From Chitinophagaceae bacterium (GTDB lineage Bacteria > Bacteroidota > Bacteroidia > Chitinophagales > Chitinophagaceae), in assembly GCA_019638615.1 (NCBI GenBank), contig JAHBTL010000016.1:62001-126000 (forward strand): a stretch of 64,000 bases of DNA, read 5' to 3'. Below the pieces are notes generated by a model. It did no database searches, was not told the DNA's origin, and was given only the letters and a program-made list of their open reading frames with translations. The stretch's first letter is position 1. Each line of letters starts with the position of its first letter. Position numbers and translations under genes: made by a program. This document shows, one piece after another, positions 1 through 64,000 of this stretch.

Positions 1-1
1 A

Positions 2-2095
2 TGGGGAGAAGATTTTAAAACAGGAACAGAAGTACAAACAATTCATTTATTAAAAGTTGATACATCTTTCTTTTCCATATTTTCTTTCCCGCTGTTATAT
101 GGTGATGCTAAATCATGTCTGAAAGGTGTTAACAGCATTGTAATATCCGAAGACCTGGCTGAGAAACAATTTGGAACAAAAGATGCTGTAGGAAAATTAA
201 TGATGATGAAGCGGGACAGTGTTTTTGTTCCTTACCAGGTATCTGCCGTTACAAAACGATGCCCTCAAAACTCTTCTATAAAATTTGAAATGCTTTTGCC
301 GATAAAGGTTTCAGCAGAGGATTTGGGAAATAGCGAGAACTGGTTTAACTTTTTCCTAAACACGTTTGTATTATTACGCCCGGGGGCCGATATTGATCAT
401 GTTCAAAAAAACATGCAACAGTTTTATGAAACCGATTCAAAGGAAGCGATGGAAAGTTTGAAGGCGAGATTTGGAGATGTGATCACTAAGTTTACTTATA
501 AATTACAACCCTATACGCAAATACACCTGAGTAAAGACTTGCCTGCACAAAACGGGCTGTCTGATGCCAGCAATCCGGTATATTCTTATCTCTTATCAGG
601 CATAGCTTTATTTCTTTTACTGATCGCTTGCATCAACTTTGTAAATCTTACCGTAGCCCGCTCGGTTAAACGCGCCAAAGAAATTGGTATCAGAAAAGTA
701 ATAGGCGGCAACAGGCGTGAATTGATTGTGCAGTTTTTGGGAGAGTCATTTTTGTTATGCTTTATCGCTTTTGTGTTAGCCATACTTTTGGTGCAGCTCA
801 CACTACCGGTATTCAACACACTGTCTAACAAAATTTTGACATTCAGTTATTTGATAGATGCAAAACTGGTTGCCGGTTATATTGCCTTGTTTTTATTAAC
901 AGGATTGGTAGCTGGTTTTTATCCAGCCATTGTTTTGTCTGGATATAACCCGGTGCAAACATTATATAGCCGCTTTAACCTGGGAGGAAAAAATTATCTG
1001 CAAAAATCACTGGTAATATTACAATTCTCCCTGGCCTCATTTCTTATCATCGCCACCTTTATTATACAGGCGCAGTTTAATAAACTGGCCGATGCACCAT
1101 TGGGTTATGATGACAGCAACCTGGTAACTGTAAATAACGGTAGTATAAACAGAAACAACATACCGTTGTTAAAAAATGAATTGATGAAAAGTCCTGATAT
1201 CATTAATGTGGCGCCTAAGAACAGCGGACAAAATGGAACAGTGGCCAAAGTAGGCAATGATTCCACGATCAGTTTTACTTATGAAACAGTGGATGAAAAT
1301 TATATTCCGTTATTGAAAATTCCGGTTGTGATGGGAAGGAATTTTTCAGCCCGATTTCCTTATGATTCGGTACAATCTGTGATAGTGAATGAAAGCTTTG
1401 TTAAAAAAACCGGTTGGACAGATCCTATAGGACAGGTGGTTGATTTTTGGTATGATAATAAAAAATACACAGTAATTGGTGTTGTTAAAGATTATCATTA
1501 CCAGCCGATGACTGCTGAAATAGAGCCCCAGTTATTTACCATGAAATATAGCAACCCGCTTAGAATGGTATTTATAAAAATTAAACCCAACGCCACAACG
1601 GCAGCCCTAAAACACATTGAGGCAACTTTTAAAAAATTATTTCCCGTTAGTCCATACAGTTATTCATTTAAAGATGAAGCAAACCGAAGAGCGTATGAGG
1701 CAGAAGCAAAATGGAAGCAGATTATGATGTTCAGCGCTATACTTACCATTTTTGTTTCCTGTATAGGGTTATTTGGATTATCGGTATTAGCTGCAGAAAA
1801 ACGTACGAAAGAAATCGGCATACGCAAAGTATTGGGTGCTTCGGCTAACGGGCTGGTTGGCATTCTTTCAAAAGATTTTTTAAAGCTGGTACTTATTGCG
1901 CTGATTGTAGCCATCCCCGCTGCATGGTTAGCATCCGATAAATGGCTGCAAAACTATCCTTATCGTATCACACTAAGCTGGTGGTTATTTGCGGGAGCGG
2001 CATTGCTGGTGATAATGATAGCATTAGTAACGGTAAGCTTCCAGGCGGTGAGGGCAGCGATGGCAAACCCGGTCGCAGCATTGCGAAGCGAATAG
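2..2095 (+). CDS. FtsX/MacB-type ABC permease, copy 1 (5' end outside window)
   Basis: The reading frame is open from base 2, so this is the 3' part (about 697 codons) of a permease of roughly 800 aa; the first in-frame ATG at 200 is internal. Visible parts are the end of the first periplasmic MacB-like domain, a first FtsX block with membrane segments and the cytoplasmic motif RAKEIGIRKVIGG, a second periplasmic domain, and a second FtsX block with RTKEIGIRKVLGAS. The C-terminus ANPVAALRSE is shared with the following paralogues. The family is known as the transmembrane subunit of type VII (mechanotransmission) ABC systems. The substrate is unknown and no ATPase gene is in view. A strong hairpin starts 13 bp after the stop codon. 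Confidence 0.92.
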   Translation, partial: WGEDFKTGTEVQTIHLLKVDTSFFSIFSFPLLYGDAKSCLKGVNSIVISEDLAEKQFGTKDAVGKLMMMKRDSVFVPYQVSAVTKRCPQNSSIKFEMLLPIKVSAEDLGNSENWFNFFLNTFVLLRPGADIDHVQKNMQQFYETDSKEAMESLKARFGDVITKFTYKLQPYTQIHLSKDLPAQNGLSDASNPVYSYLLSGIALFLLLIACINFVNLTVARSVKRAKEIGIRKVIGGNRRELIVQFLGESFLLCFIAFVLAILLVQLTLPVFNTLSNKILTFSYLIDAKLVAGYIALFLLTGLVAGFYPAIVLSGYNPVQTLYSRFNLGGKNYLQKSLVILQFSLASFLIIATFIIQAQFNKLADAPLGYDDSNLVTVNNGSINRNNIPLLKNELMKSPDIINVAPKNSGQNGTVAKVGNDSTISFTYETVDENYIPLLKIPVVMGRNFSARFPYDSVQSVIVNESFVKKTGWTDPIGQVVDFWYDNKKYTVIGVVKDYHYQPMTAEIEPQLFTMKYSNPLRMVFIKIKPNATTAALKHIEATFKKLFPVSPYSYSFKDEANRRAYEAEAKWKQIMMFSAILTIFVSCIGLFGLSVLAAEKRTKEIGIRKVLGASANGLVGILSKDFLKLVLIALIVAIPAAWLASDKWLQNYPYRITLSWWLFAGAALLVIMIALVTVSFQAVRAAMANPVAALRSE

Positions 2096-2392
2096 CCCTC
2101 ACCCCCGTCCCCTCTCCACGGAGTGGAGAGGGGTGCCCAGGCTCATAGTATGTTGATGAAATGTAAGTGGGGGAGGCTGAGGATGTAAAGTCGCGGGAAA
2201 ATACAAAGCGTTAAGCCCGGATATATTCAGTGGATGATGTGGATGATATAAAGTTTGGAGTTGTTCTACTGTACCGTCCTTCTCCTGGGAAGGAGAAGGA
2301 TAAGAGGATGAGGCTTGATGTGGGAGATCAAAAAGTTTGACTTAATGCTTAAGTACCGATTAAGAACCTTAAATAACTGCTGGCGGCTGAAA
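2091..2392. repeat. 302-bp spacer repeat, copy A
   Basis: This spacer is almost identical to 4846-5146: three substitutions and one 1-base indel by eye. Similarity starts at the stop codon of permease copy 1 (GAATAG) and ends in the leader of copy 2. It contains a perfect hairpin with arms CCCCTCTCCAC (2109-2119) and GTGGAGAGGGG (2123-2133), and a second with arms CCTTCTCC (2278-2285) and GGAGAAGG (2292-2299). The rest of the gap to 2441 is a degenerate heptamer leader interrupted by a small palindrome, TCCGCC-AC-GGCGGA. I see no gene in 2096-2441. Confidence 0.9.
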
Positions 2393-2441
2393 TCTGATCC
2401 GCCACGGCGGACGGGTTGCTGCCAGCTCAAATCTTATAATT

Positions 2442-4850
2442 ATGTTTAAAAGCTATTTTCTGATTGCTATCCGCAGCTTTAAAAAGGACAGGGTAAATTC
2501 ATTGATAAGTCTCTCGGGATTGATCATCGGGCTAACCTGTGTAATGCTGGTTGCGGGCTATATACGTTACGAAACGTCTTTTGATAAAAACTATTCTCAT
2601 TCAAGCCGCATCTACCGCCTCATTAGTACTAATAACCGGAACGATTATGGCCGCACAGAACTTATACCTACGGCATTTGCTCCTGCGCTTGTGCGGGAAA
2701 TACCGGGAATAAAAGGGCAGACGCAAATTAGTACATGGACAAAATATGCGTTTCTCAATAATCAATTCGCTGGTTTTAAGCAAACCGATGTGGATAGTAG
2801 TTTTTTCTCAATATTCAATTTTAAGTTTATTCATGGTAATCCGCAAACGGCGCTGAACAATCCCGGCAATATTGTTCTTACCGCTACCACTGCAAAAAAA
2901 ATTTATAATACGCTGGATGTTGTTGGAAAAACCCTTACAACAAAAAACGAAACTTATATTGTTTCCGGTGTGGTTGAGGATATGCCGCAAAATAGTTTTC
3001 TGCAAACAGACGCATTTCATTTTCGGCCCAGGTCAAAATATTCAGAAACACTTGATATTTCGGACGGCTACACTATGGGGAACGCTTTTATTTTGTTAGA
3101 TGAAAAACTGTCAGCAATTGATGCCGGGAATAAAATAAGAGAGTTTTGCCACAGATACAAGATGGATAATTATAAAATGGAACTGCAACCTGTACAGCAG
3201 ATGCATTTACATTCGTCAGACATAAAAGACCAGTCTGATGAATATAATATCGGTAATTTACAATATGTGTATATCTATGCTGCTATTGCATTGCTTATAT
3301 TAATTATAGGCTGTATTAGTTTTATTAATCTTGCTATTGCCCGCAGTATGGAGAGAACAAAAGAAGTGGGAGTGCGCAAAGTTATGGGTGCTGAAAGAAA
3401 ACAATTAATAGTACAGTTTCTTGGTGAATCATGGGTGTATTTTATTATTGCATTTTCCGCAGCGCTTGTACTCGCAGTGTTAGCATGGAATGGATTTACA
3501 CAGTTGATCAATATCCAGGCCGGGAGGGATTTTCTACTCAATATTTATACATTACAGGCAATATCGGGTATTTGTATTTTCTCCTGTTTGCTATCCGGGT
3601 TTTACCCGGCGGTATTTCTCTCCAGCCTGCGTCCTGTAATTACATTGAGAGGAGGGTATCAAAATGTGAAATTTAATTTTGGTTTACGAAAAGCCTTGGT
3701 AGTAATGCAATTTACCATAACAATCATGCTGATCGCGGCGACTCTTGTGGTTCATTCTCAATTGAATTATCTGAATAATAAACCGCTTGGTTTTAATAAA
3801 GATAATCTTATCAGTTTTAACATACCTTATTTGGATCAAATACCGCTGGCATTTAAAGACAAGCTTTTGCAAGGCGCCCATATCAATAGCCTGACATTTT
3901 CTTCCCTCGAAGTAGGCAATACCTACGGCATGGGCGGAAGCATGAGAGACCCAAAGACGGGTAACGATTCGACAAAACTTTTGCAAAATGCGATCATAGA
4001 TGGCGATCTGGATTTTATGAAAACATTTCAGATACCTGTTATAGAAGGAAGAGATTTTTCCCCGGCGTACCCTTCAGATATAACAGACTATAATTCCATT
4101 GCAGGGTTTCCGGGAGTTGATAAGCGAAGACCGCTGATTGTTTCTGAATCACTGGTAAAAAACCTGGGTATCAAAAACCCGCTAGGCACTGTGCTTGACC
4201 AGGACTATTTTCTAAAAGGTACAATCATTGGCGTATTTAAGAGTTTCAGCGTCATGTCTTTAAAAAACTCCGATCCGTTGATTGCCATACGGTGTGAACA
4301 AAATGGAAGACCGCTGACCCATGTTTATGCCCGCATTAATGCACAAAATACGCCTGAAAGTATCCGCTATATTTCGGAAGTATATAAGCAATTTTTTCCG
4401 GAGGAAATATTTGATTTTTCTTTCGTGGAGGGGCGCATTGCTCATTTATATGATACGGAAATAAGGCTTACTAAGTTGATCAACCTGTTTGTATTACTTG
4501 CAATACTATTATCATGCACGGGTTTATTCAGTCTCGTTTCATTAATGGTTCGCAAGCGAACAAAAGAGATAGGTATTAGAAAAGTAATAGGTGCTTCGGT
4601 AAACAATATTGTTGTATTGATAGGTAAAGATTTCCTGTGGCTGATCATTATCTCGTTTATTATAGCCACGCCATTGGCTTATATAGCTATGACGAAATGG
4701 CTGCAGAGTTATGCAAACCGTACAATATTATACTGGTGGATATTTCTAGTAGCGGGTATTGCAGCATTTTTGATAGCATTTATAAGCATCAGCTTTAAGT
4801 CGGTTACGGCGGCGCGGGCAAACCCCGTGAAGAGTTTGAGGATGGAATAG
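2442..4850 (+). CDS. FtsX/MacB-type ABC permease, copy 2
   Basis: This 802-aa inner-membrane protein is the first complete paralogue and shows the layout shared by all copies. There is an N-terminal transmembrane helix (about 20-42), then a periplasmic MacB-like domain (45-270). The first FtsX block has a helix at 274-300, the cytoplasmic motif RTKEVGVRKVMGA at about 305 and helices near 335, 367 and 415. A second periplasmic domain covers about 440-670. The second FtsX block has a helix at 677-700, motif RTKEIGIRKVIGAS at 704, and two more helices to 784. The C-terminus is ANPVKSLRME. The start ATG begins MFKSYF, which aligns with the other copies. It probably needs a separate ATPase subunit. 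Its cargo cannot be inferred. Confidence 0.93.
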   Translation: MFKSYFLIAIRSFKKDRVNSLISLSGLIIGLTCVMLVAGYIRYETSFDKNYSHSSRIYRLISTNNRNDYGRTELIPTAFAPALVREIPGIKGQTQISTWTKYAFLNNQFAGFKQTDVDSSFFSIFNFKFIHGNPQTALNNPGNIVLTATTAKKIYNTLDVVGKTLTTKNETYIVSGVVEDMPQNSFLQTDAFHFRPRSKYSETLDISDGYTMGNAFILLDEKLSAIDAGNKIREFCHRYKMDNYKMELQPVQQMHLHSSDIKDQSDEYNIGNLQYVYIYAAIALLILIIGCISFINLAIARSMERTKEVGVRKVMGAERKQLIVQFLGESWVYFIIAFSAALVLAVLAWNGFTQLINIQAGRDFLLNIYTLQAISGICIFSCLLSGFYPAVFLSSLRPVITLRGGYQNVKFNFGLRKALVVMQFTITIMLIAATLVVHSQLNYLNNKPLGFNKDNLISFNIPYLDQIPLAFKDKLLQGAHINSLTFSSLEVGNTYGMGGSMRDPKTGNDSTKLLQNAIIDGDLDFMKTFQIPVIEGRDFSPAYPSDITDYNSIAGFPGVDKRRPLIVSESLVKNLGIKNPLGTVLDQDYFLKGTIIGVFKSFSVMSLKNSDPLIAIRCEQNGRPLTHVYARINAQNTPESIRYISEVYKQFFPEEIFDFSFVEGRIAHLYDTEIRLTKLINLFVLLAILLSCTGLFSLVSLMVRKRTKEIGIRKVIGASVNNIVVLIGKDFLWLIIISFIIATPLAYIAMTKWLQSYANRTILYWWIFLVAGIAAFLIAFISISFKSVTAARANPVKSLRME

Positions 4851-5146
4851 CCCTCACCCCCGTCCCCTCTCCACGGAGTGGAGAGGGGTGCCCGGGCTCA
4901 TAGTATGTTGATGAAATGTAAGTGGGGAGGCTGAGGATGTAAAGTCGCGGGAAAATACAAAGCGTTAAGCCTGGATATATTCAGTGGATGATGTGGATGA
5001 TATAAAGTTTGGAGTTGTTCTACTGTACCGTCCTTCTCCTGGGAAGGAGAAGGATAAGAGGATGAGGCTTGATGTGGGAGATCAAAAAGTTTGACTTAAT
5101 GCTTAAGTACCGATTAAGAACCTTAAATAACTGTTGGCGGCTGAAA
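4846..5146. repeat. 302-bp spacer repeat, copy B
   Basis: This is the second copy of the spacer at 2091-2392. It begins at the stop codon of permease copy 2 and carries the same two hairpins; the first has arms at 4864-4874 and 4878-4888. After 5146 it runs into an intact heptamer leader, whereas copy A has a small palindrome there. The gap 4851-5191 holds no gene. Confidence 0.9.
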
Positions 5147-5191
5147 GCTGATTGCTGAGAGCTGAAAGCTGACAGCTCAAAACCAACAATT
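5139..5191 (+). repeat. Heptamer tract abutting the start codon of permease copy 3
   Basis: Seven consecutive 7-mers (GGCTGAA, AGCTGAT, TGCTGAG, AGCTGAA, AGCTGAC, AGCTCAA, AACCAAC) are followed by AATT and then the ATG at 5192. The period is exactly seven, and the tract is in the same register to the ATG as the tracts before copies 6, 8, 9 and 10. Confidence 0.88.
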
Positions 5192-7603
5192 ATGTTTAAA
5201 AACTATTTCAAAACCGCATGGCGAAATCTGAAAAGGAACAAACTGTTCTCTTTCATTAACATCCTGGGTCTTGCCATTGGCATAGCTACCTGCTTCCTTA
5301 TTATGTTGTATGTGCAGGACGAGCTGAGCTATGACCGTTTTAATAAGAATGCGGCTAATATTGCAAGAATAATTTTCCAGGCAGATATCAATGGCGGGAA
5401 AATAAATGAAAGTAATGTAATGGCGCCGGTGGCAGCTACACTAAAGAAGGACTTCCCTGAAGTAATAGATGCCACAAGGATTGTATCTTACGGATCGCTA
5501 AAGATCACCTATAATAATACGGTGTTTAAAGACGACCGGTTTGCATTTGTTGATCCTAACTTCTTCGATATTTTTACGTTGCCCATGATAGAGGGCAATA
5601 CCCGGTCTGCATTGCAGCAGCCCTACACGGCAGTCATTACAAGATCAACGGCGGAAAAATATTTTGGCAGGGAGGAAGCCCTGGGCAAAATGTTTATGCT
5701 GGGTAATGATACAGCGCTTTATAAAATAACCGGCGTTATGGAAGATATGCCTTCCAATTCGCACTTTCATTTTGACATGTTGGCATCCATGACAGGCTTG
5801 AAAAGCGCTGCTTCCGATTCGTGGATGACAGGTAATTATTACACGTACCTGTTGCTGAAACCAGGCGCCGATCTCAAAAAAATGCAAGCCCGCTTTCCGG
5901 ATATGGTGGACAAATATATGGGCCCGCAAATTCAAAGCCAGATGGGGCTGAGCCTGGAGCAATTCAGGACCAAAGGCAATACGCTCGGCTTTGCCTTGCA
6001 GCCTTTAACGTCTATTCATCTTTACTCCGCCGGTACCAACGAATTTGAACCGGGAGGCAATGCCGCTTATGTGTACATATTTGCAGGGGTTGCTATTTTT
6101 ATGCTGGTAGTTGCATGTATCAATTTTATCAATCTCTCTACCGCCGGTGCATCCAAAAGAGCAAAAGAAGTAGGCGTAAGAAAAGTAGCGGGCTCAGGGA
6201 AAATACAGCTTATCGGGCAGTTTTTATCGGAATCCTTATTGATCACTTTATTTGCTTTGCTTATTGCTTTTGTTCTGCTGCAGCTTGTGCTTCCTGCATT
6301 CAATGCTATTTCAGGTAAGCATCTTGGTATTACCGTAAAACCTGTTTTGTCATTCGTGGTATTGGGCCTGATCGTAGGGCTGCTGGCTGGTATCTACCCC
6401 GCTTTCTATTTATCTTCGTTTAAGCCTGTTGCCGTATTAAAAGGAAGACTTAATTCCACCCATAAAAGTTTCAGGTTGAGAAGCGCGCTGGTAGTATTCC
6501 AGTTCTTCATATCTGTTGCACTGATCATCGGTACTATAGTGGTATACCAACAGATGGAATTCATACAAAACAAAGATATAGGCTATGATAAAAACCAGCT
6601 CATTACTATTCCCAATTCATATGTTTTAGGCAGGAATGAGCAGGCATTTAAGCAGCAGATGCTGCAGAATCCCGGGATAGTGAATGCGACATCTTCATGG
6701 TATAAACCTGCCGGGCCAAGTAATCACAATAATTCGCTGGCTTATCCAAAAGGCAATGATAAAATAATAGTGAATGGTGTAGACTACCACATAGACGAAC
6801 AATATATCCCAACGATGGGCATGAAGATGTTTGCCGGCAGAAACTTTTCGGGGGAATTCAAAACAGATTCTTCTGCCATTATTCTCAATGAAACTGCTGC
6901 AAGAGCCCTGGGCTGGACTCCGGAATCGGCTCTTGATAAAACGGTGGTCATACAAAACAGCACTAAGGGCTCTCATTACCCGTTTCATGTGGTTGGCGTG
7001 GTAAAGAATTTTAACTTCAGATCGCTGCATGAAAGCATCAGCCCCCTGTATATGACATTTGAACCGCAGGGAGGATTGATCTTTAAAATAAATACTGCCG
7101 ATATTAAAGGAGTGTTGGCCGCCATGAAAAAGCAATGGGACAGCTACCATACCGAAGAGCCCTTTACTTATGCTTTTATGGATGACCTTTTCAATAAAGC
7201 CTATGCTGCAGAACAGAAAACTGCTACTGTGCTGAACATTTTTGCTGCGCTCACCATATTTGTGGCCTGCCTCGGTTTGTTCGGACTGGTAACATATACT
7301 GCGGAGCAGCGCACCAGGGAAATAGGGATCAGGAAAGTATTAGGTGCAAGCGTAATGCAGGTAACGCACATGCTATCCGGGGAATTCTTGAAACTGGTAT
7401 TGATCGCTTCGCTCATTGCATTTCCTGTAGCATGGTGGGGTATGAACAAATGGCTTCAAAGCTTTGCATACCGGGTTGATATTAGCTGGTGGGTATTTGC
7501 GGTGGCAGGCCTGGCGGCACTGCTGATTGCATTGATAACAGTGAGCTTCCGGGCAATAAAAGCAGCGGTGGCAAACCCGGTGAAGGCATTACGAAGCGAA
7601 TAG
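5192..7603 (+). CDS. FtsX/MacB-type ABC permease, copy 3
   Basis: The product is an 803-aa two-FtsX-block permease that starts MFKNYFKTAWRNL, the commonest N-terminus in the array. The first coupling motif is RAKEVGVRKVAGSG and the second RTREIGIRKVLGAS. After the second motif most copies read LLSKDF, but this one reads MLSGEF. Membrane helices fall near residues 18-41, 290-315, 348-370, 385-410, 430-452, 680-705, 735-755 and 765-790. The end ANPVKALRSE overlaps an inverted repeat that spans the stop codon (7586-7614). Transcription could continue from copy 2, but the repeat-filled spacer may carry its own signals. Cargo unknown. Confidence 0.93.
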   Translation: MFKNYFKTAWRNLKRNKLFSFINILGLAIGIATCFLIMLYVQDELSYDRFNKNAANIARIIFQADINGGKINESNVMAPVAATLKKDFPEVIDATRIVSYGSLKITYNNTVFKDDRFAFVDPNFFDIFTLPMIEGNTRSALQQPYTAVITRSTAEKYFGREEALGKMFMLGNDTALYKITGVMEDMPSNSHFHFDMLASMTGLKSAASDSWMTGNYYTYLLLKPGADLKKMQARFPDMVDKYMGPQIQSQMGLSLEQFRTKGNTLGFALQPLTSIHLYSAGTNEFEPGGNAAYVYIFAGVAIFMLVVACINFINLSTAGASKRAKEVGVRKVAGSGKIQLIGQFLSESLLITLFALLIAFVLLQLVLPAFNAISGKHLGITVKPVLSFVVLGLIVGLLAGIYPAFYLSSFKPVAVLKGRLNSTHKSFRLRSALVVFQFFISVALIIGTIVVYQQMEFIQNKDIGYDKNQLITIPNSYVLGRNEQAFKQQMLQNPGIVNATSSWYKPAGPSNHNNSLAYPKGNDKIIVNGVDYHIDEQYIPTMGMKMFAGRNFSGEFKTDSSAIILNETAARALGWTPESALDKTVVIQNSTKGSHYPFHVVGVVKNFNFRSLHESISPLYMTFEPQGGLIFKINTADIKGVLAAMKKQWDSYHTEEPFTYAFMDDLFNKAYAAEQKTATVLNIFAALTIFVACLGLFGLVTYTAEQRTREIGIRKVLGASVMQVTHMLSGEFLKLVLIASLIAFPVAWWGMNKWLQSFAYRVDISWWVFAVAGLAALLIALITVSFRAIKAAVANPVKALRSE

Positions 7604-7614
7604 CGGAGTAATGC
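7586..7614. repeat. Stop-codon-spanning inverted repeat
   Basis: Arms GCATTAC (7586-7592) and GTAATGC (7608-7614) pair perfectly around the TAG stop codon of copy 3, so the last codons of the gene are one arm of the palindrome. Equivalent structures end copies 6 and 9. A degraded second palindrome of the CCCGATGTATATCGGG type follows at 7620-7638. Confidence 0.8.
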
Positions 7615-7767
7615 GAAGACCCGGCATGTATATCGGGGTGAAGGCGTTGCGGGAAAGAGGAGTGCCCAAGTTCAATGGAGGTCGAGAGAGTGGGGAGTTT
7701 GTGAAAATGTGGAATGTGTGAATTGAGGAATGCTTTTATAACAGACTATAAACTAACAATAATCAAT

Positions 7768-10164
7768 ATGCGCAGAAGTTACTTCATGGTTGCCTGCAGA
7801 AATCTTATCCGTAACAGGAAATATTCGCTCATTAATATTACGGGGTTAGGTATTAGTATTGCGTCCTGCATATTGATAGGCCTGTTTGTGTTTAATGAAA
7901 TGAGCTTTGATAAACAGGTACCTGGTAAAGAAAATATCTACCGCCTTAACGAGTACATACATTATGATGGCACGGCGCCGCAGTTGTCGGCTGCTTCGGG
8001 GCCACCCATAGCTCCATTTCTCAAAGATAATTTTTCTGAAATTGAAGGTTTTACAAGGATATATCCGGTTAGTCCAAATGTATACCCTGCTGCAGGTTTG
8101 GAGTTTGAAGGAAAGAAAATAGCAACTGCAAACCTCGCTTGCACTGACACCTCTTTTGCCGGTATGTTCGGGGTAAAAATTATTGAAGGTATCAAAAAAG
8201 AGTTCCTGAAAACAAAAAACAGCATTGTACTCACCCAAAGCCTGGCAAATAAAATATTTGGTAATGCCCCGGCTTTAAATAAAACATTGTTGTTGCGAAC
8301 AAGCGATACAACCACGCTTTCTTTTAGCGTTGCGAATGTTATTGCCGATTTGCCTGAAACATTCCATATACAGGCAGATGCCTTGTTGCCCATCCCCGAA
8401 AAAATAGGGTATGGATATGAGGCAAATTTCGGAGTGATAATGGGTCCTTCATATGTACGCCTGCGACGGGATATAAATGCAGCTTCCCTGGCTTTAAAAC
8501 TTACCCAAACGCTTCATGAAAAAAATAAGTTTATAGATGTCAGGTTGCAAAAGCTATCCGATGTACACACGAAGTCGGTTGACATAACGAATGATATATA
8601 CAACTATAAAAAAATTGACGGTAAGTATATTAACATATTTCTCATAATCGGGTTGGCTGTTTTTACAATAGCCGGTATAAATTTTATTAATCTCACGATT
8701 GCCATTAATAGTTACAGGGGAAAGGAAATTGCCATGAGGAAAATAATTGGAGCAAAACGCCTGCATATTATTGCCCAGGTTATAACAGAAACCTTTTTCT
8801 CTGTTTTCCTTGCATTGGTTACAGCACTTATTTTAAGCATAATTTTTTTACCTTTTTTAAACAGTATATTAGACAGAAACCTTTCCCCGGCGATGTTATA
8901 TCAGCCGGTATTTATTGCAGTATATATTGTTGCAATATTATGTACAACAATCATGGCAGGAATGTACCCGGCCTGGTTAATCTCGTCATTACAGGCCAAC
9001 GAAGCGCTGAAAAATAAACTGCCCGGTGGTATTTCCAAACCCATATTGCGTAATGTGCTTGTTGCTGGTCAGTTTACCATAGCGATAGTTTTTGTTGTTA
9101 GCCTTTTAGTATTTGTTAAGCAAGTGCGGTATATGCAAAATAAAAATCTCGGCTATTCCTATGCTCAGGTTATAAAAATTCCTCTGGAAAACCAGGATGC
9201 TGAAAAGCTGCCGATTATTCGGGATGAGCTATTAAAATTAAAAGGAGTGGAAGATGTTACCAATGGCTATATGGAATTGGGTGGAGACGGCGGAATTTTT
9301 GGTATCGATTATAAAGCTCCTGACGGACAGGATAAACATGTATCTGTAAATTTTGAGAATGCCGGGAAAAACTATATTCCTTTCTTCAATATGAAGATGG
9401 CTGCCGGTCGAAATTTTACCAATAGCAGTAACGCCAATGAATACCTGATTAATGAAACCTTAGGAAAACAAATGGGTTATACAGACCCGGTAGGTAAACA
9501 AATTAATCTTTCAGGCGGTTGGGATAAGGGAATTGTTGTTGGTGTGGTGAAAGATTATAATTATAGTTCATTGCATAAGCCTGTTGAACCGTTAATAATC
9601 GGGTCAATGGATTTTATGACCGTGTGGCAAAAACAGTTATATGTAAAAGTAACAACCCAAAATATTTACCGAACATTAAAGGGCGTGGAAGCAACTTTTA
9701 AAAAAGTTACCGGTAATAGCGAAGTGGCATATGAATTTATGGATGAGCATTTTAAAGAAGTATATCGTTCAGAAAGACAGGCCAGCGTAATGATTGCAAT
9801 AATAGGCGGGCTTGCCATTATTATAGCATGCCTTGGTTTATTAAGCCTTGTAGCATTTGCAGTAATGCGCAGAACAAAAGAAATTGGCATACGGAAAGTG
9901 ATCGGAGCAACCGTAGTGGATATAGCTGTTATGCTGTCGAAAGATTTTTTGAAGCTGATATTGATTGCGATGGTAGTTGCTTTTCCTGTTGCATGGTGGG
10001 CAATGAATAGCTGGCTTCAGAATTTTGCATACAGAACATCTGTTGGCAGTGGAGAATTTATTATTGCCGGAGTCAGTATAATACTGATAGCGCTATTTGC
10101 TATCAGCTCCCAGGCAATAAAAGCGGCAGTGGCAAACCCGGTAAAGGCATTGAGGACGGAGTAG
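7768..10164 (+). CDS. FtsX/MacB-type ABC permease, copy 4
   Basis: I chose ATG 7768 (798 aa, MRRSYFMVACRNL) over the in-frame ATG 18 codons upstream because it aligns with the N-termini of the other copies. The overall layout is as in copy 2. The first coupling motif is the most divergent of the intact copies: RGKEIAMRKIIGAK, with A-M in place of the usual G-V/G-I. The second motif, RTKEIGIRKVIGA, is normal. The spacer before it lacks the heptamer tract. Cargo unknown. Confidence 0.92.
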   Translation: MRRSYFMVACRNLIRNRKYSLINITGLGISIASCILIGLFVFNEMSFDKQVPGKENIYRLNEYIHYDGTAPQLSAASGPPIAPFLKDNFSEIEGFTRIYPVSPNVYPAAGLEFEGKKIATANLACTDTSFAGMFGVKIIEGIKKEFLKTKNSIVLTQSLANKIFGNAPALNKTLLLRTSDTTTLSFSVANVIADLPETFHIQADALLPIPEKIGYGYEANFGVIMGPSYVRLRRDINAASLALKLTQTLHEKNKFIDVRLQKLSDVHTKSVDITNDIYNYKKIDGKYINIFLIIGLAVFTIAGINFINLTIAINSYRGKEIAMRKIIGAKRLHIIAQVITETFFSVFLALVTALILSIIFLPFLNSILDRNLSPAMLYQPVFIAVYIVAILCTTIMAGMYPAWLISSLQANEALKNKLPGGISKPILRNVLVAGQFTIAIVFVVSLLVFVKQVRYMQNKNLGYSYAQVIKIPLENQDAEKLPIIRDELLKLKGVEDVTNGYMELGGDGGIFGIDYKAPDGQDKHVSVNFENAGKNYIPFFNMKMAAGRNFTNSSNANEYLINETLGKQMGYTDPVGKQINLSGGWDKGIVVGVVKDYNYSSLHKPVEPLIIGSMDFMTVWQKQLYVKVTTQNIYRTLKGVEATFKKVTGNSEVAYEFMDEHFKEVYRSERQASVMIAIIGGLAIIIACLGLLSLVAFAVMRRTKEIGIRKVIGATVVDIAVMLSKDFLKLILIAMVVAFPVAWWAMNSWLQNFAYRTSVGSGEFIIAGVSIILIALFAISSQAIKAAVANPVKALRTE

Positions 10165-10236
10165 TTTAATTTGAAAATTCGTCAATTTGAAAATGTGAGA
10201 GAATACGGAAATGTGAGAATGTGAAAATATGGAAAC

Positions 10237-10375
10237 GCCTGCTGGATTTGTTCTGTAGATGATGTGGTAGATATAGTTTGGACTTATTCCGCAGCACCGT
10301 CCCTCTCCGCGAGCCAGCCTGTCGGCAGACAGGGAGAGGGATAAGAGCTTGCCTACCGGCAGGCAGGGGTGAGGC
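10237..10375. repeat. REP-like spacer repeat (GCCTGC-TGGATTTG...GAGGC family)
   Basis: This spacer element begins GCCTGCTGGATTTGTTCT and ends GGGTGAGGC. It contains an imperfect CCGTCC...GGGAGAGGG dyad and an extra palindrome, GCCTACCGGCAGGC. Related copies lie at 2218-2314, 4971-5068, 12911-13012, 13013-13115, 18448-18567 and 28025-28171. AATTTGAAAATGTG-like short repeats precede it at 10167-10235. Confidence 0.8.
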
Positions 10376-10415
10376 AAAAACATAAACTGAAAATCAGCAA
10401 CCATAAATTACAACT

Positions 10416-12845
10416 ATGTTCAAAAACTATTTTAAAGCCGCTTACCGGAATATTATCCGGCATAAGGCTTTTTCATCAATCAATATTACTGGTCTCACTT
10501 TAGGGCTAACGGCTTGTTTATTGATCGGGCTGTTTGTATGGGATGAAAAACAATATGATGCATTTCTTCCTGGTGGTGAGCAGGTATACCGTATTTACAC
10601 CGAGCATACCAATACAAATGGCATACAAAACATGGCCGCTACTCCTCCTGCATTTACTGTGACTCTTGAGCAACAGTATCCGGAAATAGAAAAAACTGCC
10701 AGGGTACTGTTGCGGCCTGAAAATAAAACGTTTTTTGAAAACGGAAAGAACAAGTTGTATGAAGAAAGCGGGCTCTTTGCGGATTCCACCTTCTTTGATA
10801 TATTCCCGATTGCTTTCAAATACGGTTCCCGCACAAATATACTTGCAGACCCCACATCAATAGTCTTATCAGATGAAATGGCGTATCGTTTGTTCGGGAA
10901 CGAAGATCCCGTAGGTAAGCAGGTATTGATGAACAAGGTTGCTTACCAGGTAAAAGGCGTATTTATAAAAAAACCGAAATTCCACCTGCAGTTTAATTAC
11001 ATGATCCCTCTTGCTGCTTTCACAAAATGGATACTTGCTGAGCGCATGCAAAGCTGGAGCTGGCACCAGTTTATTAGCTATGTGAAGCTGAAAAAAGATG
11101 TTAACCTGCCGCTCCTGGAATCTAAATTTCAGAAAGAAGTGCTGGAAAAGACAAGACCAAACAGTGATGATGATAGCTGGGACAAACCTTTTTTCCAGCC
11201 TTTGAAGGATATCCATTTGCACTCCTCGGATTTGAAATTTGATATAGCGCAGAGAGGAAATATTACGTATGTAAAAGGGCTTACAGTTATAGCAGTTTTT
11301 ATTTTATTAATAGCCTGTTTTAATTTTATTAATCTGGCTACTGCAAAATCGCTGCAACGTGCAAAAGAAGTAGGTATCCGTAAAACAGTTGGGGCAAGTA
11401 AAAAACAATTGATTGCACAGTTCACGGGTGAAACAATAACACTGGTGTTCATCAGTATTATTATTTCGGTGGGTCTTACTGTGCTTTTACTTCCCTTGAT
11501 GAATAGCTTCACAGGTAAGCATATTCCGGCAACACTTTTTACCAGCCCGGTCGTTCTTTCTTTATTGATCCTGTTGACATTGACCACAGGCATGCTTGCT
11601 GGTTTTTATCCCGCACTGGTATTATCCGGTTTTAGGCCGGTGAAAGTATTGAAAGCTTCGTCGGGAATCGAAAACAGGAGTGGTACGCGGCCGTGGTTGC
11701 GGAATAGTCTTGTAGTAGTGCAGTTTACTTTGTCGGCCTTACTAATCATTTGTGCTATTGTTGTATTTAAGCAGGTAAATTATCTCCATCACAAAAATCT
11801 TGGTTTTAATAAAGAACAAATATTGTTTTTTCCCCTGCGGGATGATAGTGTACGCAATAACAAAGACGTTTTTAAAAACGAATTGCTGAAAGTGCCGGGA
11901 ATTTCTTCTGTTTCGATCGGCTATGGCTTCCCGGGCGATGCAGTGGCAGGAGATGCAATTACTGTTGAACATAACGGCCGGCGGGTAACACAATCAGTGA
12001 CACAATTAGCGGTCGATTTCGATTATATCAGCACACTGGGTTTGCAGGTAATTGCAGGCAGGGATTTTTCAAAATCCATGTTAACCGATGAAGCCCATGC
12101 ATGGATAATTAATGAAACCGCGGTAAAGCAATTAGGTTTTGAAACGCCCGAAAAGGCACTTGGTAAAATGATGTACTGGCACCCGTGGGGTGCTGCCAAT
12201 CCAGATTCCCTTAAAGCGGGTCAGGTGATCGGCGTGGTAAAAGATTTTAACTATAAAAGCTTATACGATAAGATTGAGCCTGCTGTATTACAGATATTTC
12301 CCAACGTTGCATGGAAAGTAGCAGTAAAAATACAAACTACGGGCATTGACAACACTATTGCGAAGATCGAAAATGTATGGAATAGCTTTACACCAGGCTA
12401 TCCGTTGGAATATAAATTTCTTGACGACAACTTTAAGCAGATGTATTATTCGGAAGACAAGTTGAGAACGTTGCTCCTGTTATTCACATCCATTGCCATT
12501 TTTATAGGATGCCTTGGATTGTTCGGCCTGGCTGCTTATACTGCTGAACGCAGAAAAAAAGAAATAGGCATACGGAAAATATTAGGTGCTACAGTGCAGG
12601 GAGTTATACTGCTTTTGTCCAAAGACTTTATCAGGTTGATTTTGGTAGCATTGCTCATTGCTTCGCCCATTGCCTGGTATTTTATGAATAAATGGCTACA
12701 GGATTTTGCATACCGGATAGCTATTGAGTGGTGGATGTTTGCGTTAGCAGGTCTGCTGGCAATATTGATTGCCCTGGTAACCATCAGCTTCCAGTCAATA
12801 AAAGCAGCGATGGCAAACCCGGTAAAGAGCTTGAGAACGGAATAA
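10416..12845 (+). CDS. FtsX/MacB-type ABC permease, copy 5
   Basis: This 809-aa permease begins MFKNYFKAAYRNI and has the two-block layout of copy 2. The first coupling motif is RAKEVGIRKTVGASKKQL and the second is RRKKEIGIRKILGAT, followed by LLLSKDF. The first FtsX helix carries ACFNFINL. The C-terminus is ANPVKSLRTE. The leader is short (TTACAACT before ATG) and keeps only the AACT end of the heptamer leader seen elsewhere. Cargo unknown. Confidence 0.93.
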   Translation: MFKNYFKAAYRNIIRHKAFSSINITGLTLGLTACLLIGLFVWDEKQYDAFLPGGEQVYRIYTEHTNTNGIQNMAATPPAFTVTLEQQYPEIEKTARVLLRPENKTFFENGKNKLYEESGLFADSTFFDIFPIAFKYGSRTNILADPTSIVLSDEMAYRLFGNEDPVGKQVLMNKVAYQVKGVFIKKPKFHLQFNYMIPLAAFTKWILAERMQSWSWHQFISYVKLKKDVNLPLLESKFQKEVLEKTRPNSDDDSWDKPFFQPLKDIHLHSSDLKFDIAQRGNITYVKGLTVIAVFILLIACFNFINLATAKSLQRAKEVGIRKTVGASKKQLIAQFTGETITLVFISIIISVGLTVLLLPLMNSFTGKHIPATLFTSPVVLSLLILLTLTTGMLAGFYPALVLSGFRPVKVLKASSGIENRSGTRPWLRNSLVVVQFTLSALLIICAIVVFKQVNYLHHKNLGFNKEQILFFPLRDDSVRNNKDVFKNELLKVPGISSVSIGYGFPGDAVAGDAITVEHNGRRVTQSVTQLAVDFDYISTLGLQVIAGRDFSKSMLTDEAHAWIINETAVKQLGFETPEKALGKMMYWHPWGAANPDSLKAGQVIGVVKDFNYKSLYDKIEPAVLQIFPNVAWKVAVKIQTTGIDNTIAKIENVWNSFTPGYPLEYKFLDDNFKQMYYSEDKLRTLLLLFTSIAIFIGCLGLFGLAAYTAERRKKEIGIRKILGATVQGVILLLSKDFIRLILVALLIASPIAWYFMNKWLQDFAYRIAIEWWMFALAGLLAILIALVTISFQSIKAAMANPVKSLRTE

Positions 12846-12910
12846 CGCTAATTTGAAAATGTGGCAATTTGAAAATGTGCGAGAATGCGGAAATGTGGGA
12901 ATATGGAAAC

Positions 12911-13115
12911 GCCTGCCTGGATTTATTCTATAGGCGATGTGGTAGATATATAGTTTAGAATTGTTCTACTGTACCGTCCTTTTCCGCGAGGAGAAGGATA
13001 AGAGGATGAGGCTGCCTGCCTGGATTTGTTCTATAGGTAATGTGGTAGATATAAAGTTTGGAATTGTACTGCAGTACCGTCCTTCTCCGCGAGGAGAGGG
13101 ATAAGAGGGTGAGGC
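12911..13115. repeat. Tandem pair of REP-like spacer repeats
   Basis: Two copies of the GCCTGCCTGGATTT...GAGGC element lie head to tail (12911-13012 and 13013-13115). Each contains a dyad of the type CCTTCTCC-GCGA-GGAGAAGG. AATTTGAAAATGTG short repeats precede them (12850-12906) and a heptamer tract follows. The gap 12846-13213 (368 bp) consists almost wholly of repeats and holds no gene. Confidence 0.85.
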
Positions 13116-13146
13116 AAAAACATGAACATGTACAAAAATTAATAAT

Positions 13147-13213
13147 TGCTGATGGCTCAAAGCTGATAGCTGATAGCTGATAGCCGACAGCCGACAGCTC
13201 AAAGCTCACAACT
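13147..13213 (+). repeat. Heptamer tract abutting the start codon of permease copy 6
   Basis: Nine exact-length heptamers (TGCTGAT, GGCTCAA, AGCTGAT three times, AGCCGAC twice, AGCTCAA, AGCTCAC) are followed by AACT and the ATG at 13214. This is the cleanest tract in the window. Confidence 0.9.
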
Positions 13214-15586
13214 ATGATAAAGAACTATTTAAAAGTTGCTTTACGCAACCTGAAAAAAGGAAAGCTGTTTTCTTTTATAAATATAGCCGGTCTTTCCATC
13301 GGCATGGCCGTAACCCTGATCATCGGGTTGTGGGTATGGGATGAATTGTCGTTTGATAAATACCATAAAAATTATGATCACCTTGGACAGGTGTGGCAAT
13401 TTGTACAGTTTGATGCGGAAAAATCTTCTTTTAATTCAGTACCCATACCTATTGCAAAAGAATTGCGGAGTAAGTATCCCGCTGTGGAGGCTGCCTGTGT
13501 AACAACCTATAACCGGGAAGCAATACTTGGTATTGGTAATAAGAAAATCGTAAAGAGAGGGATGTATGCTGAGCCTGATTTTCCCGGGATGATGACCATA
13601 AGGATGCTGAAAGGAATAAGCGGCTTACATGATATGCATTCTGTATTACTGTCTGCATCAATGGCGAAAATACTTTTTGGCGCTGAGGACCCGCTAAATA
13701 AAATTGTCCGGCTGGATAACAGGGCTGATGTAAAAGTAACCGGCGTATATGAGGATTTTCCGGAGAACAGTTCTTTCAAAGATGTGTCTTTCTTAGCACC
13801 GTGGGAGCTGTTTACAAGCCTGGATGGTTATGCCAAACGCGCTTCTGCCGAATGGGATGAGAACTCGTTTCAGATATTTGTGCAGTTGAAAGAAGGGACT
13901 GACTTCGCTCAAATTTCATCGGCTATAAAAGATATGCGGATGAAACTGGAAAACCCTCCCGCATATAAGCCCGAATTTTTTGTACATCCCATGAGTAAAT
14001 GGCACCTGCATGGCAATTTTATAAATGGTGAAAACACCGGTGGACTGATCCGGTATGTAAAGCTGTTCGGCATAGCAGGCATCTTTGTATTGTTGCTGGG
14101 CTGCATCAATTTCATGAACCTTTCCACCGCACGTTCAGAAAAAAGAGCCAAAGAAGTAGGAATCCGCAAAACGATTGGTTCCGGAAGGAAGCAGTTGCTG
14201 CTCCAGTTTTTCAGCGAATCGGTATTGGTGTCGTTTATCGCTTTTATGCTTTGCCTCCTGCTTGTTCAACTGGCAATGCCGCTTTTCAACCAGGTAACAG
14301 ACAAAAAAATGGCCATTCCCTGGGGTAATATTTATTTCTGGTTGCCGGCTATAGCGTTCTGTTTAATTACGGGATTGATCGCCGGAAGTTATCCTGCCTT
14401 GTACCTTTCCTCTTTTAAACCTGTAAAAGTATTAAAGGGAACATTTAAGGCCGGACGGCTGGCATCTGTGCCGCGAAAAGCGTTGGTGGTTTTTCAATTT
14501 ACTGTTTCCATTACATTGATCATCGGAACAATGGTAGTATACCGTCAAATTCAATATGCCAGAGACCGTTCCGCCGGTTACAACAGCAACGGTCTTATTG
14601 AAGTAACAATGAGAACACCGGAAATAGGAAAAAATTATGAAGCATTGCGCACGGAGCTTTTGAGCGCCAGGTATGTAAAAAATATCTCCCGCTCTATGGG
14701 CTCGCTAACCGATGATTACGGAGGCACGACCGCTGTAAGCTGGAAAGGAAAAACACACGGCACGAGTCCTATGTTCATTGCCAATAAAGTAACTTATGAA
14801 TACGGGGAAACAGTTGGCTGGAATATATTGTCAGGGAGAGATTTTTCGCAAAGCTTTTCTACAGATACATCAGCTATTATCCTGAACCAGTCGGCTGTTC
14901 AGCTTATGGGGCTCAGGGAGCCATTGAATGAGCTGGTTAAGCTTGGCGGGAAAGACTTTCGTGTGATCGGCGTGGTGAGCGATATGATAAAATTCTCGCC
15001 CTTTGACCAGGTAAAGCCATCGCTTTTTACCGTATCTCCCGGCGCTACCAATGTAATAAACATACGGATGGCTGCACAGGTTCCCGTAAGCAGCGCATTG
15101 GCAAAAATTGAAACGGTATTTAAAAAATACAACCCGGCTGCTCCGTTCGAATTCAAATTTGTGGATGAAGCATATGCAGCCAAGTTTTCTGACGAAGTAA
15201 AGATCGGGAAGCTTGCCGGGTATTTTGCAGCGCTCGCCATTTTCATTTCCTGCCTGGGTCTTTTCGGATTAGCCTCATTTGTTGCAGCGCAGCGCACAAA
15301 AGAAATCGGCGTTCGCAAAGTGTTGGGTGCATCCGTATTCAGTGTGTGGAAATTGCTGTCAAAAGATTTTGTGCTGCTTGTTTTTATTTCACTGCTCATC
15401 GCATCTCCGGTTGCATATTATTTTATGCACGGCTGGCTGGAAAATTACCGTTATCGCATCAATATATCCTGGTGGTTTTTTATACTCGCTGGTGCCGGCG
15501 CTTTATTATTAACAGTAGTCATGGTAAGCTTCCAGGCAATAAAAGCGGCGGTGGCAAACCCGGTAGCAGCATTACGAAGCGAATAG
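13214..15586 (+). CDS. FtsX/MacB-type ABC permease, copy 6
   Basis: This 790-aa permease begins MIKNYLKVALRNL. Its motifs are RAKEVGIRKTIGSGRKQL and RTKEIGVRKVLGASVFSV. It is closer to copy 8 than to its neighbours: both have KTIGS, HKNYD in the first periplasmic domain, a region around residue 255 of the type MSxWHL, and PRKxLVVxQFTVS before the second periplasmic domain. This suggests a sub-lineage separated by copy 7. The end ANPVAALRSE lies in a stop-spanning palindrome. Cargo unknown. Confidence 0.93.
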   Translation: MIKNYLKVALRNLKKGKLFSFINIAGLSIGMAVTLIIGLWVWDELSFDKYHKNYDHLGQVWQFVQFDAEKSSFNSVPIPIAKELRSKYPAVEAACVTTYNREAILGIGNKKIVKRGMYAEPDFPGMMTIRMLKGISGLHDMHSVLLSASMAKILFGAEDPLNKIVRLDNRADVKVTGVYEDFPENSSFKDVSFLAPWELFTSLDGYAKRASAEWDENSFQIFVQLKEGTDFAQISSAIKDMRMKLENPPAYKPEFFVHPMSKWHLHGNFINGENTGGLIRYVKLFGIAGIFVLLLGCINFMNLSTARSEKRAKEVGIRKTIGSGRKQLLLQFFSESVLVSFIAFMLCLLLVQLAMPLFNQVTDKKMAIPWGNIYFWLPAIAFCLITGLIAGSYPALYLSSFKPVKVLKGTFKAGRLASVPRKALVVFQFTVSITLIIGTMVVYRQIQYARDRSAGYNSNGLIEVTMRTPEIGKNYEALRTELLSARYVKNISRSMGSLTDDYGGTTAVSWKGKTHGTSPMFIANKVTYEYGETVGWNILSGRDFSQSFSTDTSAIILNQSAVQLMGLREPLNELVKLGGKDFRVIGVVSDMIKFSPFDQVKPSLFTVSPGATNVINIRMAAQVPVSSALAKIETVFKKYNPAAPFEFKFVDEAYAAKFSDEVKIGKLAGYFAALAIFISCLGLFGLASFVAAQRTKEIGVRKVLGASVFSVWKLLSKDFVLLVFISLLIASPVAYYFMHGWLENYRYRINISWWFFILAGAGALLLTVVMVSFQAIKAAVANPVAALRSE

Positions 15587-15620
15587 CGAAGTGATGCGGA
15601 GACCCCGATGTATATCGGAG
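15569..15620. repeat. Stop-spanning palindrome plus second hairpin
   Basis: Arms GCATTAC (15569-15575) and GTGATGC (15591-15597) flank the stop codon of copy 6. A second dyad, CCCCGAT-GTAT-ATCGGAG (15603-15620, one mismatch), follows. The rest of the gap to 15960 (374 bp without a gene) has no heptamer leader. It contains two related words near 15808-15838 (AAATCGTACA and AAATCGAACG) and an AT-rich stretch before the ATG, and may hold an independent promoter for copy 7. Confidence 0.75.
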
Positions 15621-15960
15621 TGAGCAATTTGAAAATTTGAAAATGTAGAATGATTGAACTACAAAGCCACAAAGTTGCACGAGGATTTGTGGTAAGGCTA
15701 ACTTATGCAATTACATATAGTGTCATATCAAACGTGAAAGCTCATCTCCCGTCTCCCATCTCACATAATCATACCGGACTAATTTGATTGTTGCGTATAG
15801 TGTAGCGAAATCGTACACCTGTGTAACAAAATCGAACGCTTATACCGGATGGTGATAACTAAGTGTCTGATTATCAATTGAAAAACTGATGGTTTGTAAT
15901 TTGTAGTATGAAAGGACGGAGTCTGTTAAACCAAAGCAATCTCAAAATTTTAAATCTCAA

Positions 15961-18315
15961 ATGCTTAAAAATTATTTTAAGATCGCCTGGCGTAGCTTGT
16001 TAAAAGACAAACAGTTTACCGTATTGAATGTACTGGGTTTATCCGCCGGGCTGGCATGCTCCCTGCTTATTTTTTTGTGGGTAAGCGATGAGCTGAGCTT
16101 TGACAAATTTTTTGAGAACGATGAGCGGCTATACAGGCTGCTGGAACACAGAAGCTATAATGGCGAAACATTGTATGCTGATGAGTCATCGGGAAAACTA
16201 AGCGAAGCCGTCAAGCAGGACATCCCGGAAGCAGCATATGCTGCTGCTATAGCGCCTGCGGCCTGGTTCCCTCAAAATACACTCTCTGTTGGCGACAAAA
16301 ATATCAAAGCCCAGGGTCAGTATGCGGAAAAGGATTACTTCAGCATCTTTTCTTTTCAACTGCTGGAGGGGAATAAAAACAGTGTGCTTGCCGACAAAAG
16401 CGCCATCGTACTCTCTGATGAGCTGGCCATAAAACTGTTTGGAACTACTGAAAACATCATCAGTAAACCTGTTCGCTTCGACCAGGAAACTACCTTTTAC
16501 GTATCCGGTGTTTTCAAAAAAATGCCTGCCAATTCTTCCCAGCAATTTGATTTTGTACTGTCGTTCGATTATTTCAGAACCATTAAAGACTGGGTAAACC
16601 ACTGGAACGCTTCAGGTCCACGGAATTTTGTATTGCTGAAAAAGGGAACAGACATAAGGGCATTCAATAAAAAGCTGGAGAATATTATCAACACCCACAC
16701 CGGCGACACCACCAGGAAAGTTGTTGCGGTTAAATTTTCCGATGGCTACCTGCATAATTATTATGATAACGATACCAGCGCAGGCGAAAGGATACAATAT
16801 GTAAACCTGTTTGCAGCATTGGCCGTTTTTATCCTGGTGATTGCCTGTATCAATTTCATGAACCTTTCCACCGCAAAAGCTGCCCGCCGGCTCAAAGAAG
16901 TGGGAATAAAAAAAGTAGTAGGGGCCAAACGAGGCCAGTTGATATTTCAATTCCTGATGGAGTCGTTCCTGCTGACCCTGTTTGCCATGATCATTGCAAT
17001 AGGGCTTGCAGCGGTTTTGCTACCCCAGTTTAACCAGCTCACCGGTAAAATCATCACTATGCATTTTACCTGGCAAATGGTTGCTGCTGTTGCGCTGATT
17101 GCGTTGATTACGGCATTCCTTGCCGGCAGCTACCCAGCTTTATATATTTCCAGGTTTAACCCACTGGCAATATTGAAAGGTAAGCTGAATACTTCTGCTG
17201 CCGAGTTGTTATCAAGAAAGGGGCTGGTAGTTTTCCAGTTCACACTGTCTACCATATTGATGGTGGCTGTAACAGTAATATACCAGCAGGTACAATTCAT
17301 CCGGAGTATAAACCTTGGGTATAATAAGGAGAATATCGTGCGCATTACCGCCGAGGGACGCATCCAGCAGAACCAGGAAGCTTTTCTATCCGAAATACAG
17401 CAAGTGCCGGGTGTGGTAAATGCCGCTTATACTTTCCACAATATTGTTGGCCGTAAATACAGCGACGGGCTGGACTGGCCCGGAAAAGATCCAAACAGGG
17501 ATCAATATTTTGAAGTGTTTGGAGTGAGTCACAATTTTGTTAAAACGATGGACATGCAGATGAAGGCAGGGAGAGATTTCTCAAAGGATTTTGGTATGGA
17601 TTCACTCAGTATCATCATCAATGAGGCCGCTGCCAAAGTAATGAATCTTAAAGACCCCATTGGTTCTGTTGTACGGTTTCATGGTGGCAACCGGACAATC
17701 ATAGGAGTGGTGAGCGATTTTCATTTTGAATCCATGCATGAGGCCATAAGTCCGGCATTTATGCACCTGCAAAAAGGAGAGGGAACAATTATTGCCCGTG
17801 TACAGCAGGGAAACCAGCAGCAGACCCTTGCGTCAATAGAAAAATTGTATAAAAGATATAACCCCGGTTTCCCGTTCACATTTAATTTTTTAGATGAAGC
17901 TTACCAGAAGCAGTATGAAACAGAAACACGTACAGCAACGCTCTCTGGCTATTTTGCGGGTTTAGCCATTATTATTTCCTGCCTGGGTTTGTTCGGACTG
18001 GCTGCATTTACGGCACAGAAAAGGCAAAAGGAGATCGGTATCAGGAAAGCGATCGGCGCTTCTTCTGCAGGCATCACAGCCCTGCTGTCAAAAGATTTCC
18101 TGAAGCTGATCGGCATCGCCCTGCTCATTGCGTTCCCGGTTTCATGGTGGATGATGAATAACTGGCTGCAAAGCTATACTTACAGGATCAGTATTTCATC
18201 AACGGTATTCCTGATATCAGGAGCGTTGGTATTGGTCATTACATTAATCGCTATCGGCTTCCAAACAATTAAAGCAGCGGTGGCGAATCCGGTGAGGAGT
18301 TTGAGAACGGAATAA
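15961..18315 (+). CDS. FtsX/MacB-type ABC permease, copy 7
   Basis: This 784-aa permease begins MLKNYFKIAWRSL. The first coupling motif is RLKEVGIKKVVGAKRGQL, where K replaces the otherwise constant R of GI/VRK. The second is RQKEIGIRKAIGASSAGI. Layout as in copy 2, C-terminus ANPVRSLRTE. Its 374-bp upstream gap differs from the repeat-filled spacers of most other copies, so it may start a separate transcript. Cargo unknown. Confidence 0.93.
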   Translation: MLKNYFKIAWRSLLKDKQFTVLNVLGLSAGLACSLLIFLWVSDELSFDKFFENDERLYRLLEHRSYNGETLYADESSGKLSEAVKQDIPEAAYAAAIAPAAWFPQNTLSVGDKNIKAQGQYAEKDYFSIFSFQLLEGNKNSVLADKSAIVLSDELAIKLFGTTENIISKPVRFDQETTFYVSGVFKKMPANSSQQFDFVLSFDYFRTIKDWVNHWNASGPRNFVLLKKGTDIRAFNKKLENIINTHTGDTTRKVVAVKFSDGYLHNYYDNDTSAGERIQYVNLFAALAVFILVIACINFMNLSTAKAARRLKEVGIKKVVGAKRGQLIFQFLMESFLLTLFAMIIAIGLAAVLLPQFNQLTGKIITMHFTWQMVAAVALIALITAFLAGSYPALYISRFNPLAILKGKLNTSAAELLSRKGLVVFQFTLSTILMVAVTVIYQQVQFIRSINLGYNKENIVRITAEGRIQQNQEAFLSEIQQVPGVVNAAYTFHNIVGRKYSDGLDWPGKDPNRDQYFEVFGVSHNFVKTMDMQMKAGRDFSKDFGMDSLSIIINEAAAKVMNLKDPIGSVVRFHGGNRTIIGVVSDFHFESMHEAISPAFMHLQKGEGTIIARVQQGNQQQTLASIEKLYKRYNPGFPFTFNFLDEAYQKQYETETRTATLSGYFAGLAIIISCLGLFGLAAFTAQKRQKEIGIRKAIGASSAGITALLSKDFLKLIGIALLIAFPVSWWMMNNWLQSYTYRISISSTVFLISGALVLVITLIAIGFQTIKAAVANPVRSLRTE

Positions 18316-18447
18316 AGCCTCTCTCCCCCGGCTCTCTCCCCTAAGGGAAGAGGGGTGCCTAAGCTCAAAGCGTGTTGATGAGTTTGTAGATGGGGGTGCT
18401 CGTGAGGATAGGGTGATAAGGACATAGGAAAGTTAAAATTTGGAAGC

Positions 18448-18567
18448 GCCTGCCTGGATTTGTTCTATAGGTGATGTGGTAGATATACAGTTTGGAATTG
18501 TTCTATAGCACCGTCCCTCTCCATGAGGAGAGGGATAAGAGCTTGCCCGCCGTGGTTGGGGCGAGGC
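18448..18567. repeat. REP-like spacer repeat
   Basis: This is a member of the GCCTGCCTGGATTTGTTC...GAGGC family between copies 7 and 8. A separate C-rich dyad of the CCCTCACCCC/GAGGGG type lies just after the copy 7 stop codon (18320-18360, CCCCT-AAGGGA-AGGGG). The gap 18316-18630 holds no gene. Confidence 0.78.
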
Positions 18568-18591
18568 CGAAAATGTACAAATATTAATAAT

Positions 18592-18630
18592 TGCTGATAG
18601 CCGAAAGCTGACAGCTCAAAGCCCACAACT
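18592..18630 (+). repeat. Heptamer tract abutting the start codon of permease copy 8
   Basis: Five heptamers (TGCTGAT, AGCCGAA, AGCTGAC, AGCTCAA, AGCCCAC) are followed by AACT and ATG 18631. The tract lies directly before the N-terminally extended frame, not before the internal Met at 18877, which supports 18631 as the real start. Confidence 0.85.
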
Positions 18631-21282
18631 ATGAACAACGACAGGATATGGCTGTTAATGGCGAATAAGCTTTCGGGCGAAGCTTCGAAGCAAGAGCTGG
18701 AAGAATTGGAACAACTGCTGAGAGAACACCCGGAATTATCTTATCAATATGAAAGCATCTCAGATTTTTGGGACGGTAAAACAATAATGAATGAAGAAGC
18801 AGGTACAAAAACATTTCAAAAGATTTTAGATGCGATAAAAGCGCAACAGCAACACGAGTCTTTTAAAACAAATGTTATGTTCAAAAATTATTTCAAAACT
18901 GCATGGAGAAACCTTATCAAAAACAAGATATCTTCCTATATCAATATTGGCGGACTAGCCGTAGGTATGATGGTAGCAATGCTCATTGGTCTTTGGGTCT
19001 GGGATGAATTGTCATTCAACAAATACCACAAAAATTATGACCGCATTGCCCAGGTAATGAAGTATGCTAATTATGACGACGGACCGAATGTAAATAAGAA
19101 TCTTCCTTATCCATTGACGATAGAGCTTAAAGAAAAATACACCCGGCATTTTAAGCATGTCGTGACGGCAAGGCAACAGGAAGAGTTTGACCTCTCAGCC
19201 GGCGAAAAAAAAGTTGCAAAAACAGGACAGTTCATAGATGCCGGAGCACCTGAAATGCTCAGCCTGAAAATGTTAAAAGGCAGCCGGGCAGGCCTGGAGG
19301 AACTCCATTCTATTATTCTTTCCGCTTCAACTGCCAAAGCGCTTTTTGGTGATGCTGATCCTATGGGCAAACCCATGAAAATAAATAACAGGATAGATGT
19401 AAAAGTAACAGGCGTTTTCGAAGATCTGCCACTTAATTCACAATTCCACAGTGTACAATTTTTTTCGCCTTTTGATCTGGATGCAACTGCTAACAACTGG
19501 ATAAGAGAACAGAGCTGGGACAATCAATTTCTGTTAACCTATGTTGAAATAAATACAAACACCGATTTCGAAAGCGTTTCCGCATCGATAAAAGATGCCG
19601 AGATCAGCATCACCAAAAATCTTGAAAATTATGCAAGGCAGGCGAAACGAAAACCACAGTTGTTTCTGAACCCGATGAGCCAATGGCATTTGTATTCTGA
19701 ATTTAAAAACGGCCTTCGCGAAAATGGGCCGATCCGGTTTGTGAAGCTTATTGGCAGTATTGGCGGGTTTGTCTTGCTGCTGGCCTGTATCAATTTTATG
19801 AACCTGAGTACAGCACGTGCAGAAAAAAGAGCAAAGGAAGTTGGTATCCGCAAAACCATCGGTTCTGTACGCCTGCAACTGATCGGCCAGTTTTTTAGTG
19901 AATCATTGCTGGTTGCATTATTAGCGTTTATCCTGTCCGTTTTTTTAGTGGTCATTTCTTTGCCCGGGTTCAATGTCTTAGCCACAAAGCAGCTATCTGT
20001 ACCCTGGGCTACTCCCGGGTTTTGGTTATGCAGTCTCGGATTTATCCTGCTTACAGGTTTATTGGCGGGCAGTTACCCGGCATTGTATTTATCATCCTTC
20101 AGTCCGGTCAAGGTATTGAAAGGCACATTTCGCGCAGGGCGTTTTGCTGCTATTCCCCGGAAAATATTGGTCGTAATACAATTTACTGTTTCTACAACCC
20201 TGATCATTGCCACCATTATTGTGTACAGGCAGATCAGTTTTGCAAAAGACAGGCCGGTTGGTTATGCACGAGATGGTTTGCTAATGGTACAGAAGAAATC
20301 AGATGATTTTTATGGGAAGTTTGATTTATTCAACACCGAATTAAAAAATACCGGAGTAGTTACAGCAATAGCCGAAAGCGGTGGAAAAATTACTGGTGTG
20401 TGGCAGGGCAACAACGGTTTTGACTGGAAGGGCCGCGACCCGTCCTTTGATCCCCATTTCGGCACATTGGGCGTAACCTATGAGTATGGCCAAACCGTAG
20501 GCTGGCAATTTATTGCAGGCAGGGATTTTTCAAAAGAAATAGCAAGTGATTCAACAAGTTTTGTGATCAGCGAATCGGCAGCGAAATTAATGGGCATGGA
20601 AAATCCTGTAGGTGAATTTCTAAGATGGGAGACTCCCTGGAGAAAAGGTCGCACTTACAAAATCATAGGTGTTATAAAAGATATGGTAATGGATTCCCCG
20701 TTTGAACCTATCGTACCAACGATATTCCGTGTCGAAAGCTCTCTTCCGTGGATCAATATCCGGATCAATCCCGCTGTAAGCGCCGGTGAAGCGCTCCCGA
20801 AAATAGAGGCTGTTTTTAAAAGGCTTGTTCCTTCAGCGCCGTTCGATTACAAATTTGCGGATACAGAATATGCAGCCAAATTCGCTACCGAAGAAAGAAT
20901 AGGTAAATTATCAGGACTGTTTGCTATTCTTGCCATTTTTGTTTCCTGCCTGGGTCTATTCGGACTCGCCTCTTTCGTGGCTGAACAACGCATCAAAGAA
21001 ATTGGTGTAAGAAAGGTATTGGGAGCTTCTGTTTTCGACCTGTGGGGGTTGTTATCGAAAGATTTTGTAGTGCTGGTGATCATTTCATTACTGATCGCTG
21101 CGCCCATTGCCTATTACTTTATGTACAACTGGCTGCAGAATTACCCGTATCGTGCTAAAATGTCGTGGTGGATTTTTGGTGCAACGGGTCTGGTTTCCTT
21201 ATTAATCACATTGTGTACGGTAAGCTTTCAGGCAATAAAAGCGGCGATAGCAAACCCGGTCGGCGCATTGCGAACGGAATAG
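18631..21282 (+). CDS. FtsX/MacB-type ABC permease, copy 8, with anti-sigma-like N-terminal extension
   Basis: This 883-aa permease carries 82 residues ahead of the usual MFKNYFKTAWRNL start (residue 83, nt 18877). The extension has a Leu/Glu-rich helical character with LSGEASKQELEELEQLL, which resembles the N-terminal segment of Bacteroidota FecR-type anti-sigma factors. By topology it would lie in the cytoplasm before the first membrane helix. The heptamer leader in front of 18631 supports the extended start. The rest follows the copy 2 layout with motifs RAKEVGIRKTIGSVRLQL and RIKEIGVRKVLGASVFDL, and is closest to copy 6. Whether the extension binds a sigma factor or another partner is unknown. 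Confidence 0.92.
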   Translation: MNNDRIWLLMANKLSGEASKQELEELEQLLREHPELSYQYESISDFWDGKTIMNEEAGTKTFQKILDAIKAQQQHESFKTNVMFKNYFKTAWRNLIKNKISSYINIGGLAVGMMVAMLIGLWVWDELSFNKYHKNYDRIAQVMKYANYDDGPNVNKNLPYPLTIELKEKYTRHFKHVVTARQQEEFDLSAGEKKVAKTGQFIDAGAPEMLSLKMLKGSRAGLEELHSIILSASTAKALFGDADPMGKPMKINNRIDVKVTGVFEDLPLNSQFHSVQFFSPFDLDATANNWIREQSWDNQFLLTYVEINTNTDFESVSASIKDAEISITKNLENYARQAKRKPQLFLNPMSQWHLYSEFKNGLRENGPIRFVKLIGSIGGFVLLLACINFMNLSTARAEKRAKEVGIRKTIGSVRLQLIGQFFSESLLVALLAFILSVFLVVISLPGFNVLATKQLSVPWATPGFWLCSLGFILLTGLLAGSYPALYLSSFSPVKVLKGTFRAGRFAAIPRKILVVIQFTVSTTLIIATIIVYRQISFAKDRPVGYARDGLLMVQKKSDDFYGKFDLFNTELKNTGVVTAIAESGGKITGVWQGNNGFDWKGRDPSFDPHFGTLGVTYEYGQTVGWQFIAGRDFSKEIASDSTSFVISESAAKLMGMENPVGEFLRWETPWRKGRTYKIIGVIKDMVMDSPFEPIVPTIFRVESSLPWINIRINPAVSAGEALPKIEAVFKRLVPSAPFDYKFADTEYAAKFATEERIGKLSGLFAILAIFVSCLGLFGLASFVAEQRIKEIGVRKVLGASVFDLWGLLSKDFVVLVIISLLIAAPIAYYFMYNWLQNYPYRAKMSWWIFGATGLVSLLITLCTVSFQAIKAAIANPVGALRTE

Positions 21283-21330
21283 CCCTCACCTCCGACCCCT
21301 CTCCACGCAGTGAAGAGGGGTACCCAAACT
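21283..21330. repeat. REP-like hairpin abutting the stop codon of copy 8
   Basis: CCCTCACC follows the TAG directly, as after copies 1 and 2. The hairpin has arms CCCCTCTCCAC (21296-21306) and GTGAAGAGGGG (21310-21320) with one mismatch. The remainder of the gap has degenerate AATGTGGAAATGTG repeats and a partial REP-like element near 21443-21480. Confidence 0.8.
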
Positions 21331-21510
21331 CTTAACGGATTGAAAAATAGTAAGAGCGGCAATCCGGGAATTGAAAGAAGGTGATAATACAGAAAGTGTG
21401 TGAATGTGGAAATGTGTGAATTGAGAACACCATGTTCGGATATGTTGTAAGGAGAGGGAGAAGGAGGGTGAGGCTGATGTGGTAGAACCAAAGTTTGGAA
21501 TACTAATCAC

Positions 21511-21577
21511 TGCTGACGGTTGAAAGCTGAAAGCTGATTGCTGATAGCTCAAAGCCGACAGCTCAAAGCTCACAACT
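21511..21577 (+). repeat. Heptamer tract abutting the start codon of permease copy 9
   Basis: Nine heptamers (TGCTGAC, GGTTGAA, AGCTGAA, AGCTGAT, TGCTGAT, AGCTCAA, AGCCGAC, AGCTCAA, AGCTCAC) are followed by AACT and ATG 21578. The number and register match the tract before copy 6. Confidence 0.9.
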
Positions 21578-24007
21578 ATGTTTAAAAATCATTTCAAAAC
21601 AGCGGTAAGAAATTTTTTGAGACGGAAGGATTATTTTATGCTCAATATGATTGGTCTGTCCGTTGGCATTACATGCTGGCTGCTTATCCTGCAATATGTT
21701 TCTTATGAAAAAGGATATGATGCATTTCCCAAAGCTGACCGGATTGCACGGTTAACGCTTGACAACTACCAGCAGGGAAAGCTCGATTGGCAGTCGGCTG
21801 CCGTTTATCCTGCTTTTGGCCCCAACATGAAAAAAGATTTTCCCGAAGTGGAAAATTATTGCCGCCTGGCTGCAACCGAATTATTGTTATCGAATGATGA
21901 GCATAATATCAGGGCCAATGAAAGCAAAGGTTATTATGCAGACCCATCTTTTCTTTCCATGTTTGATATTCGTATGCTGAAAGGCAATCCGCAGACCGCA
22001 TTAGATGGATTAGATAAGATTATGCTGTCGGAAGATCTGGCAAAGAAATATTTCGGGGATGCAAACCCTCTGGGCAAAACACTTGTGTACCGCGCACCTT
22101 TTACTACAAAAATTTTTGAAGTCAGTGGCGTATTTACCCCGCCTTCGCATGCACATCTCGTTATCAATTACCTTATATCCTATCCCACAATAGGAAGCTT
22201 CAGACGGCAATTCGGCGACCTGAGCAGTCCCGAAGAAACCAGTTGGGGATGGTACCAGTTTTATACATACCTGTTAATGAAACCAGGAATAGATTTAAAA
22301 AAATTAGAAGAAAAGTTTCCCGCTTTCTGCGACCGTTACATCAATCATCTTGACTGGAAGAAGGCCGGAGGCATAAAAAACGAAGTGCATTTAATGCCCT
22401 TAAAAAATATACATCTTCATTCTCATTATATGCAGGAAGCGGAGATCAATGGCAATGAGCAATCCGTATCATTTTTATTCCTGGTCAGCTTTTTTATTAT
22501 AGGCATCGCATGGGTGAATTATGTCAATCTTTCTACTGCAAGATCGCTGGAACGTGCAAAAGAGGTCGGGGTAAGAAAAGTAGCAGGCGCTACGCGTTCT
22601 TCCCTGGTCGTACAGTTTCTTATTGAAGGCATTTTGCTTAACTTAATTGCTTTTGCTGTTGCATTATCCGTAGCGTCCTTTATTGCTCCCGGCTTCAGCA
22701 AATTAACAGGTAATATTTTGCCAACAACTTTTCGTCTGACAAACCAATACCGGGTGCTGGCAGGTGGTATTTTGCTCGCGGGAACGCTTCTTTCAGCCGT
22801 TTACCCGGCCTTTGTTTTATCAGCATTTAAGCCGGCTACTGTATTGAAAGGGTTGTTTAAAAACAGCGCGGGAGGCTTACTGTTGCGCAAAGCACTCATT
22901 GTTGTTCAGTTTACCGCTTCTATTGTACTGATTGCCGGAACCATCATTGTTTACAAGCAGCTAAGATATATGCGTTCACAACCATTGAACGTAAATATTA
23001 AGCAAACTGTGGTGCTTGAAGGAGCAGGTTCACCAAAAGATTCCGTTTACCAGCAGGCGTTTCAGCCGTTTAAAAACGCCGTGCTTCAGTTGCCGGGTGT
23101 TAAAAGCGTTACCGCATCTACAAGCGTTATGGGCAGGGAGAATTTTTGGGCAAACAATATTCCCCGCTCCGGAACTTCCAACTCTAATCCTGTTACACTT
23201 TATTACCTGGGTGTAGATTACGATTTTATTCCTTCTTATGAGATAAAGGTTGTAGCGGGCAGAAATTTTTCGAAGCACTTTCCTTCAGACAGCAATGCTG
23301 CATTGTTAAATGAAACCGCAGTGCGTATGTTAGGATTTAACGATCCAAAGCAAGTGATCAATCAGAAGATCGGGAGCGGGATCACGATTATTGGTGTAGT
23401 GCAGGATTACCATACAGAAGCGCTGCACAAAGCTATTGACCCGCAATTGATCATTTTACGTACAAATGCGCGTAATGTTTATTCCGTGAAAATAGAAACG
23501 GCTAATGTAGCCAATACCCTGGCAGATATCCGCACAAAATGGAATGCTAATTTTCCTGCAGACCCGTTCAGTTATTATTTTTTGGATGAGGCATTTGATA
23601 AGCAATATAAAGCGGATAAGCAGTTTGGTGCGGCCTTCGGGTTTTTTTCATGCATCGCGATCGTTATTGCATGCCTGGGCTTACTGGGATTATCAGCCTA
23701 CAGTGTTTTGCAGCGGGCGAAAGAAATAGGTATCCGCAAAGTATTTGGCGCTTCAACGGAGAATATAGTTCGACTGCTTTCAAAAGATTTTGTAAAGCTT
23801 GTGCTTATTGCTTTTATAATGGCTATACCTGTAGCATGGTGGGTAATGCAAAGCTGGTTACAGCAGTTTGCCTATCATATAAAAATAAGCTGGTTTGTAT
23901 TTGTAATTGCAGGCGCTACGGCATTGTTGATTGCATTGATAACAATAAGTTTTCAGGCAATAAGAGCGGCGGTAGCAAACCCGGTCGCAGCATTACGAAG
24001 CGAATAG
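21578..24007 (+). CDS. FtsX/MacB-type ABC permease, copy 9
   Basis: This 809-aa permease begins MFKNHFKTAVRNFLRRK. With copy 10 it forms a sub-group: the first FtsX helix reads AWVNYVNLSTA instead of the usual AC(I/F)NF(I/M)NL. Motifs are RAKEVGVRKVAGATRSSL and RAKEIGIRKVFGAS, followed by LLSKDF. The end ANPVAALRSE overlaps a stop-spanning palindrome. Layout as in copy 2; cargo unknown. Confidence 0.93.
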   Translation: MFKNHFKTAVRNFLRRKDYFMLNMIGLSVGITCWLLILQYVSYEKGYDAFPKADRIARLTLDNYQQGKLDWQSAAVYPAFGPNMKKDFPEVENYCRLAATELLLSNDEHNIRANESKGYYADPSFLSMFDIRMLKGNPQTALDGLDKIMLSEDLAKKYFGDANPLGKTLVYRAPFTTKIFEVSGVFTPPSHAHLVINYLISYPTIGSFRRQFGDLSSPEETSWGWYQFYTYLLMKPGIDLKKLEEKFPAFCDRYINHLDWKKAGGIKNEVHLMPLKNIHLHSHYMQEAEINGNEQSVSFLFLVSFFIIGIAWVNYVNLSTARSLERAKEVGVRKVAGATRSSLVVQFLIEGILLNLIAFAVALSVASFIAPGFSKLTGNILPTTFRLTNQYRVLAGGILLAGTLLSAVYPAFVLSAFKPATVLKGLFKNSAGGLLLRKALIVVQFTASIVLIAGTIIVYKQLRYMRSQPLNVNIKQTVVLEGAGSPKDSVYQQAFQPFKNAVLQLPGVKSVTASTSVMGRENFWANNIPRSGTSNSNPVTLYYLGVDYDFIPSYEIKVVAGRNFSKHFPSDSNAALLNETAVRMLGFNDPKQVINQKIGSGITIIGVVQDYHTEALHKAIDPQLIILRTNARNVYSVKIETANVANTLADIRTKWNANFPADPFSYYFLDEAFDKQYKADKQFGAAFGFFSCIAIVIACLGLLGLSAYSVLQRAKEIGIRKVFGASTENIVRLLSKDFVKLVLIAFIMAIPVAWWVMQSWLQQFAYHIKISWFVFVIAGATALLIALITISFQAIRAAVANPVAALRSE

Positions 24008-24041
24008 CGAAGTAATGCGGAGACTTCGATGCATATCGGAG
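23990..24041. repeat. Stop-spanning palindrome plus second hairpin
   Basis: Arms GCATTAC (23990-23996) and GTAATGC (24012-24018) pair perfectly around the copy 9 stop codon. A second dyad follows, CTTCGAT (24024-24030), GCAT loop, ATCGGAG (24035-24041), with one G-U pair. Confidence 0.82.
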
Positions 24042-24134
24042 TAAAGAGTTTGAGAACGGAACAATTTGAAAATATAAAAATAAAGGCGATCTAAGCATGA
24101 TAAAAAGTGTCAGACCAGAAATTAAGTAAATAAC

Positions 24135-24187
24135 CGCTGAAAGCTGATTGCAGACAATCCTAAGCCGACAGCTCAAAACTTACAATT
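24135..24187 (+). repeat. Heptamer tract abutting the start codon of permease copy 10
   Basis: Seven heptamers, more degenerate than in copies 6 and 9 (CGCTGAA, AGCTGAT, TGCAGAC, AATCCTA, AGCCGAC, AGCTCAA, AACTTAC), are followed by AATT and ATG 24188. Confidence 0.8.
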
Positions 24188-26686
24188 ATGCTCAAAAGCT
24201 ATTTCAAAACCGCATGGCGGAACCTGGTAAGGAATAAAATTTATTCCGGTATCAATATTTTCGGGCTGGCGCTTGGCATGGCGGCTTGCTTTTTTATATT
24301 CCAGTATGTGGCTTTTGAATCAGGTTATGACCGGTTCCATGCCAATGCACCAAACATATATCGTGTTCCCATTTCCTACTCCGGAAGTTTTGCTGATAAC
24401 GGAACCTTTGTTACCAATCATCCTGCCCTGGGGCCGGCATTGAAAAGGGATTTCCCCGAAGTGACAGATTATGTAAGGATAGTGAACTTTGCTACTTTTT
24501 TTAAATCGAATTACATGGCTTATGAGGAAGAGGGGAGTAAGGGAATTAAGACGTTTTATGAAACCAATATTTATTTTGTTGATCCCTCCTTTTTTAATGT
24601 ATTCTCTTTTCCTTTGGTTCGCGGTGACAGAAACACCTGCCTGAAGGACCCCAATACTGTTGTGATCTCCGAATCGGTGGCAAAAAAATATTTTGGGGAT
24701 AAAGACCCTTTAAACAAAACGCTCATTGGTAATGGATCGTTTCCCTCAAAAGTTACAGGCGTTTTTGCCGATCCGCCGGAAAATTCACATATAAAGTTCG
24801 ATATACTGTTTCATTTTGATGGATGGGGAAACAACGAAAACTGGACCTGGCCGGAATGGTACACCTATGTATTGCTTGCGCCGGGCACGGATACCAAAAA
24901 AATGGAAGCAAAATTCCCCGCTTTCATTGATAAATACCTTGGCAATATCATGAAAGAACTCAACTTTGGATCTTCATTTCACCTGCAGCCGTTAACCGGT
25001 ATCCACCTTACCTCTCACTTTAAAAAAGAAGCCGAAATAAACGGCAGTGAACAGGAAGTGTTTTTCCTTTCCGTTATAGGTGTGTTCATTTTGCTGATCG
25101 CCTGGACGAACTATATTAATCTTTCTACCGCCAAATCAATGGAAAGGGCCAAAGAAGTAGGTATCCGGAAAGTATCCGGAGCCATGAAAAAACAACTGAT
25201 GATACAATTCCTGCTGGAGTCATTCATCATCAATGTAATGGCGTTATTTGTTACTGTTATAATCATTTTTTTCACCCTGCCCTGGTTTAACCGGCTCGTT
25301 GGCAAAAATATCAGTGAGGGATTTTTCACACAAGGCATGGGTAGCCATCCATCCTTCTGGTTATATACTTTAGCAACTTTTCTCCTCGGCGCCATCCTGG
25401 TAGGGGCTTATCCCGCGTTTATATTATCCTCCTTCAACCCTGTAAAGGTGTTGAAAGGGTTGATCATAAAATCAAATACAAACCTGTCGCTCAGGCGTGT
25501 GCTGCTTTCTTTTCAATTCTTTCTTTCCATCATGCTGATTGCCGCCACACTGGTTGTATTCAGCCAACTGAACTTTATGCGAAAGGGTGATCTCGGTTAT
25601 AAGACAAATCAGACACTGGTTATTAAACTGCCTACCGGGCTTGATTCAACAAATGCATCAAAACTGAATTATTTTAAGCATGAGGTATTAAGAGCGCCTT
25701 CTGTAATAAATACGGTGTATACTTCAGAAGTGCCCGGCCGGGCTATTGCTGATCGTAACACTGTAAGAAAAAGCAGCCAGGACAAGCAAAACAATATCAA
25801 TACCTATTTTATAAGCATTGACCATGATTTTTTAAATACCTACCAGGTACCGCTGATAGAAGGAAGTGGTTTTTCGCCTGCGGACAGCTCAGGAATTTAT
25901 AATTTGTATACGCCGGGGATATATGGAAAGGACATGGATGTAAAGATTTTGGTAAACGAAGCGCTTGCAAAAGGTTTGGGATACAAATCTGCAAACGAAG
26001 CGCTGAATCAAAGGATCATATTTAGCTTTGGAGGAGGAGAATACTATGCTACTGTTAAAGGAGTGGTTAAGAATTTTCACCAACGTTCACTGAAAGAAGC
26101 ATACGATCCGATTTTGTTTTATTATCCGAATTATTCCAACATCCTGTCCTGGAATTATGCATCGGTCGGCGTGAATACAACTGATATTAATAAAAACCTT
26201 TCGGGTATAGAATCGGTGTTTAAAAAGGCATTTCCCGGAAAGCCGTTTGAATCGTTTTTTCTCGATGATTATTTTGCCAGCCAGTATAAAGCAGATCAGC
26301 GTTTGGGCAATGTATTTGGATTATTTGCTTCACTGGCAATTGTTGTTGCGTGCCTCGGATTACTCGGGCTTTCAGCTTTCATAATAAAGTTGCGTACCAA
26401 AGAGATCGGCATCCGTAAAGTACTGGGTGCGCCGGTGTCCAGTGTGTTGCTGCTTGTTTCAAAAGATTTTATCAAACTGGTTTGCCTGGCGTCTGCCATA
26501 GCTGTGCCGGTTATTTACTGGGCAGCGAATGAATGGCTGAAGAATTACGCATTCCATATCAGGTTAAGCTGGTTTATGTTTGTTGTACCACCTGTAGTAT
26601 TGCTTTTATTAACCTTGTTTACTATTTGTTTGCAAAGTATCAAAGCAGCAATGGCTAACCCGGTGAAGTCACTCCGAACAGAATGA
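24188..26686 (+). CDS. FtsX/MacB-type ABC permease, copy 10
   Basis: This 832-aa permease begins MLKSYFKTAWRNLVRNK. It shares the AWxNYxNL first FtsX helix with copy 9. Motifs are RAKEVGIRKVSGAMKKQL and RTKEIGIRKVLGAPVSSV, the latter with a proline where other copies have S or T, followed by LVSKDF. The periplasmic domains are slightly longer than in the other copies. The C-terminus is ANPVKSLRTE. A hairpin, ATCCCGAT-GTAT-ATTGGGAT (26691-26710), lies 5 bp after the stop. Cargo unknown. Confidence 0.93.
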   Translation: MLKSYFKTAWRNLVRNKIYSGINIFGLALGMAACFFIFQYVAFESGYDRFHANAPNIYRVPISYSGSFADNGTFVTNHPALGPALKRDFPEVTDYVRIVNFATFFKSNYMAYEEEGSKGIKTFYETNIYFVDPSFFNVFSFPLVRGDRNTCLKDPNTVVISESVAKKYFGDKDPLNKTLIGNGSFPSKVTGVFADPPENSHIKFDILFHFDGWGNNENWTWPEWYTYVLLAPGTDTKKMEAKFPAFIDKYLGNIMKELNFGSSFHLQPLTGIHLTSHFKKEAEINGSEQEVFFLSVIGVFILLIAWTNYINLSTAKSMERAKEVGIRKVSGAMKKQLMIQFLLESFIINVMALFVTVIIIFFTLPWFNRLVGKNISEGFFTQGMGSHPSFWLYTLATFLLGAILVGAYPAFILSSFNPVKVLKGLIIKSNTNLSLRRVLLSFQFFLSIMLIAATLVVFSQLNFMRKGDLGYKTNQTLVIKLPTGLDSTNASKLNYFKHEVLRAPSVINTVYTSEVPGRAIADRNTVRKSSQDKQNNINTYFISIDHDFLNTYQVPLIEGSGFSPADSSGIYNLYTPGIYGKDMDVKILVNEALAKGLGYKSANEALNQRIIFSFGGGEYYATVKGVVKNFHQRSLKEAYDPILFYYPNYSNILSWNYASVGVNTTDINKNLSGIESVFKKAFPGKPFESFFLDDYFASQYKADQRLGNVFGLFASLAIVVACLGLLGLSAFIIKLRTKEIGIRKVLGAPVSSVLLLVSKDFIKLVCLASAIAVPVIYWAANEWLKNYAFHIRLSWFMFVVPPVVLLLLTLFTICLQSIKAAMANPVKSLRTE

Positions 26687-26690
26687 CGGA

Positions 26691-26710
26691 ATCCCGATGT
26701 ATATTGGGAT
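26691..26710. repeat. Hairpin of the CCCGAT-GTAT-ATCGGG family
   Basis: The 8-bp arms ATCCCGAT and ATTGGGAT (one G-U pair) enclose a GTAT loop directly after copy 10. The same loop and arms appear downstream of copy 6. It could act as a weak terminator or be a REP-type repeat; there is no clear T-tract. Confidence 0.65.
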
Positions 26711-26893
26711 GAAGAGCTTGAGGACTGAGTGAAACAATTTGAAAATTTGAAAAATGTACTGACTTGAAAAATGGGAAAGAAGGTGAGGCTGATAATGTAG
26801 GAATGTGAAAATAAAGGGAATTTGAAAATGTAATCCCTCCCTGGCGGGCTGAAAATAGAAACCCCGGAGCATCAAAATAATCTTAAATTTCAA

Positions 26894-27921
26894 ATGATAA
26901 AAAACTATTTTAAAATCGCGGTAAGACATATTACCAGGCATAAGCTGTTCTCCATTATAAATATCTTTTGTCTTGCTATAGGCATTACATTTACCATGCT
27001 GATTGGTGAATATATTTTACATGAAAAGCAGGTGAATGCCGGCATCCGTAATGTTGACAGGCAATACCTTATTAAAAGCAACTGGAAGCTGAAAGAAATG
27101 GGTTTGGATATTACAACACTGGGCCCCCTGCCGCTAACGCTGTATAAAGAATATCCTTCTCTTGTTGCAAATTATTACAGGTATAATCCGGTAACGAATG
27201 TTGTTTCCGCAGGTGATAAGCATTAGGCATCAATATTGAAAATGCACAAGGGCAACAGGTAAAAGTTCCGTCGTTCAACAATGCAGTTTTTACTGTGGCG
27301 GGCGTGGTTAAGGACTTTAATTATTCAAGTATGCATGATAAAATAGAGCCGCTGGCTTTTATGCATACTAAAGATGCACAATCGTATCGTTTCCTCACCT
27401 TTAAACTGAATACGCAAAACTTAAGCAGGACAATTGAAGCTATAAAAGAAAAATGGTCGGCCTTATCGCCCGGTGCGCCATTTGACTACTTTTTTATGGA
27501 TGATAAATTTCAGAAGCTATATCAATCCGAGCTGCAGCTAAAAAAGGCTACTCAAACAACAACCTTGCTAAATCTCCTGATTGTATTTATGGGAATATTT
27601 GGTGTTGTAGCATTTACTTTGATTAAGAGAAATAAAGAAATAGCCTTGCGCAAGGTGATGGGAGCATCGGTAAAAAATATAATTACTCTTTTTATTAAAG
27701 ATTATGCATGGTTGATACTGATCGCAAACAGTATAGCCTGGCCCCTGGCCTATTATGCTACAGAATACTGGTTGCAAAATTTTGCTTACCGCATACCACA
27801 GCATATTGGTACATATTTATTTGTAATGCTGTTTGTATTCATTACAGCCGTTATATTTATTATGGCCCAATGCCTTAAAGCAGCAGTGAGCAGTCCGGTG
27901 AAAGTGTTGCGAACAGAATGA
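26894..27921 (+). pseudogene. FtsX/MacB-type ABC permease, copy 11, internally deleted
   Basis: An intact start (MIKNYFKIAVRHITRHK) runs 110 codons to a stop at 27226, ending in VSAGDKH inside the first periplasmic domain. From about 27220 a different frame continues (ALGINIENAQGQQ, then VAGVVKDFNY at 27295) through the second FtsX block (RNKEIALRKVMGASVKNI) to SSPVKVLRTE. Compared with the other copies about 1.4 kb is missing, covering the rest of the first periplasmic domain, the whole first FtsX block and most of the second periplasmic domain, and the junction changes frame. The 3' part (627 bp) could be translated from a GTG but would lack the family's first half. No heptamer tract precedes it. 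Confidence 0.9.
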
Positions 27922-28362
27922 GATTAATTTGAAAATGAGAGAGAGAATGTGAGAATATGAATGTGGAAATGAGAAGAAAGTGCAGGAATGTGGGGAAGTC
28001 AAGGTTGGTTATATACTATAGCTGATGTGGTAGATATATAGTTGCATAATCTTTAATTGGATTTGTTCTGGTGTGCCGTCCTTCTTGGCAGGAGGAGGAT
28101 AAGAACCTGCCGCTGCCTGCCATTCGGCAGTTCAGGCAGGCGAACGACGTTCAGTCGGGTGGGGATGAGGCTAAAAATTTGACAATGTGTAAACTGCTGA
28201 AAGCTGATCGCTCATGGCTCATAGCTGATAGCTGGCGGCTGAAAGCAATCAACCATAACCTCAAACTATAAACCTCAAACCATAAACCTCGGCTGATAGC
28301 TCAAAACCGACAGCACATATTTTTATAAATTGGCATATTCTTTCTCCTTTTTGTTTATCTTA
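27922..28362. repeat. Gene-free repeat region after the permease array
   Basis: The gap holds AATGTGAGAATATG-type short repeats (27927-27990) and a REP-like element of the spacer family (28025-28171) with an added GC palindrome near 28110-28140. A long heptamer tract (28193-28320) begins TGCTGAA, AGCTGAT and drifts into ACCTCAA-ACCATAA units. Unlike the permease leaders, this tract ends 40-70 bp before the next plausible start codon. No gene is evident. Confidence 0.75.
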
Positions 28363-28383
28363 ATGCCGCTTTTTAATCTTGAT

Positions 28384-29625
28384 ATGCTTATGCCAAGACA
28401 ACCCGTATTATTTTTAGCCACTTTTCTTATAATATTCGTATTAATGTCCTGCAACGAAACTCCTGCTGTACAGCCTGCTGAATATGCAAAAGGCAGCTAT
28501 GGCTATGATGCCACGTTCCTGAAAAAACATTTGCAGCATACCATTGAGCTGAGAAATGATGCCGGCGCCAGGGTGTTGATCACAGCCGATTACCAGGGAA
28601 GAGTAATGACCAGCTCGGCAAACAGTGATTCGGGTAACAGCTTTGGCTGGCTCAATTACGATCTTATTGCTTCAGGAGGGTTTAAACAACAGTTTAACCC
28701 TGTCGGCGGGGAAGAACGGTTCTGGATCGGCCCCGAGGGAGGTCAGTTCTCCTTTTATTTTAAGAAGGGAGATTCTTTCGATATTAAAAACTGGCAGGTG
28801 CCTTCTTTTATTGATACGGTCGCTTACCGCGTGGCCAGATCGGACAGCAACAGTATATTGTTTACTCATGAAGCCGCTTTCGATAATTTTAGCGGTACCC
28901 CTTTTAAGATCGAAGTAAACAGAACAATCAGCCTGCTGGATGAAGCAGCATTGGGCAAACGCTTACAGTCGGGCATACCCGAAAATGTAAGCTGGGTGGC
29001 TTACGAAACAGAAAACGTTATTAAAAACGAAGGTACAGCCGAATGGAAAAAAGAAACAGGCCTGTTATCTGTCTGGCTTTTAGGGATGTTTACCCCCTCT
29101 GAAGAAACGGTTGCTATTGTACCTTTTAAAAACCGCCCCGACGCAAAAAAGCACATCACCGATAATTATTTCGGGCAAATTCCTTCCGACAGGCTGATAA
29201 TGAAAGACAGCGTACTGCTCCTGAAATGCGATGGAAAGCACCGCAGCAAGCTGGGGCTTTCACCTGTCATTGCCAAGCCTCTGGCTGCCAGCTTTGACTT
29301 TAAAAAAAATGTTCTCACTTTTATTTTGTTTGATGTGGATACTGCCGGCGCGTATGTAAATTCAAAATGGGAGATACAAAAAGAACCGTATAAGGGAGAT
29401 GTTGTAAATTCCTATAACGATGGACCTCTGCAGGACGGATCACAACTGGGCCCATTTTATGAGCTCGAATCTTCATCGGCTGCCAGGCCGCTTAAACCCG
29501 GAGAATCATTCACATATAAGCAGGTGACCTGCCATTTTGAAGGCGATTTTGCTTCGCTTGACAAGCTTGCCGTGCATTTATTAGGCATTGGCCTTAACGA
29601 TGCACGGATGCAGCAAACATTATAG
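28384..29625 (+). CDS. DUF6786-like lipoprotein
   Basis: The frame is open from 28330, with ATGs at 28363, 28384 and 28390. I chose 28384 because it leaves a compact signal peptide ending in the lipobox-like FVLMSC (about 413 aa). The mature part contains QGRVMTSSANSDSGNSFGW and NPVGGEERFWIGPEGGQFS. I associate these motifs with the uncharacterised DUF6786 family, which looks like a beta-rich, mutarotase-like secreted protein. It stands alone between the permease array and an FAH-family gene, and a carbohydrate-related role is only a guess. The family name rests on recall, not on a search. Confidence 0.7.
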   Translation: MLMPRQPVLFLATFLIIFVLMSCNETPAVQPAEYAKGSYGYDATFLKKHLQHTIELRNDAGARVLITADYQGRVMTSSANSDSGNSFGWLNYDLIASGGFKQQFNPVGGEERFWIGPEGGQFSFYFKKGDSFDIKNWQVPSFIDTVAYRVARSDSNSILFTHEAAFDNFSGTPFKIEVNRTISLLDEAALGKRLQSGIPENVSWVAYETENVIKNEGTAEWKKETGLLSVWLLGMFTPSEETVAIVPFKNRPDAKKHITDNYFGQIPSDRLIMKDSVLLLKCDGKHRSKLGLSPVIAKPLAASFDFKKNVLTFILFDVDTAGAYVNSKWEIQKEPYKGDVVNSYNDGPLQDGSQLGPFYELESSSAARPLKPGESFTYKQVTCHFEGDFASLDKLAVHLLGIGLNDARMQQTL

Positions 29626-29699
29626 GTGCAATAAGAGTATATTATTTATAAAAAAAGCTCCTCATACCTGTAATCTTATTTGGATCAAAGCATATACCA

Positions 29700-30545
29700 A
29701 TGAAGCTTTTTAAAACAGCAAAAGGAAACATACTTCAACAGAACGATAAATATTACAGCAATTCATCAGCTTTTGATGAGCTGATCAATCGTGAAAATCT
29801 GTATGGTTATCTTTCTTCTTTGCAGGGGTTTACACCAATAACGGATGGAGATGCGCAATTGATTTTAAAAGATCATATACAACCTCCCGTTCAAAGCCAG
29901 GAAGTATGGGCTGCGGGTGTAACTTACCTACGCAGCAGGGATGCAAGAATGGAGGAGTCCAAAGAATCGGGCGGGGCAACCTTTTACGATAAAGTGTATG
30001 AAGCAGAGCGCCCGGAGCTGTTTTTTAAATCATTGCCGCACAGGGTAGCGGGCACCGGGCAGGATGTGTATATACGCCGGGATTCTACCTGGAATGTACC
30101 GGAGCCGGAACTCACGCTTTTCATCAACAGCAAAGGAAATATCCAGGCATATACTATCGGCAACGACATGAGCTCCAGGAGCATAGAAGGCGAAAATCCG
30201 CTGTATCTTCCGCAGGCGAAGTCTTATGAAAGAAGCGCGGCGCTGGGCCCCGGCCTCTATATTCCTGAAAAGCCTGTTTCGCCGGATACGACCATCAGCA
30301 TGAACATTGTTCGCGGAGGGAAAATTGTTTTCGGGGGATCTATAAAAATCAACCAGATGAAAAGATCGCTCACAGAGCTGGCAGGTTTCCTTTACCGTGA
30401 AACCGATTTTCCCACAGGCAGCTTTTTAATGACCGGTACCTGTCTTGTGCCCGATAATAATTTTACGCTGCATGAAAACGATGTGGTTGATATCACCATT
30501 CAGGATATAGGCACTTTATCTAACCGTGTTACCTATAAGCCATAA
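29700..30545 (+). CDS. Fumarylacetoacetate hydrolase family protein, sugar-acid dehydratase type
   Basis: The 281-aa cytoplasmic enzyme carries the FAH-family core: GVTYLRSRDARMEES near residue 80, YEAERPELFFK near 100, and the metal-site region PEPELTLFIN followed by GNDMSSRSIEGENPLYLPQ. SSRSIEGENPLYLPQAK is characteristic of the FAH members that dehydrate 2-keto-3-deoxy sugar acids (pentonate or L-arabinonate pathway) rather than of true fumarylacetoacetase. The exact substrate cannot be told from sequence. It is convergent with the SDR gene, with only 30 bp between the stop codons. The start ATG follows an A/T-rich leader. Confidence 0.82.
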   Translation: MKLFKTAKGNILQQNDKYYSNSSAFDELINRENLYGYLSSLQGFTPITDGDAQLILKDHIQPPVQSQEVWAAGVTYLRSRDARMEESKESGGATFYDKVYEAERPELFFKSLPHRVAGTGQDVYIRRDSTWNVPEPELTLFINSKGNIQAYTIGNDMSSRSIEGENPLYLPQAKSYERSAALGPGLYIPEKPVSPDTTISMNIVRGGKIVFGGSIKINQMKRSLTELAGFLYRETDFPTGSFLMTGTCLVPDNNFTLHENDVVDITIQDIGTLSNRVTYKP

Positions 30546-30575
30546 AAGCTTAAAAGATAAACCCGGTATCCCTTA

Positions 30576-31343
30576 TCACTGAACGGTATATCCACCGTCG
30601 ATCACCATTGCCTGCCCCGTTATGCCGCCGGTGTTTTCACCTGCAAGAAAACATACCATGGCAGCTATTTCATTTACCTGTAATAAACGTTTTTGAGGAA
30701 CCAGCGGGTAGATCACTTCCTCCAATACTTTTTCCAGCGGTACAGACCTTGTCCGGGCAATATCCGCCAGTTGGTTCCTTACCAGGTCTGTGTCCACATA
30801 GCCGGGGCAAACCGCATTTACGGTAATGCCCGATGTTGCTGTTTCCAGCGCGGTTACTTTTGTAAGTCCTATCAACCCATGTTTTGCGCTGTTGTAAGCA
30901 GCTTTTCCCGCAAAACCTATCAACCCGTTTACTGAAGCCATGTTGATGATACGTCCGTATTGCTTTTGCTTCATATAGGGCAGCACATGTTTAATGGCAA
31001 TGAAAGGTGCAGTAAGCATGACGTCAAGCATATACCGGAATTTTTCAGTCGGAAATTCTTCCACTGGCGACACATATTGTAATCCCGCGTTATTCACCAG
31101 TACGTCTATCGTACCGTGTTGCCGGTAAATATCCGAAAAGAGCTGCTGTATCTCTGCCTCACTGGTCACGTCGCAGGCATACCCCGACGCCGATCCCCCG
31201 GGCAGCTTTTCAAGCGCCTTATTCAACATATCCTGCTTCAGATCCAGCAACACTACATGAAAGCCTGCCCGGGTAAAAGCCTGTGCTATGGCAAACCCGA
31301 TGCCTCCCGCAGCTCCTGTAACAATAACAACGCCTGACTGCAT
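30576..31343 (-). CDS. 3-hydroxybutyrate dehydrogenase-like short-chain dehydrogenase
   Basis: This 255-aa NAD(P)-dependent SDR has the cofactor motif TGAAGGIG at residues 9-16, NNAGLQYVSPVEEFP at about 85, the catalytic Ser in MASVNGLIGF, and the YNSAKHG active-site Tyr/Lys. The motif NAGLQYVSPVEEFPTEKF and the C-terminal GQAMVIDGGYTVQ match D-3-hydroxybutyrate dehydrogenases, which interconvert 3-hydroxybutyrate and acetoacetate. The length is that of the family. It starts 268 bp from the divergent ROK kinase gene. Confidence 0.82.
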   Translation of the reverse strand: MQSGVVIVTGAAGGIGFAIAQAFTRAGFHVVLLDLKQDMLNKALEKLPGGSASGYACDVTSEAEIQQLFSDIYRQHGTIDVLVNNAGLQYVSPVEEFPTEKFRYMLDVMLTAPFIAIKHVLPYMKQKQYGRIINMASVNGLIGFAGKAAYNSAKHGLIGLTKVTALETATSGITVNAVCPGYVDTDLVRNQLADIARTRSVPLEKVLEEVIYPLVPQKRLLQVNEIAAMVCFLAGENTGGITGQAMVIDGGYTVQ

Positions 31344-31460
31344 AATAAAAATTTAAAGCGTAAATATCAAAGCGATGGCTCAGCCATCTTTTACCGGAAA
31401 AATAACCCTATATCAGGACATGACAAAGCTAGCAGGCGCATTCCAGATTTTTGTACCATT

Positions 31461-31515
31461 TTCCCCTCGCCCCCCAACGTTCGGGGCAAGGAGAGGGAGC
31501 GGTAGGGGTGAGGTT
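31461..31515. repeat. REP-like palindromic repeat
   Basis: This C-rich dyad (CCCCTCGCC...GGTGAGG) includes CCCCC-AACGTT-CGGGG. On the opposite strand it reads CTCACCCC..., like the elements after permease copies 1, 2 and 8. It lies between the divergent SDR and ROK genes. Confidence 0.65.
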
Positions 31516-31611
31516 AACTTAAATAAAGCGAAAATCTGGAATACGCCCGGCTATCCTGAATCCTGTAGCTAAAATATTTTCTGCTATATTTAAACATCTA
31601 AAATACGATAC

Positions 31612-32571
31612 ATGCTTCTGGGATTTGATATCGGCGGCACCAAATGCGCTGTAACATTAGGAAAAGAAAAAAATACAAAAGAGCTCAACATACTTGGCAA
31701 AGAAAGGATGCTCACCCGGGGCACGCCGGAACAAATGATCGGGAAAATGTTTTCTGCTGCCGATCGTCTCCTTACTGCCAATCATCTTACATGTCAAAAC
31801 ATATCAGGTATCGGTATCAGTTGTGGCGGCCCGTTGAGCAGTAAAACAGGCACGATCCTGTCTCCGCCCAATTTGCCGGGCTGGGACAATATACCCATTG
31901 TTGAAGCAGGGTTTAAAAAATTCGGGATACGCCCTGTACTGCAAAACGACGCCAATGCCTGCGCCGTTGCCGAATGGAAATACGGTGCGGGGAAGGGATA
32001 CGATAATATCATATTTCTCACCTTCGGAACGGGTATGGGCGCAGGATTGATTTTGAACGGACAATTATATTCAGGCACCACGGATCTTGCGGGAGAGGTT
32101 GGGCATCTCCGGCTTGCAGAAATGGGACCCGTAGGTTTCGGTAAAGCCGGTTCATTTGAAGGATTCTGCAGCGGCGGCGGCATTGCGCAATTGGCACAAA
32201 TAAAAGTAAGGGAGCAATTACAGATGGGGCACCCTGTGTCGTTTTGCAAAAATTTGGATGAGCTTCCGGGACTGACCGCTAAAACCGTTGCGGATGCCGC
32301 CAATAATGGAGATGAGCTGGCCAAAGAAATTTATCGTATCTGCGGGTTTTACCTGGGCAGGGGACTGTCGTTGCTGATAGACATCCTGAATCCCCAGGTA
32401 ATCATACTCGGAAGCATTTTCGAGAGAAGCGGCGCCCTGCTGCATTCCACCATGCATGAAGTGATCGGCAAAGAAGCGTTGAAAGATGCGTATACCGATT
32501 GCAAAATACTCCCCGCTGCATTGGGCGAATCAATCGGAGATTACGCGGCGTTGTCGCTGGCAACGATGTGA
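31612..32571 (+). CDS. ROK family sugar kinase
   Basis: The 319-aa cytoplasmic protein begins with the ROK phosphate-1 motif MLLGFDIGGTKCAV and has the adenosine-side motif LTFGTGMGAGLIL and the sugar-site region LAGEVGHLRL. In most ROK kinases a Cys-rich zinc site (CxCGxxGCxE) follows; here the same place reads GPVGFGKAGSFEGFCSGGG, so the zinc cysteines are absent. Glucokinase, GlcNAc kinase and related activities are all possible. ROK kinases such as Bacteroides RokA phosphorylate GlcNAc formed in sialic-acid catabolism, and that pathway is encoded 12 kb away, so GlcNAc is an attractive but unproven substrate. Confidence 0.85.
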   Translation: MLLGFDIGGTKCAVTLGKEKNTKELNILGKERMLTRGTPEQMIGKMFSAADRLLTANHLTCQNISGIGISCGGPLSSKTGTILSPPNLPGWDNIPIVEAGFKKFGIRPVLQNDANACAVAEWKYGAGKGYDNIIFLTFGTGMGAGLILNGQLYSGTTDLAGEVGHLRLAEMGPVGFGKAGSFEGFCSGGGIAQLAQIKVREQLQMGHPVSFCKNLDELPGLTAKTVADAANNGDELAKEIYRICGFYLGRGLSLLIDILNPQVIILGSIFERSGALLHSTMHEVIGKEALKDAYTDCKILPAALGESIGDYAALSLATM

Positions 32572-32691
32572 GCCCTGCCATTTTATTGCTTCATCAAAAC
32601 CCGGAAGATAACGTTAACGAATACCCTAATATATAGATTGTCACAAATAAGTCAGTTTCCTCCTTTCGTAATAAAGTTTCCTCATTTAGCA

Positions 32692-32721
32692 AATCATTGC
32701 TTTATCATGCACCTACTTTTG
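32692..32721 (+). promoter_or_regulatory. Bacteroidota-type promoter for the PepSY gene
   Basis: TACTTTTG at 32714-32721 fits the -7 consensus TAnnTTTG, and a TTG-containing -33-like element lies at about 32697. Transcription would start near 32728, leaving a leader of roughly 15 nt before the ATG at 32744. Confidence 0.6.
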
Positions 32722-32743
32722 CAAAAAATTCAGGTAACTGTTT

Positions 32744-34015
32744 ATGAGGCAAGCGGGCGGAAATATTATTAAGAAGAAAAAAAGTAGTTCCCGAAGCGTA
32801 TTTTACCGGGTTTCCGCATGGCTGCATTTATGGCTGGGACTTGTTTCCGGTATCATTATGGTGATCGTATGCCTTACCGGCTGTATATGGGTTTTCCAGG
32901 ATGAGATTACAACGTGGATGGAGCCTGAAACCAAAGTTGCTGCAGAAAATAAGCCGGTCATCGCTCCATCGGTACTGATGCATATGGCAGATTCTTTGTA
33001 TCCTAAAAAGAAACCAAACTACGCTACTTACCAGCAAGGTAAAGCCATTACCCTGGCATTGGGCCAGGGGCGGAGAGGCAATACCATACTCCGCATCAAT
33101 CCTTATACAGCAGAAGTTATCAAAAAAGTAGAAAGAAAAGAAGGAGAAACGGATTTTTTTCGTTTCATATTGAACGGGCACCGGTTTTTATGGCTGCCTT
33201 ATGAAATAGGACGGCCTATAGTAAACTATGGTACACTCATATTCGTGATCATCCTGATTACCGGTATGGTATTGTGGTGGCCCAGAAAGTGGACGAAATC
33301 CACCCGTGAACAAAGCTTTAAAATCAAATGGAAAGCTTCTTTCAAAAGGGTGAATTACGATCTTCACAACGTGCTGGGATTCTACTCCCTGCTGGTATTA
33401 CTGGCTATTGCGCTCACTGGAATGGTGTATGGCATTGAATGGTACAGCAAAGGATTGTATTGGGTCACATCCGGTGGACAGACATTGCCGGATTTTAAAA
33501 GGAGCGCCTCAGATTCTTTGCAGCTCGGTAAATTCTATACGCCGCAGCAGGTAATGGATGTTTCGTGGAACAAAGTAATTACAGACCACCCTGAAGCAAA
33601 AGGGTTTTACTATGCATTTGCAGATACGTCCAGGCCTTCGTCTGCCATATCCATTACTATATACCCAACCGTAGGTAAATATTACAATAACAGGAGCTTT
33701 GTTTTTGACCAGCATACCGGGCAACAGCTACCCGCAGCTAATAAAGTGTATGATACCAGCTTTGAAGATGCCCCGACAGGCGCTAAGATCAGGCGGATGA
33801 ATTATGATATACATGTGGGGTCTATATTGGGCTTACCGGGTAAGATACTGGCTTTTTTTGCATCCCTTATTGGGGCAAGCTTACCGATAACAGGCTTTAT
33901 TGTATGGTGGGGAAAGCAAAAGAAAAAATCCAAAAAAGGAAAAGCCAAACCTGCTTCTCGAAAGGAAAAAACGCCGATTGTTCAAATAAAAAAGGAAACT
34001 ATGCCGGCAACATAA
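32744..34015 (+). CDS. PepSY-domain membrane protein (XusC/PiuB-like)
   Basis: The 423-aa inner-membrane protein belongs to the PepSY-associated TM-helix family, linked to siderophore-iron reduction or uptake. It has a Lys-rich N-terminus and four hydrophobic segments: WLHLWLGLVSGIIMVIVCL at about 27-48, TLIFVIILITGMVLWW at about 170, FYSLLVLLAIALTGMVYG at about 215, and a C-terminal segment at about 365-390. His residues in WLHLWLG, LNGHRFLW and DLHNVLGFY are candidate heme or metal ligands. The C-terminus is very Lys-rich. It leads a gene set with a TonB receptor and a DUF4374 lipoprotein, the same composition as the Bacteroides XusABC xenosiderophore system. Confidence 0.82.
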   Translation: MRQAGGNIIKKKKSSSRSVFYRVSAWLHLWLGLVSGIIMVIVCLTGCIWVFQDEITTWMEPETKVAAENKPVIAPSVLMHMADSLYPKKKPNYATYQQGKAITLALGQGRRGNTILRINPYTAEVIKKVERKEGETDFFRFILNGHRFLWLPYEIGRPIVNYGTLIFVIILITGMVLWWPRKWTKSTREQSFKIKWKASFKRVNYDLHNVLGFYSLLVLLAIALTGMVYGIEWYSKGLYWVTSGGQTLPDFKRSASDSLQLGKFYTPQQVMDVSWNKVITDHPEAKGFYYAFADTSRPSSAISITIYPTVGKYYNNRSFVFDQHTGQQLPAANKVYDTSFEDAPTGAKIRRMNYDIHVGSILGLPGKILAFFASLIGASLPITGFIVWWGKQKKKSKKGKAKPASRKEKTPIVQIKKETMPAT

Positions 34016-34081
34016 CTAATCAAATAAACATGTTTTTACAGGCGGGGGCAGGCCTCACCGACCGGAAAATTAAAAAGAAAA

Positions 34082-34125
34082 GAGCCGCACAGGTGCAACT
34101 GTAACGGCTCATCCGCCGAAGCGGA
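34082..34125 (+). promoter_or_regulatory. Two stem-loops in the leader of the TonB receptor gene
   Basis: GAGCCG (34082-34087) pairs with CGGCTC (34105-34110), and TCCGC (34112-34116) pairs with GCGGA (34121-34125) around CGAA. They sit 30-70 nt before the receptor ATG. They could be a processing or attenuation element. I could not match them to a riboswitch class. Confidence 0.4.
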
Positions 34126-34154
34126 GCTTTCAAATCTGTTCAATTTTTAAGCAT

Positions 34155-36542
34155 ATGCAATATAAACAAATATTGTTAACAGGTATACTATGCCTGTGCA
34201 TTCAACTATTAACTGCGCAACAAAAAAATGTAACCGGCACTGTATCGGGAATTGTCAGAGATAAAGCCGGGGCTCCTGTTCCACACGCAACAGTCAGCGT
34301 TAAAAAATCATCCATAGCCACCACTGCCGGAGAAAACGGCCGGTTTGTACTGGACAATGTTCCCGCAGGTAATAAAATAATTGTTATTTCGGCTGTAGGT
34401 TTTGCAGAGGTTGAAAAGAAAGTGGTAGTAGAGCAGGATAAAACAACAGCACTGACTATTGAGACCGAGCCTATAGGAACTACGCTCGAAACCGTCTCGG
34501 TCATCGGCCGTTCCGCAACACAGCTCGCCAACAGGCAGTCGTATAATATTACTGCGATTGACGCCAAACAACTGCACAATTCCACGCTAGATCTTTCGCA
34601 TACGCTTGACCGTGTGTCGGGCGTGCGTGTAAGGGAAACAGGTGGTGTAGGCTCAAGCTTTAATTTTTCACTGAATGGTTTTTCCGGCAACCAGGTGCGG
34701 TTCTTTTTAGATGGAGTGCCAATGGATAATTTCGGATCTTCTTTCCAGATCAATAATATACCGATCAATTTTGCAGACCGGGTTGAGGTATATAAGGGCG
34801 TTGTGCCGATATGGCTTGGCTCAGATGCCCTGGGGGGCGCTGTAAACATTATTACGGGCAATAAGTACAGGAATTATATAGATGCATCTTATTCCTACGG
34901 TTCATTTAATACTCATCGTTCCGCGATCAATACCGCCTTTACTACCCGCAAAGGATTTACGGTTCAGTTGAATGCCTTCCAGAATTATTCCGACAATAAT
35001 TACAAGGTAACATTGGATGTTGCGGATATCAATACCGGTAAATATTACCCCAATACAACTGTAAAACGTTTTCACGACAACTATCATAATGAAACACTGG
35101 TTACCAATATAGGTTTCGTAAATAAAAAATGGGCCGACAGGTTTTTAGTGGGCATTACGCTTGGCAAAAACAGCAAGGAAATACAAACAGGGGCTCGTAT
35201 GGTTTCTGTATTTGGGGCATGGAACCGGAAAGGCTCTATTATAATGCCTGCCCTGAAGTATCAAAAAAGAGATTTGATCGTAAAGGGACTGGATGTTGTG
35301 GTAAATGCCAACTACAACCTGGGCAGTGAGCAGAACATTGATACTGCGTTCAGGCGTTATGACTGGCTTGGCAATTATAAACAATACGACGGACCGGGCG
35401 GCGAAAGGTCGAGAACCATGTATAAGTTTAAAAATAATATTGGTTTAGCTACCGCAACGCTCTCTTACAAAATAAGTGACAATCATTCTGTTGCTGTTAA
35501 TAATGTATATAGTTCGTTCAACAGGAAAGGCAGCGATGAACTATTTCCGGATGATGCTAAATACCAGCAACCACAGCAAACAGATAAAAATATCCTTGGC
35601 TTCAGCTATAAGTATGATTATAAAAGCAAGTGGAGCATCATGGCTTTTGGCAAGCACCTGTTTCAGCACGCGCATACCCGCGTATCATATAATCCCTCCG
35701 GAAATTACGGTGATGTAGCGTATAAAGACCAGGACAATATTACCAGCAAAATGGGATACGGCATCGCCTCCAGTTATTTTATAACATCTGCATTGCAGGT
35801 AAAAGCTTCTTACGAAAGAAGCAACCGTTTACCGGAGAATGAAGAAATGTTTGGTGATTTGATCAACCAGGAAAGCAACTTTAATTTAAAGCCCGAAAGA
35901 AGCGACAATTTTAATTTGGGCATGCATTATTCCTTTAAGCTGAACGAAGATCATCGTTTCGCGGTATCAGCAGGAGGCATTTACAGGAGAGCTACAGATT
36001 TCATTTATTTCAGGTTGAATGCTAACCAGTCTATGTTGGTAGCCGATAATCTTGCCGGCGTAAAAAATACCGGGGGAGAAGGCGAGATAAGATATTCTTA
36101 CAAAACATGGTTGTCTGCAGGTGTAAATTTTACATACCAGAATATCATCAACAAGCGCAAATATGAGCCGGGGTATACCAGTGTGAGCCTGGTGTACAAC
36201 GACCGTATGCCCAATCTCCCCTTCATGTTTGGCAACGCGGATGCAGCTGTCTATTTCAAGAATGTGTGGAAGGAAGGAGATAATCTCAGCATAGGCTACA
36301 ACCTGCTGTATGTGCATGCATTTTACCTGTACTGGCCCAGCCAGGGAGGCAGCAAAGACAAGTATGGCATACCGCAGCAACTGGCGCATGATGTAAACAT
36401 TATCTATACTTTAAAAAACGGACGATACAATATTGGGCTTGAGTGTAAAAACATTACCAACGACCAGCTTTACGACAATTTCAGCCTGCAAAAACCGGGC
36501 AGGGGCTTTTATGGTAAGCTCCGGTATTTTTTCGCAAAATAA
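34155..36542 (+). CDS. TonB-dependent receptor, siderophore type
   Basis: The 795-aa outer-membrane receptor has a signal peptide ending near LLTAQ (residue 22) and a carboxypeptidase-regulatory-like beta-sandwich (about 25-110; GTVSGIVRDKAGAPVPHATV). The plug domain (about 115-235) includes RVSGVRVRETGG, FFLDGVPMDN and VYKGVVPIWLGSDALGGAV, followed by a beta-barrel to the terminal KLRYFFAK. It is the likely energy-coupled importer for a ferric siderophore or heme-like ligand, judged by its neighbours: the PepSY protein upstream and the DUF4374 lipoprotein 29 bp downstream. In the Xus comparison it takes the XusA place. The ligand is unknown. Confidence 0.88.
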   Translation: MQYKQILLTGILCLCIQLLTAQQKNVTGTVSGIVRDKAGAPVPHATVSVKKSSIATTAGENGRFVLDNVPAGNKIIVISAVGFAEVEKKVVVEQDKTTALTIETEPIGTTLETVSVIGRSATQLANRQSYNITAIDAKQLHNSTLDLSHTLDRVSGVRVRETGGVGSSFNFSLNGFSGNQVRFFLDGVPMDNFGSSFQINNIPINFADRVEVYKGVVPIWLGSDALGGAVNIITGNKYRNYIDASYSYGSFNTHRSAINTAFTTRKGFTVQLNAFQNYSDNNYKVTLDVADINTGKYYPNTTVKRFHDNYHNETLVTNIGFVNKKWADRFLVGITLGKNSKEIQTGARMVSVFGAWNRKGSIIMPALKYQKRDLIVKGLDVVVNANYNLGSEQNIDTAFRRYDWLGNYKQYDGPGGERSRTMYKFKNNIGLATATLSYKISDNHSVAVNNVYSSFNRKGSDELFPDDAKYQQPQQTDKNILGFSYKYDYKSKWSIMAFGKHLFQHAHTRVSYNPSGNYGDVAYKDQDNITSKMGYGIASSYFITSALQVKASYERSNRLPENEEMFGDLINQESNFNLKPERSDNFNLGMHYSFKLNEDHRFAVSAGGIYRRATDFIYFRLNANQSMLVADNLAGVKNTGGEGEIRYSYKTWLSAGVNFTYQNIINKRKYEPGYTSVSLVYNDRMPNLPFMFGNADAAVYFKNVWKEGDNLSIGYNLLYVHAFYLYWPSQGGSKDKYGIPQQLAHDVNIIYTLKNGRYNIGLECKNITNDQLYDNFSLQKPGRGFYGKLRYFFAK

Positions 36543-36571
36543 AATCATAAAAAATTAAAACAACATACACA

Positions 36572-37831
36572 ATGAGAAAAGTAAACTACGCCGCATTGAT
36601 GCTGGCATTTATGGTGGCACTTATAGCATGTAAGAAAGACAACGATCCCACTCCGGAGCCTGTAGATCCCAATAATCCTGATAAAGGAAGGTTTGTGCTG
36701 GCTGTAAACCCGATAGCAAGCACAGCGGTTGCGGATTATTTGCTAACTACGGCTACGCTTGAAAGCGGCACCTTATCTACCACGGGAAATGGTATAGAGC
36801 AGGATGGTACCTACCGGTATTATACCACTTCAGGCAATAAGTTTTTCAGCATGTTATATGGGCAGGGCAATCCCGGAGCAGTAACAGTTTATGATCTTAA
36901 CGAGCAAAGTAAATTAAACAAGCTCACCAATTTTCAGTCAGAAACTGTTCAGGCATTCGCACCTGTTAATAAAGATATATTGATGATAAAAATGGCAAGG
37001 AACGTAGCCAATCCCGTGAGCCGCTGGTACCGGGTGAGCACAGAAAGTCTTGTAATTACAGGCGAAGGGCAGTTTAATTCAGTTGATTTGGCCGGCAACG
37101 GTGAGCTTGCCCATTTCAGTTGGATACAACAGGTAGGTAACAAGGTATTTGCACCTTATTTCTGTATTAAGGCAACAACTGATGGCGGGTGGACAACCAA
37201 TTACCCTGACAGTGCATGGATCGCAGTATTCTCTTATCCTGATATGACGTTGGAAAAAGTAATTAAGGATAATCGTACCAGCTCTATCGGGCTGTATTTT
37301 CAAAACGGGTTGACGGTTGTTGAAAATGGCGATACTTATGCCTTTTCTCCGGCTAACACCATTGGTCAGTCAGAGGGCACCCAGTTCTTTAACTCCACCA
37401 AGCCATCCTCTATTACGCGCATAAAAGCAGGAACGACCGAGTTTGACCAGACTTACCTGTTTGATGTGGAAGCCGTATCCGGTGAGGCATATGTTACGGG
37501 CTGGATTTATGTAGGCAACGGCAATGTTGTTGCGGCGTTAAATTCCAAGGATAAAAAAAGTCAGTGGAGCGGCGCCGATAAGCTGGCAATTATTAACCTC
37601 GAAACTAAAAGCTTTAAATGGGTGACAGGTATACCTGATGCTGCAACTATTGCTGATTTTTCAATGACCAACTATTCACCCGGGAATGGAATAGCCTATT
37701 TAGGTATAACTACTACTGATAACAAGAGCGCGGTATATAAAATAGATGCTAATACCGCAGCAGCTACCCGGGGTATTGAAGTGCAGGGAGGTATTATCAC
37801 CGCTATACAATGGGTGCCTTACGAGAACTAA
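36572..37831 (+). CDS. DUF4374 lipoprotein (XusB-like)
   Basis: The 419-aa protein begins with a lipoprotein signal peptide (MVALIACKKD, Cys about residue 21), then a Pro/Asp-rich linker, and contains the repeated beta-strand pattern of DUF4374. It follows the TonB receptor by 29 bp, so it is almost surely co-transcribed and, like XusB of Bacteroides, probably sits on the cell surface and captures the iron-siderophore ligand for the receptor. The propeller fold and role are inferred from that family, not seen directly. Family assignment is from recall of typical sequence features. Confidence 0.8.
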   Translation: MRKVNYAALMLAFMVALIACKKDNDPTPEPVDPNNPDKGRFVLAVNPIASTAVADYLLTTATLESGTLSTTGNGIEQDGTYRYYTTSGNKFFSMLYGQGNPGAVTVYDLNEQSKLNKLTNFQSETVQAFAPVNKDILMIKMARNVANPVSRWYRVSTESLVITGEGQFNSVDLAGNGELAHFSWIQQVGNKVFAPYFCIKATTDGGWTTNYPDSAWIAVFSYPDMTLEKVIKDNRTSSIGLYFQNGLTVVENGDTYAFSPANTIGQSEGTQFFNSTKPSSITRIKAGTTEFDQTYLFDVEAVSGEAYVTGWIYVGNGNVVAALNSKDKKSQWSGADKLAIINLETKSFKWVTGIPDAATIADFSMTNYSPGNGIAYLGITTTDNKSAVYKIDANTAAATRGIEVQGGIITAIQWVPYEN

Positions 37832-37861
37832 AAGTATTTCTAACCTTAATAAATACATAAA

Positions 37862-38557
37862 ATGAAGAAATATTTTTTAAGCATGGCAATGGTGCTGTTA
37901 AGCATCAGCATATATGCTCATGCGTTGTGGATAGAAACCAATGCCACCGGTAAAAAAGGACAGGTGCAGGATGTAAAAATATTCTACGGTGAATATGCGG
38001 AGTTTTCTCCCGAAAAAGTGAAAGACTGGTACTCTGATGTAAAAGATTTTACCTTGTGGCTTGTGTCTCCTGACGGGCAGAAAACAAAATTAACCACCAC
38101 TCCACAGGAAGATCATTACATGGCGGCATTTACCCCGGATAAAGACGGCGTATATACCCTGCAGGTAAGCCATAGTGCAAAAGACCTTGGCAGGACTACC
38201 ATATACCAGTTTAATACAAGCGCAACGGTTGCAGTAGGAAAAAATGAAGCGGCTGATATTAAGAACAACAGCAACCCGCTGAAGTTCCAATTAAAGAGTG
38301 GTAAGGTTAATGAGCCGGTAACCATACAGGGTTTTTATAAAGATGCTGCCTCCGATAAAATGAGCGTTACTGTTTTTTCTCCCAAAGGCTGGACCAAACA
38401 AGTAGAAGGGAAAAACGGTGTAGCTGAATTTGTACCGGAATGGAAAGGAAAATACATGATCGAAGTTTCAAGAAGCGATGAAGAAAAAGGAGAACACCAT
38501 GGTAAAGAATATACCGGTATATGGCGTTGCGCTACTTATTTGGTGGATATAAAATAG
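37862..38557 (+). CDS. DUF4198-like periplasmic protein
   Basis: The 231-aa protein has a cleavable signal peptide (to about YAHA, residue 21). The mature N-terminus HALWIETN, followed by a beta-rich domain with DGVYTLQVSHSAKD and a second half ending in KYMIEVSRSDEEKGEHHGKEY, is typical of the DUF4198/NikM-like family found beside metal-uptake genes. The mature N-terminal His (HALWIE) is a plausible metal ligand. It lies 30 bp after the DUF4374 gene and completes the four-gene iron-type operon. Function is unproven. Confidence 0.68.
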   Translation: MKKYFLSMAMVLLSISIYAHALWIETNATGKKGQVQDVKIFYGEYAEFSPEKVKDWYSDVKDFTLWLVSPDGQKTKLTTTPQEDHYMAAFTPDKDGVYTLQVSHSAKDLGRTTIYQFNTSATVAVGKNEAADIKNNSNPLKFQLKSGKVNEPVTIQGFYKDAASDKMSVTVFSPKGWTKQVEGKNGVAEFVPEWKGKYMIEVSRSDEEKGEHHGKEYTGIWRCATYLVDIK

Positions 38558-38580
38558 GAGACATTTATCTGGTAAAGCAA

Positions 38581-38611
38581 GCCCGGGCAATATCATACCT
38601 GCCCGGGTTTT
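38581..38611. terminator. Bidirectional terminator between convergent genes
   Basis: GCCCGGGCA (38581-38589) pairs with TGCCCGGGT (38600-38608) across a 10-nt loop and is followed by TTTTC. It lies 23 bp after the DUF4198-like stop and just beyond the end of the convergent 110-aa gene, so it can serve both. Confidence 0.75.
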
Positions 38612-38615
38612 CAAT

Positions 38616-38948
38616 TTAACAGGTTTTATTAAATGACTGAATGAGCTTTTGCGCTTTGAGTTCATCGTCGGCCCTTTCAAGCAGCTCAAGTAGCTCATTC
38701 AGCTCCGATCCGGTAAGATACATCTGGAAAAAATCCGTAGCGGCTATATCCAGCATGATTGTCTTCAAAGGTGAGTTTTTATGCGGGTGCGTCTGCAGCA
38801 CATGCTGTATATATTGCAGGAAGCTTGCCCACTGCTGCTCAGCCAGTTGAATAATGCAGTTCCCGTATACAATTTCAATGCCGTAGCAATGAATACACTG
38901 CGCTATATAGCCTTTTTTGCTGCTTATTACTTTAACAAATTCGCACAT
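38616..38948 (-). CDS. Small Cys-containing protein, DUF6686-like
   Basis: This 110-aa cytoplasmic protein begins MCEFVKVISSKKGYIAQC. A CIHC pair near residue 18-21, followed by YGIEIVYGNCIIQL, could bind metal. The C-terminal part is an acidic helix (SELNELLELLERADDEL). It resembles a small Bacteroidota family, DUF6686 as I recall, often found near iron-uptake genes. It is convergent with the PepSY-TonB-DUF4374 operon and shares its terminator. No function can be assigned. Confidence 0.62.
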   Translation of the reverse strand: MCEFVKVISSKKGYIAQCIHCYGIEIVYGNCIIQLAEQQWASFLQYIQHVLQTHPHKNSPLKTIMLDIAATDFFQMYLTGSELNELLELLERADDELKAQKLIQSFNKTC

Positions 38949-39222
38949 ACGCCTGGTATTTTAAGAATATTGTTTCAGGTAAAAGTATAAACCTCATTTA
39001 TAAAGAGCATGCCGGATCGGGAAAACCATTGTCGTTATCGGTAAATAAAGGGAAGCAGCAATGCAATCCGTTTGTCGTTTTCGAAAAATCAATGCCCAAT
39101 AGCTCTATTACTATCAATAAAAAACATGTACACTCTCCGGAAATACAATTTTACAAAACAATATATCCGAAGCAGGAACCATACCTCAGTCTGACCATAC
39201 TTTTCGGGGCAGCGAGATTGAA

Positions 39223-40158
39223 CTATGCATCTACTTTCTTTAGGCAGGCAACAGATTGTTTTATTCCTTCTTCATAAGACGTTGGCGTGAATTGAAAGGC
39301 TTTGTTGAATTTTTCACTATTGAAAAAATAATCCTGGTTGTTTTGATATTGCATTTCTACCAGCTCCTTTATTTTTCTTGAAAACAATCCTACGGTTTTC
39401 ATCAGAAAAGGAGACAGCACCAGGAATGAAGGCTTTCGATTTGCCGCCTTTGCTGCAATGTCAATCAACTGCCTGCCATTTAATTTTTCAGGCGATGTGG
39501 GTAAATGCCATACCTGGTTGTACGCGCTTTCAGTATTACCGAGTATAGCTGTTGCTTTTGCGGCATCGGGTGTGTAAGTAACACTGTGAATTTTAGTGGT
39601 ATCAGATTGCCAGTTGGCGGTTTTGCCTTTTGCATAATTGTCTGTTACCAGTATGTTTAAAATACCATTTTTGGCACCAGGACCATAAAAATCAGCGCTG
39701 CGTGCAATAATGGCTTTCAATCCTTTGTCCGCTATTGCTTCATTGATCATTTGCACCAACTGTGCTCTTACTTTTCCTTTTTTTGAGGGAGGATTGATTG
39801 GACAGCCTTCTGTCATGTTTGGAATGGCATTCTTATCGTACATATAAACATTATCGAAGAACACCAATTTGCAGTTATGTGCAATACAGGCATCAATGGT
39901 GCTTTGCATAATTACCGGCCACTGCTTTTGCCAGATTCTTACATCATAGGTTAAACCTACGGTAAGATAAGCTATATCTGATCCTTTAACTGCCGCATTT
40001 ACCTCATCTGCATCAAGCAGGTTGGCGGTAAATAATTCATCATTTCCGTTTACCTGTTGCGGGTTACGGGCAACCAGTCTTATCTTATCAGTATACCTTT
40101 TCAGCTCTTTTGCTAACAATTTGCCTATATCGCCGCCGGCCCCTAAAATAGTTTGCAT
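39223..40158 (-). CDS. NAD-dependent epimerase/dehydratase family protein (atypical SDR)
   Basis: The 311-aa protein starts with a Rossmann motif ILGAGGDIGKLLAKEL (residues 4-19). It keeps a conserved FFDNVYMYD strand near residue 102 and ARSADFYGPGA near 155, as in extended/atypical SDRs. The classical YxxxK pair is not evident, so the reaction is uncertain. The C-terminal region binds the variable substrate in this family. It has no obvious operon partners; a degraded coding remnant lies just upstream. Confidence 0.78.
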   Translation of the reverse strand: MQTILGAGGDIGKLLAKELKRYTDKIRLVARNPQQVNGNDELFTANLLDADEVNAAVKGSDIAYLTVGLTYDVRIWQKQWPVIMQSTIDACIAHNCKLVFFDNVYMYDKNAIPNMTEGCPINPPSKKGKVRAQLVQMINEAIADKGLKAIIARSADFYGPGAKNGILNILVTDNYAKGKTANWQSDTTKIHSVTYTPDAAKATAILGNTESAYNQVWHLPTSPEKLNGRQLIDIAAKAANRKPSFLVLSPFLMKTVGLFSRKIKELVEMQYQNNQDYFFNSEKFNKAFQFTPTSYEEGIKQSVACLKKVDA

Positions 40159-40186
40159 GACTGTTTGTTTTTCTGTAAAAGTAAAT

Positions 40187-40400
40187 GCTGACTATTGGGC
40201 GATAGGAAACGCCATGCCAACGGGATGTTTACTATAATAATCATCATAAATTCTTTTTACAGCTTATGTTGAATATCATTTAGTTGCTTTTTTGTCTTAT
40301 TCAGAATAATTCCATTTCTGCCCGGCTTAAGTCCGTAAAATGACTTCTGGCTCAGGCATAACACCTCCTGTATCTAAAGCTGCATGCACATATGATATGC
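40187..40400 (-). pseudogene. Possible degraded coding remnant
   Basis: Read on the minus strand, one frame encodes GLKPGRNGIILNKTKKQL followed by NDIQHKL and a stop. A neighbouring frame continues as KRIYDDYYSKHPVGMAFP and IAQ, then a stop. The two pieces look like one C-terminus broken by a frameshift. I do not recognise the family. It lies upstream of the epimerase-like gene and might be a lost regulator. Confidence 0.3.
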
Positions 40401-40506
40401 TATAACGATCAACAGCCTTGCGTTCGGCAGTCCCGAATTTTCGGGATGAAAAACGTCCAACCCGGTACTGTTGCCAGTGTAAGATACAAAAGTTGGAAAT
40501 ATATTT

Positions 40507-40534
40507 CCCGCCCGTACCGTTTGGTACGGGCGGG
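40507..40534. repeat. Perfect 12-bp inverted repeat
   Basis: CCCGCCCGTACC (40507-40518) pairs with GGTACGGGCGGG (40523-40534) around GTTT. A shorter dyad, TCCCGAA-TT-TTCGGGA, lies near 40433-40448. Together with the remnant above, these are the recognisable contents of the gene-free gap 40159-40666. Confidence 0.75.
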
Positions 40535-40666
40535 CGGTATTGCTCATTAGCGTTTGACCAGCCCGATATGCCGCTGACAGTAGCACTAAGATGAGGATTT
40601 ATTCGTCGCCCCCCTGCTGACGCAAAACTGACTGTTGGAGATAGGCTATTTGTTAATCACCTGCTT

Positions 40667-41137
40667 TCAGTCCTTTATTATATGTTTCCATGAACCACCT
40701 AACAGCAACTTGGGTTTCTTCACAAAATCTCTTCCGTATCTTATTAGTTTAATGGTGTCTTTCTGGTCTATGATGAAGATTTGCCCGAATGTCGGTAGGG
40801 AGGAAAAAGAACGCCCCTCAACAGTCGCAGAATAGTTGGGTTTGAGAACAAACGAATATGTCCTTTCAACTGTGTCTTTTGAAAGCATAGGAACAATAAA
40901 TGGGTTTAAATAACTATCCCTATCGCTCAAATCAAACGTTTTTACAGAGTCACGCAAACAAAAATTATTTTGTGCGCCACCACTGTCACCCGGAAATTTA
41001 AAGTTAGCTGGATAAATCACTTTAATTGTCTTTTCTGTGGAGGTCTTGTTCTGAATTGCTACTCCGATGCTGGGGTCACATGAGTATAGAGAAAAGATAA
41101 AAAATAAAAGAAATCCCCATAAAATTTTATTTGTCAT
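40667..41137 (-). CDS. Hypothetical lipoprotein
   Basis: I chose the ATG at 41137 (156 aa, MTNKILWGFLLFFIF) rather than the in-frame ATG 11 codons upstream, because it gives a normal lipoprotein signal peptide with lipobox SLYSC. The mature part is beta-rich with no motif I recognise. Base composition appears more A/T-rich than the surrounding metabolic genes. It stands alone, separated from its upstream neighbour by a large inverted repeat (41166-41371). It looks like an accessory gene of unknown function. Confidence 0.65.
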   Translation of the reverse strand: MTNKILWGFLLFFIFSLYSCDPSIGVAIQNKTSTEKTIKVIYPANFKFPGDSGGAQNNFCLRDSVKTFDLSDRDSYLNPFIVPMLSKDTVERTYSFVLKPNYSATVEGRSFSSLPTFGQIFIIDQKDTIKLIRYGRDFVKKPKLLLGGSWKHIIKD

Positions 41138-41165
41138 ATAAGTAGAGTGTCTGTTGAGGCTTACT

Positions 41166-41371
41166 GCCAACGGTGTGGATTGGCAATATGGTCGGTATTC
41201 CCTGATTCGTCAGCCCGTAACTGATGCTAAATTTATAAATAAAATTCATTGTTTATTCTGCTGCCCGGCGTTATTCGTGGGCGGGAACTGTTGCTGATAG
41301 CGAACAATTCCGATTGTTATCGGGAGAGCATATATTCATCACCCCGCCATATTGCCAAACCGAATGTTAGC
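41166..41371. repeat. Large dyad element with 25-26-nt arms, attC-like in shape
   Basis: The left arm (41166-41191) ends GGATTGGCAATATGG, and the right arm (41347-41371) begins CCATATTGCCAAACC. The inner 12 bp (TTGGCAATATGG) pair perfectly and the outer ends (GCCAAC/GTTAGC) pair imperfectly, enclosing about 155 bp. The element fills the gap between two same-strand small genes. The shape recalls integron attC sites, but the core sequences do not fit the classical RYYYAAC/GTTRRRY consensus. Confidence 0.6.
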
Positions 41372-41383
41372 TGATGTGATTTT

Positions 41384-41812
41384 TTAGAACACTTCTTTTG
41401 AAGCTCCAACGTAATTTAGAAATTCTATTGTTGGCTCGGAAGCAAGATTTTTGTCCCGTTGTTCTTGGAAATGAAGAAAACTTGGGGTGTTTAGTAAAAT
41501 TTGTTGTATGTCTTTGTTTTTGTATTGCGAAGTATGGATAAATGTTTTTCCGTCTGCGGTTTGAAAAATAGAATACAAAAATTGCGTTTGGTCTAATTTT
41601 TCGAAATCTGTTAGAAACGCTTGTATCAGTTCTTTGTTCATGTCTGCATATCCGTCATTTACGGTATAAGTAACTTTTACTACAATCATTTTTTCTGCTG
41701 TTTTTGAAGTTGATAAATTATTTTGTTTTGAATTTTGGGCATAAGAATTACTTATTCCTAAAATGGCACTAAACAATAAAGTGCTTACGAAAGTTAAAAT
41801 TTGTCTGTTCAT
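41384..41812 (-). CDS. Secreted small protein, ABM-like alpha-beta fold
   Basis: The 142-aa protein has an N-terminal signal peptide (to about SYAQ, residue 26) and a domain with MIVVKVTYTVNDG and FIHTSQYKNKDIQQ. This suggests a dimeric alpha-beta barrel of the antibiotic-biosynthesis-monooxygenase type; that is a weak call from pattern only. Its ATG is one base after the stop of the YciI-like gene, so the two are co-transcribed. Confidence 0.55.
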   Translation of the reverse strand: MNRQILTFVSTLLFSAILGISNSYAQNSKQNNLSTSKTAEKMIVVKVTYTVNDGYADMNKELIQAFLTDFEKLDQTQFLYSIFQTADGKTFIHTSQYKNKDIQQILLNTPSFLHFQEQRDKNLASEPTIEFLNYVGASKEVF

Positions 41813-41813
41813 T

Positions 41814-42158
41814 TTAATCTATCTTCAAAATTTCTCTCACTTCAATATTTCCACTTACTTGGTCAAAAATCGGATTAGTTTTTGCGATTTCTACCGCTTC
41901 ATCAATGGTATCGGCGCTTACTACAACGTAACCACTAACAAATTCTTTGATTTCGGTGTGAACTCCGTCCGTAACTTCGTTGTTGGGTTTTACGGTTTTT
42001 GCACTTCCTGCAAATGGCAAAATCGTGTTGCCTTTGTCCGCTAATTTGTTTTGCGAAGCAATTCCTGCCAACCAATTCATACGTTCCTGCATTTGTTCAG
42101 GTGTTGGTCTGAAATCGGAAATGTCTTTTAATCTGAAAATCAATACAAATTCTTTCAT
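41814..42158 (-). CDS. YciI/DGPF family protein
   Basis: The 114-aa protein has the pattern of YCII-related proteins: MKEFVLIFRL at the N-terminus, TPEQMQERMNWLAGIA, KEFVSGYVVVSADTIDEAVEIAK and NPIFDQ.GNIEVREI. These are small ferredoxin-like-fold proteins of uncertain, possibly enzymatic, function. Its ATG overlaps the TGA of the upstream gene (ATGA), a sign of translational coupling. Confidence 0.8.
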   Translation of the reverse strand: MKEFVLIFRLKDISDFRPTPEQMQERMNWLAGIASQNKLADKGNTILPFAGSAKTVKPNNEVTDGVHTEIKEFVSGYVVVSADTIDEAVEIAKTNPIFDQVSGNIEVREILKID

Positions 42159-42580
42159 TGTCTATAAAATTTAATTATTTCTTGTAAGACAATTTCAAAT
42201 TGCGGTGAGCTTGCTGTTAGAGTTGCGAAGGCAAGTAGATGTTTTTTATTGTTTAATTCCTTCATTGAAGAATTATTGCAATCTAAATTATTGATATTTG
42301 CCTCATAGTCTAAGAAATAAATAGAAATGGATAGTTTAGAGTTAAATCCCGCATTATTACGAACATAGCTTCTAATGGAATCAAAATGGCTTGCATTGGT
42401 TGGGTCATAATTAGATACTGAAACGAAAATACACCGATAGTTAATGGTAGCTAATAAACCTGAACCATCCATATTATCTTTCGTTCCAATAACAGAAAAA
42501 TTTGGAGTCGTTTGTGCTTGAGAAAGAAGAGAAGAAAAAAATATGAAACCGGTAAAAACAATAACTCTTAACTTTTTCAT
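42155..42580 (-). CDS. Hypothetical secreted protein
   Basis: The 141-aa protein has a signal peptide (MKKLRVIVFTGFIFFSSLL, cleavage near SQAQ). The mature domain contains NYRCIFVSVSNYDP and DSIRSYVRNN. I do not recognise the family. Its stop overlaps the start of the YciI-like gene by 4 bp. It is the first gene of a three-gene cluster (42580-41384) and follows a long gap (42581-42915). Confidence 0.6.
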   Translation of the reverse strand: MKKLRVIVFTGFIFFSSLLSQAQTTPNFSVIGTKDNMDGSGLLATINYRCIFVSVSNYDPTNASHFDSIRSYVRNNAGFNSKLSISIYFLDYEANINNLDCNNSSMKELNNKKHLLAFATLTASSPQFEIVLQEIIKFYRQ

Positions 42581-42915
42581 TTTTGTTAGTATTTGTATTG
42601 ATTGCCTACTCTATCTGCTTTTCAGCGTCCGCAGTCTTACTCTATTTATTTGGGGATTTTCTGACTGTCTCCCGTCGGCAGTTGAACAATTGATATATGT
42701 CTGTAAATTGATGCCAAAGACAGGTATTGCCGAAGTGCAGGAATTAGAATTCCGTCTGCCCACAACCGCTGCCGATTGAAAAACTGATGTTGAATTTAAG
42801 AACTAAAGTTGAAAGTTGTTTGTCCAGCCCGAACCACAGCCTGGATTTGCAATTTGCTGATGTTTGCTGGTCACGCCCAACTTGCATAAAACCCGATGTT
42901 GGTGGCAGTATTAGT
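42581..42915. other. Gene-free gap with cassette-like end sequences
   Basis: No gene is seen here. Next to the Sel1 gene, the minus strand reads CTGCCACCAACATCGGG and then TTTTATGCAAGTTGGGCGTG; toward the next gene it has GGTTGTGGGCAGACGG. The CTGCC-CAAC words recall the end of the dyad element at 41166 (ACTGCCAAC), but no full pairing arms were found. Confidence 0.4.
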
Positions 42916-43515
42916 CTACTGTAGTTTTTTAAGTTGTCCATTTGCTTTTCTGTGTCCGTACAAATAAGCCTTTGTAAAGAAATGCCTTGCCCAACGGTTT
43001 GATTGTTTAACTCCGTCACCTTCTTTGTAGCAAAGTCCTAAATTATAAAGAGCTTTGTCATCATTTTTTGCAGCAGCTTTTTTATACCATTCAACTGCTT
43101 TCTTTTCGTCTTTTCTAACACCCTGCCCGTAAAAATAAGAATAGCCTAAATCTCGTTGTGCTTCTGTGTCACCCTGTGATGCTGATAAAGAATACCAATA
43201 AACGGCTTTTTTGTAGTCCTGTTTTACATACTCACCTTTTGCATAAAAGAAGCCAATGTTATATTGACTTTCCATGTGTCCTTGCTTGGCAGCTTTTAAA
43301 AACCATTTGAATGCTAATTCAATATTCTTGTCTGTGCCGTAGCCATGGTCATAACAAGTGGCTAAATAAAATTGTGCTCTTTTATGCCCACTTGTTGCAG
43401 AACAATACCACAATGGAAATATCTCCTCCCACTTTTTCTTTTTGGTCTTTGTTTGAAAAGCTAGTTTATAGCCAAGACGAAACATTTTGTCAACCTTGTA
43501 TTTGCTAAATTTCAT
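42916..43515 (-). CDS. Sel1-like repeat protein
   Basis: The 199-aa protein has about four Sel1-type helical repeats, for example AQFYLATCYDHGYGT, SQYNIGFFYAKGEYV, AQRDLGYSYFYGQGV and ALYNLGLCYKEGDGV. Each is followed by a K-A-x-x-W/Y segment such as KAVEWYKKAA. Such proteins act as protein-binding scaffolds. There is no signal peptide, so it is probably cytoplasmic. It is the outermost small accessory gene before the sialic-acid locus. Confidence 0.85.
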   Translation of the reverse strand: MKFSKYKVDKMFRLGYKLAFQTKTKKKKWEEIFPLWYCSATSGHKRAQFYLATCYDHGYGTDKNIELAFKWFLKAAKQGHMESQYNIGFFYAKGEYVKQDYKKAVYWYSLSASQGDTEAQRDLGYSYFYGQGVRKDEKKAVEWYKKAAAKNDDKALYNLGLCYKEGDGVKQSNRWARHFFTKAYLYGHRKANGQLKKLQ

Positions 43516-43823
43516 CTTGTCATAAGAAGTTTTGTCGTGGGATTAGCTTATGAAATGTGATGTCCAAAAATATTTCCACCAACACATAAATTTATGTCAC
43601 TCACACCGGTTTTTCAAAAAAAACGCATTGATTTTCAGCTTTTTGTCGTTTGCGTTCTTTATTGTTTATTGCGCCAATACAACTTTTCTTATACAATTGT
43701 AAATGACTACAAACGATTATAAACGTTTATAGTTGCTTACCTGGGTGCCTGTACGAATCATCCGCGGGCTTGGCCACCTCACGCACTGAGTAAGCAGAAC
43801 AGGTTTTTCCCTTTGCCGGGACC
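43516..43823. other. Gene-free gap with a 14-bp palindrome
   Basis: The stretch has no convincing gene. TATAAACGTTTATA at 43718-43731 is a perfect palindrome, preceded by the related words ACAAACGATTATAAACG. The composition changes from A/T-rich to GC-rich at about 43740. Confidence 0.45.
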
Positions 43824-43859
43824 GTGTCTCACGAGCCACTTTTAAGGTTTGTTAGACAC
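43824..43859. repeat. Imperfect inverted repeat, GTGTCTCACGA family copy 1
   Basis: GTGTCTCACGA (43824-43834) pairs imperfectly with TTTGTTAGACAC (43848-43859) around CCACTTTTAAGG. The same loop and arms recur at 44393-44428. AGACACGATCC and GGCATGTG just after it recur at 44651-44671. Confidence 0.7.
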
Positions 43860-43895
43860 GATCCACGGCATGTGCATTTAAAACTGTTATAATAC

Positions 43896-44276
43896 TCATT
43901 CTACCTCCACCCTGAACGTAGACGCCGGAAGCCCTTCTGAATTTACAAGATTTGCATCTGTAGATGGCGACCAGCCATAGTATATATAACGGGGTTTATT
44001 ATTTGTTCTGATAATAACCTTACGGCGATGAATAGTGACAGCAGGGTGCTGATCAGTATTGGTAGTAAATCCTTTTACAGGAATGTTGCCGGAAGTCGCT
44101 AATCCTTTACCGGTATATTTGAAAATCACTGCTACATTCCCATTTTTAAAGATTGCTTTTATGGGCAGCGGCCCGGACGGAATGATCTCCTTTTTATAAG
44201 CATCATACAATGCCCATCTTGCTAATCTTTCACCCATCTCTTTTTTGTTCAAAGGATGTGCTTTAGTGCTGACATT
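43896..44276 (-). pseudogene. Truncated sialate O-acetylesterase (C-terminal remnant)
   Basis: The remaining 120-odd codons match the end of sialate O-acetylesterases: HPLNKKEMGERLARWAL, which contains the catalytic-type His of the family, then KEIIPSGPL, the beta-domain, YYGWSPSTDANLVNSEGLP and ASTFRVEVE. The homologous frame begins at about 44276; upstream the sequence turns into unrelated RGSQWRRKC-like codons and a stop. The N-terminal 400 or so residues of a normal esterase are missing. It lies downstream of the sialic-acid operon on the same strand, so a functional esterase was probably once part of it. A multi-hairpin element occupies the space where the rest should be. Confidence 0.75.
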
Positions 44277-44392
44277 AAAACCAACACACTTTCGCCGCCA
44301 CTGCGATCCCGCACGCAGGTTCTATTGAATTAAAGGCGTATTGCGGCGGGAGAAGCAGCCCTCGCAGTTGGGAAAATACGCCGCCGTGGTTC

Positions 44393-44428
44393 GTGTCTCA
44401 CGAAACACTTTTAAGGTTCGTGAGACAC
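44393..44428. repeat. Perfect inverted repeat, GTGTCTCACGAA family copy 2
   Basis: GTGTCTCACGAA (44393-44404) pairs perfectly with TTCGTGAGACAC (44417-44428) around ACACTTTTAAGG. It is directly next to the element 44434-44643 and is a cleaner copy of 43824-43859. Confidence 0.8.
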
Positions 44429-44433
44429 CAAAG

Positions 44434-44643
44434 GTCAACTTAAGAAATATGAGCAACAAAAGACCCCGAATGGGGTTCAATTTGAATAGCCATCGGTGCA
44501 ACCGGTGGTATATTTGCGGCAATTTTACATTGAACCCCTACGGGGTTCAACAAAAACTTCGACATTTTACCGTGAGTTTCACTCACGGCTATTCAAACCT
44601 GCCTGCCGCAGGCACGGTTCAAGCCCGGAGGGCTTAAGTTGAC
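44434..44643. mobile_element. Non-coding multi-hairpin element, MITE/REP-like, about 210 bp
   Basis: The outer arms GTCAACTTAAG (44434-44444) and CTTAAGTTGAC (44633-44643) are perfect inverted repeats. Inside is a second pair, TTGAATAGCC (44482-44491) and GGCTATTCAA (44587-44596). Three hairpins are also present: ACCCC/GGGGT (44463-44476), TTGAACCCC/GGGGTTCAA (44530-44550) and CCGTGAGT/ACTCACGG (44570-44588). No coding frame is present. Its form suggests a small element moved in trans. It lies between the AGE gene and the esterase remnant. Confidence 0.65.
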
Positions 44644-44704
44644 TATGGTGAGACACGAACCCAGGCATGTGAAAAATCAATAACAACAATAAAAATTTTC
44701 ATAC

Positions 44705-45886
44705 TTATTCCGAAAATGCCTCCAGCAATGTATAGCAATACCATTCCTGCCGCGGCAAATGAAATGGGCCTTTAAACAGATTTCCCTTAGCTGTTTGGGC
44801 AATACTGCCATCGCGGTGAAGATACCCGAACCATTCCCCGTGTACGGCATCCGCAAAATGACTATAGGCATAATCATGCACCAGCTTATGCCATTGCGCA
44901 TATTTTTCATTGCCGGTGAGCTGGTAGGCCAGTAATGTGGCGATAATGGCTTCATTATGCGGCCACCAGAATTTCATATCCTGCCAGTATTCCTGCACGG
45001 GCTTGTTGTATACATCTCGGAAATACAATATACCGCCATAGGCCGCATCCCATCCGCGTTCCCACATATAATCGAGCATGCGGCAACCGAGGTTAATAAG
45101 ACGGGGATCGTTGTTCCTGTGTTTTGCTTCATGCAATATAAACCATGCGCCTTCTATTGCATGACCCGGATTCAGGGTTCTGCCATCAATATGGTCAATG
45201 ATCTTTCCATCCGGCGATACCTGCTCCATTATACAGCGTATATCATCCTTCACAAAGTCGCGCTCAATTTCATCAATCCATTTCATGATCAATTCATCAC
45301 ATCGCTCATCGCCGATGGTTTCCCTTAATTGCTGCGCGGTGTTCATCATGATCATCGGCACACCAATACCCTTTGAAGGACGTGTATTGGTAAACTTTGG
45401 TGGCAATATTCTTTCTCCATTTGCATAAGCAATGCAATGACTGAACACTTTTCCTGCATTCTGCGCTGCCGTTTCATCGCCGCTGGCTTTAGCATAAGCT
45501 GCAGCGGCAATAACATAAAATGTTTCCGAAAAAAAATACCGGCGTTTGCGGATGGGTTTGCCATCGCGGGTTACATGAAAGAACATTTGCCCGTCTTCGT
45601 CAAAGCAATATTTGTTGAGAAAATCATAACCCGATTTCGCAGCCGCCAGCCATTCTTCTTTTTGTTCGATGGTATTATACAGTGTAGACAATAACCAGGT
45701 CGCTCTTCCCTGTATCCATACCGCCTTGTCATCATCTATCAATGATCCGTCTGCGTCACGCATTAATAAAAACCCTCCATATTCTCTATCAACAGAACGT
45801 GGAAACCAAAAGGGCACAGTATCATTTAAAAGCCTGTCTTTATAAAAATTTTTTAATGCTCCGATATCTTTTGCAGTATATGCCAT
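44705..45886 (-). CDS. nanE: N-acylglucosamine 2-epimerase (AGE/RenBP family), ManNAc to GlcNAc
   Basis: The 393-aa cytoplasmic protein belongs to the (alpha/alpha)6-barrel AGE family. Conserved stretches are WIQGRATWLLSTLYN near residue 52, DGRTLNPGHAIEGAWF near 230, the His-containing WWPHNEAIIATLLAY near 310, and EWFGYLHRDG with the end HLPRQEWYCYTLLEAF. In Bacteroides the AGE-type NanE turns N-acetylmannosamine, the product of the lyase, into GlcNAc for a ROK kinase. Here it is the last intact gene of the sialic-acid operon, 8 bp after the sialidase. The gene symbol follows the Bacteroides usage, not the unrelated NanE of Enterobacteria. Confidence 0.88.
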   Translation of the reverse strand: MAYTAKDIGALKNFYKDRLLNDTVPFWFPRSVDREYGGFLLMRDADGSLIDDDKAVWIQGRATWLLSTLYNTIEQKEEWLAAAKSGYDFLNKYCFDEDGQMFFHVTRDGKPIRKRRYFFSETFYVIAAAAYAKASGDETAAQNAGKVFSHCIAYANGERILPPKFTNTRPSKGIGVPMIMMNTAQQLRETIGDERCDELIMKWIDEIERDFVKDDIRCIMEQVSPDGKIIDHIDGRTLNPGHAIEGAWFILHEAKHRNNDPRLINLGCRMLDYMWERGWDAAYGGILYFRDVYNKPVQEYWQDMKFWWPHNEAIIATLLAYQLTGNEKYAQWHKLVHDYAYSHFADAVHGEWFGYLHRDGSIAQTAKGNLFKGPFHLPRQEWYCYTLLEAFSE

Positions 45887-45894
45887 TGCTGAGT

Positions 45895-47463
45895 CTATTT
45901 AATGATTTCGGTTACGGGTATACGTACGAAATACAGGTCGCCTCTTCCTTCATACAGCATACCAATGGTATTGTCATCAATTTTTACCAGCGTAGAATAG
46001 CCATAACATTCATTTTCATCTATCAGTGTTTCATTTATCGGCAGCCAGCTTTCACCCAGATCAAGACTTGCTTTTATTGTCATATTATATCTTTCCAGCG
46101 CGGTATTGGGATTGCTGAAGAACAATACATCTTTCTGTTTCCCTTTTATATTCACGTTTGCCTTAATAAAGCTGCCCATACAAACAGGGTCTGCCAATGC
46201 GCTTTGGGAAGTAGCATGTTCTTTCCATGTTTGGCCCATATCGGTGGTTGTAGCAATGCTGCGGAATTTACCGCGGTTATCACGCATGTTCAGCATCAAT
46301 GTGCCCGGCGTTGTTTCTACTACCTGGCTTTCGGTTGTATTTGATTTGGCGCCGATGCCGCTCTTCCATGTCTTGCCATGATCTTCACTGTATATAATTG
46401 CCGAATGCGGAATGCCCGGTTTTTTTTGCTCATCCCAGTATTGCGAAGGAAAAACCAATGTGCCGTTTTGCATGGCTATACCGCTGCCCGGCCCCTGGAA
46501 ATACAAATGCCATACCGGGTTCTTTACCTGCGTTGTAATATTTATGGGTGCAGACCAGGTAAGGCCGTCATCATCGCTGCTCACCAGCACAAACTGTCCG
46601 GTTGTATCGGGCGAGAGGCCCGGTTCAGAACCTGCGATGGAACGGTTGCCTTTGCTCCATAATGCAGCTACCCAGGTTTTTTTAGTAACCGGATCAAACA
46701 AAACAGCAGGATCGCCTATACCATTGTTCTCATGCGGTTCGCCCATATCCATAATGATCTTCATGGGCTCCCATGTTCTGCCACCGTCTGTGCTGCGGCT
46801 TAAGCCCACATCAATATTCTCAGGAAGATCCTTGGAATTGTTATAACGTATATCGTATACAGCCAGCAGTGTTCCTTTATCCGTACTTACTATGCCGGGT
46901 ATGCGATAAGTGTTCACTTTGTCATCTCCTTTTTTCCGGATGGCAATGCCGGTATGCTTTTTAAAGGAAGAAGTTTCCTTTGCGATAGTGTACATCTTTT
47001 GGTTGGTTGCTATTTGTGTTACCCGTGCTTCTGTAATATCATCCATGTTTGCGCCATGTTTTGCCGTAGCACTTACCCATAACCGGTGTTTGCCCGCAGG
47101 CAATGCTATTTCAAACGGAATATCACCTGAAACAGATGATGGCACAACAGATGCGAAACGGCGGCTGGTATTAAAATCCTGCAACGGCCCTGTAGCGTAT
47201 ACTTCCATTTTTTCAAAAGCATTCAATGCCGCTTTGTTCAGCGTGTAAAATATTTTCTGAAGAGATACTCCTTTGCTGCCGGGTGGCACGGTGATGTCTA
47301 TTTTTATTAACGGGCTGGCTTTTACCCCGATCAGTACCGGCGTATTTACGGTTGAAGCTGTAATACTGAGCATTCCGTCACGCTGTGCAAACACCAGCAA
47401 AGCTGCAAGGCAAGTACATATAACAGTTAAGCTTAACCTAAATAACATTAGTTTTCTTTTCAT
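45895..47463 (-). CDS. nanH: Sialidase (GH33) with N-terminal beta domain
   Basis: The 522-aa exported exo-alpha-sialidase has a signal peptide (to about LVFAQ, residue 27). An N-terminal beta-sandwich domain of the kind found in Bacteroidota sialidases (about 30-170) is followed by a six-bladed propeller. The catalytic-arginine motif is TYRIPGIV at about 188. Asp-box motifs are STDGGRTW, SDDDGLTW, SEDHGKTW, TTDMGQTW and SLDLGESW. Late residues DENECYGYSTL fit the nucleophile-Tyr/Glu region. It would release terminal sialic acid outside or in the periplasm. A palindrome with TGT-N3-ACA lies 17 bp upstream of its start. Confidence 0.93.
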   Translation of the reverse strand: MKRKLMLFRLSLTVICTCLAALLVFAQRDGMLSITASTVNTPVLIGVKASPLIKIDITVPPGSKGVSLQKIFYTLNKAALNAFEKMEVYATGPLQDFNTSRRFASVVPSSVSGDIPFEIALPAGKHRLWVSATAKHGANMDDITEARVTQIATNQKMYTIAKETSSFKKHTGIAIRKKGDDKVNTYRIPGIVSTDKGTLLAVYDIRYNNSKDLPENIDVGLSRSTDGGRTWEPMKIIMDMGEPHENNGIGDPAVLFDPVTKKTWVAALWSKGNRSIAGSEPGLSPDTTGQFVLVSSDDDGLTWSAPINITTQVKNPVWHLYFQGPGSGIAMQNGTLVFPSQYWDEQKKPGIPHSAIIYSEDHGKTWKSGIGAKSNTTESQVVETTPGTLMLNMRDNRGKFRSIATTTDMGQTWKEHATSQSALADPVCMGSFIKANVNIKGKQKDVLFFSNPNTALERYNMTIKASLDLGESWLPINETLIDENECYGYSTLVKIDDNTIGMLYEGRGDLYFVRIPVTEIIK

Positions 47464-47479
47464 TATTATATTTTTTAAA

Positions 47480-47494
47480 TATTGTCAGACAATA
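47480..47494. promoter_or_regulatory. Candidate operator upstream of the sialidase gene
   Basis: TATTGT-CAG-ACAATA is a perfect 15-bp palindrome in the 47-bp gap between the MFS and sialidase genes. Its core TGT-N3-ACA equals that of the palindrome in the susC/regulator intergenic region. FadR-subfamily GntR regulators typically bind GT-N3-AC-type sites. Confidence 0.55.
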
Positions 47495-47510
47495 ATGGTT
47501 TTTTAATAAT

Positions 47511-48746
47511 CTAAGGTTTCACTGCATCCGCTTTTGGGCGAAGCATGCTCAATTGTACAATAAGCGCTGCAAGCACCACAACGGAAAGCATGGCGAAGTC
47601 CTTCCCGAGGTTGCCCTGGTCTGTGGATTTGCCCAACAGATCTGTTATAAAAGCGCCGGCAAATACACCGGTCATGTTCATAAGCCCGTAAGCAGTGGCG
47701 CGGTATTGCGGCTGTACAAACTGGCATACCAGCGGCATATTGTTGGCATCGAACATGCCGAAGCCGAAGCCAAAGCAGAGTGCCGAGCCGATAACGCTGA
47801 CAAGCGAATCGCCAAAGCCGATGAACAACAGCGCCGGAATGGTAAGTGCGATACCGATAGCGCTTGTGTATACCCTGCCGCGGATATTTTTTTGCACCCA
47901 TCTGTCGGATAGAACCCCGCCGAAGATAACCCCGATGAAGGAAGAAGCTGCAATGGTAATGGTAGACAAAGGCCCTGCTGTTGCCATATCTATTTTCAGG
48001 TTTTCAGAAAAAAGCGTAGGCAGCCAGTTTTTTACGCCCCAGCCGGGCAAGCTGGGTATGGCAAAATACAGGAGTATCACCCAGAATGAAATATTGGTAA
48101 GCAATACCGCCAGACCTTTGAACAAGGAAGGCTTTCCGCTTGCTTGTTTCAGGGGATCATTAGCTGGTAATGCGGGACGTTTATATTCTTTCAGAAAGAA
48201 GATGAGTATAACCGCATATACAACACCGATCAGCCCGAATGAATGAAAAGTTTCCTGCCAGGAGTATTTGCCGGCAATGGTAGCGCCAAATCCACCCAAC
48301 GCCTGTCCCATATACAACCCGGTCATGTGTATGCCAATTGCCAGCGATCTTGTTTTGTCGCTGTGATAATCCGCTATTAATGAAAGTCCCGCGGGTATAT
48401 ATAAGGCTTCACTAACGCCCATCACTGCCCGAAGCCAGTACAACTGCTGAAAGCTGGTAGCATAACCCATCATAAAGGTTACGGCAGACCATACGAATAA
48501 ACTCACCACGATCAGCCATTTCCGGTTCATCCTGTCTGCAATGATGCCTGATACAGGGCTCATCAACCCATATATCCATAAGAATACTGCCATCAGGTAC
48601 CCGAAATTGGTGGCAGACTGCAGCTCGGCGATATCTACCTGCATAGACGGCTTCATGGTTGACAACATCTGCCGGTCCATATAGTTGAGCAAGGCTACTA
48701 CCCATAGCAGGCCAACCACTATCCACGGATATCTTTTTGTATTCAT
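47511..48746 (-). CDS. MFS transporter, probable sialic-acid permease
   Basis: I chose the ATG at 48746 (411 aa, MNTKRYPWIVVGLLWVVALL) because it overlaps the TAA of the upstream gene as TAATG, a classical re-initiation junction; the frame extends 11 codons further up. The protein shows twelve predicted helices, NYMDRQ in the first loop and GIIADRMNRKW in the 2-3 loop, as in the anion:cation-symporter branch of the MFS. Its place among the lyase, mutarotase and sialidase genes makes sialic acid (NanT role) the likely substrate, but this is inferred from context. Confidence 0.85.
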   Translation of the reverse strand: MNTKRYPWIVVGLLWVVALLNYMDRQMLSTMKPSMQVDIAELQSATNFGYLMAVFLWIYGLMSPVSGIIADRMNRKWLIVVSLFVWSAVTFMMGYATSFQQLYWLRAVMGVSEALYIPAGLSLIADYHSDKTRSLAIGIHMTGLYMGQALGGFGATIAGKYSWQETFHSFGLIGVVYAVILIFFLKEYKRPALPANDPLKQASGKPSLFKGLAVLLTNISFWVILLYFAIPSLPGWGVKNWLPTLFSENLKIDMATAGPLSTITIAASSFIGVIFGGVLSDRWVQKNIRGRVYTSAIGIALTIPALLFIGFGDSLVSVIGSALCFGFGFGMFDANNMPLVCQFVQPQYRATAYGLMNMTGVFAGAFITDLLGKSTDQGNLGKDFAMLSVVVLAALIVQLSMLRPKADAVKP

Positions 48747-49900
48747 TATTGTTTTGTATTGATGATGGATGCAGACCATATATCCGGCGTGCGAACGCCT
48801 GCTCTTATTTCCCCTCCGGCTATAAATATTTTATTCTTCCACGATACTGCCGTAGCAGTTACCGGTGTTTGAAAAGGAAGTGAACCTTCTTGTGTGCATG
48901 AGTCTTTGCGACTGTTGTATACCAGTATTTTCCTGCTAAAACCGGGATGCCCGTTTAACAGGTCAATACGTTCCTTATTTAATTGTGCGAGGCGGCTTGT
49001 ATCCTTTTCTGCTTTGACAGCAGCATTCAATAATTCAGACTGGTGAAAGGTCTCGCCGGTATCACCGCCGAATAAAGCAATATGTTCATTATCCATCTTA
49101 ATGCCGGTTCCTGCTGTAAGCGGGTAAGGCAAAGCTGTTTTCTTCACCCATTTGTTTTCCTTCAAATCAAGCGCATACACATCTTTATATAAATCGCTGA
49201 TGCCTGATGCCTTTTTGCAACGACCGCCCAAAAGATATACATAATCACGGTCATCCATTGATTGCAATGCCATTACCATGTGCGAAACAGCCCGGGGCAT
49301 TTGCGCCAGCGCTTTCCATCCGCCTGTAGTATCTGTAAGATTCAATGAGAAACATGCTGCAGAAGTTGCGGTTGCGGTTTCTCCGCCGCAAATGATCAGT
49401 TGATCGTTGTAAGCAACTATTCCTGCATTGGTGAGCGCAACAGGTAAATCGGGCAAACGCGCTGCATTTAATTCCCCTGTACTATTATTCCAGCTCAACT
49501 GAAATACCTTGTTGCTGATGCCATTTTCATTTTCTCCTCCTGCATATATTACTGCATCTTTGGTTGAACAATTTGCTGCATAGGCAACAGCACTGCTTAG
49601 CTTAAACGGCTTGTCTTTTTGTACGAGTATATCATCTTTTAACTCATAAATGAATACTTCTTCATAATATTTCTTTTTCCCGCCCAGCCAGGGCAATGCG
49701 TCCGGAAAATCAGCGCCACCGCCTGCTATTAACACATTGTTCGATATACCTGTTACAGGAGCGGCAACGCCGCTTTTTCCCAATGCAGGCAGAGAACCAA
49801 CCTTTTTCCAGTCAGACACGAGTAAGGCTTTTTCCTCCCTGACAGAGCAATGCATACAAAAAATTATGATGACAAATAGCGATATGAAGTATCGTTTCAT
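48746..49900 (-). CDS. nanM: NanM-like sialic-acid mutarotase (cyclically permuted kelch family), lipoprotein
   Basis: The 384-aa protein has a lipoprotein signal peptide (lipobox FCMHC, Cys at about 19). Kelch-propeller repeats include VLIAGGGADFPD, AVIYAGGENENG, LIICGGETATA, YVYLLGGRCKK, IALFGGDTGE and IFIAGGEIRAG. The family interconverts alpha and beta N-acetylneuraminate after sialidase action, speeding uptake and breakdown. The spacing is tight: its ATG is one base after the NanA stop, and its TAA overlaps the MFS start. Confidence 0.88.
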   Translation of the reverse strand: MKRYFISLFVIIIFCMHCSVREEKALLVSDWKKVGSLPALGKSGVAAPVTGISNNVLIAGGGADFPDALPWLGGKKKYYEEVFIYELKDDILVQKDKPFKLSSAVAYAANCSTKDAVIYAGGENENGISNKVFQLSWNNSTGELNAARLPDLPVALTNAGIVAYNDQLIICGGETATATSAACFSLNLTDTTGGWKALAQMPRAVSHMVMALQSMDDRDYVYLLGGRCKKASGISDLYKDVYALDLKENKWVKKTALPYPLTAGTGIKMDNEHIALFGGDTGETFHQSELLNAAVKAEKDTSRLAQLNKERIDLLNGHPGFSRKILVYNSRKDSCTQEGSLPFQTPVTATAVSWKNKIFIAGGEIRAGVRTPDIWSASIINTKQ

Positions 49901-49901
49901 T

Positions 49902-50843
49902 TTATTGGCTCACCGCAGTTGATATTTTTGAGCTGTAGCTGGAAAAACGGATGGCTTCCGTGTCTTTTGTAAATTTTACAAAATCTTCCCCGCTCATATT
50001 TTTTACCGGTAGCCGGAATTTGCCGCAATCCAAACCGGTCAGCTTCATGTATGCTTTGCCGGTAGCAATGCCACCGTATTTACCCAGCAGTCTTATCATC
50101 TCAATAGCCTGCTCCTGCAGTTGAGCGGCTTCTTCAGGTTTGCCCTGCTCAAATGCCTGTATGAGCCGGTGGTATAACGGAGCCGCATAGTTGTAGGTGC
50201 TTCCTACCGCGCCTTTAGCGCCAACAGATAAGGCGGGCAGCATATTTTCATCCCTGCCCCAGAGCATGTCATACTTTTTATTGTTGAAAAGCAGGCAGGA
50301 CAGGTAATCCATAAAATCTTCGTGTGTGTATTTTATGCCGGCGAAATTGGGGATGCTGCCATCCACTTCTTTCAGCAGATCATACATAGGAAAGTGTACG
50401 CCTGTTAATACAGGAATATGATAGTAATAAAAAGGCATGCCCGGAGCAGCCGCCGCAATTTCCGCACAGCATTGTGCAAGCATCTGTACATTGGCGGGCT
50501 TGAAATAATTCGGTGCTGTAAACGATACGGCATACAACCCTGCTTTGTTGGCATATACTGCCAGCTCTTTGCAATCTGCAATGCAGGTACCGCCGAGGAG
50601 CGTCATCACTTTAAAATCAGGATCGGACTTTGTGCAGGCAGCCCATGCAGTGATCACTTCTTTTTTCTCTGTGAGGGTAAGTGAAACGCCCTCGCCTGTG
50701 GAACCACAAATGAAGGCTCCGGTGACGCCGTTGCTTTTAAGCAGGGCATAATATTCCGGTATGATGGCGCTGTTCAGTGCTCCGTCTGCATGCATAGGAG
50801 TGAATGGCGCTGCGATCAGGCCGGTTAAATGTTTAGTTGTCAC
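49902..50843 (-). CDS. nanA: N-acetylneuraminate lyase
   Basis: The 313-aa cytoplasmic aldolase is of the DHDPS/NAL (beta/alpha)8 family. GSTGEG (about 47-52) binds the pyruvate carboxylate, the catalytic Tyr lies in YYYHIPVLTG (about 140), and the Schiff-base Lys in AGIKYTHEDF (about 170). Neighbouring sialidase, NanM-like and AGE genes favour sialic acid over dihydrodipicolinate. It cleaves Neu5Ac to ManNAc and pyruvate. It follows SusD after a 75-bp gap that holds a strong hairpin, so it may be expressed less than the SusCD pair. Confidence 0.92.
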   Translation of the reverse strand: MTTKHLTGLIAAPFTPMHADGALNSAIIPEYYALLKSNGVTGAFICGSTGEGVSLTLTEKKEVITAWAACTKSDPDFKVMTLLGGTCIADCKELAVYANKAGLYAVSFTAPNYFKPANVQMLAQCCAEIAAAAPGMPFYYYHIPVLTGVHFPMYDLLKEVDGSIPNFAGIKYTHEDFMDYLSCLLFNNKKYDMLWGRDENMLPALSVGAKGAVGSTYNYAAPLYHRLIQAFEQGKPEEAAQLQEQAIEMIRLLGKYGGIATGKAYMKLTGLDCGKFRLPVKNMSGEDFVKFTKDTEAIRFSSYSSKISTAVSQ

Positions 50844-50872
50844 TTGTTATGGTTTATTATTTGATTTTAGTA

Positions 50873-50908
50873 TTTTATTGCCCTGCCATTAAGGGCGGGG
50901 CAATAAAA
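50873..50908 (-). terminator. Strong stem-loop between susD and nanA
   Basis: The left arm 50873-50887 (TTTTATTGCCCTGCC) pairs with 50894-50908 over 15 bp with one G-U pair and a 6-nt loop. The arms end in A/T runs. On the minus strand it lies just behind SusD. It may partially end transcription or stabilise the susCD mRNA. Confidence 0.7.
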
Positions 50909-50918
50909 TTAAATACTA

Positions 50919-52478
50919 TTATGGTTTAGCCGTAGCATATCCCGGTGTCTGATCAACCAGCGGATCATTGGTCCAGATAGCCGGTTCAATCGGCCACAAG
51001 ATTTTATATGCTTCTGTTGCTTTGTCCAGTACGCCGTAAGGTTGACCGGCGCTTTTAAATACCAATGGCTCACCCGCATATTTCATCCGCCTGATATCAT
51101 ACCAGCGTTTTCCCTCATATACAAATTCCTTGCTGCGTTCTTCAAATATAGCCAGTTCATTTTCATCCGGCGTACCATTCACAAAGGGGGTGGGGTCGGC
51201 ATTGTCAAATGCCCGGTCGCGAATCTGTTTGATATAGAATGAAGGATCGCTGCCTTCAGTATTTGTGATCTCGGCCAGCATCAGCAGCCTGTCTGCCTCC
51301 CGGTAAACCGGCCAGTCATTCGTAAATATCCTTAGGTTTGCTGAAGTCATTTCTCCCATGAATTTTACCAATGCCGTATTCCTGATGTCAACTACTACAT
51401 TTGGCGGTGTGCCGCTTGTTCTGTAAAAATCGTAAAAAGTGGCATCCCTGCGTTTGTCTGCGGGATCGTACGACTGAAACAACTCAAAAGTATAGCCATA
51501 CCGTTGAATAGGTTGAGCAACGGCCGTTCCAATATTTAGCGGATCAACCAGGGTTGGCGCCACAGTTGACGAATCCTTTACATACCGGTTATTGAAGTTA
51601 AAAAGGTCAAAGAGGAAAAAGGAGTAATTGGTACCCATTTCAGCCTCCCCTTCACGGTAACGAACAGCCAGCATAATCTCATTATTATTCTTGTTTTTAA
51701 AAACATCAGGGAAGCTGGAAAGCAGTGATGTCCCGGCTATAGCATTCAATGCCGATTTTGCCTCTGCCAGGTCAGCCGTTGTATTGTACGCTTTTGCAGA
51801 CCACAGGTACACTTCTCCTTTCAGCATCAATGCAGCCCGGGGATTCCACTGGCTCTTGTCGGCAGGTGTGGCAGCGGCTCCAAACAGGGTAACAGCTTTG
51901 TTTATATCCGATTTAATACTGGAGAGCACTTCCGTTTCTGAGGCTCTGGCTTTACGCAAAGCTACCGCATCGGTATTGCCATTCGATACCTCCGGTTCCA
52001 GTTGTAGCGGAACGCCGCCGTATGTGCGCAGCAAATGGAAATAATAATAAGCCCGCATGGCATAAGCCTGCCCCAGCAGGTAGTTCTTTCGGTCATTAGC
52101 TATAAAGCCAATGGCCTCCACTTTCTGGATAAAAAGATTGAGCTGCAGGATGGGGTTATAAAAACCCGCCCAACTGCCAACGCCTGAAGATGTTTCCTGT
52201 ATAGCCTGGTTAATAATAGTCAATTCATTCAGTGATGCCCCCGTACGGTCCACATTGCTTAAACTACCACCCCTCATTTCGCCGAGGCGATAAAACATAA
52301 ACTGATTATCGCGGAATTGTTTGTGCAGCCCCACCATAAAATTCGCGACCTGGGATTCAGTTTTCCAAAAGTTCCCATCGCCATAATAATCTTCCGGCGC
52401 CAGTTCTAATGACCTGGTGCAGGACATAGCTGTTGCAATTATTATTGCCACAGGTAATATATATTTAAACTTGTTCAT
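50919..52478 (-). CDS. SusD/RagB-family nutrient-binding lipoprotein
   Basis: This 519-aa surface lipoprotein has signal MNKFKYILPVAIIIATAMSC with Cys at residue 20, followed by the SusD start region RSLELAPEDYYGDGNFWKTE. The helical TPR-like core includes GQAYAMRAYYYFHLLRTYG, and the typical end region reads EERSKEFVYEGKRWYDIRRM. It pairs with the SusC gene 20 bp upstream as the lid of a TonB-driven importer. The ligand is probably sialic acid or a sialylated oligosaccharide, judged from the operon. Confidence 0.93.
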   Translation of the reverse strand: MNKFKYILPVAIIIATAMSCTRSLELAPEDYYGDGNFWKTESQVANFMVGLHKQFRDNQFMFYRLGEMRGGSLSNVDRTGASLNELTIINQAIQETSSGVGSWAGFYNPILQLNLFIQKVEAIGFIANDRKNYLLGQAYAMRAYYYFHLLRTYGGVPLQLEPEVSNGNTDAVALRKARASETEVLSSIKSDINKAVTLFGAAATPADKSQWNPRAALMLKGEVYLWSAKAYNTTADLAEAKSALNAIAGTSLLSSFPDVFKNKNNNEIMLAVRYREGEAEMGTNYSFFLFDLFNFNNRYVKDSSTVAPTLVDPLNIGTAVAQPIQRYGYTFELFQSYDPADKRRDATFYDFYRTSGTPPNVVVDIRNTALVKFMGEMTSANLRIFTNDWPVYREADRLLMLAEITNTEGSDPSFYIKQIRDRAFDNADPTPFVNGTPDENELAIFEERSKEFVYEGKRWYDIRRMKYAGEPLVFKSAGQPYGVLDKATEAYKILWPIEPAIWTNDPLVDQTPGYATAKP

Positions 52479-52498
52479 GATATATGCATTTATTAAAA

Positions 52499-55400
52499 TT
52501 AAAAGGTCAGGTTAGCGCCAAATACCAATTGTGTCGGTATCGTGTAAGCGCTGGTCTGCGCTCCTGTACGTTCGGGAAGGTTAAGCAAGCTGTTTGTAAG
52601 GTAGCCCAGGTTTTGGCCTGTGGCGGTCAACCTGAGGCCGCTGATCTTTGCTTTTTTCAGCAAAGAAGAAGGTACATTATAACTCAATGAAACTTCCCTG
52701 AATGCGAGGTAGCTCGAATTCACATAAAACATGCTGCTGGGTCTGTCAAAGTTTTTGGCATTGAGCTGATCGGCCCATACATAACGGGGATACTTTGCGT
52801 TGGGGTTCTCCGGTGTCCAGGTCTGCTTCACAATATCTGTAGCATTAAATTCACCCTGTGCACTCATCAGCGACCACAATTGCATGAAATCCTGCTGCAC
52901 ATGCCCAAATGCAAAATCGAGGCGTGCAAAAAGGCTGAACCCTTTCCATGATACGGTGGTATTAAAACCGCCTGTCCAGCGCGGAATTGTCCGGCCAAGT
53001 GAAACCCTGTCGCGGTAATCAATGGTATCGTTCCTGTCTATATCTTTCCACATTACATCGCCTAACTGGGTAGCCATCCAGTTGGCGCCAATCACCAGGC
53101 CTCTTTCATTAACCAGTTTTTGGCTGGCAACATTTCTGCCGGCGCCTCCGTTCAAATAAGCAGCACCTGCGGCGAGGTCTATTTTATTATATGATTCAAG
53201 GTCTTTTTGAGTACGGATGATCCCTTCGGATACAAACCCGAATATTTCACCCCATTCCTGTCCTTCCTGCAGGCCGCCAACCCATATTGACTGTCCTGTT
53301 TTAGGGTCATATATCAGCTCGCCACCCTGCCTGTTCTTATCATTTCCGTTGTAAGGAAGTTTGAGTACTATGTTTTTATTCCAGGCGGCATTGGCGCTAA
53401 CCTGCCAGGTAAAATCTTTTTGCTGGATGATTTTATAGTTTACATCTATCTCAAAGCCCCTGTTGCGCATACTTCCGTTATTGGTTCTGACAGAGTTCAC
53501 ACCGGCGGAGCCGGGCAGATTTACAAAGGCCAGCTTGTCATCTGTAATCCTGTTGTAATAAGCAACAGAAACATTCAGCCGGTTATTCAAAAAGCCCATA
53601 TCAGCGCCTACTTCGGTAGTATTTGTTTTTTCCCAGCGTAATGTAGGGTTGGCAAGACCGTTTCCGATAAGTCTGGTTACAGGATCAGGAACACCTGCAA
53701 GTAAGAAACCGATATTGCCGTTATAAGGAATTTGCGAACCGTAAGAACCCTGCACTTCATATATTCCAACAGCATTGTTGGTTCCGATACCTATGTTACC
53801 GTTTTTGCCCCAGCTTGCCCGCAATTTTAAATACGACAACCAGTTACCGGTTGAGGACATAAAGTTTTCACGGTGCAGCAACCAGCCTACAGAGGCCGCA
53901 GGGAAGGTGCCGTACTGATTGTTGCCGGTAAGGCGGGAAACACCATCACGCCGTACAGTGAAAGAAGCAAGGTATTTACCGTCCCAGTCATATAGCACAC
54001 GGCCAAAACCTGACATGATGCGCTCACGGTAGTGGTAAGAGTCGGTGCTGCGGGTTTGTGTAGTTGCATTGTTCAGCGTGTATTGCAAATCGGCAAAATC
54101 ATCCGTAGGTGCCTGGCTGCCTGATGCACCTACGCCTCTGGCATAAGCATCATAATACTCAAACCCGGCCATGGCATCAATATTGTTTTTGCCAAGAAAA
54201 TTAATGTTGTAATTAACCGTAGCATTGTAGGTTTGGCGAATGGTCCTGTCGAATGCAGCGCTTGAAGCCCTTGTTCTGTTCCACCCCGCATTAGGATTGG
54301 TTAAGCTTAAAAAGCCTGTACGGAAGTCCTGGTTGAACGACTCTGACAATCCTTCATCATACATCCAGATGGCGCCCAGCTTTACATACAGAGACTTCAT
54401 GAGGTCTACTTTAAAGGATTGCCCCAATGTGAATTTATCCGTTTGGTTGTTTACTTTGTATTTATCAATATTTATAATAGGATTACCGTCGTTGGCATCG
54501 CGCCCTAAGATTAATTCGCCATTGGCATTGGTGCCACGCATAGTAGGCGGAGCAGAGAGCATACGTCCCCAGTAATTGGCTTCACCGTTTTGCAAAGACT
54601 GGTCTCTCCAGTTTGCTTTGTTGAATTGCAGGCTGCTTTCTGATTTCAGCCAGTCTTTTATTTTATAGTCTCCGTTCAGGGTAAAAGTTAAACGCTTATA
54701 AAAAGTTTTCAGCGACAGACCGCTTTCATCATAATAACCGATATTGGCGAAGTAGGCACCCCGGTCGTTACCGCCACTCATGCCCACATTGTACTCCTGT
54801 ACGGTGGCTTTTTTGTAAAGTCCATAGTCGCCGTAATTAAAATCTTTATAGATCAGATCTTTTATGGTGCCGTTCGGGTCATAGGCGCCGGCATCGTTGG
54901 TAGGTACTGCATCTTTCATGGTCTTCCATCCCTGTTCACTATTGAGCAGTTCCCGGTTTACGTCATTCAATACCATGGTACTCCATACGGCACGGTTGTC
55001 GTAATTGCCATCTAATATATTGCCATCGGCATCTTTATAAAGATTACCGGTACCCCTTGGGCCTACAGCACCCAATAAGCCGGGGTTTTGTGTACCGTTT
55101 TTAATGGCTTCTACTACCGCCCGGCGCTGCCAGTAAATGTAGTCTTCAGCAGAAAAAAAGTTATAAGGCACGTTGAGGTAGCTGGTTCCTCTTTTCACAT
55201 CTATATTAATTGACGACTTTCCGGATTTTCCCCTCTTGGAAGTGATGAGGATTACGCCATTACTGGCACGGGCGCCGTAAATAGCAGTGGCGGAAGCATC
55301 TTTCAGCACTTCCATGCTGCCAATATCTTCAGGATTGATGTCGCTCAAAGAATTCCTGACCTGTCCGTCCATTAATATCAGCGGGCTGCCGCTGCCATCA

Positions 55401-55921
55401 AAATTGGTTCCGCCCCGCAGCACAATATTGGGTAAAGAGCCGGGTCTGCCGGTTCCGGTGGAGACTCTTAGCCCGGGAATGGTTCCGGCCAGCGCCTGTG
55501 CGGGGTTGGAGCGTAGCCCCGATTCCAGAACTTTGTTGTCGAGCTTGGATACCGAGGAAGTGAGCTTAGACCGCCTGACAGTGCCGTAACCCACTACCAC
55601 CACTTCATCCATTTTGGAAACATTGGCTGTTAACGTTATACTAATAACGGACGAGCTTCCTACTACAGCTTCCTGTGCTGTAAAACCGGTATAACTAAAC
55701 ACCAGTACATCGCCTTCAGTTGCTTTAATAGAAAATTCACCTGCTGCATTTGTTTGTGTACCATCCGTTTTCCCCTTTATTAAAACGGTAACACCAGGCA
55801 ATGGAGTATTGTCGTCAGACGATACCACCGTTCCTGTAATCATTTTTTCCTGGGATTGGCTGACAAGAGAAATCGTCAGCAAACAAGCTAAGAGCCATAC
55901 TCTCATAATTGCAGTGATCAT
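52499..55921 (-). CDS. SusC/RagA-family TonB-linked outer-membrane protein
   Basis: The 1140-aa transporter has a signal peptide in the first 25 residues (a start at the in-frame Met 6 is also possible) and a carboxypeptidase-regulatory domain (about 27-105; GTVVSSDDNTPLPGVTV). The TonB-box/SusC signature is MDEVVVVGYGTVRRSKLTSS. The plug has PIVLRGG-like NIVLRGGTNFDG and ILMDGQVRNSLSDINPEDI, with ATAIYGARASNGVILITSKRG. A large beta-barrel ends in VFGANLTF. It is the first gene of the minus-strand sialic-acid operon and is divergent from the GntR-type regulator. Confidence 0.94.
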   Translation of the reverse strand: MITAIMRVWLLACLLTISLVSQSQEKMITGTVVSSDDNTPLPGVTVLIKGKTDGTQTNAAGEFSIKATEGDVLVFSYTGFTAQEAVVGSSSVISITLTANVSKMDEVVVVGYGTVRRSKLTSSVSKLDNKVLESGLRSNPAQALAGTIPGLRVSTGTGRPGSLPNIVLRGGTNFDGSGSPLILMDGQVRNSLSDINPEDIGSMEVLKDASATAIYGARASNGVILITSKRGKSGKSSINIDVKRGTSYLNVPYNFFSAEDYIYWQRRAVVEAIKNGTQNPGLLGAVGPRGTGNLYKDADGNILDGNYDNRAVWSTMVLNDVNRELLNSEQGWKTMKDAVPTNDAGAYDPNGTIKDLIYKDFNYGDYGLYKKATVQEYNVGMSGGNDRGAYFANIGYYDESGLSLKTFYKRLTFTLNGDYKIKDWLKSESSLQFNKANWRDQSLQNGEANYWGRMLSAPPTMRGTNANGELILGRDANDGNPIINIDKYKVNNQTDKFTLGQSFKVDLMKSLYVKLGAIWMYDEGLSESFNQDFRTGFLSLTNPNAGWNRTRASSAAFDRTIRQTYNATVNYNINFLGKNNIDAMAGFEYYDAYARGVGASGSQAPTDDFADLQYTLNNATTQTRSTDSYHYRERIMSGFGRVLYDWDGKYLASFTVRRDGVSRLTGNNQYGTFPAASVGWLLHRENFMSSTGNWLSYLKLRASWGKNGNIGIGTNNAVGIYEVQGSYGSQIPYNGNIGFLLAGVPDPVTRLIGNGLANPTLRWEKTNTTEVGADMGFLNNRLNVSVAYYNRITDDKLAFVNLPGSAGVNSVRTNNGSMRNRGFEIDVNYKIIQQKDFTWQVSANAAWNKNIVLKLPYNGNDKNRQGGELIYDPKTGQSIWVGGLQEGQEWGEIFGFVSEGIIRTQKDLESYNKIDLAAGAAYLNGGAGRNVASQKLVNERGLVIGANWMATQLGDVMWKDIDRNDTIDYRDRVSLGRTIPRWTGGFNTTVSWKGFSLFARLDFAFGHVQQDFMQLWSLMSAQGEFNATDIVKQTWTPENPNAKYPRYVWADQLNAKNFDRPSSMFYVNSSYLAFREVSLSYNVPSSLLKKAKISGLRLTATGQNLGYLTNSLLNLPERTGAQTSAYTIPTQLVFGANLTF

Positions 55922-55940
55922 TGTTGATTATTTAATTTTG

Positions 55941-55959
55941 TATTATGTATGACATAATA
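55941..55959. promoter_or_regulatory. Candidate operator in the susC/regulator intergenic region
   Basis: TATTATGT-ATG-ACATAATA is a perfect 19-bp palindrome, 20 bp in front of the susC start and between the divergent genes. The core TGT-N3-ACA is shared with 47480-47494. It is well placed for repression of susC by the adjacent GntR/FCD protein. Confidence 0.6.
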
Positions 55960-56085
55960 AAATTAAAACTAAATTTGTATTCTCAAAAACTTTTTTGCAG
56001 ATTGTGGGCAAAAAATAAGGAGATAATAGTTATATAATTCATAAATAAATTATTACATATTATATTAAAATAATTTGTTTAAATT

Positions 56086-56796
56086 ATGGTTGATGAAGTC
56101 TTAAAAATAGAGTTGAAAACGGTGGATACCAGCTCGCTGGTAGATAAGGTAGTGGAGCGGCTGGTGGATTTACTGCAGCAGAGAAAGCTTAAGGTAGGAG
56201 ATAATATACCGAAAGAGCTGGAGTTAACGGAAACGCTTGGTGTAAGCCGCACGGTTATTCGTGAAGCGCTTACCAGGCTGAAGATGATGGGGCTGATTGA
56301 ATCTAAAAAGAAAAAAGGAGCAGTAATTACAAGCCCTGACCTCTTTGGCATAATGGGTAAAAGTATGAACCCGTATGTGCTCGATCAAACAACCCTGAAA
56401 GATATATTCGAGATCAGGCTTGTGCTTGAAATAGGGATGGCTGATTTTATTTTTCAGCGGATAACGAAAGAAGATATAAAGGAGCTCAGGAAAATAGTAA
56501 GCAAGGAACCGCCGGTAACGCAATACCATTTGTTTAATATTGACCATGAAATAAAATTCCACGGAAAGCTGTACGAGATCACAGGCAACGAGGCATTAAA
56601 AAAATTCCAGAAAATGTTACTGCCGGTTTTTGATTATGTGCACAACAGCAGTCATTTGCTTAAGGAACCTTACCCGTTCAAAACTTTCGTATCGCACAAT
56701 CAACTGGTAGATATACTGGAGCATGGCACGCCTGAAGAATTCCGCAATGGTATGCGGGCGCACCTGGAGAATCATTTTGCACGGTTGTTCAGCTAA
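56086..56796 (+). CDS. GntR-family (FadR subfamily, FCD domain) regulator of the sialic-acid operon
   Basis: The 236-aa protein has an N-terminal winged helix-turn-helix (about 17-85; GDNIPKELELTETLGVSRTV followed by IREALTRLKMMGLIES) and a C-terminal FCD ligand-binding helical domain (about 100-235; DIFEIRLVLEIGMADFIF, then conserved Asp/His residues such as FNIDHEIKFHGKLYE and HNQLVDILE that form the metal site). It is divergent from susC. NanR of E. coli is of the same subfamily and answers to sialic acid, so this is the likely local repressor; the effector is inferred. Confidence 0.88.
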   Translation: MVDEVLKIELKTVDTSSLVDKVVERLVDLLQQRKLKVGDNIPKELELTETLGVSRTVIREALTRLKMMGLIESKKKKGAVITSPDLFGIMGKSMNPYVLDQTTLKDIFEIRLVLEIGMADFIFQRITKEDIKELRKIVSKEPPVTQYHLFNIDHEIKFHGKLYEITGNEALKKFQKMLLPVFDYVHNSSHLLKEPYPFKTFVSHNQLVDILEHGTPEEFRNGMRAHLENHFARLFS

Positions 56797-56934
56797 ATTT
56801 TATCCGTGCCGTGAAACGTATGTTCTTTTACAGATCAGCAGTATAATCTTATCATTACACATCTTAAGATTCCACAATCACACTCAGCCATAACCGGGTG
56901 ATAAAACTTACTTTCCTGCATATATTATTATCTA

Positions 56935-56942
56935 TACATTTG
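56935..56942 (+). promoter_or_regulatory. Bacteroidota-type -7 element for the PhnA-like gene
   Basis: TACATTTG fits TAnnTTTG and lies 24 bp before the ATG at 56967. A -33 element is not clear. Confidence 0.45.
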
Positions 56943-56966
56943 TGCACTTCAAAAAATGAATAAATC

Positions 56967-57524
56967 ATGGCTATCGGCACAAAACTGAATGAACGTTGCA
57001 ACGGAATATGTGAATTATGCAATACCGCGCCCGCCACCCACGAATATACAGTAAGCCCTAAAAAAGAGGATGCGATTGAAAACCAGGCAGCCCTGTGCGA
57101 TACTTGTCTTGCGAATATTCAGACATCTGGCAGCGGCGCCTACTGGAGCTTTCTGGAAGGCAGTATATGGAACCCTGAACCGGTTATACAGGCCCTGAGC
57201 TATCGTATACTACAGGTATACAAAGACGAAGACTGGGCAAATGATATTATCAACGCAGTGGAGCTGGACGAAAATGTTGTACAATGGGCGATGAGCGCTT
57301 TTGAAACAGCGGATGTTCACAAAGATGCTTTTGGAAACATACTGGCAAATGGTGACAATGTTGTTCTTACGCAATCGCTGGATGTAAAAGGAACCAGCTT
57401 TTCCGCTCCTAAAGGAACCGTGGTAAAAAAAATCCGGCTGGTTGCAGACAATACGGACCAGATTGAAGGAAAGATCAATGAGCAAACGATCGTTATTCTC
57501 ACCAAATATGTAAAAAAAGGATAG
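56967..57524 (+). CDS. PhnA/YjdM-like zinc-ribbon protein
   Basis: The 185-aa cytoplasmic protein has an N-terminal zinc ribbon with two Cys pairs, CELC at residue 16-19 and CDTC near 50, and a C-terminal PhnA domain (DAFGNILANGDNVVLTQSLD, then KGTVVKKIRLV). It matches the PhnA family, named after the alkylphosphonate operon but without a proven role there. It has its own promoter and no phosphonate genes nearby. A middle segment of about 50 residues (EPVIQALSYRILQVYKDEDW) is longer than in the E. coli protein, as in other Bacteroidota. Confidence 0.85.
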   Translation: MAIGTKLNERCNGICELCNTAPATHEYTVSPKKEDAIENQAALCDTCLANIQTSGSGAYWSFLEGSIWNPEPVIQALSYRILQVYKDEDWANDIINAVELDENVVQWAMSAFETADVHKDAFGNILANGDNVVLTQSLDVKGTSFSAPKGTVVKKIRLVADNTDQIEGKINEQTIVILTKYVKKG

Positions 57525-57620
57525 ATCATCGGTTTCCCGTTTTCGTAAATCATTTTTCCCGATTATTGCCGGGTTTACATCCGGATAACGCAACTTTGTC
57601 ACCTATTACAAAGTAAATGC

Positions 57621-60053
57621 ATGAAACGAATCTGCTGGCTTATTTTTATTTTCACCGGACTGGTTTTACACACGTTGGCTCAACAGCCTGCTGATAAGCT
57701 GGTGTTGAACGGCTCCCTCAAAGACTCCTCCAATGCCAGGCCGGTGGCATATGCCACCATCAGTGTATGGAATCAGCACAATGTTAATATTGCCAGTACC
57801 TACTCGCTGGAAAACGGTACTTTTAAAATAGAACTTCCTGAACCCGGCGCCTATAAGCTGGAGTTGAGCTGTGTAGGCTACAGGCACAAAGAAATACGCA
57901 TACAGTTTCCAGCTAACCAGCTCAGCTATAAGATAGACCCTGTTGTGCTCAGTCCGGGTGAAGATGTGCTGCAGGAGATAAAAATTACCGGGCGCAAAAG
58001 ATTGATTGAACAAAAACCCGGTATGCTGGTGTACAATGCCGAAACAGATGTAACCAATAAAGGCGGTACTGCCGCTGATGTGCTTCGCAAAGCGCCCATA
58101 CTGAACGTAGACGCGCAGGGCAATGTAAGCATGCGCGGCAGCAGCAATCTTAAAATTCTCATCAACGGAAAATATTCCGGTCAGATGGCACGCAGTGCGG
58201 CAGACGCTTTGAATATGATGCCTGCCGCCATGATCAAATCAGTTGAAATTGTTACCACCCCCTCCGCCAAATACGATGCCGAAGGAGCCGCCGGCGTAAT
58301 TAATATCATTACGCAAAAAGGAAAAAGTGATGTAAGCGGTACACTGGAAGCCAGTGTGAGCAACCTGGAGCAGATGCTGAACCCCAGGATATCTTTCGCT
58401 AAAAACAAATGGAACGTAAACCTGGCGGGGCATATCCACAGGCTGAGGCGAAAAGGGGATGTGATGATGGAGCGAACTTCTTTCAGCAACAACTCGCCCG
58501 TTAACCTGCTGCAGCAAATCACGCAAAAGGACAATGCCGCGCCGCACGGATCGGCAGACCTGGCCATTACCTACGAAATAGATGAAAAAAATGAGCTGAG
58601 CTTCGGCGCCAATGCCTGGATCGGCAATTGGCCGGACGACAGTCGTATGACCAGCACCGTGCGCTTGCCCAACGGATCCATTGCCGAGCAGTATGCACAA
58701 TATATTGGTGCCAGCAATAATTACCTGGGCGTTGATATGAATATTGGCTATAACAGGCTTTTCAAACGCGCGGGACAACAGCTCACCCTGCTGGCGCAAA
58801 GCTCTCCCTCCAGGGATAAATCGGGTTACGATGCTGTACAAACCAATGAGCACAATCAACTGCTATACCGTGAACTGAACAACAGTAAAACCAGGAACAG
58901 GGAATGGACCATACAGGCAGATTATATTCACCCGCTCAATAAAAAAAATACGCTGCACCTTGAGGCCGGCACCAAGATCATATTGCGCAACGTAGGCAAC
59001 CGGTACAATGTATCGGCAAGCAATGCACAAAATGCGGAAATAACGGAACCTGTTCCGGGCAGGTCCGACGATTTCAGGTACAAACAGGATGTATGGGCCG
59101 GTTACAGCATGCTGAAAGTAAATTTTAAGAACAACTGGTATTTAGAGGCGGGAGCAAGACTGGAAGCCACTTACATCAAAGGACATTTTATATACAACGG
59201 TACCGCCTTTGATAATGATTTTCTCAATTTTATACCCTCTGCTACTCTTTCAAAAAAGCTCGACGAATGGAATACCCTGAACCTGAGCTATACCAAAAGA
59301 CTGACCCGTCCTTATATATGGGATTTGAACCCCAATGCCGATGCCAGCGATCCTAAAAACATACAGTCGGGCAATCCCGCCCTGGAACCCGAGATTGCAC
59401 ACCAGGCGGAACTCTCATATGGATTAAATACAGGTTCCGATTTTTTTATGAACACAGCATTGTTCTGGAAACAAACAGATAATTCCATTATTCAATTTGT
59501 AGAAACAGATAACAACGGCATATCTTATACCAGCAAGCAAAACCTTGCGGCCTACCGGCAGTACGGGTTAAACCTTTCAGCAACGGCCAATCTTACCCAA
59601 CAATGGGGACTGAACGGGAACATCAACATTAACCACCTCGACTACAGCAGCAGTGCATTGTCTGTTTTACGCAAAGGCTGGGCCACCGATTTTAACCTCA
59701 ATACTACGTATAAGCTTCCCCGTAATTTTTCCGTTCAGGCATTTGGCGAATACAATACGCGCATGGTTACCCTGTTGGGATATCGTACAGGAAGGTATTA
59801 TTACAGTTTTGCGGGCAAAAAAGAATTTAAAAAAATCAAGATCAATGTTACTCTGGCAGCGGTAAACCTGTTCAATAAATTCATCTCGCAGGAAGATGTA
59901 TTTGAGCGCCCTGATTTCTATTCAAGAATTGACAACAGGTATTACAGCCGCGCCGTTAAGCTAACCGTAAACTGGGAGTTTGGTGGTATGTACCGGCAAA
60001 AAGAAAGAAAGAAGATCAGCAACGACGATGTGAATGTACAGGGAAGAGGATAG
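57621..60053 (+). CDS. Outer-membrane beta-barrel protein (TonB-receptor-like, OMP_b-brl_3 type)
   Basis: The 810-aa protein has a signal peptide ending near LHTLAQ (residue 21). A carboxypeptidase-regulatory-like domain (about 25-115; GSLKDSSNARPVAYATISVW) is followed by a plug-like region with KGGTAADVLRKAPILNVDAQ and the conserved NVSMRGSSNLKILINGK and PSAKYDAEGAAGVINIITQK. The barrel carries NLSYTKRLTRPYIWDLNPNA and SGNPALEPE. These are hallmarks of the Bacteroidota outer-membrane beta-barrel family related to TonB receptors. The ligand is unknown. It is convergent with the 1098-aa gene, with a heptamer repeat between them. Confidence 0.87.
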   Translation: MKRICWLIFIFTGLVLHTLAQQPADKLVLNGSLKDSSNARPVAYATISVWNQHNVNIASTYSLENGTFKIELPEPGAYKLELSCVGYRHKEIRIQFPANQLSYKIDPVVLSPGEDVLQEIKITGRKRLIEQKPGMLVYNAETDVTNKGGTAADVLRKAPILNVDAQGNVSMRGSSNLKILINGKYSGQMARSAADALNMMPAAMIKSVEIVTTPSAKYDAEGAAGVINIITQKGKSDVSGTLEASVSNLEQMLNPRISFAKNKWNVNLAGHIHRLRRKGDVMMERTSFSNNSPVNLLQQITQKDNAAPHGSADLAITYEIDEKNELSFGANAWIGNWPDDSRMTSTVRLPNGSIAEQYAQYIGASNNYLGVDMNIGYNRLFKRAGQQLTLLAQSSPSRDKSGYDAVQTNEHNQLLYRELNNSKTRNREWTIQADYIHPLNKKNTLHLEAGTKIILRNVGNRYNVSASNAQNAEITEPVPGRSDDFRYKQDVWAGYSMLKVNFKNNWYLEAGARLEATYIKGHFIYNGTAFDNDFLNFIPSATLSKKLDEWNTLNLSYTKRLTRPYIWDLNPNADASDPKNIQSGNPALEPEIAHQAELSYGLNTGSDFFMNTALFWKQTDNSIIQFVETDNNGISYTSKQNLAAYRQYGLNLSATANLTQQWGLNGNININHLDYSSSALSVLRKGWATDFNLNTTYKLPRNFSVQAFGEYNTRMVTLLGYRTGRYYYSFAGKKEFKKIKINVTLAAVNLFNKFISQEDVFERPDFYSRIDNRYYSRAVKLTVNWEFGGMYRQKERKKISNDDVNVQGRG

Positions 60054-60063
60054 GCGATTTCTG

Positions 60064-60165
60064 ATTTGAGATTGGATAGCAATTGACAATGGACGATTGA
60101 TAATTGATAGTGATTTTCATTGTCCATTCTCCATTGTCCACTGTCCACTCTCCATTGTCCCCTTC
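60064..60165. repeat. Heptamer repeats between convergent genes
   Basis: Units of exactly 7 bp on the plus strand (CATTGTC, CATTCTC, CATTGTC, CACTGTC, CACTCTC, CATTGTC) occupy about 60118-60160. They are preceded by units such as TGACAAT, GGACGAT, TGATAAT, TGATAGT. The two halves are partly complementary (GACAATGGA with TCCATTGTC), so transcripts of either gene could fold here. Confidence 0.75.
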
Positions 60166-60176
60166 GCACACACTTA

Positions 60177-63100
60177 CTACTTACCACTTACTACTTTCAT
60201 TACTCCTTTCATCGTTTGCCAGTGCCCAGGAAAAGTACATACAAACGGATACTCTCCGGACTTTTGCGGCGCTTTAAAATCAAGCCTGAAGTTTTTACCG
60301 GGTTGTATCAGCGGCGTAAAAAATAGCACTTCGGGAACAGATGGTACAAAACTCTTTTCGTACCCGTCTTTTTGCGCGGCCATTGCATCGGCAGCTTTTC
60401 CTACTTTTTCAAGCATGCCGGGTTTAGCAATTACAACGTTATGCGGCATACCATCAGGATTTTCAAAAATCACTGTTATTGCCTCTCCGGCTTTTACAGT
60501 AATGGTTGTTTTATCAAATACCATTTTGGCAGGCACTGTGCTTAACTGTACTACTGTTCTGCCTGGTATTACAAGGGGTTGCCCGGGTGATGAAGAACCG
60601 GTTTCAGTTGCACCAGCCTGCCTGCTGCTGAGAAACCTTGTTACAGCCACTGCGTCTTTTAGCGCTTCATAATCTTTATCAGACAATCCCTGTCTGCCAT
60701 ATTGCCGCCATTGTGGATCGTCCCTTATAAAACCCGGCGCTTCCATCTGTTTGGTATCAGCTACCGATCCCAATAAATAATCAGCCGTAGCTGAGTCGCC
60801 GGCAAGAAAATCTTTGTCTTTCTTAAACATGCCTGTCCATACCGGCTGCAACTGCCGGAAAGATTCTTTCAGGACATAGTCAATATAATAATCAACCGGT
60901 TTTGAAACGGCCGTAAGCAATGCTTTTACCGCTGATTCGGTTTTAAAATGACTCAGGGAAATGATCGCCTGCAGGCGCACGCTGGCCGACTCATCTGTGG
61001 AAAGTCGGATCAACTGGCTTTCTGCATCAGGCACCTGGTTTCGTGAATAAAACAATACGCGGGTTGCGGCAGTACGGATCATTTCATCGGGGCTTTTCAG
61101 CAGTTGTTGTAACAATGCTTTATTGGTTTGATTGAATTGCTGCGATACCCACAGCGCTTCAAGCCTGTGCTGTTCAACCTCTTTATCATTCGCATCCAGT
61201 TCCTTCACCCATTTTTCCAGTGCAGGCAAAACCTTCTCTGCCGGCAGTTGGCGCAATTGTGTATGCACAGTATAACGATGCCTGTCTTCATACACTTTCA
61301 ATTCGTTCAGCAGTTGCTCAACAGGCAGCGTGGCAAAATCCACAGGCTTCAGCAGTGGTTTATTTTTATGGGTGATGCGCCATATCCTGCCGTGTGTATG
61401 ATCGCGTAAAGGGTCGCGCAATGCCCTTTCTCCATGACTGATGATAGGGTTATACCAGTCTACCACATACAAAGCGCCATCGGGGCCAAACCGCAAATCC
61501 ACGGGGCGAAAATTCGGGTCTTTCGATTGCAGCAATGGTTCGGTTTCTACGCCAATAATGCCACTGCCGTCTTTACTTACACGATGCTGTTTCACCCCGA
61601 GGAAGCCAATAAATGTGTTGAGCAAAACATTGCCCTGCGCTTCATCAGGAAAATGCCTGCTCGAAATGATCTCCGTACCACATGTTTTGGGCTTGATCCC
61701 GGTGGTAAGAAAATCTTTCATATCGGAATGCTTTGCCGGGTAATCAATAGCTACCGTGAGCGGTGGTGCAAAATAATTCATGCCGGTAGACACATCGCTG
61801 ATGATCTCGGTGCCGTTGCGCATGAAGACATGACCCCACGGGTTGGCATACCCGTAAGAAACATAAGGTTCCAGTTTTTGAGTAAGAGGCTCATAACGAA
61901 AAGTAGTGCCATAGTCATTTCTTACGGGGCCGTAAGGCGTTTCCACCTGTGAATGCAGGAAAGTACCCATATGCCAGTACAGGGCGCCATCAGGTCCCCA
62001 GGTAAAAGTATTCAGGGTATGATGAATATCTTCCGTACCGAAACCATGTAATACGATTTCTTTCAGATCTGCCCTGCCATCGCCATCCGTATCTTTCATA
62101 AACCACAAATTCGGCGGCTGGCTCACATATACGCCACCGTTACCAAATTCAAAGCTGTTGGGCATATACAAACTATCCGCAAAAACCGTTTGCTTATCAG
62201 CCTGCCCGTCGCCATCGGTATCTTCCAGGATGAGTATCTTATCATTGGTGGGTGCGCCGGGCAGATATTGAGGATACGATGCCATATCGGCCACCCATAA
62301 ACGCCCCCGGGGATCGAATACGATTTTCACCGGGTTGCTGATATCAAAATCAACTTCTGATGCAAAGAGATTGGCGGCATATCCATCCTGCAAGATAAGC
62401 GTATTAGCCGCGGGTTTCTGCAGCTTCGATTTATCAGGCACAACAAACTGAACCGTATCTTTTATAATACTGTTGGCTTTAGCAAAATTCATTTCATCGC
62501 TTTTACCGGCTTCGGCCCATACCACGCTATCCAGCCGGCTTACCATGGTATTAAGTTTGGCCAATTCACCAGGATAGGAAACAGGCCCTCCGGGAGGTTG
62601 CACCCAGGGCTCTTTCCGCCGCCCTACTATATATTCGCTGTTAACTGCACGATATAAGTAAAAGAACTGTTTGTTTTTTTGATCAATGAGCTTTTTAAGA
62701 TCCTGCAATGACCCGTCAGATCCCCACTTTGCTGCGGGTAACCCCAGCGATGCAGCTATTATTTCACTTACCGCCTTATAACCTTGATCATTAAGGTGAA
62801 TGCCATTAATGGTAATGGAATCTTTTTCTTCTTCCAGCTTACGGGTTGAACCCAATATATCAATAAATGGAATTTTTAACTCATCACAAACATCCTGCAT
62901 AGCCGTCGTATACAGGTCAAGATTTTTATTATGCTCAGCGGGATCTGGCAGGAAGCCCTTTAGCTTTTCATGCGCTATAGGTGATATCAATATCACTTCC
63001 GGCGTTTTTTCGCCATCGTATTTTTGTTGATGGAGATGTTGTAAAAATACAGTAAGCTGGTTTTTAAACGCCGGCAGACTGTCTTTTCCTTTGAACGCTT

Positions 63101-63473
63101 CATTCAATCCATAACAGGCCAAAATGATCTGCGCCTTTTGTTTGGTAAGATGTTCGTCCAGGGAACCAAAATTCAATGGACGCGACTGGCGGTTGATTTC
63201 ATCTGCACTCCAGCCGAGGTTACGCACTACCAGGCTCCTGTCGGGAAAACTGCTGTATAACAACGGCTCAAAATAGTTGTAATTCTGCCACCGGTCGGCA
63301 AAAGTGTTGCCGATAATAACAATGTGGCTGCCTGCCGCAGGATCCAGCCGGTATACAGATTTTTCCTTTTTTAAACATCCTGCCAGTATTAACACAAAGC
63401 CTGACAATACAAGGAGCCAGCCTTTCCCGGGCATGCTCATTTTTTTTAACCGGAAATCAACCCTTTTATTCAT
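60177..63473 (-). CDS. Multidomain lipoprotein: SGNH-like domain, PVC-type beta-propeller, helical repeat and blue-copper domain
   Basis: The 1098-aa exported lipoprotein has lipobox LAGC (Cys about residue 33). Residues about 45-250 resemble an SGNH hydrolase, but the usual GDS reads GNT, the Asn block reads GLNEA and the last block NGIHLN, so the catalytic Ser and Asp seem absent. About 350-690 is a PVC-type membrane-bound dehydrogenase propeller (VFDPRGRLWVADM, EDTDGDGQADK, FGPDGALYVVDWYNP). About 700-880 is a HEAT-like helical repeat. The C-terminus (about 990-1098) is a cupredoxin with candidate ligands in MPHNV, FVCTFPGH and MKGVM. No CxxCH heme motif was seen. Electron transfer linked to sugar or glycan oxidation is a guess. 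Confidence 0.85.
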   Translation of the reverse strand: MNKRVDFRLKKMSMPGKGWLLVLSGFVLILAGCLKKEKSVYRLDPAAGSHIVIIGNTFADRWQNYNYFEPLLYSSFPDRSLVVRNLGWSADEINRQSRPLNFGSLDEHLTKQKAQIILACYGLNEAFKGKDSLPAFKNQLTVFLQHLHQQKYDGEKTPEVILISPIAHEKLKGFLPDPAEHNKNLDLYTTAMQDVCDELKIPFIDILGSTRKLEEEKDSITINGIHLNDQGYKAVSEIIAASLGLPAAKWGSDGSLQDLKKLIDQKNKQFFYLYRAVNSEYIVGRRKEPWVQPPGGPVSYPGELAKLNTMVSRLDSVVWAEAGKSDEMNFAKANSIIKDTVQFVVPDKSKLQKPAANTLILQDGYAANLFASEVDFDISNPVKIVFDPRGRLWVADMASYPQYLPGAPTNDKILILEDTDGDGQADKQTVFADSLYMPNSFEFGNGGVYVSQPPNLWFMKDTDGDGRADLKEIVLHGFGTEDIHHTLNTFTWGPDGALYWHMGTFLHSQVETPYGPVRNDYGTTFRYEPLTQKLEPYVSYGYANPWGHVFMRNGTEIISDVSTGMNYFAPPLTVAIDYPAKHSDMKDFLTTGIKPKTCGTEIISSRHFPDEAQGNVLLNTFIGFLGVKQHRVSKDGSGIIGVETEPLLQSKDPNFRPVDLRFGPDGALYVVDWYNPIISHGERALRDPLRDHTHGRIWRITHKNKPLLKPVDFATLPVEQLLNELKVYEDRHRYTVHTQLRQLPAEKVLPALEKWVKELDANDKEVEQHRLEALWVSQQFNQTNKALLQQLLKSPDEMIRTAATRVLFYSRNQVPDAESQLIRLSTDESASVRLQAIISLSHFKTESAVKALLTAVSKPVDYYIDYVLKESFRQLQPVWTGMFKKDKDFLAGDSATADYLLGSVADTKQMEAPGFIRDDPQWRQYGRQGLSDKDYEALKDAVAVTRFLSSRQAGATETGSSSPGQPLVIPGRTVVQLSTVPAKMVFDKTTITVKAGEAITVIFENPDGMPHNVVIAKPGMLEKVGKAADAMAAQKDGYEKSFVPSVPEVLFFTPLIQPGKNFRLDFKAPQKSGEYPFVCTFPGHWQTMKGVMKVVSGK

Positions 63474-63738
63474 GATTATGGCAAACTGATTGCCTGAAAA
63501 TTAGGCAACTCCTGAAATTAACTATCCTGTATGGGTTGCAGGACAAGAAATTATACAAAAAAAGGGCGTATAGAAATACACCCCGTCCTTTTTAATCCAA
63601 TATCCTTAGAAAAACCTTGTACCATTATATCCGGCGATGAAACGATTTGTTACTCCCTGATCCCTCAAATAATAGAAAATATTTTACGCATTCCTTTTTA
63701 TCCATCCGATCTTGGCAAAAAAGATAACAGCGATCCAC

Positions 63739-63764
63739 AAAAAAACCACCGCACGCGGCAGTGG
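63739..63764 (-). terminator. Terminator of the oxidoreductase gene
   Basis: A GC-rich hairpin (CCACCGC...GGCAGTGG, 63746-63764, one mismatch) is followed on the minus strand by seven T. It lies 30 bp beyond the stop of the oxidoreductase fragment. Confidence 0.7.
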
Positions 63765-63794
63765 CTTCTCACAATAAATAAAATAAAAAAAACT

Positions 63795-64000
63795 TTAAAA
63801 ATCCAGCGTCCAGCCTTTGCGGTATTCGCGCTTTACAAACCGGTTTACTTCTTCCAGGTTGGTCACACGCATGTTTTTGTAGTCCCACAATAATTTCATA
63901 TTAGCTCCCGGATAATCAGAACCTTTTCCATTGGCCCTGGGCTTGGGCGTATCAGCAGCTTTAATAGCCAGGTTTGCCATTAAGATGGCCTCTGTAAGCG
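63795..64000 (-). CDS. Gfo/Idh/MocA-family oxidoreductase, C-terminal end only
   Basis: The frame is open through the right edge of the window; the Met at 63980 is internal (LTEAILMANLAIKAADTPKP when read from the edge). About 68 codons are visible. The C-terminal pattern MKLLWDYKNMRVTNLEEVNR, then FVKREYRKGWTLDF, is characteristic of the long, often exported Gfo/Idh/MocA-like oxidoreductases of Bacteroidota and Planctomycetota that act on sugars. The catalytic part lies outside, so the substrate cannot be judged. Confidence 0.75.
   Translation of the reverse strand, partial: LTEAILMANLAIKAADTPKPRANGKGSDYPGANMKLLWDYKNMRVTNLEEVNRFVKREYRKGWTLDF

What the first reader, a model, noticed from the sequence alone, without database searches (positions are those of the whole stretch)
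5139..24187. Seven-base repeat tracts locked in register with start codons
Before copies 3, 6, 8, 9 and 10, and less cleanly copy 2, a tract of 5-9 units of the AGCTGAT/AGCCGAC/AGCTCAA type ends in one last heptamer plus AACT or AATT and then the ATG. Unit number varies while the phase to the ATG is fixed. The tract would form the entire 5' leader, in an organism group that lacks strong Shine-Dalgarno use, so slippage in the tract could change leader length by 7-nt steps.
Basis: seen in the sequence. Interest (0 to 1): 0.72.

Follow-up and report, generated by a model that had tools for sequence, protein, structure and literature searches.

The report
Copied repeat leaders before transporter genes
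In one Bacteroidota bacterium, many copies of a transporter gene family carry the same kind of seven-letter repeats just before their start codon, most likely because the DNA between the genes is copied from one family member to another, while the number of repeats changes in steps of seven.

Summary
In the window five ORFs (5192, 13214, 18631, 21578, 24188), and in damaged form a sixth (2442), follow tracts of AGCYSAH heptads whose strict units all start at 3 mod 7 to the ATG. They are MacB-type ABC-permease paralogues. A second cluster of the genome has the same leader in 7 of 7 paralogues. It is no general start signal: in a 1.66-Mb sample 38 of 39 arrays are intergenic, but outside this family 1 of 32 lies within 20 nt of a start. 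The shared register is best explained by copying. Spacers have been copied between paralogues; in one case, judged from orthologues in kept gene order, the spacer before ORF 5192 was replaced by a copy of the block also seen before ORF 2442. The tract also gains and loses units in register: 42 nt between 96% identical orthologues, 7 nt between two similar spacers; a blanket test of 7-nt steps was inconclusive. The ATG-proximal end often supplies the adenines (-3, -6, -12, -13) that favour initiation in Flavobacterium, and a 7-nt step would spare it. A regulatory effect of unit number is untested.

The parts
5140..5191 (+). heptad tract before ORF 5192 (52 nt from first GCTGA to ATG)
13148..13213 (+). 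heptad tract before ORF 13214 (66 nt, 7 strict units); 42 nt longer than in the orthologue G007.C1_411367
18593..18630 (+). heptad tract before ORF 18631 (38 nt), whose ATG opens an extra N-terminal segment of about 80 residues fused to the permease
21512..21577 (+). heptad tract before ORF 21578 (66 nt)
24136..24187 (+). heptad tract before ORF 24188 (52 nt, partly degenerate)
2386..2441 (+). damaged heptad tract before ORF 2442, interrupted by an inverted-repeat insert (2399-2416)
2093..2441 (+). stretch from the stop codon of the preceding gene to the ATG of ORF 2442; one of two near-identical spacers
   Evidence: 327 identical positions with 4848-5191 (349 and 344 nt); its last ~125 nt are shared with the orthologue in G002
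4848..5191 (+). stretch from the stop codon of ORF 2442 to the ATG of ORF 5192; inferred recipient of the copy
   Evidence: the orthologues in G002 (97.5%) and G008 (86.7%) have another leader
2274..2306 (+). inverted-repeat element of the family spacers (CCGTCCYTCTCC..GGAGARGGATAAGAG); others in the window at 5028-5060, 10297-10347, 13077-13107, 18511-18541
   Evidence: 7 exact pattern matches in the genome, all 7 next to MacB-type genes (with the gene places)
12911..13115 (+). two direct copies of 103 nt carrying the inverted-repeat element, in the spacer before ORF 13214
5192..7603 (+). MacB_PCD/FtsX permease gene with in-phase leader
13214..15586 (+). MacB_PCD/FtsX permease gene with in-phase leader
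18631..21282 (+). MacB_PCD/FtsX permease gene with extra N-terminal segment and in-phase leader
21578..24007 (+). MacB_PCD permease gene with in-phase leader
   Evidence: C8:83638-84318
24188..26686 (+). MacB_PCD/FtsX permease gene with in-phase leader

Best explanation
The tract is the 3' end of an intergenic spacer module (inverted-repeat element, heptad tract, A-containing tail, ATG) found with one family of tandem MacB-type ABC permease genes. Shown by comparison: near-identical spacers precede paralogues whose proteins are only 30-45% identical; the high-identity blocks end 16 to 49 nt inside the coding sequence, in the conserved start (such as MFKNYFKTAWRN); in one case gene order was kept while the leader changed. 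Shown in a few clean pairs: the tract differs by whole heptads, which keeps the register. Inferred: the copying is gene conversion or ectopic recombination guided by the conserved ends of neighbouring genes, so that a copied tract arrives already in register with its new ATG; unit changes come from slippage or unequal exchange; the ATG-proximal ~14 nt serve as an SD-less Bacteroidota initiation region, often with A at -3, -6, -12 and -13, which 7-nt steps do not touch. Unit number would then be mostly neutral to the initiation site, and the register a by-product rather than a code.
For: The 70-nt leader is closer to a same-genome paralogue than to any >=75% identical orthologue in 60 of 71 genes, 10 the other way, 1 tie; the stretch -200 to -80, above the tract, gives 62 of 71 against 8; coding nt 61-130 give 2 of 71. 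Spacers 2093-2441 and 4848-5191 share 327 positions while the two proteins are 32.6% identical. In G002 the orthologues of ORFs 2442 (97.8%) and 5192 (97.5%) are neighbours in the same order; the first has the same leader over ~125 nt, the second another leader, nearly that of the G008 orthologue (86.7%). Similar blocks: C87_5397/8106, 90.8% over 336 nt to +34, proteins 31.6%; G003 111855/114558, 88.6% over 228 nt to +49, proteins 44.0%; G003 101039/117066, 90.6% over 138 nt to +31, proteins 30.5%. Unit steps: 42 nt and 7 nt. Outside the family, 1 of 32 sampled arrays is near a start. 7 of 7 matches to the inverted-repeat element lie beside these genes. A at -12 and -13 in 30 of 30 in-phase leaders, at -6 in 27, at -3 in 21; all four in 20 of 30, against 14 of 122 other family leaders and 55 of 1049 genes (the 30 are partly copies of one another).
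Against: A blanket anchor test did not show 7-nt steps: 6 of 30 non-zero length differences are multiples of 7 when both leaders have units, 9 of 71 when neither has. With equal numbers of candidates a random same-genome paralogue's leader is about as similar as the orthologue's (16.8 against 17.0; 22.6 against 21.0 for -200 to -80), so the 60 and 62 of 71 partly reflect the larger number of paralogues; a repeat vocabulary shared across one genome could also raise these scores without copying. Between the two near-identical window spacers the tract and tail are the least similar part, so the tract itself is not shown to be the piece that was copied. The direction of that event rests on one case and on the last ~125 nt. 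ORF 2442 and its G002 orthologue are among the 10 genes whose leader follows the gene. The tracts fold slightly better than shuffles (z -0.77 to -1.95 in five). MacB-type leaders of other genera are also enriched in 7- or 8-nt repeats, which copying within one genome does not explain by itself.
Confidence: 0.7

Rival explanations
1. Contingency locus: slippage changes the leader by 7-nt steps and thereby sets the expression of each permease, giving variation between cells.
For: In-register unit changes between close orthologues and between similar spacers. The tract differs much more than its flank between two near-identical spacers. 7- and 8-nt repeats before MacB-type genes also in other genera: 18 and 17 of 105 leaders reach a match of 0.5, against 3 and 3 of 82 other leaders (fractions).
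Against: Units are degenerate rather than perfect copies, which should lower slippage rates (general knowledge). The ATG-proximal end stays the same whatever the unit number. No population data and no expression data were available.
Confidence: 0.12
2. Selected translational element: the heptads bind a regulator or ribosomal protein, as proposed for TAACTGA repeats, and selection keeps them in register before these genes.
For: 14 of 31 collected family genes of this genome have the in-phase tract, including 7 of 7 in C87:1-20000. In-phase leaders have A at -12 and -13 in 30 of 30.
Against: Close orthologues can use unrelated leaders; G005 has phases 2, 3 and 4; the same heptads lie in both orientations and mostly far from starts elsewhere.
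Confidence: 0.1
3. Plain intergenic heptad repeats of the long simple-sequence sort and no more: the genome scatters heptads between genes and some happen to abut starts.
For: Period-7 stretches of any unit are common between genes, most of all after stops: 90 of 703 stretches of 50 nt after stops and 28 of 771 before starts reach a lag-7 match of 0.5, against 0.003 in shuffles (fractions, MacB-type genes set apart).
Against: Sense orientation, fixed phase and closeness to the ATG in 14 family genes against 1 of 32 sampled arrays elsewhere.
Confidence: 0.08

Closest known systems
TAACTGA heptamer direct repeats of marine Beggiatoaceae, some Cyanobacteria and five Bacteroidetes (MacGregor 2015, PMC4679880; abstract, section list and sections 3, 7, 10, 23 read)
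   Same: [quoted passage not shown] indels mostly in 7-nt increments between two close Cyanothece strains.
   Different: Other unit (AGCYSAH, degenerate); here near starts in one gene family; similar spacers before paralogues; last unit starting at -11 or -18 rather than the set most often ending 1 nt upstream; the paper saw no pattern in the function of the genes behind the repeats.
Long simple sequence repeats with heptanucleotide units (as described in PMC4679880 section 3) and cyanobacterial STRR (recalled; listing only)
   Same: [quoted passage not shown]
   Different: Degenerate mixed units and a family-specific place.
Bacteroidota SD-less initiation region (Baez et al. 2019, PMC6847099; passages)
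   Same: Adenines at -3, -6, -12, -13 are positive determinants in F. johnsoniae; the in-phase leaders often carry them.
   Different: Repeats are not part of the passages seen.
Concerted evolution of paralogues by gene conversion (general knowledge; listings only)
   Same: Sequence more alike within a genome than between species.
   Different: Here the spacers are alike while the proteins stay about 30-55% identical to their nearest paralogue in most cases.

Membership tests
TAACTGA-type start-codon heptamer repeats | unit TAACTGA | tested here: not met
   units are AGCYSAH
TAACTGA-type start-codon heptamer repeats | most sets of the genome just upstream of start codons, forward orientation (as in BOGUAY) | tested here: not met
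   7 of 38 sampled intergenic arrays within 20 nt of a start, 6 of them in one gene family; 19 of 38 point to a stop
TAACTGA-type start-codon heptamer repeats | contiguous heptamer direct repeats between genes | tested here: met
   38 of 39 arrays intergenic; lag-7 excess between genes
phase-variable simple-sequence contingency locus | unit number differs between close relatives, in register | tested here: inconclusive
   clean pairs with 42 nt and 7 nt differences, but 6 of 30 non-zero differences overall are multiples of 7
phase-variable simple-sequence contingency locus | unit number varies within a population and changes expression | not testable with these tools
   one genome per species; no reads, no transcripts
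spacer homogenisation by gene conversion between tandem paralogues | spacer closer to a paralogue than to the orthologue, coding sequence the reverse | tested here: met
   60 of 71 (leader) and 62 of 71 (-200 to -80) against 2 of 71 for coding nt 61-130; weaker with equal candidate numbers
spacer homogenisation by gene conversion between tandem paralogues | non-reciprocal transfer with unchanged gene order | tested here: inconclusive
   one case fits: spacer before ORF 5192 differs from the orthologous one and nearly equals that before ORF 2442, with the two genes in the same order in G002
MacB_PCD/FtsX ABC permeases | MacB_PCD and FtsX domains above Pfam cut-offs | tested here: met
   4 of 4 window paralogues scanned

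The most novel reading that the evidence does not exclude
Large MacB-type permease arrays of Bacteroidota are a leader-shuffling system: recombination swaps spacer modules between paralogues and heptad or octad slippage tunes them, so that expression of dozens of related transporters is reassorted without touching their coding sequences.
Probability: 0.15. Interest if true: 0.8.

Novelty: new variant of a known kind. Interest (0 to 1): 0.5.

Why it matters
It suggests that a striking register between repeats and start codons can arise by copying of intergenic DNA rather than by a code in the register. It also offers a natural case in which the control regions of a bacterial gene family evolve in concert within a genome while the proteins diverge. 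If leaders set expression, such arrays would be a ready test of regulatory shuffling in SD-less bacteria.

Tried and rejected
Consensus as a genome-wide start signal: rejected. A lag-7 excess confined to starts: rejected, it is stronger after stops. Unstructured leader as the reason for the tract: not supported; five tract leaders gave z -1.95 to -0.77, three other leaders of the window 0.20, 1.26 and 1.89. Proof of 7-nt steps with upstream anchors: inconclusive. Of 185 leader pairs with an anchor within 110 nt of both ATGs, only the 33 with units in both and the 75 with units in neither were counted; the other 77 were left out. Identity of the extra N-terminal segment of ORF 18631: no Pfam family above cut-off. 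Paper searches on heptad repeats near starts or between genes, MacB paralogue arrays and spacer homogenisation: apart from PMC4679880 I saw nothing on this case in the listings shown, which are capped and cover open-licence papers only. Promoters and transcript ends were not tested; the promoter scan was not run, as its description says that other promoter types are not covered.

Limits. The gene calls of the 1.664-Mb sample (23% of the genome) are my own coding-score calls, 1050 genes, probably missing some short ones. The pattern search of the whole genome listed only the first places of 192 matches, so positions were judged in the sample. MacB-type genes were collected from stretches around matches, as ORFs of about 630 codons or more, 152 in eight genomes, 31 of them in this one; starts were set by a motif rule, else the first ATG. 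One leader with under 100 nt of upstream DNA was left out, and the leader of ORF 18631 was taken at its own ATG. In one search, 68 of the 78 loci were used; (L198 and L225, of this genus, left out).
Full report
What is there. The window is C8:62001-126000 of a 7.18-Mb, 87-contig genome. Roughly the first 28,000 bases hold a tandem series of MacB_PCD/FtsX permease genes. The genome has 61 MacB_PCD matches, up to two per gene, many in clusters on C8, C87, C54 and C66.

Heptads of the form AGCYSAH stand before ORFs 5192, 13214, 18631, 21578 and 24188 with every strict unit at 3 mod 7 to the ATG, and in damaged form before 2442. The window has 16 double-unit matches against 0.12 expected. The five tracts are 38, 52, 52, 66 and 66 nt from first GCTGA to ATG.

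It is not a general start-codon signal. The genome has 93 + 99 double-unit matches against 3 + 1 for the reversed pattern, so the unit is a real genome-wide repeat. In a 1.664-Mb sample with my own gene calls, 38 of 39 arrays are intergenic; 19 point to a start and 19 to a stop. Seven end within 20 nt of a start, six of them before MacB-type genes on C8; the seventh (C14:92902) has another phase, read from its printed sequence. Outside these six that is 1 of 32. Period 7 of any unit is in excess between genes, and more so after stops (90 of 703 stretches) than before starts (28 of 771); MacB-type leaders of the sample reach 6 of 14, shuffles 0.000 to 0.004 (means).

Within the family it is common. 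In C87:1-20000, 7 of 7 paralogues have the tract at the same phase. With 7 on C8, 14 of 31 collected family genes of this genome do; two more have a nearby unit at another phase. Among leaders with a unit within 40 nt of the ATG, phase 3 holds for 8 of 8 in G002, 2 of 2 in G003 and 1 of 1 in G007, but 2 of 5 in G004 and 6 of 11 in G005. Many paralogues in the same clusters have other leaders, for example AAATCTCAA-ATG in G008 and AAAACAAAACCTG-ATG in G007.

Leaders mostly do not follow their genes. Of 71 genes with a >=75% identical orthologue, 60 have a leader closer to a same-genome paralogue, 10 closer to an orthologue, 1 tie. For the stretch -200 to -80, above the tract, it is 62 and 8. 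For coding nt 61-130 it is 2 of 71. Candidate numbers are unequal: against equally many random paralogues the mean score is 16.8, against 17.0 for the orthologue, so the orthologous leader is about as close as a random paralogous one; the best paralogue scores 30.0 against 23.8 for the best of equally many non-orthologues elsewhere, and wins in 53 of 71. The stretch -200 to -80 can reach into the preceding gene where spacers are short.

One copying event can be given a direction. The spacer before ORF 5192 (4848-5191) shares 327 positions with that before ORF 2442 (2093-2441), from stop codon to ATG, while the proteins are 32.6% identical. In G002 the orthologues are neighbours in the same order; that of ORF 2442 (97.8%) has the same leader over about 125 nt, that of ORF 5192 (97.5%) has AAATATCAAATTACAA-ATG, much like the 86.7% orthologue in G008. 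So the block was most likely copied into place before ORF 5192. Above those 125 nt the two window spacers agree with each other but not with G002, so the full donor is open. The tract and tail are the least similar part of the two spacers. Similar high-identity blocks in C87 and in G003 end at +31, +34 and +49, inside the conserved N-terminal codons; longer blocks at about 65-75% identity also occur and run further into the genes. An inverted-repeat element of these spacers has 7 exact matches in the genome, 7 of 7 beside MacB-type genes, and the spacer before ORF 13214 holds a 103-nt direct duplication.

Unit number can change in register. ORF 13214 and its 96.3% orthologue in G007 differ by 42 nt between a shared flank and the ATG. 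The C87_5397 and C87_8106 spacers differ by 7 nt there. Between the two near-identical window spacers the flank differs at 3 places and the rest lies in the tract and tail. A blanket test over leader pairs with a shared upstream anchor did not separate tract leaders (6 of 30 non-zero differences are multiples of 7) from leaders without units (9 of 71), so this part rests on the clean pairs.

What the end of the tract may do. Baez et al. 2019 (PMC6847099, passages) found adenines at -3, -6, -12 and -13 to favour initiation in F. johnsoniae. In 30 in-phase leaders of the genus, A stands at -12 and -13 in 30, at -6 in 27 and at -3 in 21; all four in 20 of 30, against 14 of 122 other leaders of the family and 55 of 1049 predicted genes. 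The 30 are partly copies of one another. A 7-nt step leaves this end as it was, which argues against a large effect of unit number on the initiation site itself. This step is inference.

A wider pattern. In 76 loci of other genera from named records, MacB-type leaders show more 7- and 8-nt periodicity than other leaders of the same loci: fractions 0.171 and 0.162 of 105 against 0.037 and 0.037 of 82 reach a match of 0.5. Several Mucilaginibacter leaders show 8-nt units, and a Dyadobacter leader (L244) has GCCGACA/GCTGAAA heptads close to its ATG. Copying within one genome does not explain why the family attracts such repeats; this is the open part.

Comparison with what is known. The nearest relative in kind that I found is the TAACTGA repeat of Beggiatoaceae (PMC4679880). 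It sits in a similar place but is another unit, with a preference for starts over its genome that this one lacks.

Noticed in passing
window 26894-27921: A further MacB-type copy looks broken: an N-terminal ORF (26894-27226) and a C-terminal ORF (to 27921), much shorter together than the other copies; its leader is of the ATCTTAAATTTCAA-ATG sort.
   Followed up: partly
window 18631-18876: ORF 18631 begins with about 80 residues before the usual MFKNYFKTAWRN start; no Pfam family above cut-off. The in-phase tract precedes this new start, not the permease start.
   Followed up: partly
window 28196-28290 and 60080-60212: Other heptad arrays: GCTGATA followed by AACCATAAACCTCA units, and CAATTGA, CATTGTC and ACTTACT units.
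   Followed up: no
window 2399-2416; G000:C87:10954-10974; leaders in G002, G003, G006: An inverted-repeat insert of the CCGCCACGGCGGACAAGT sort, about 18 nt, sits inside several tracts and shifts the phase of the part above it. In this genome 3 places match within 2 mismatches: two in tracts, one on C9 not examined.
   Followed up: partly
L207-L273, upstream of the match: Several Mucilaginibacter MacB-type leaders show 8-nt repeats of the AATGAACY sort close to the ATG.
   Followed up: partly
G000, downstream of stop codons: Period-7 stretches are most frequent within 50 nt after stop codons (90 of 703 stretches).
   Followed up: no
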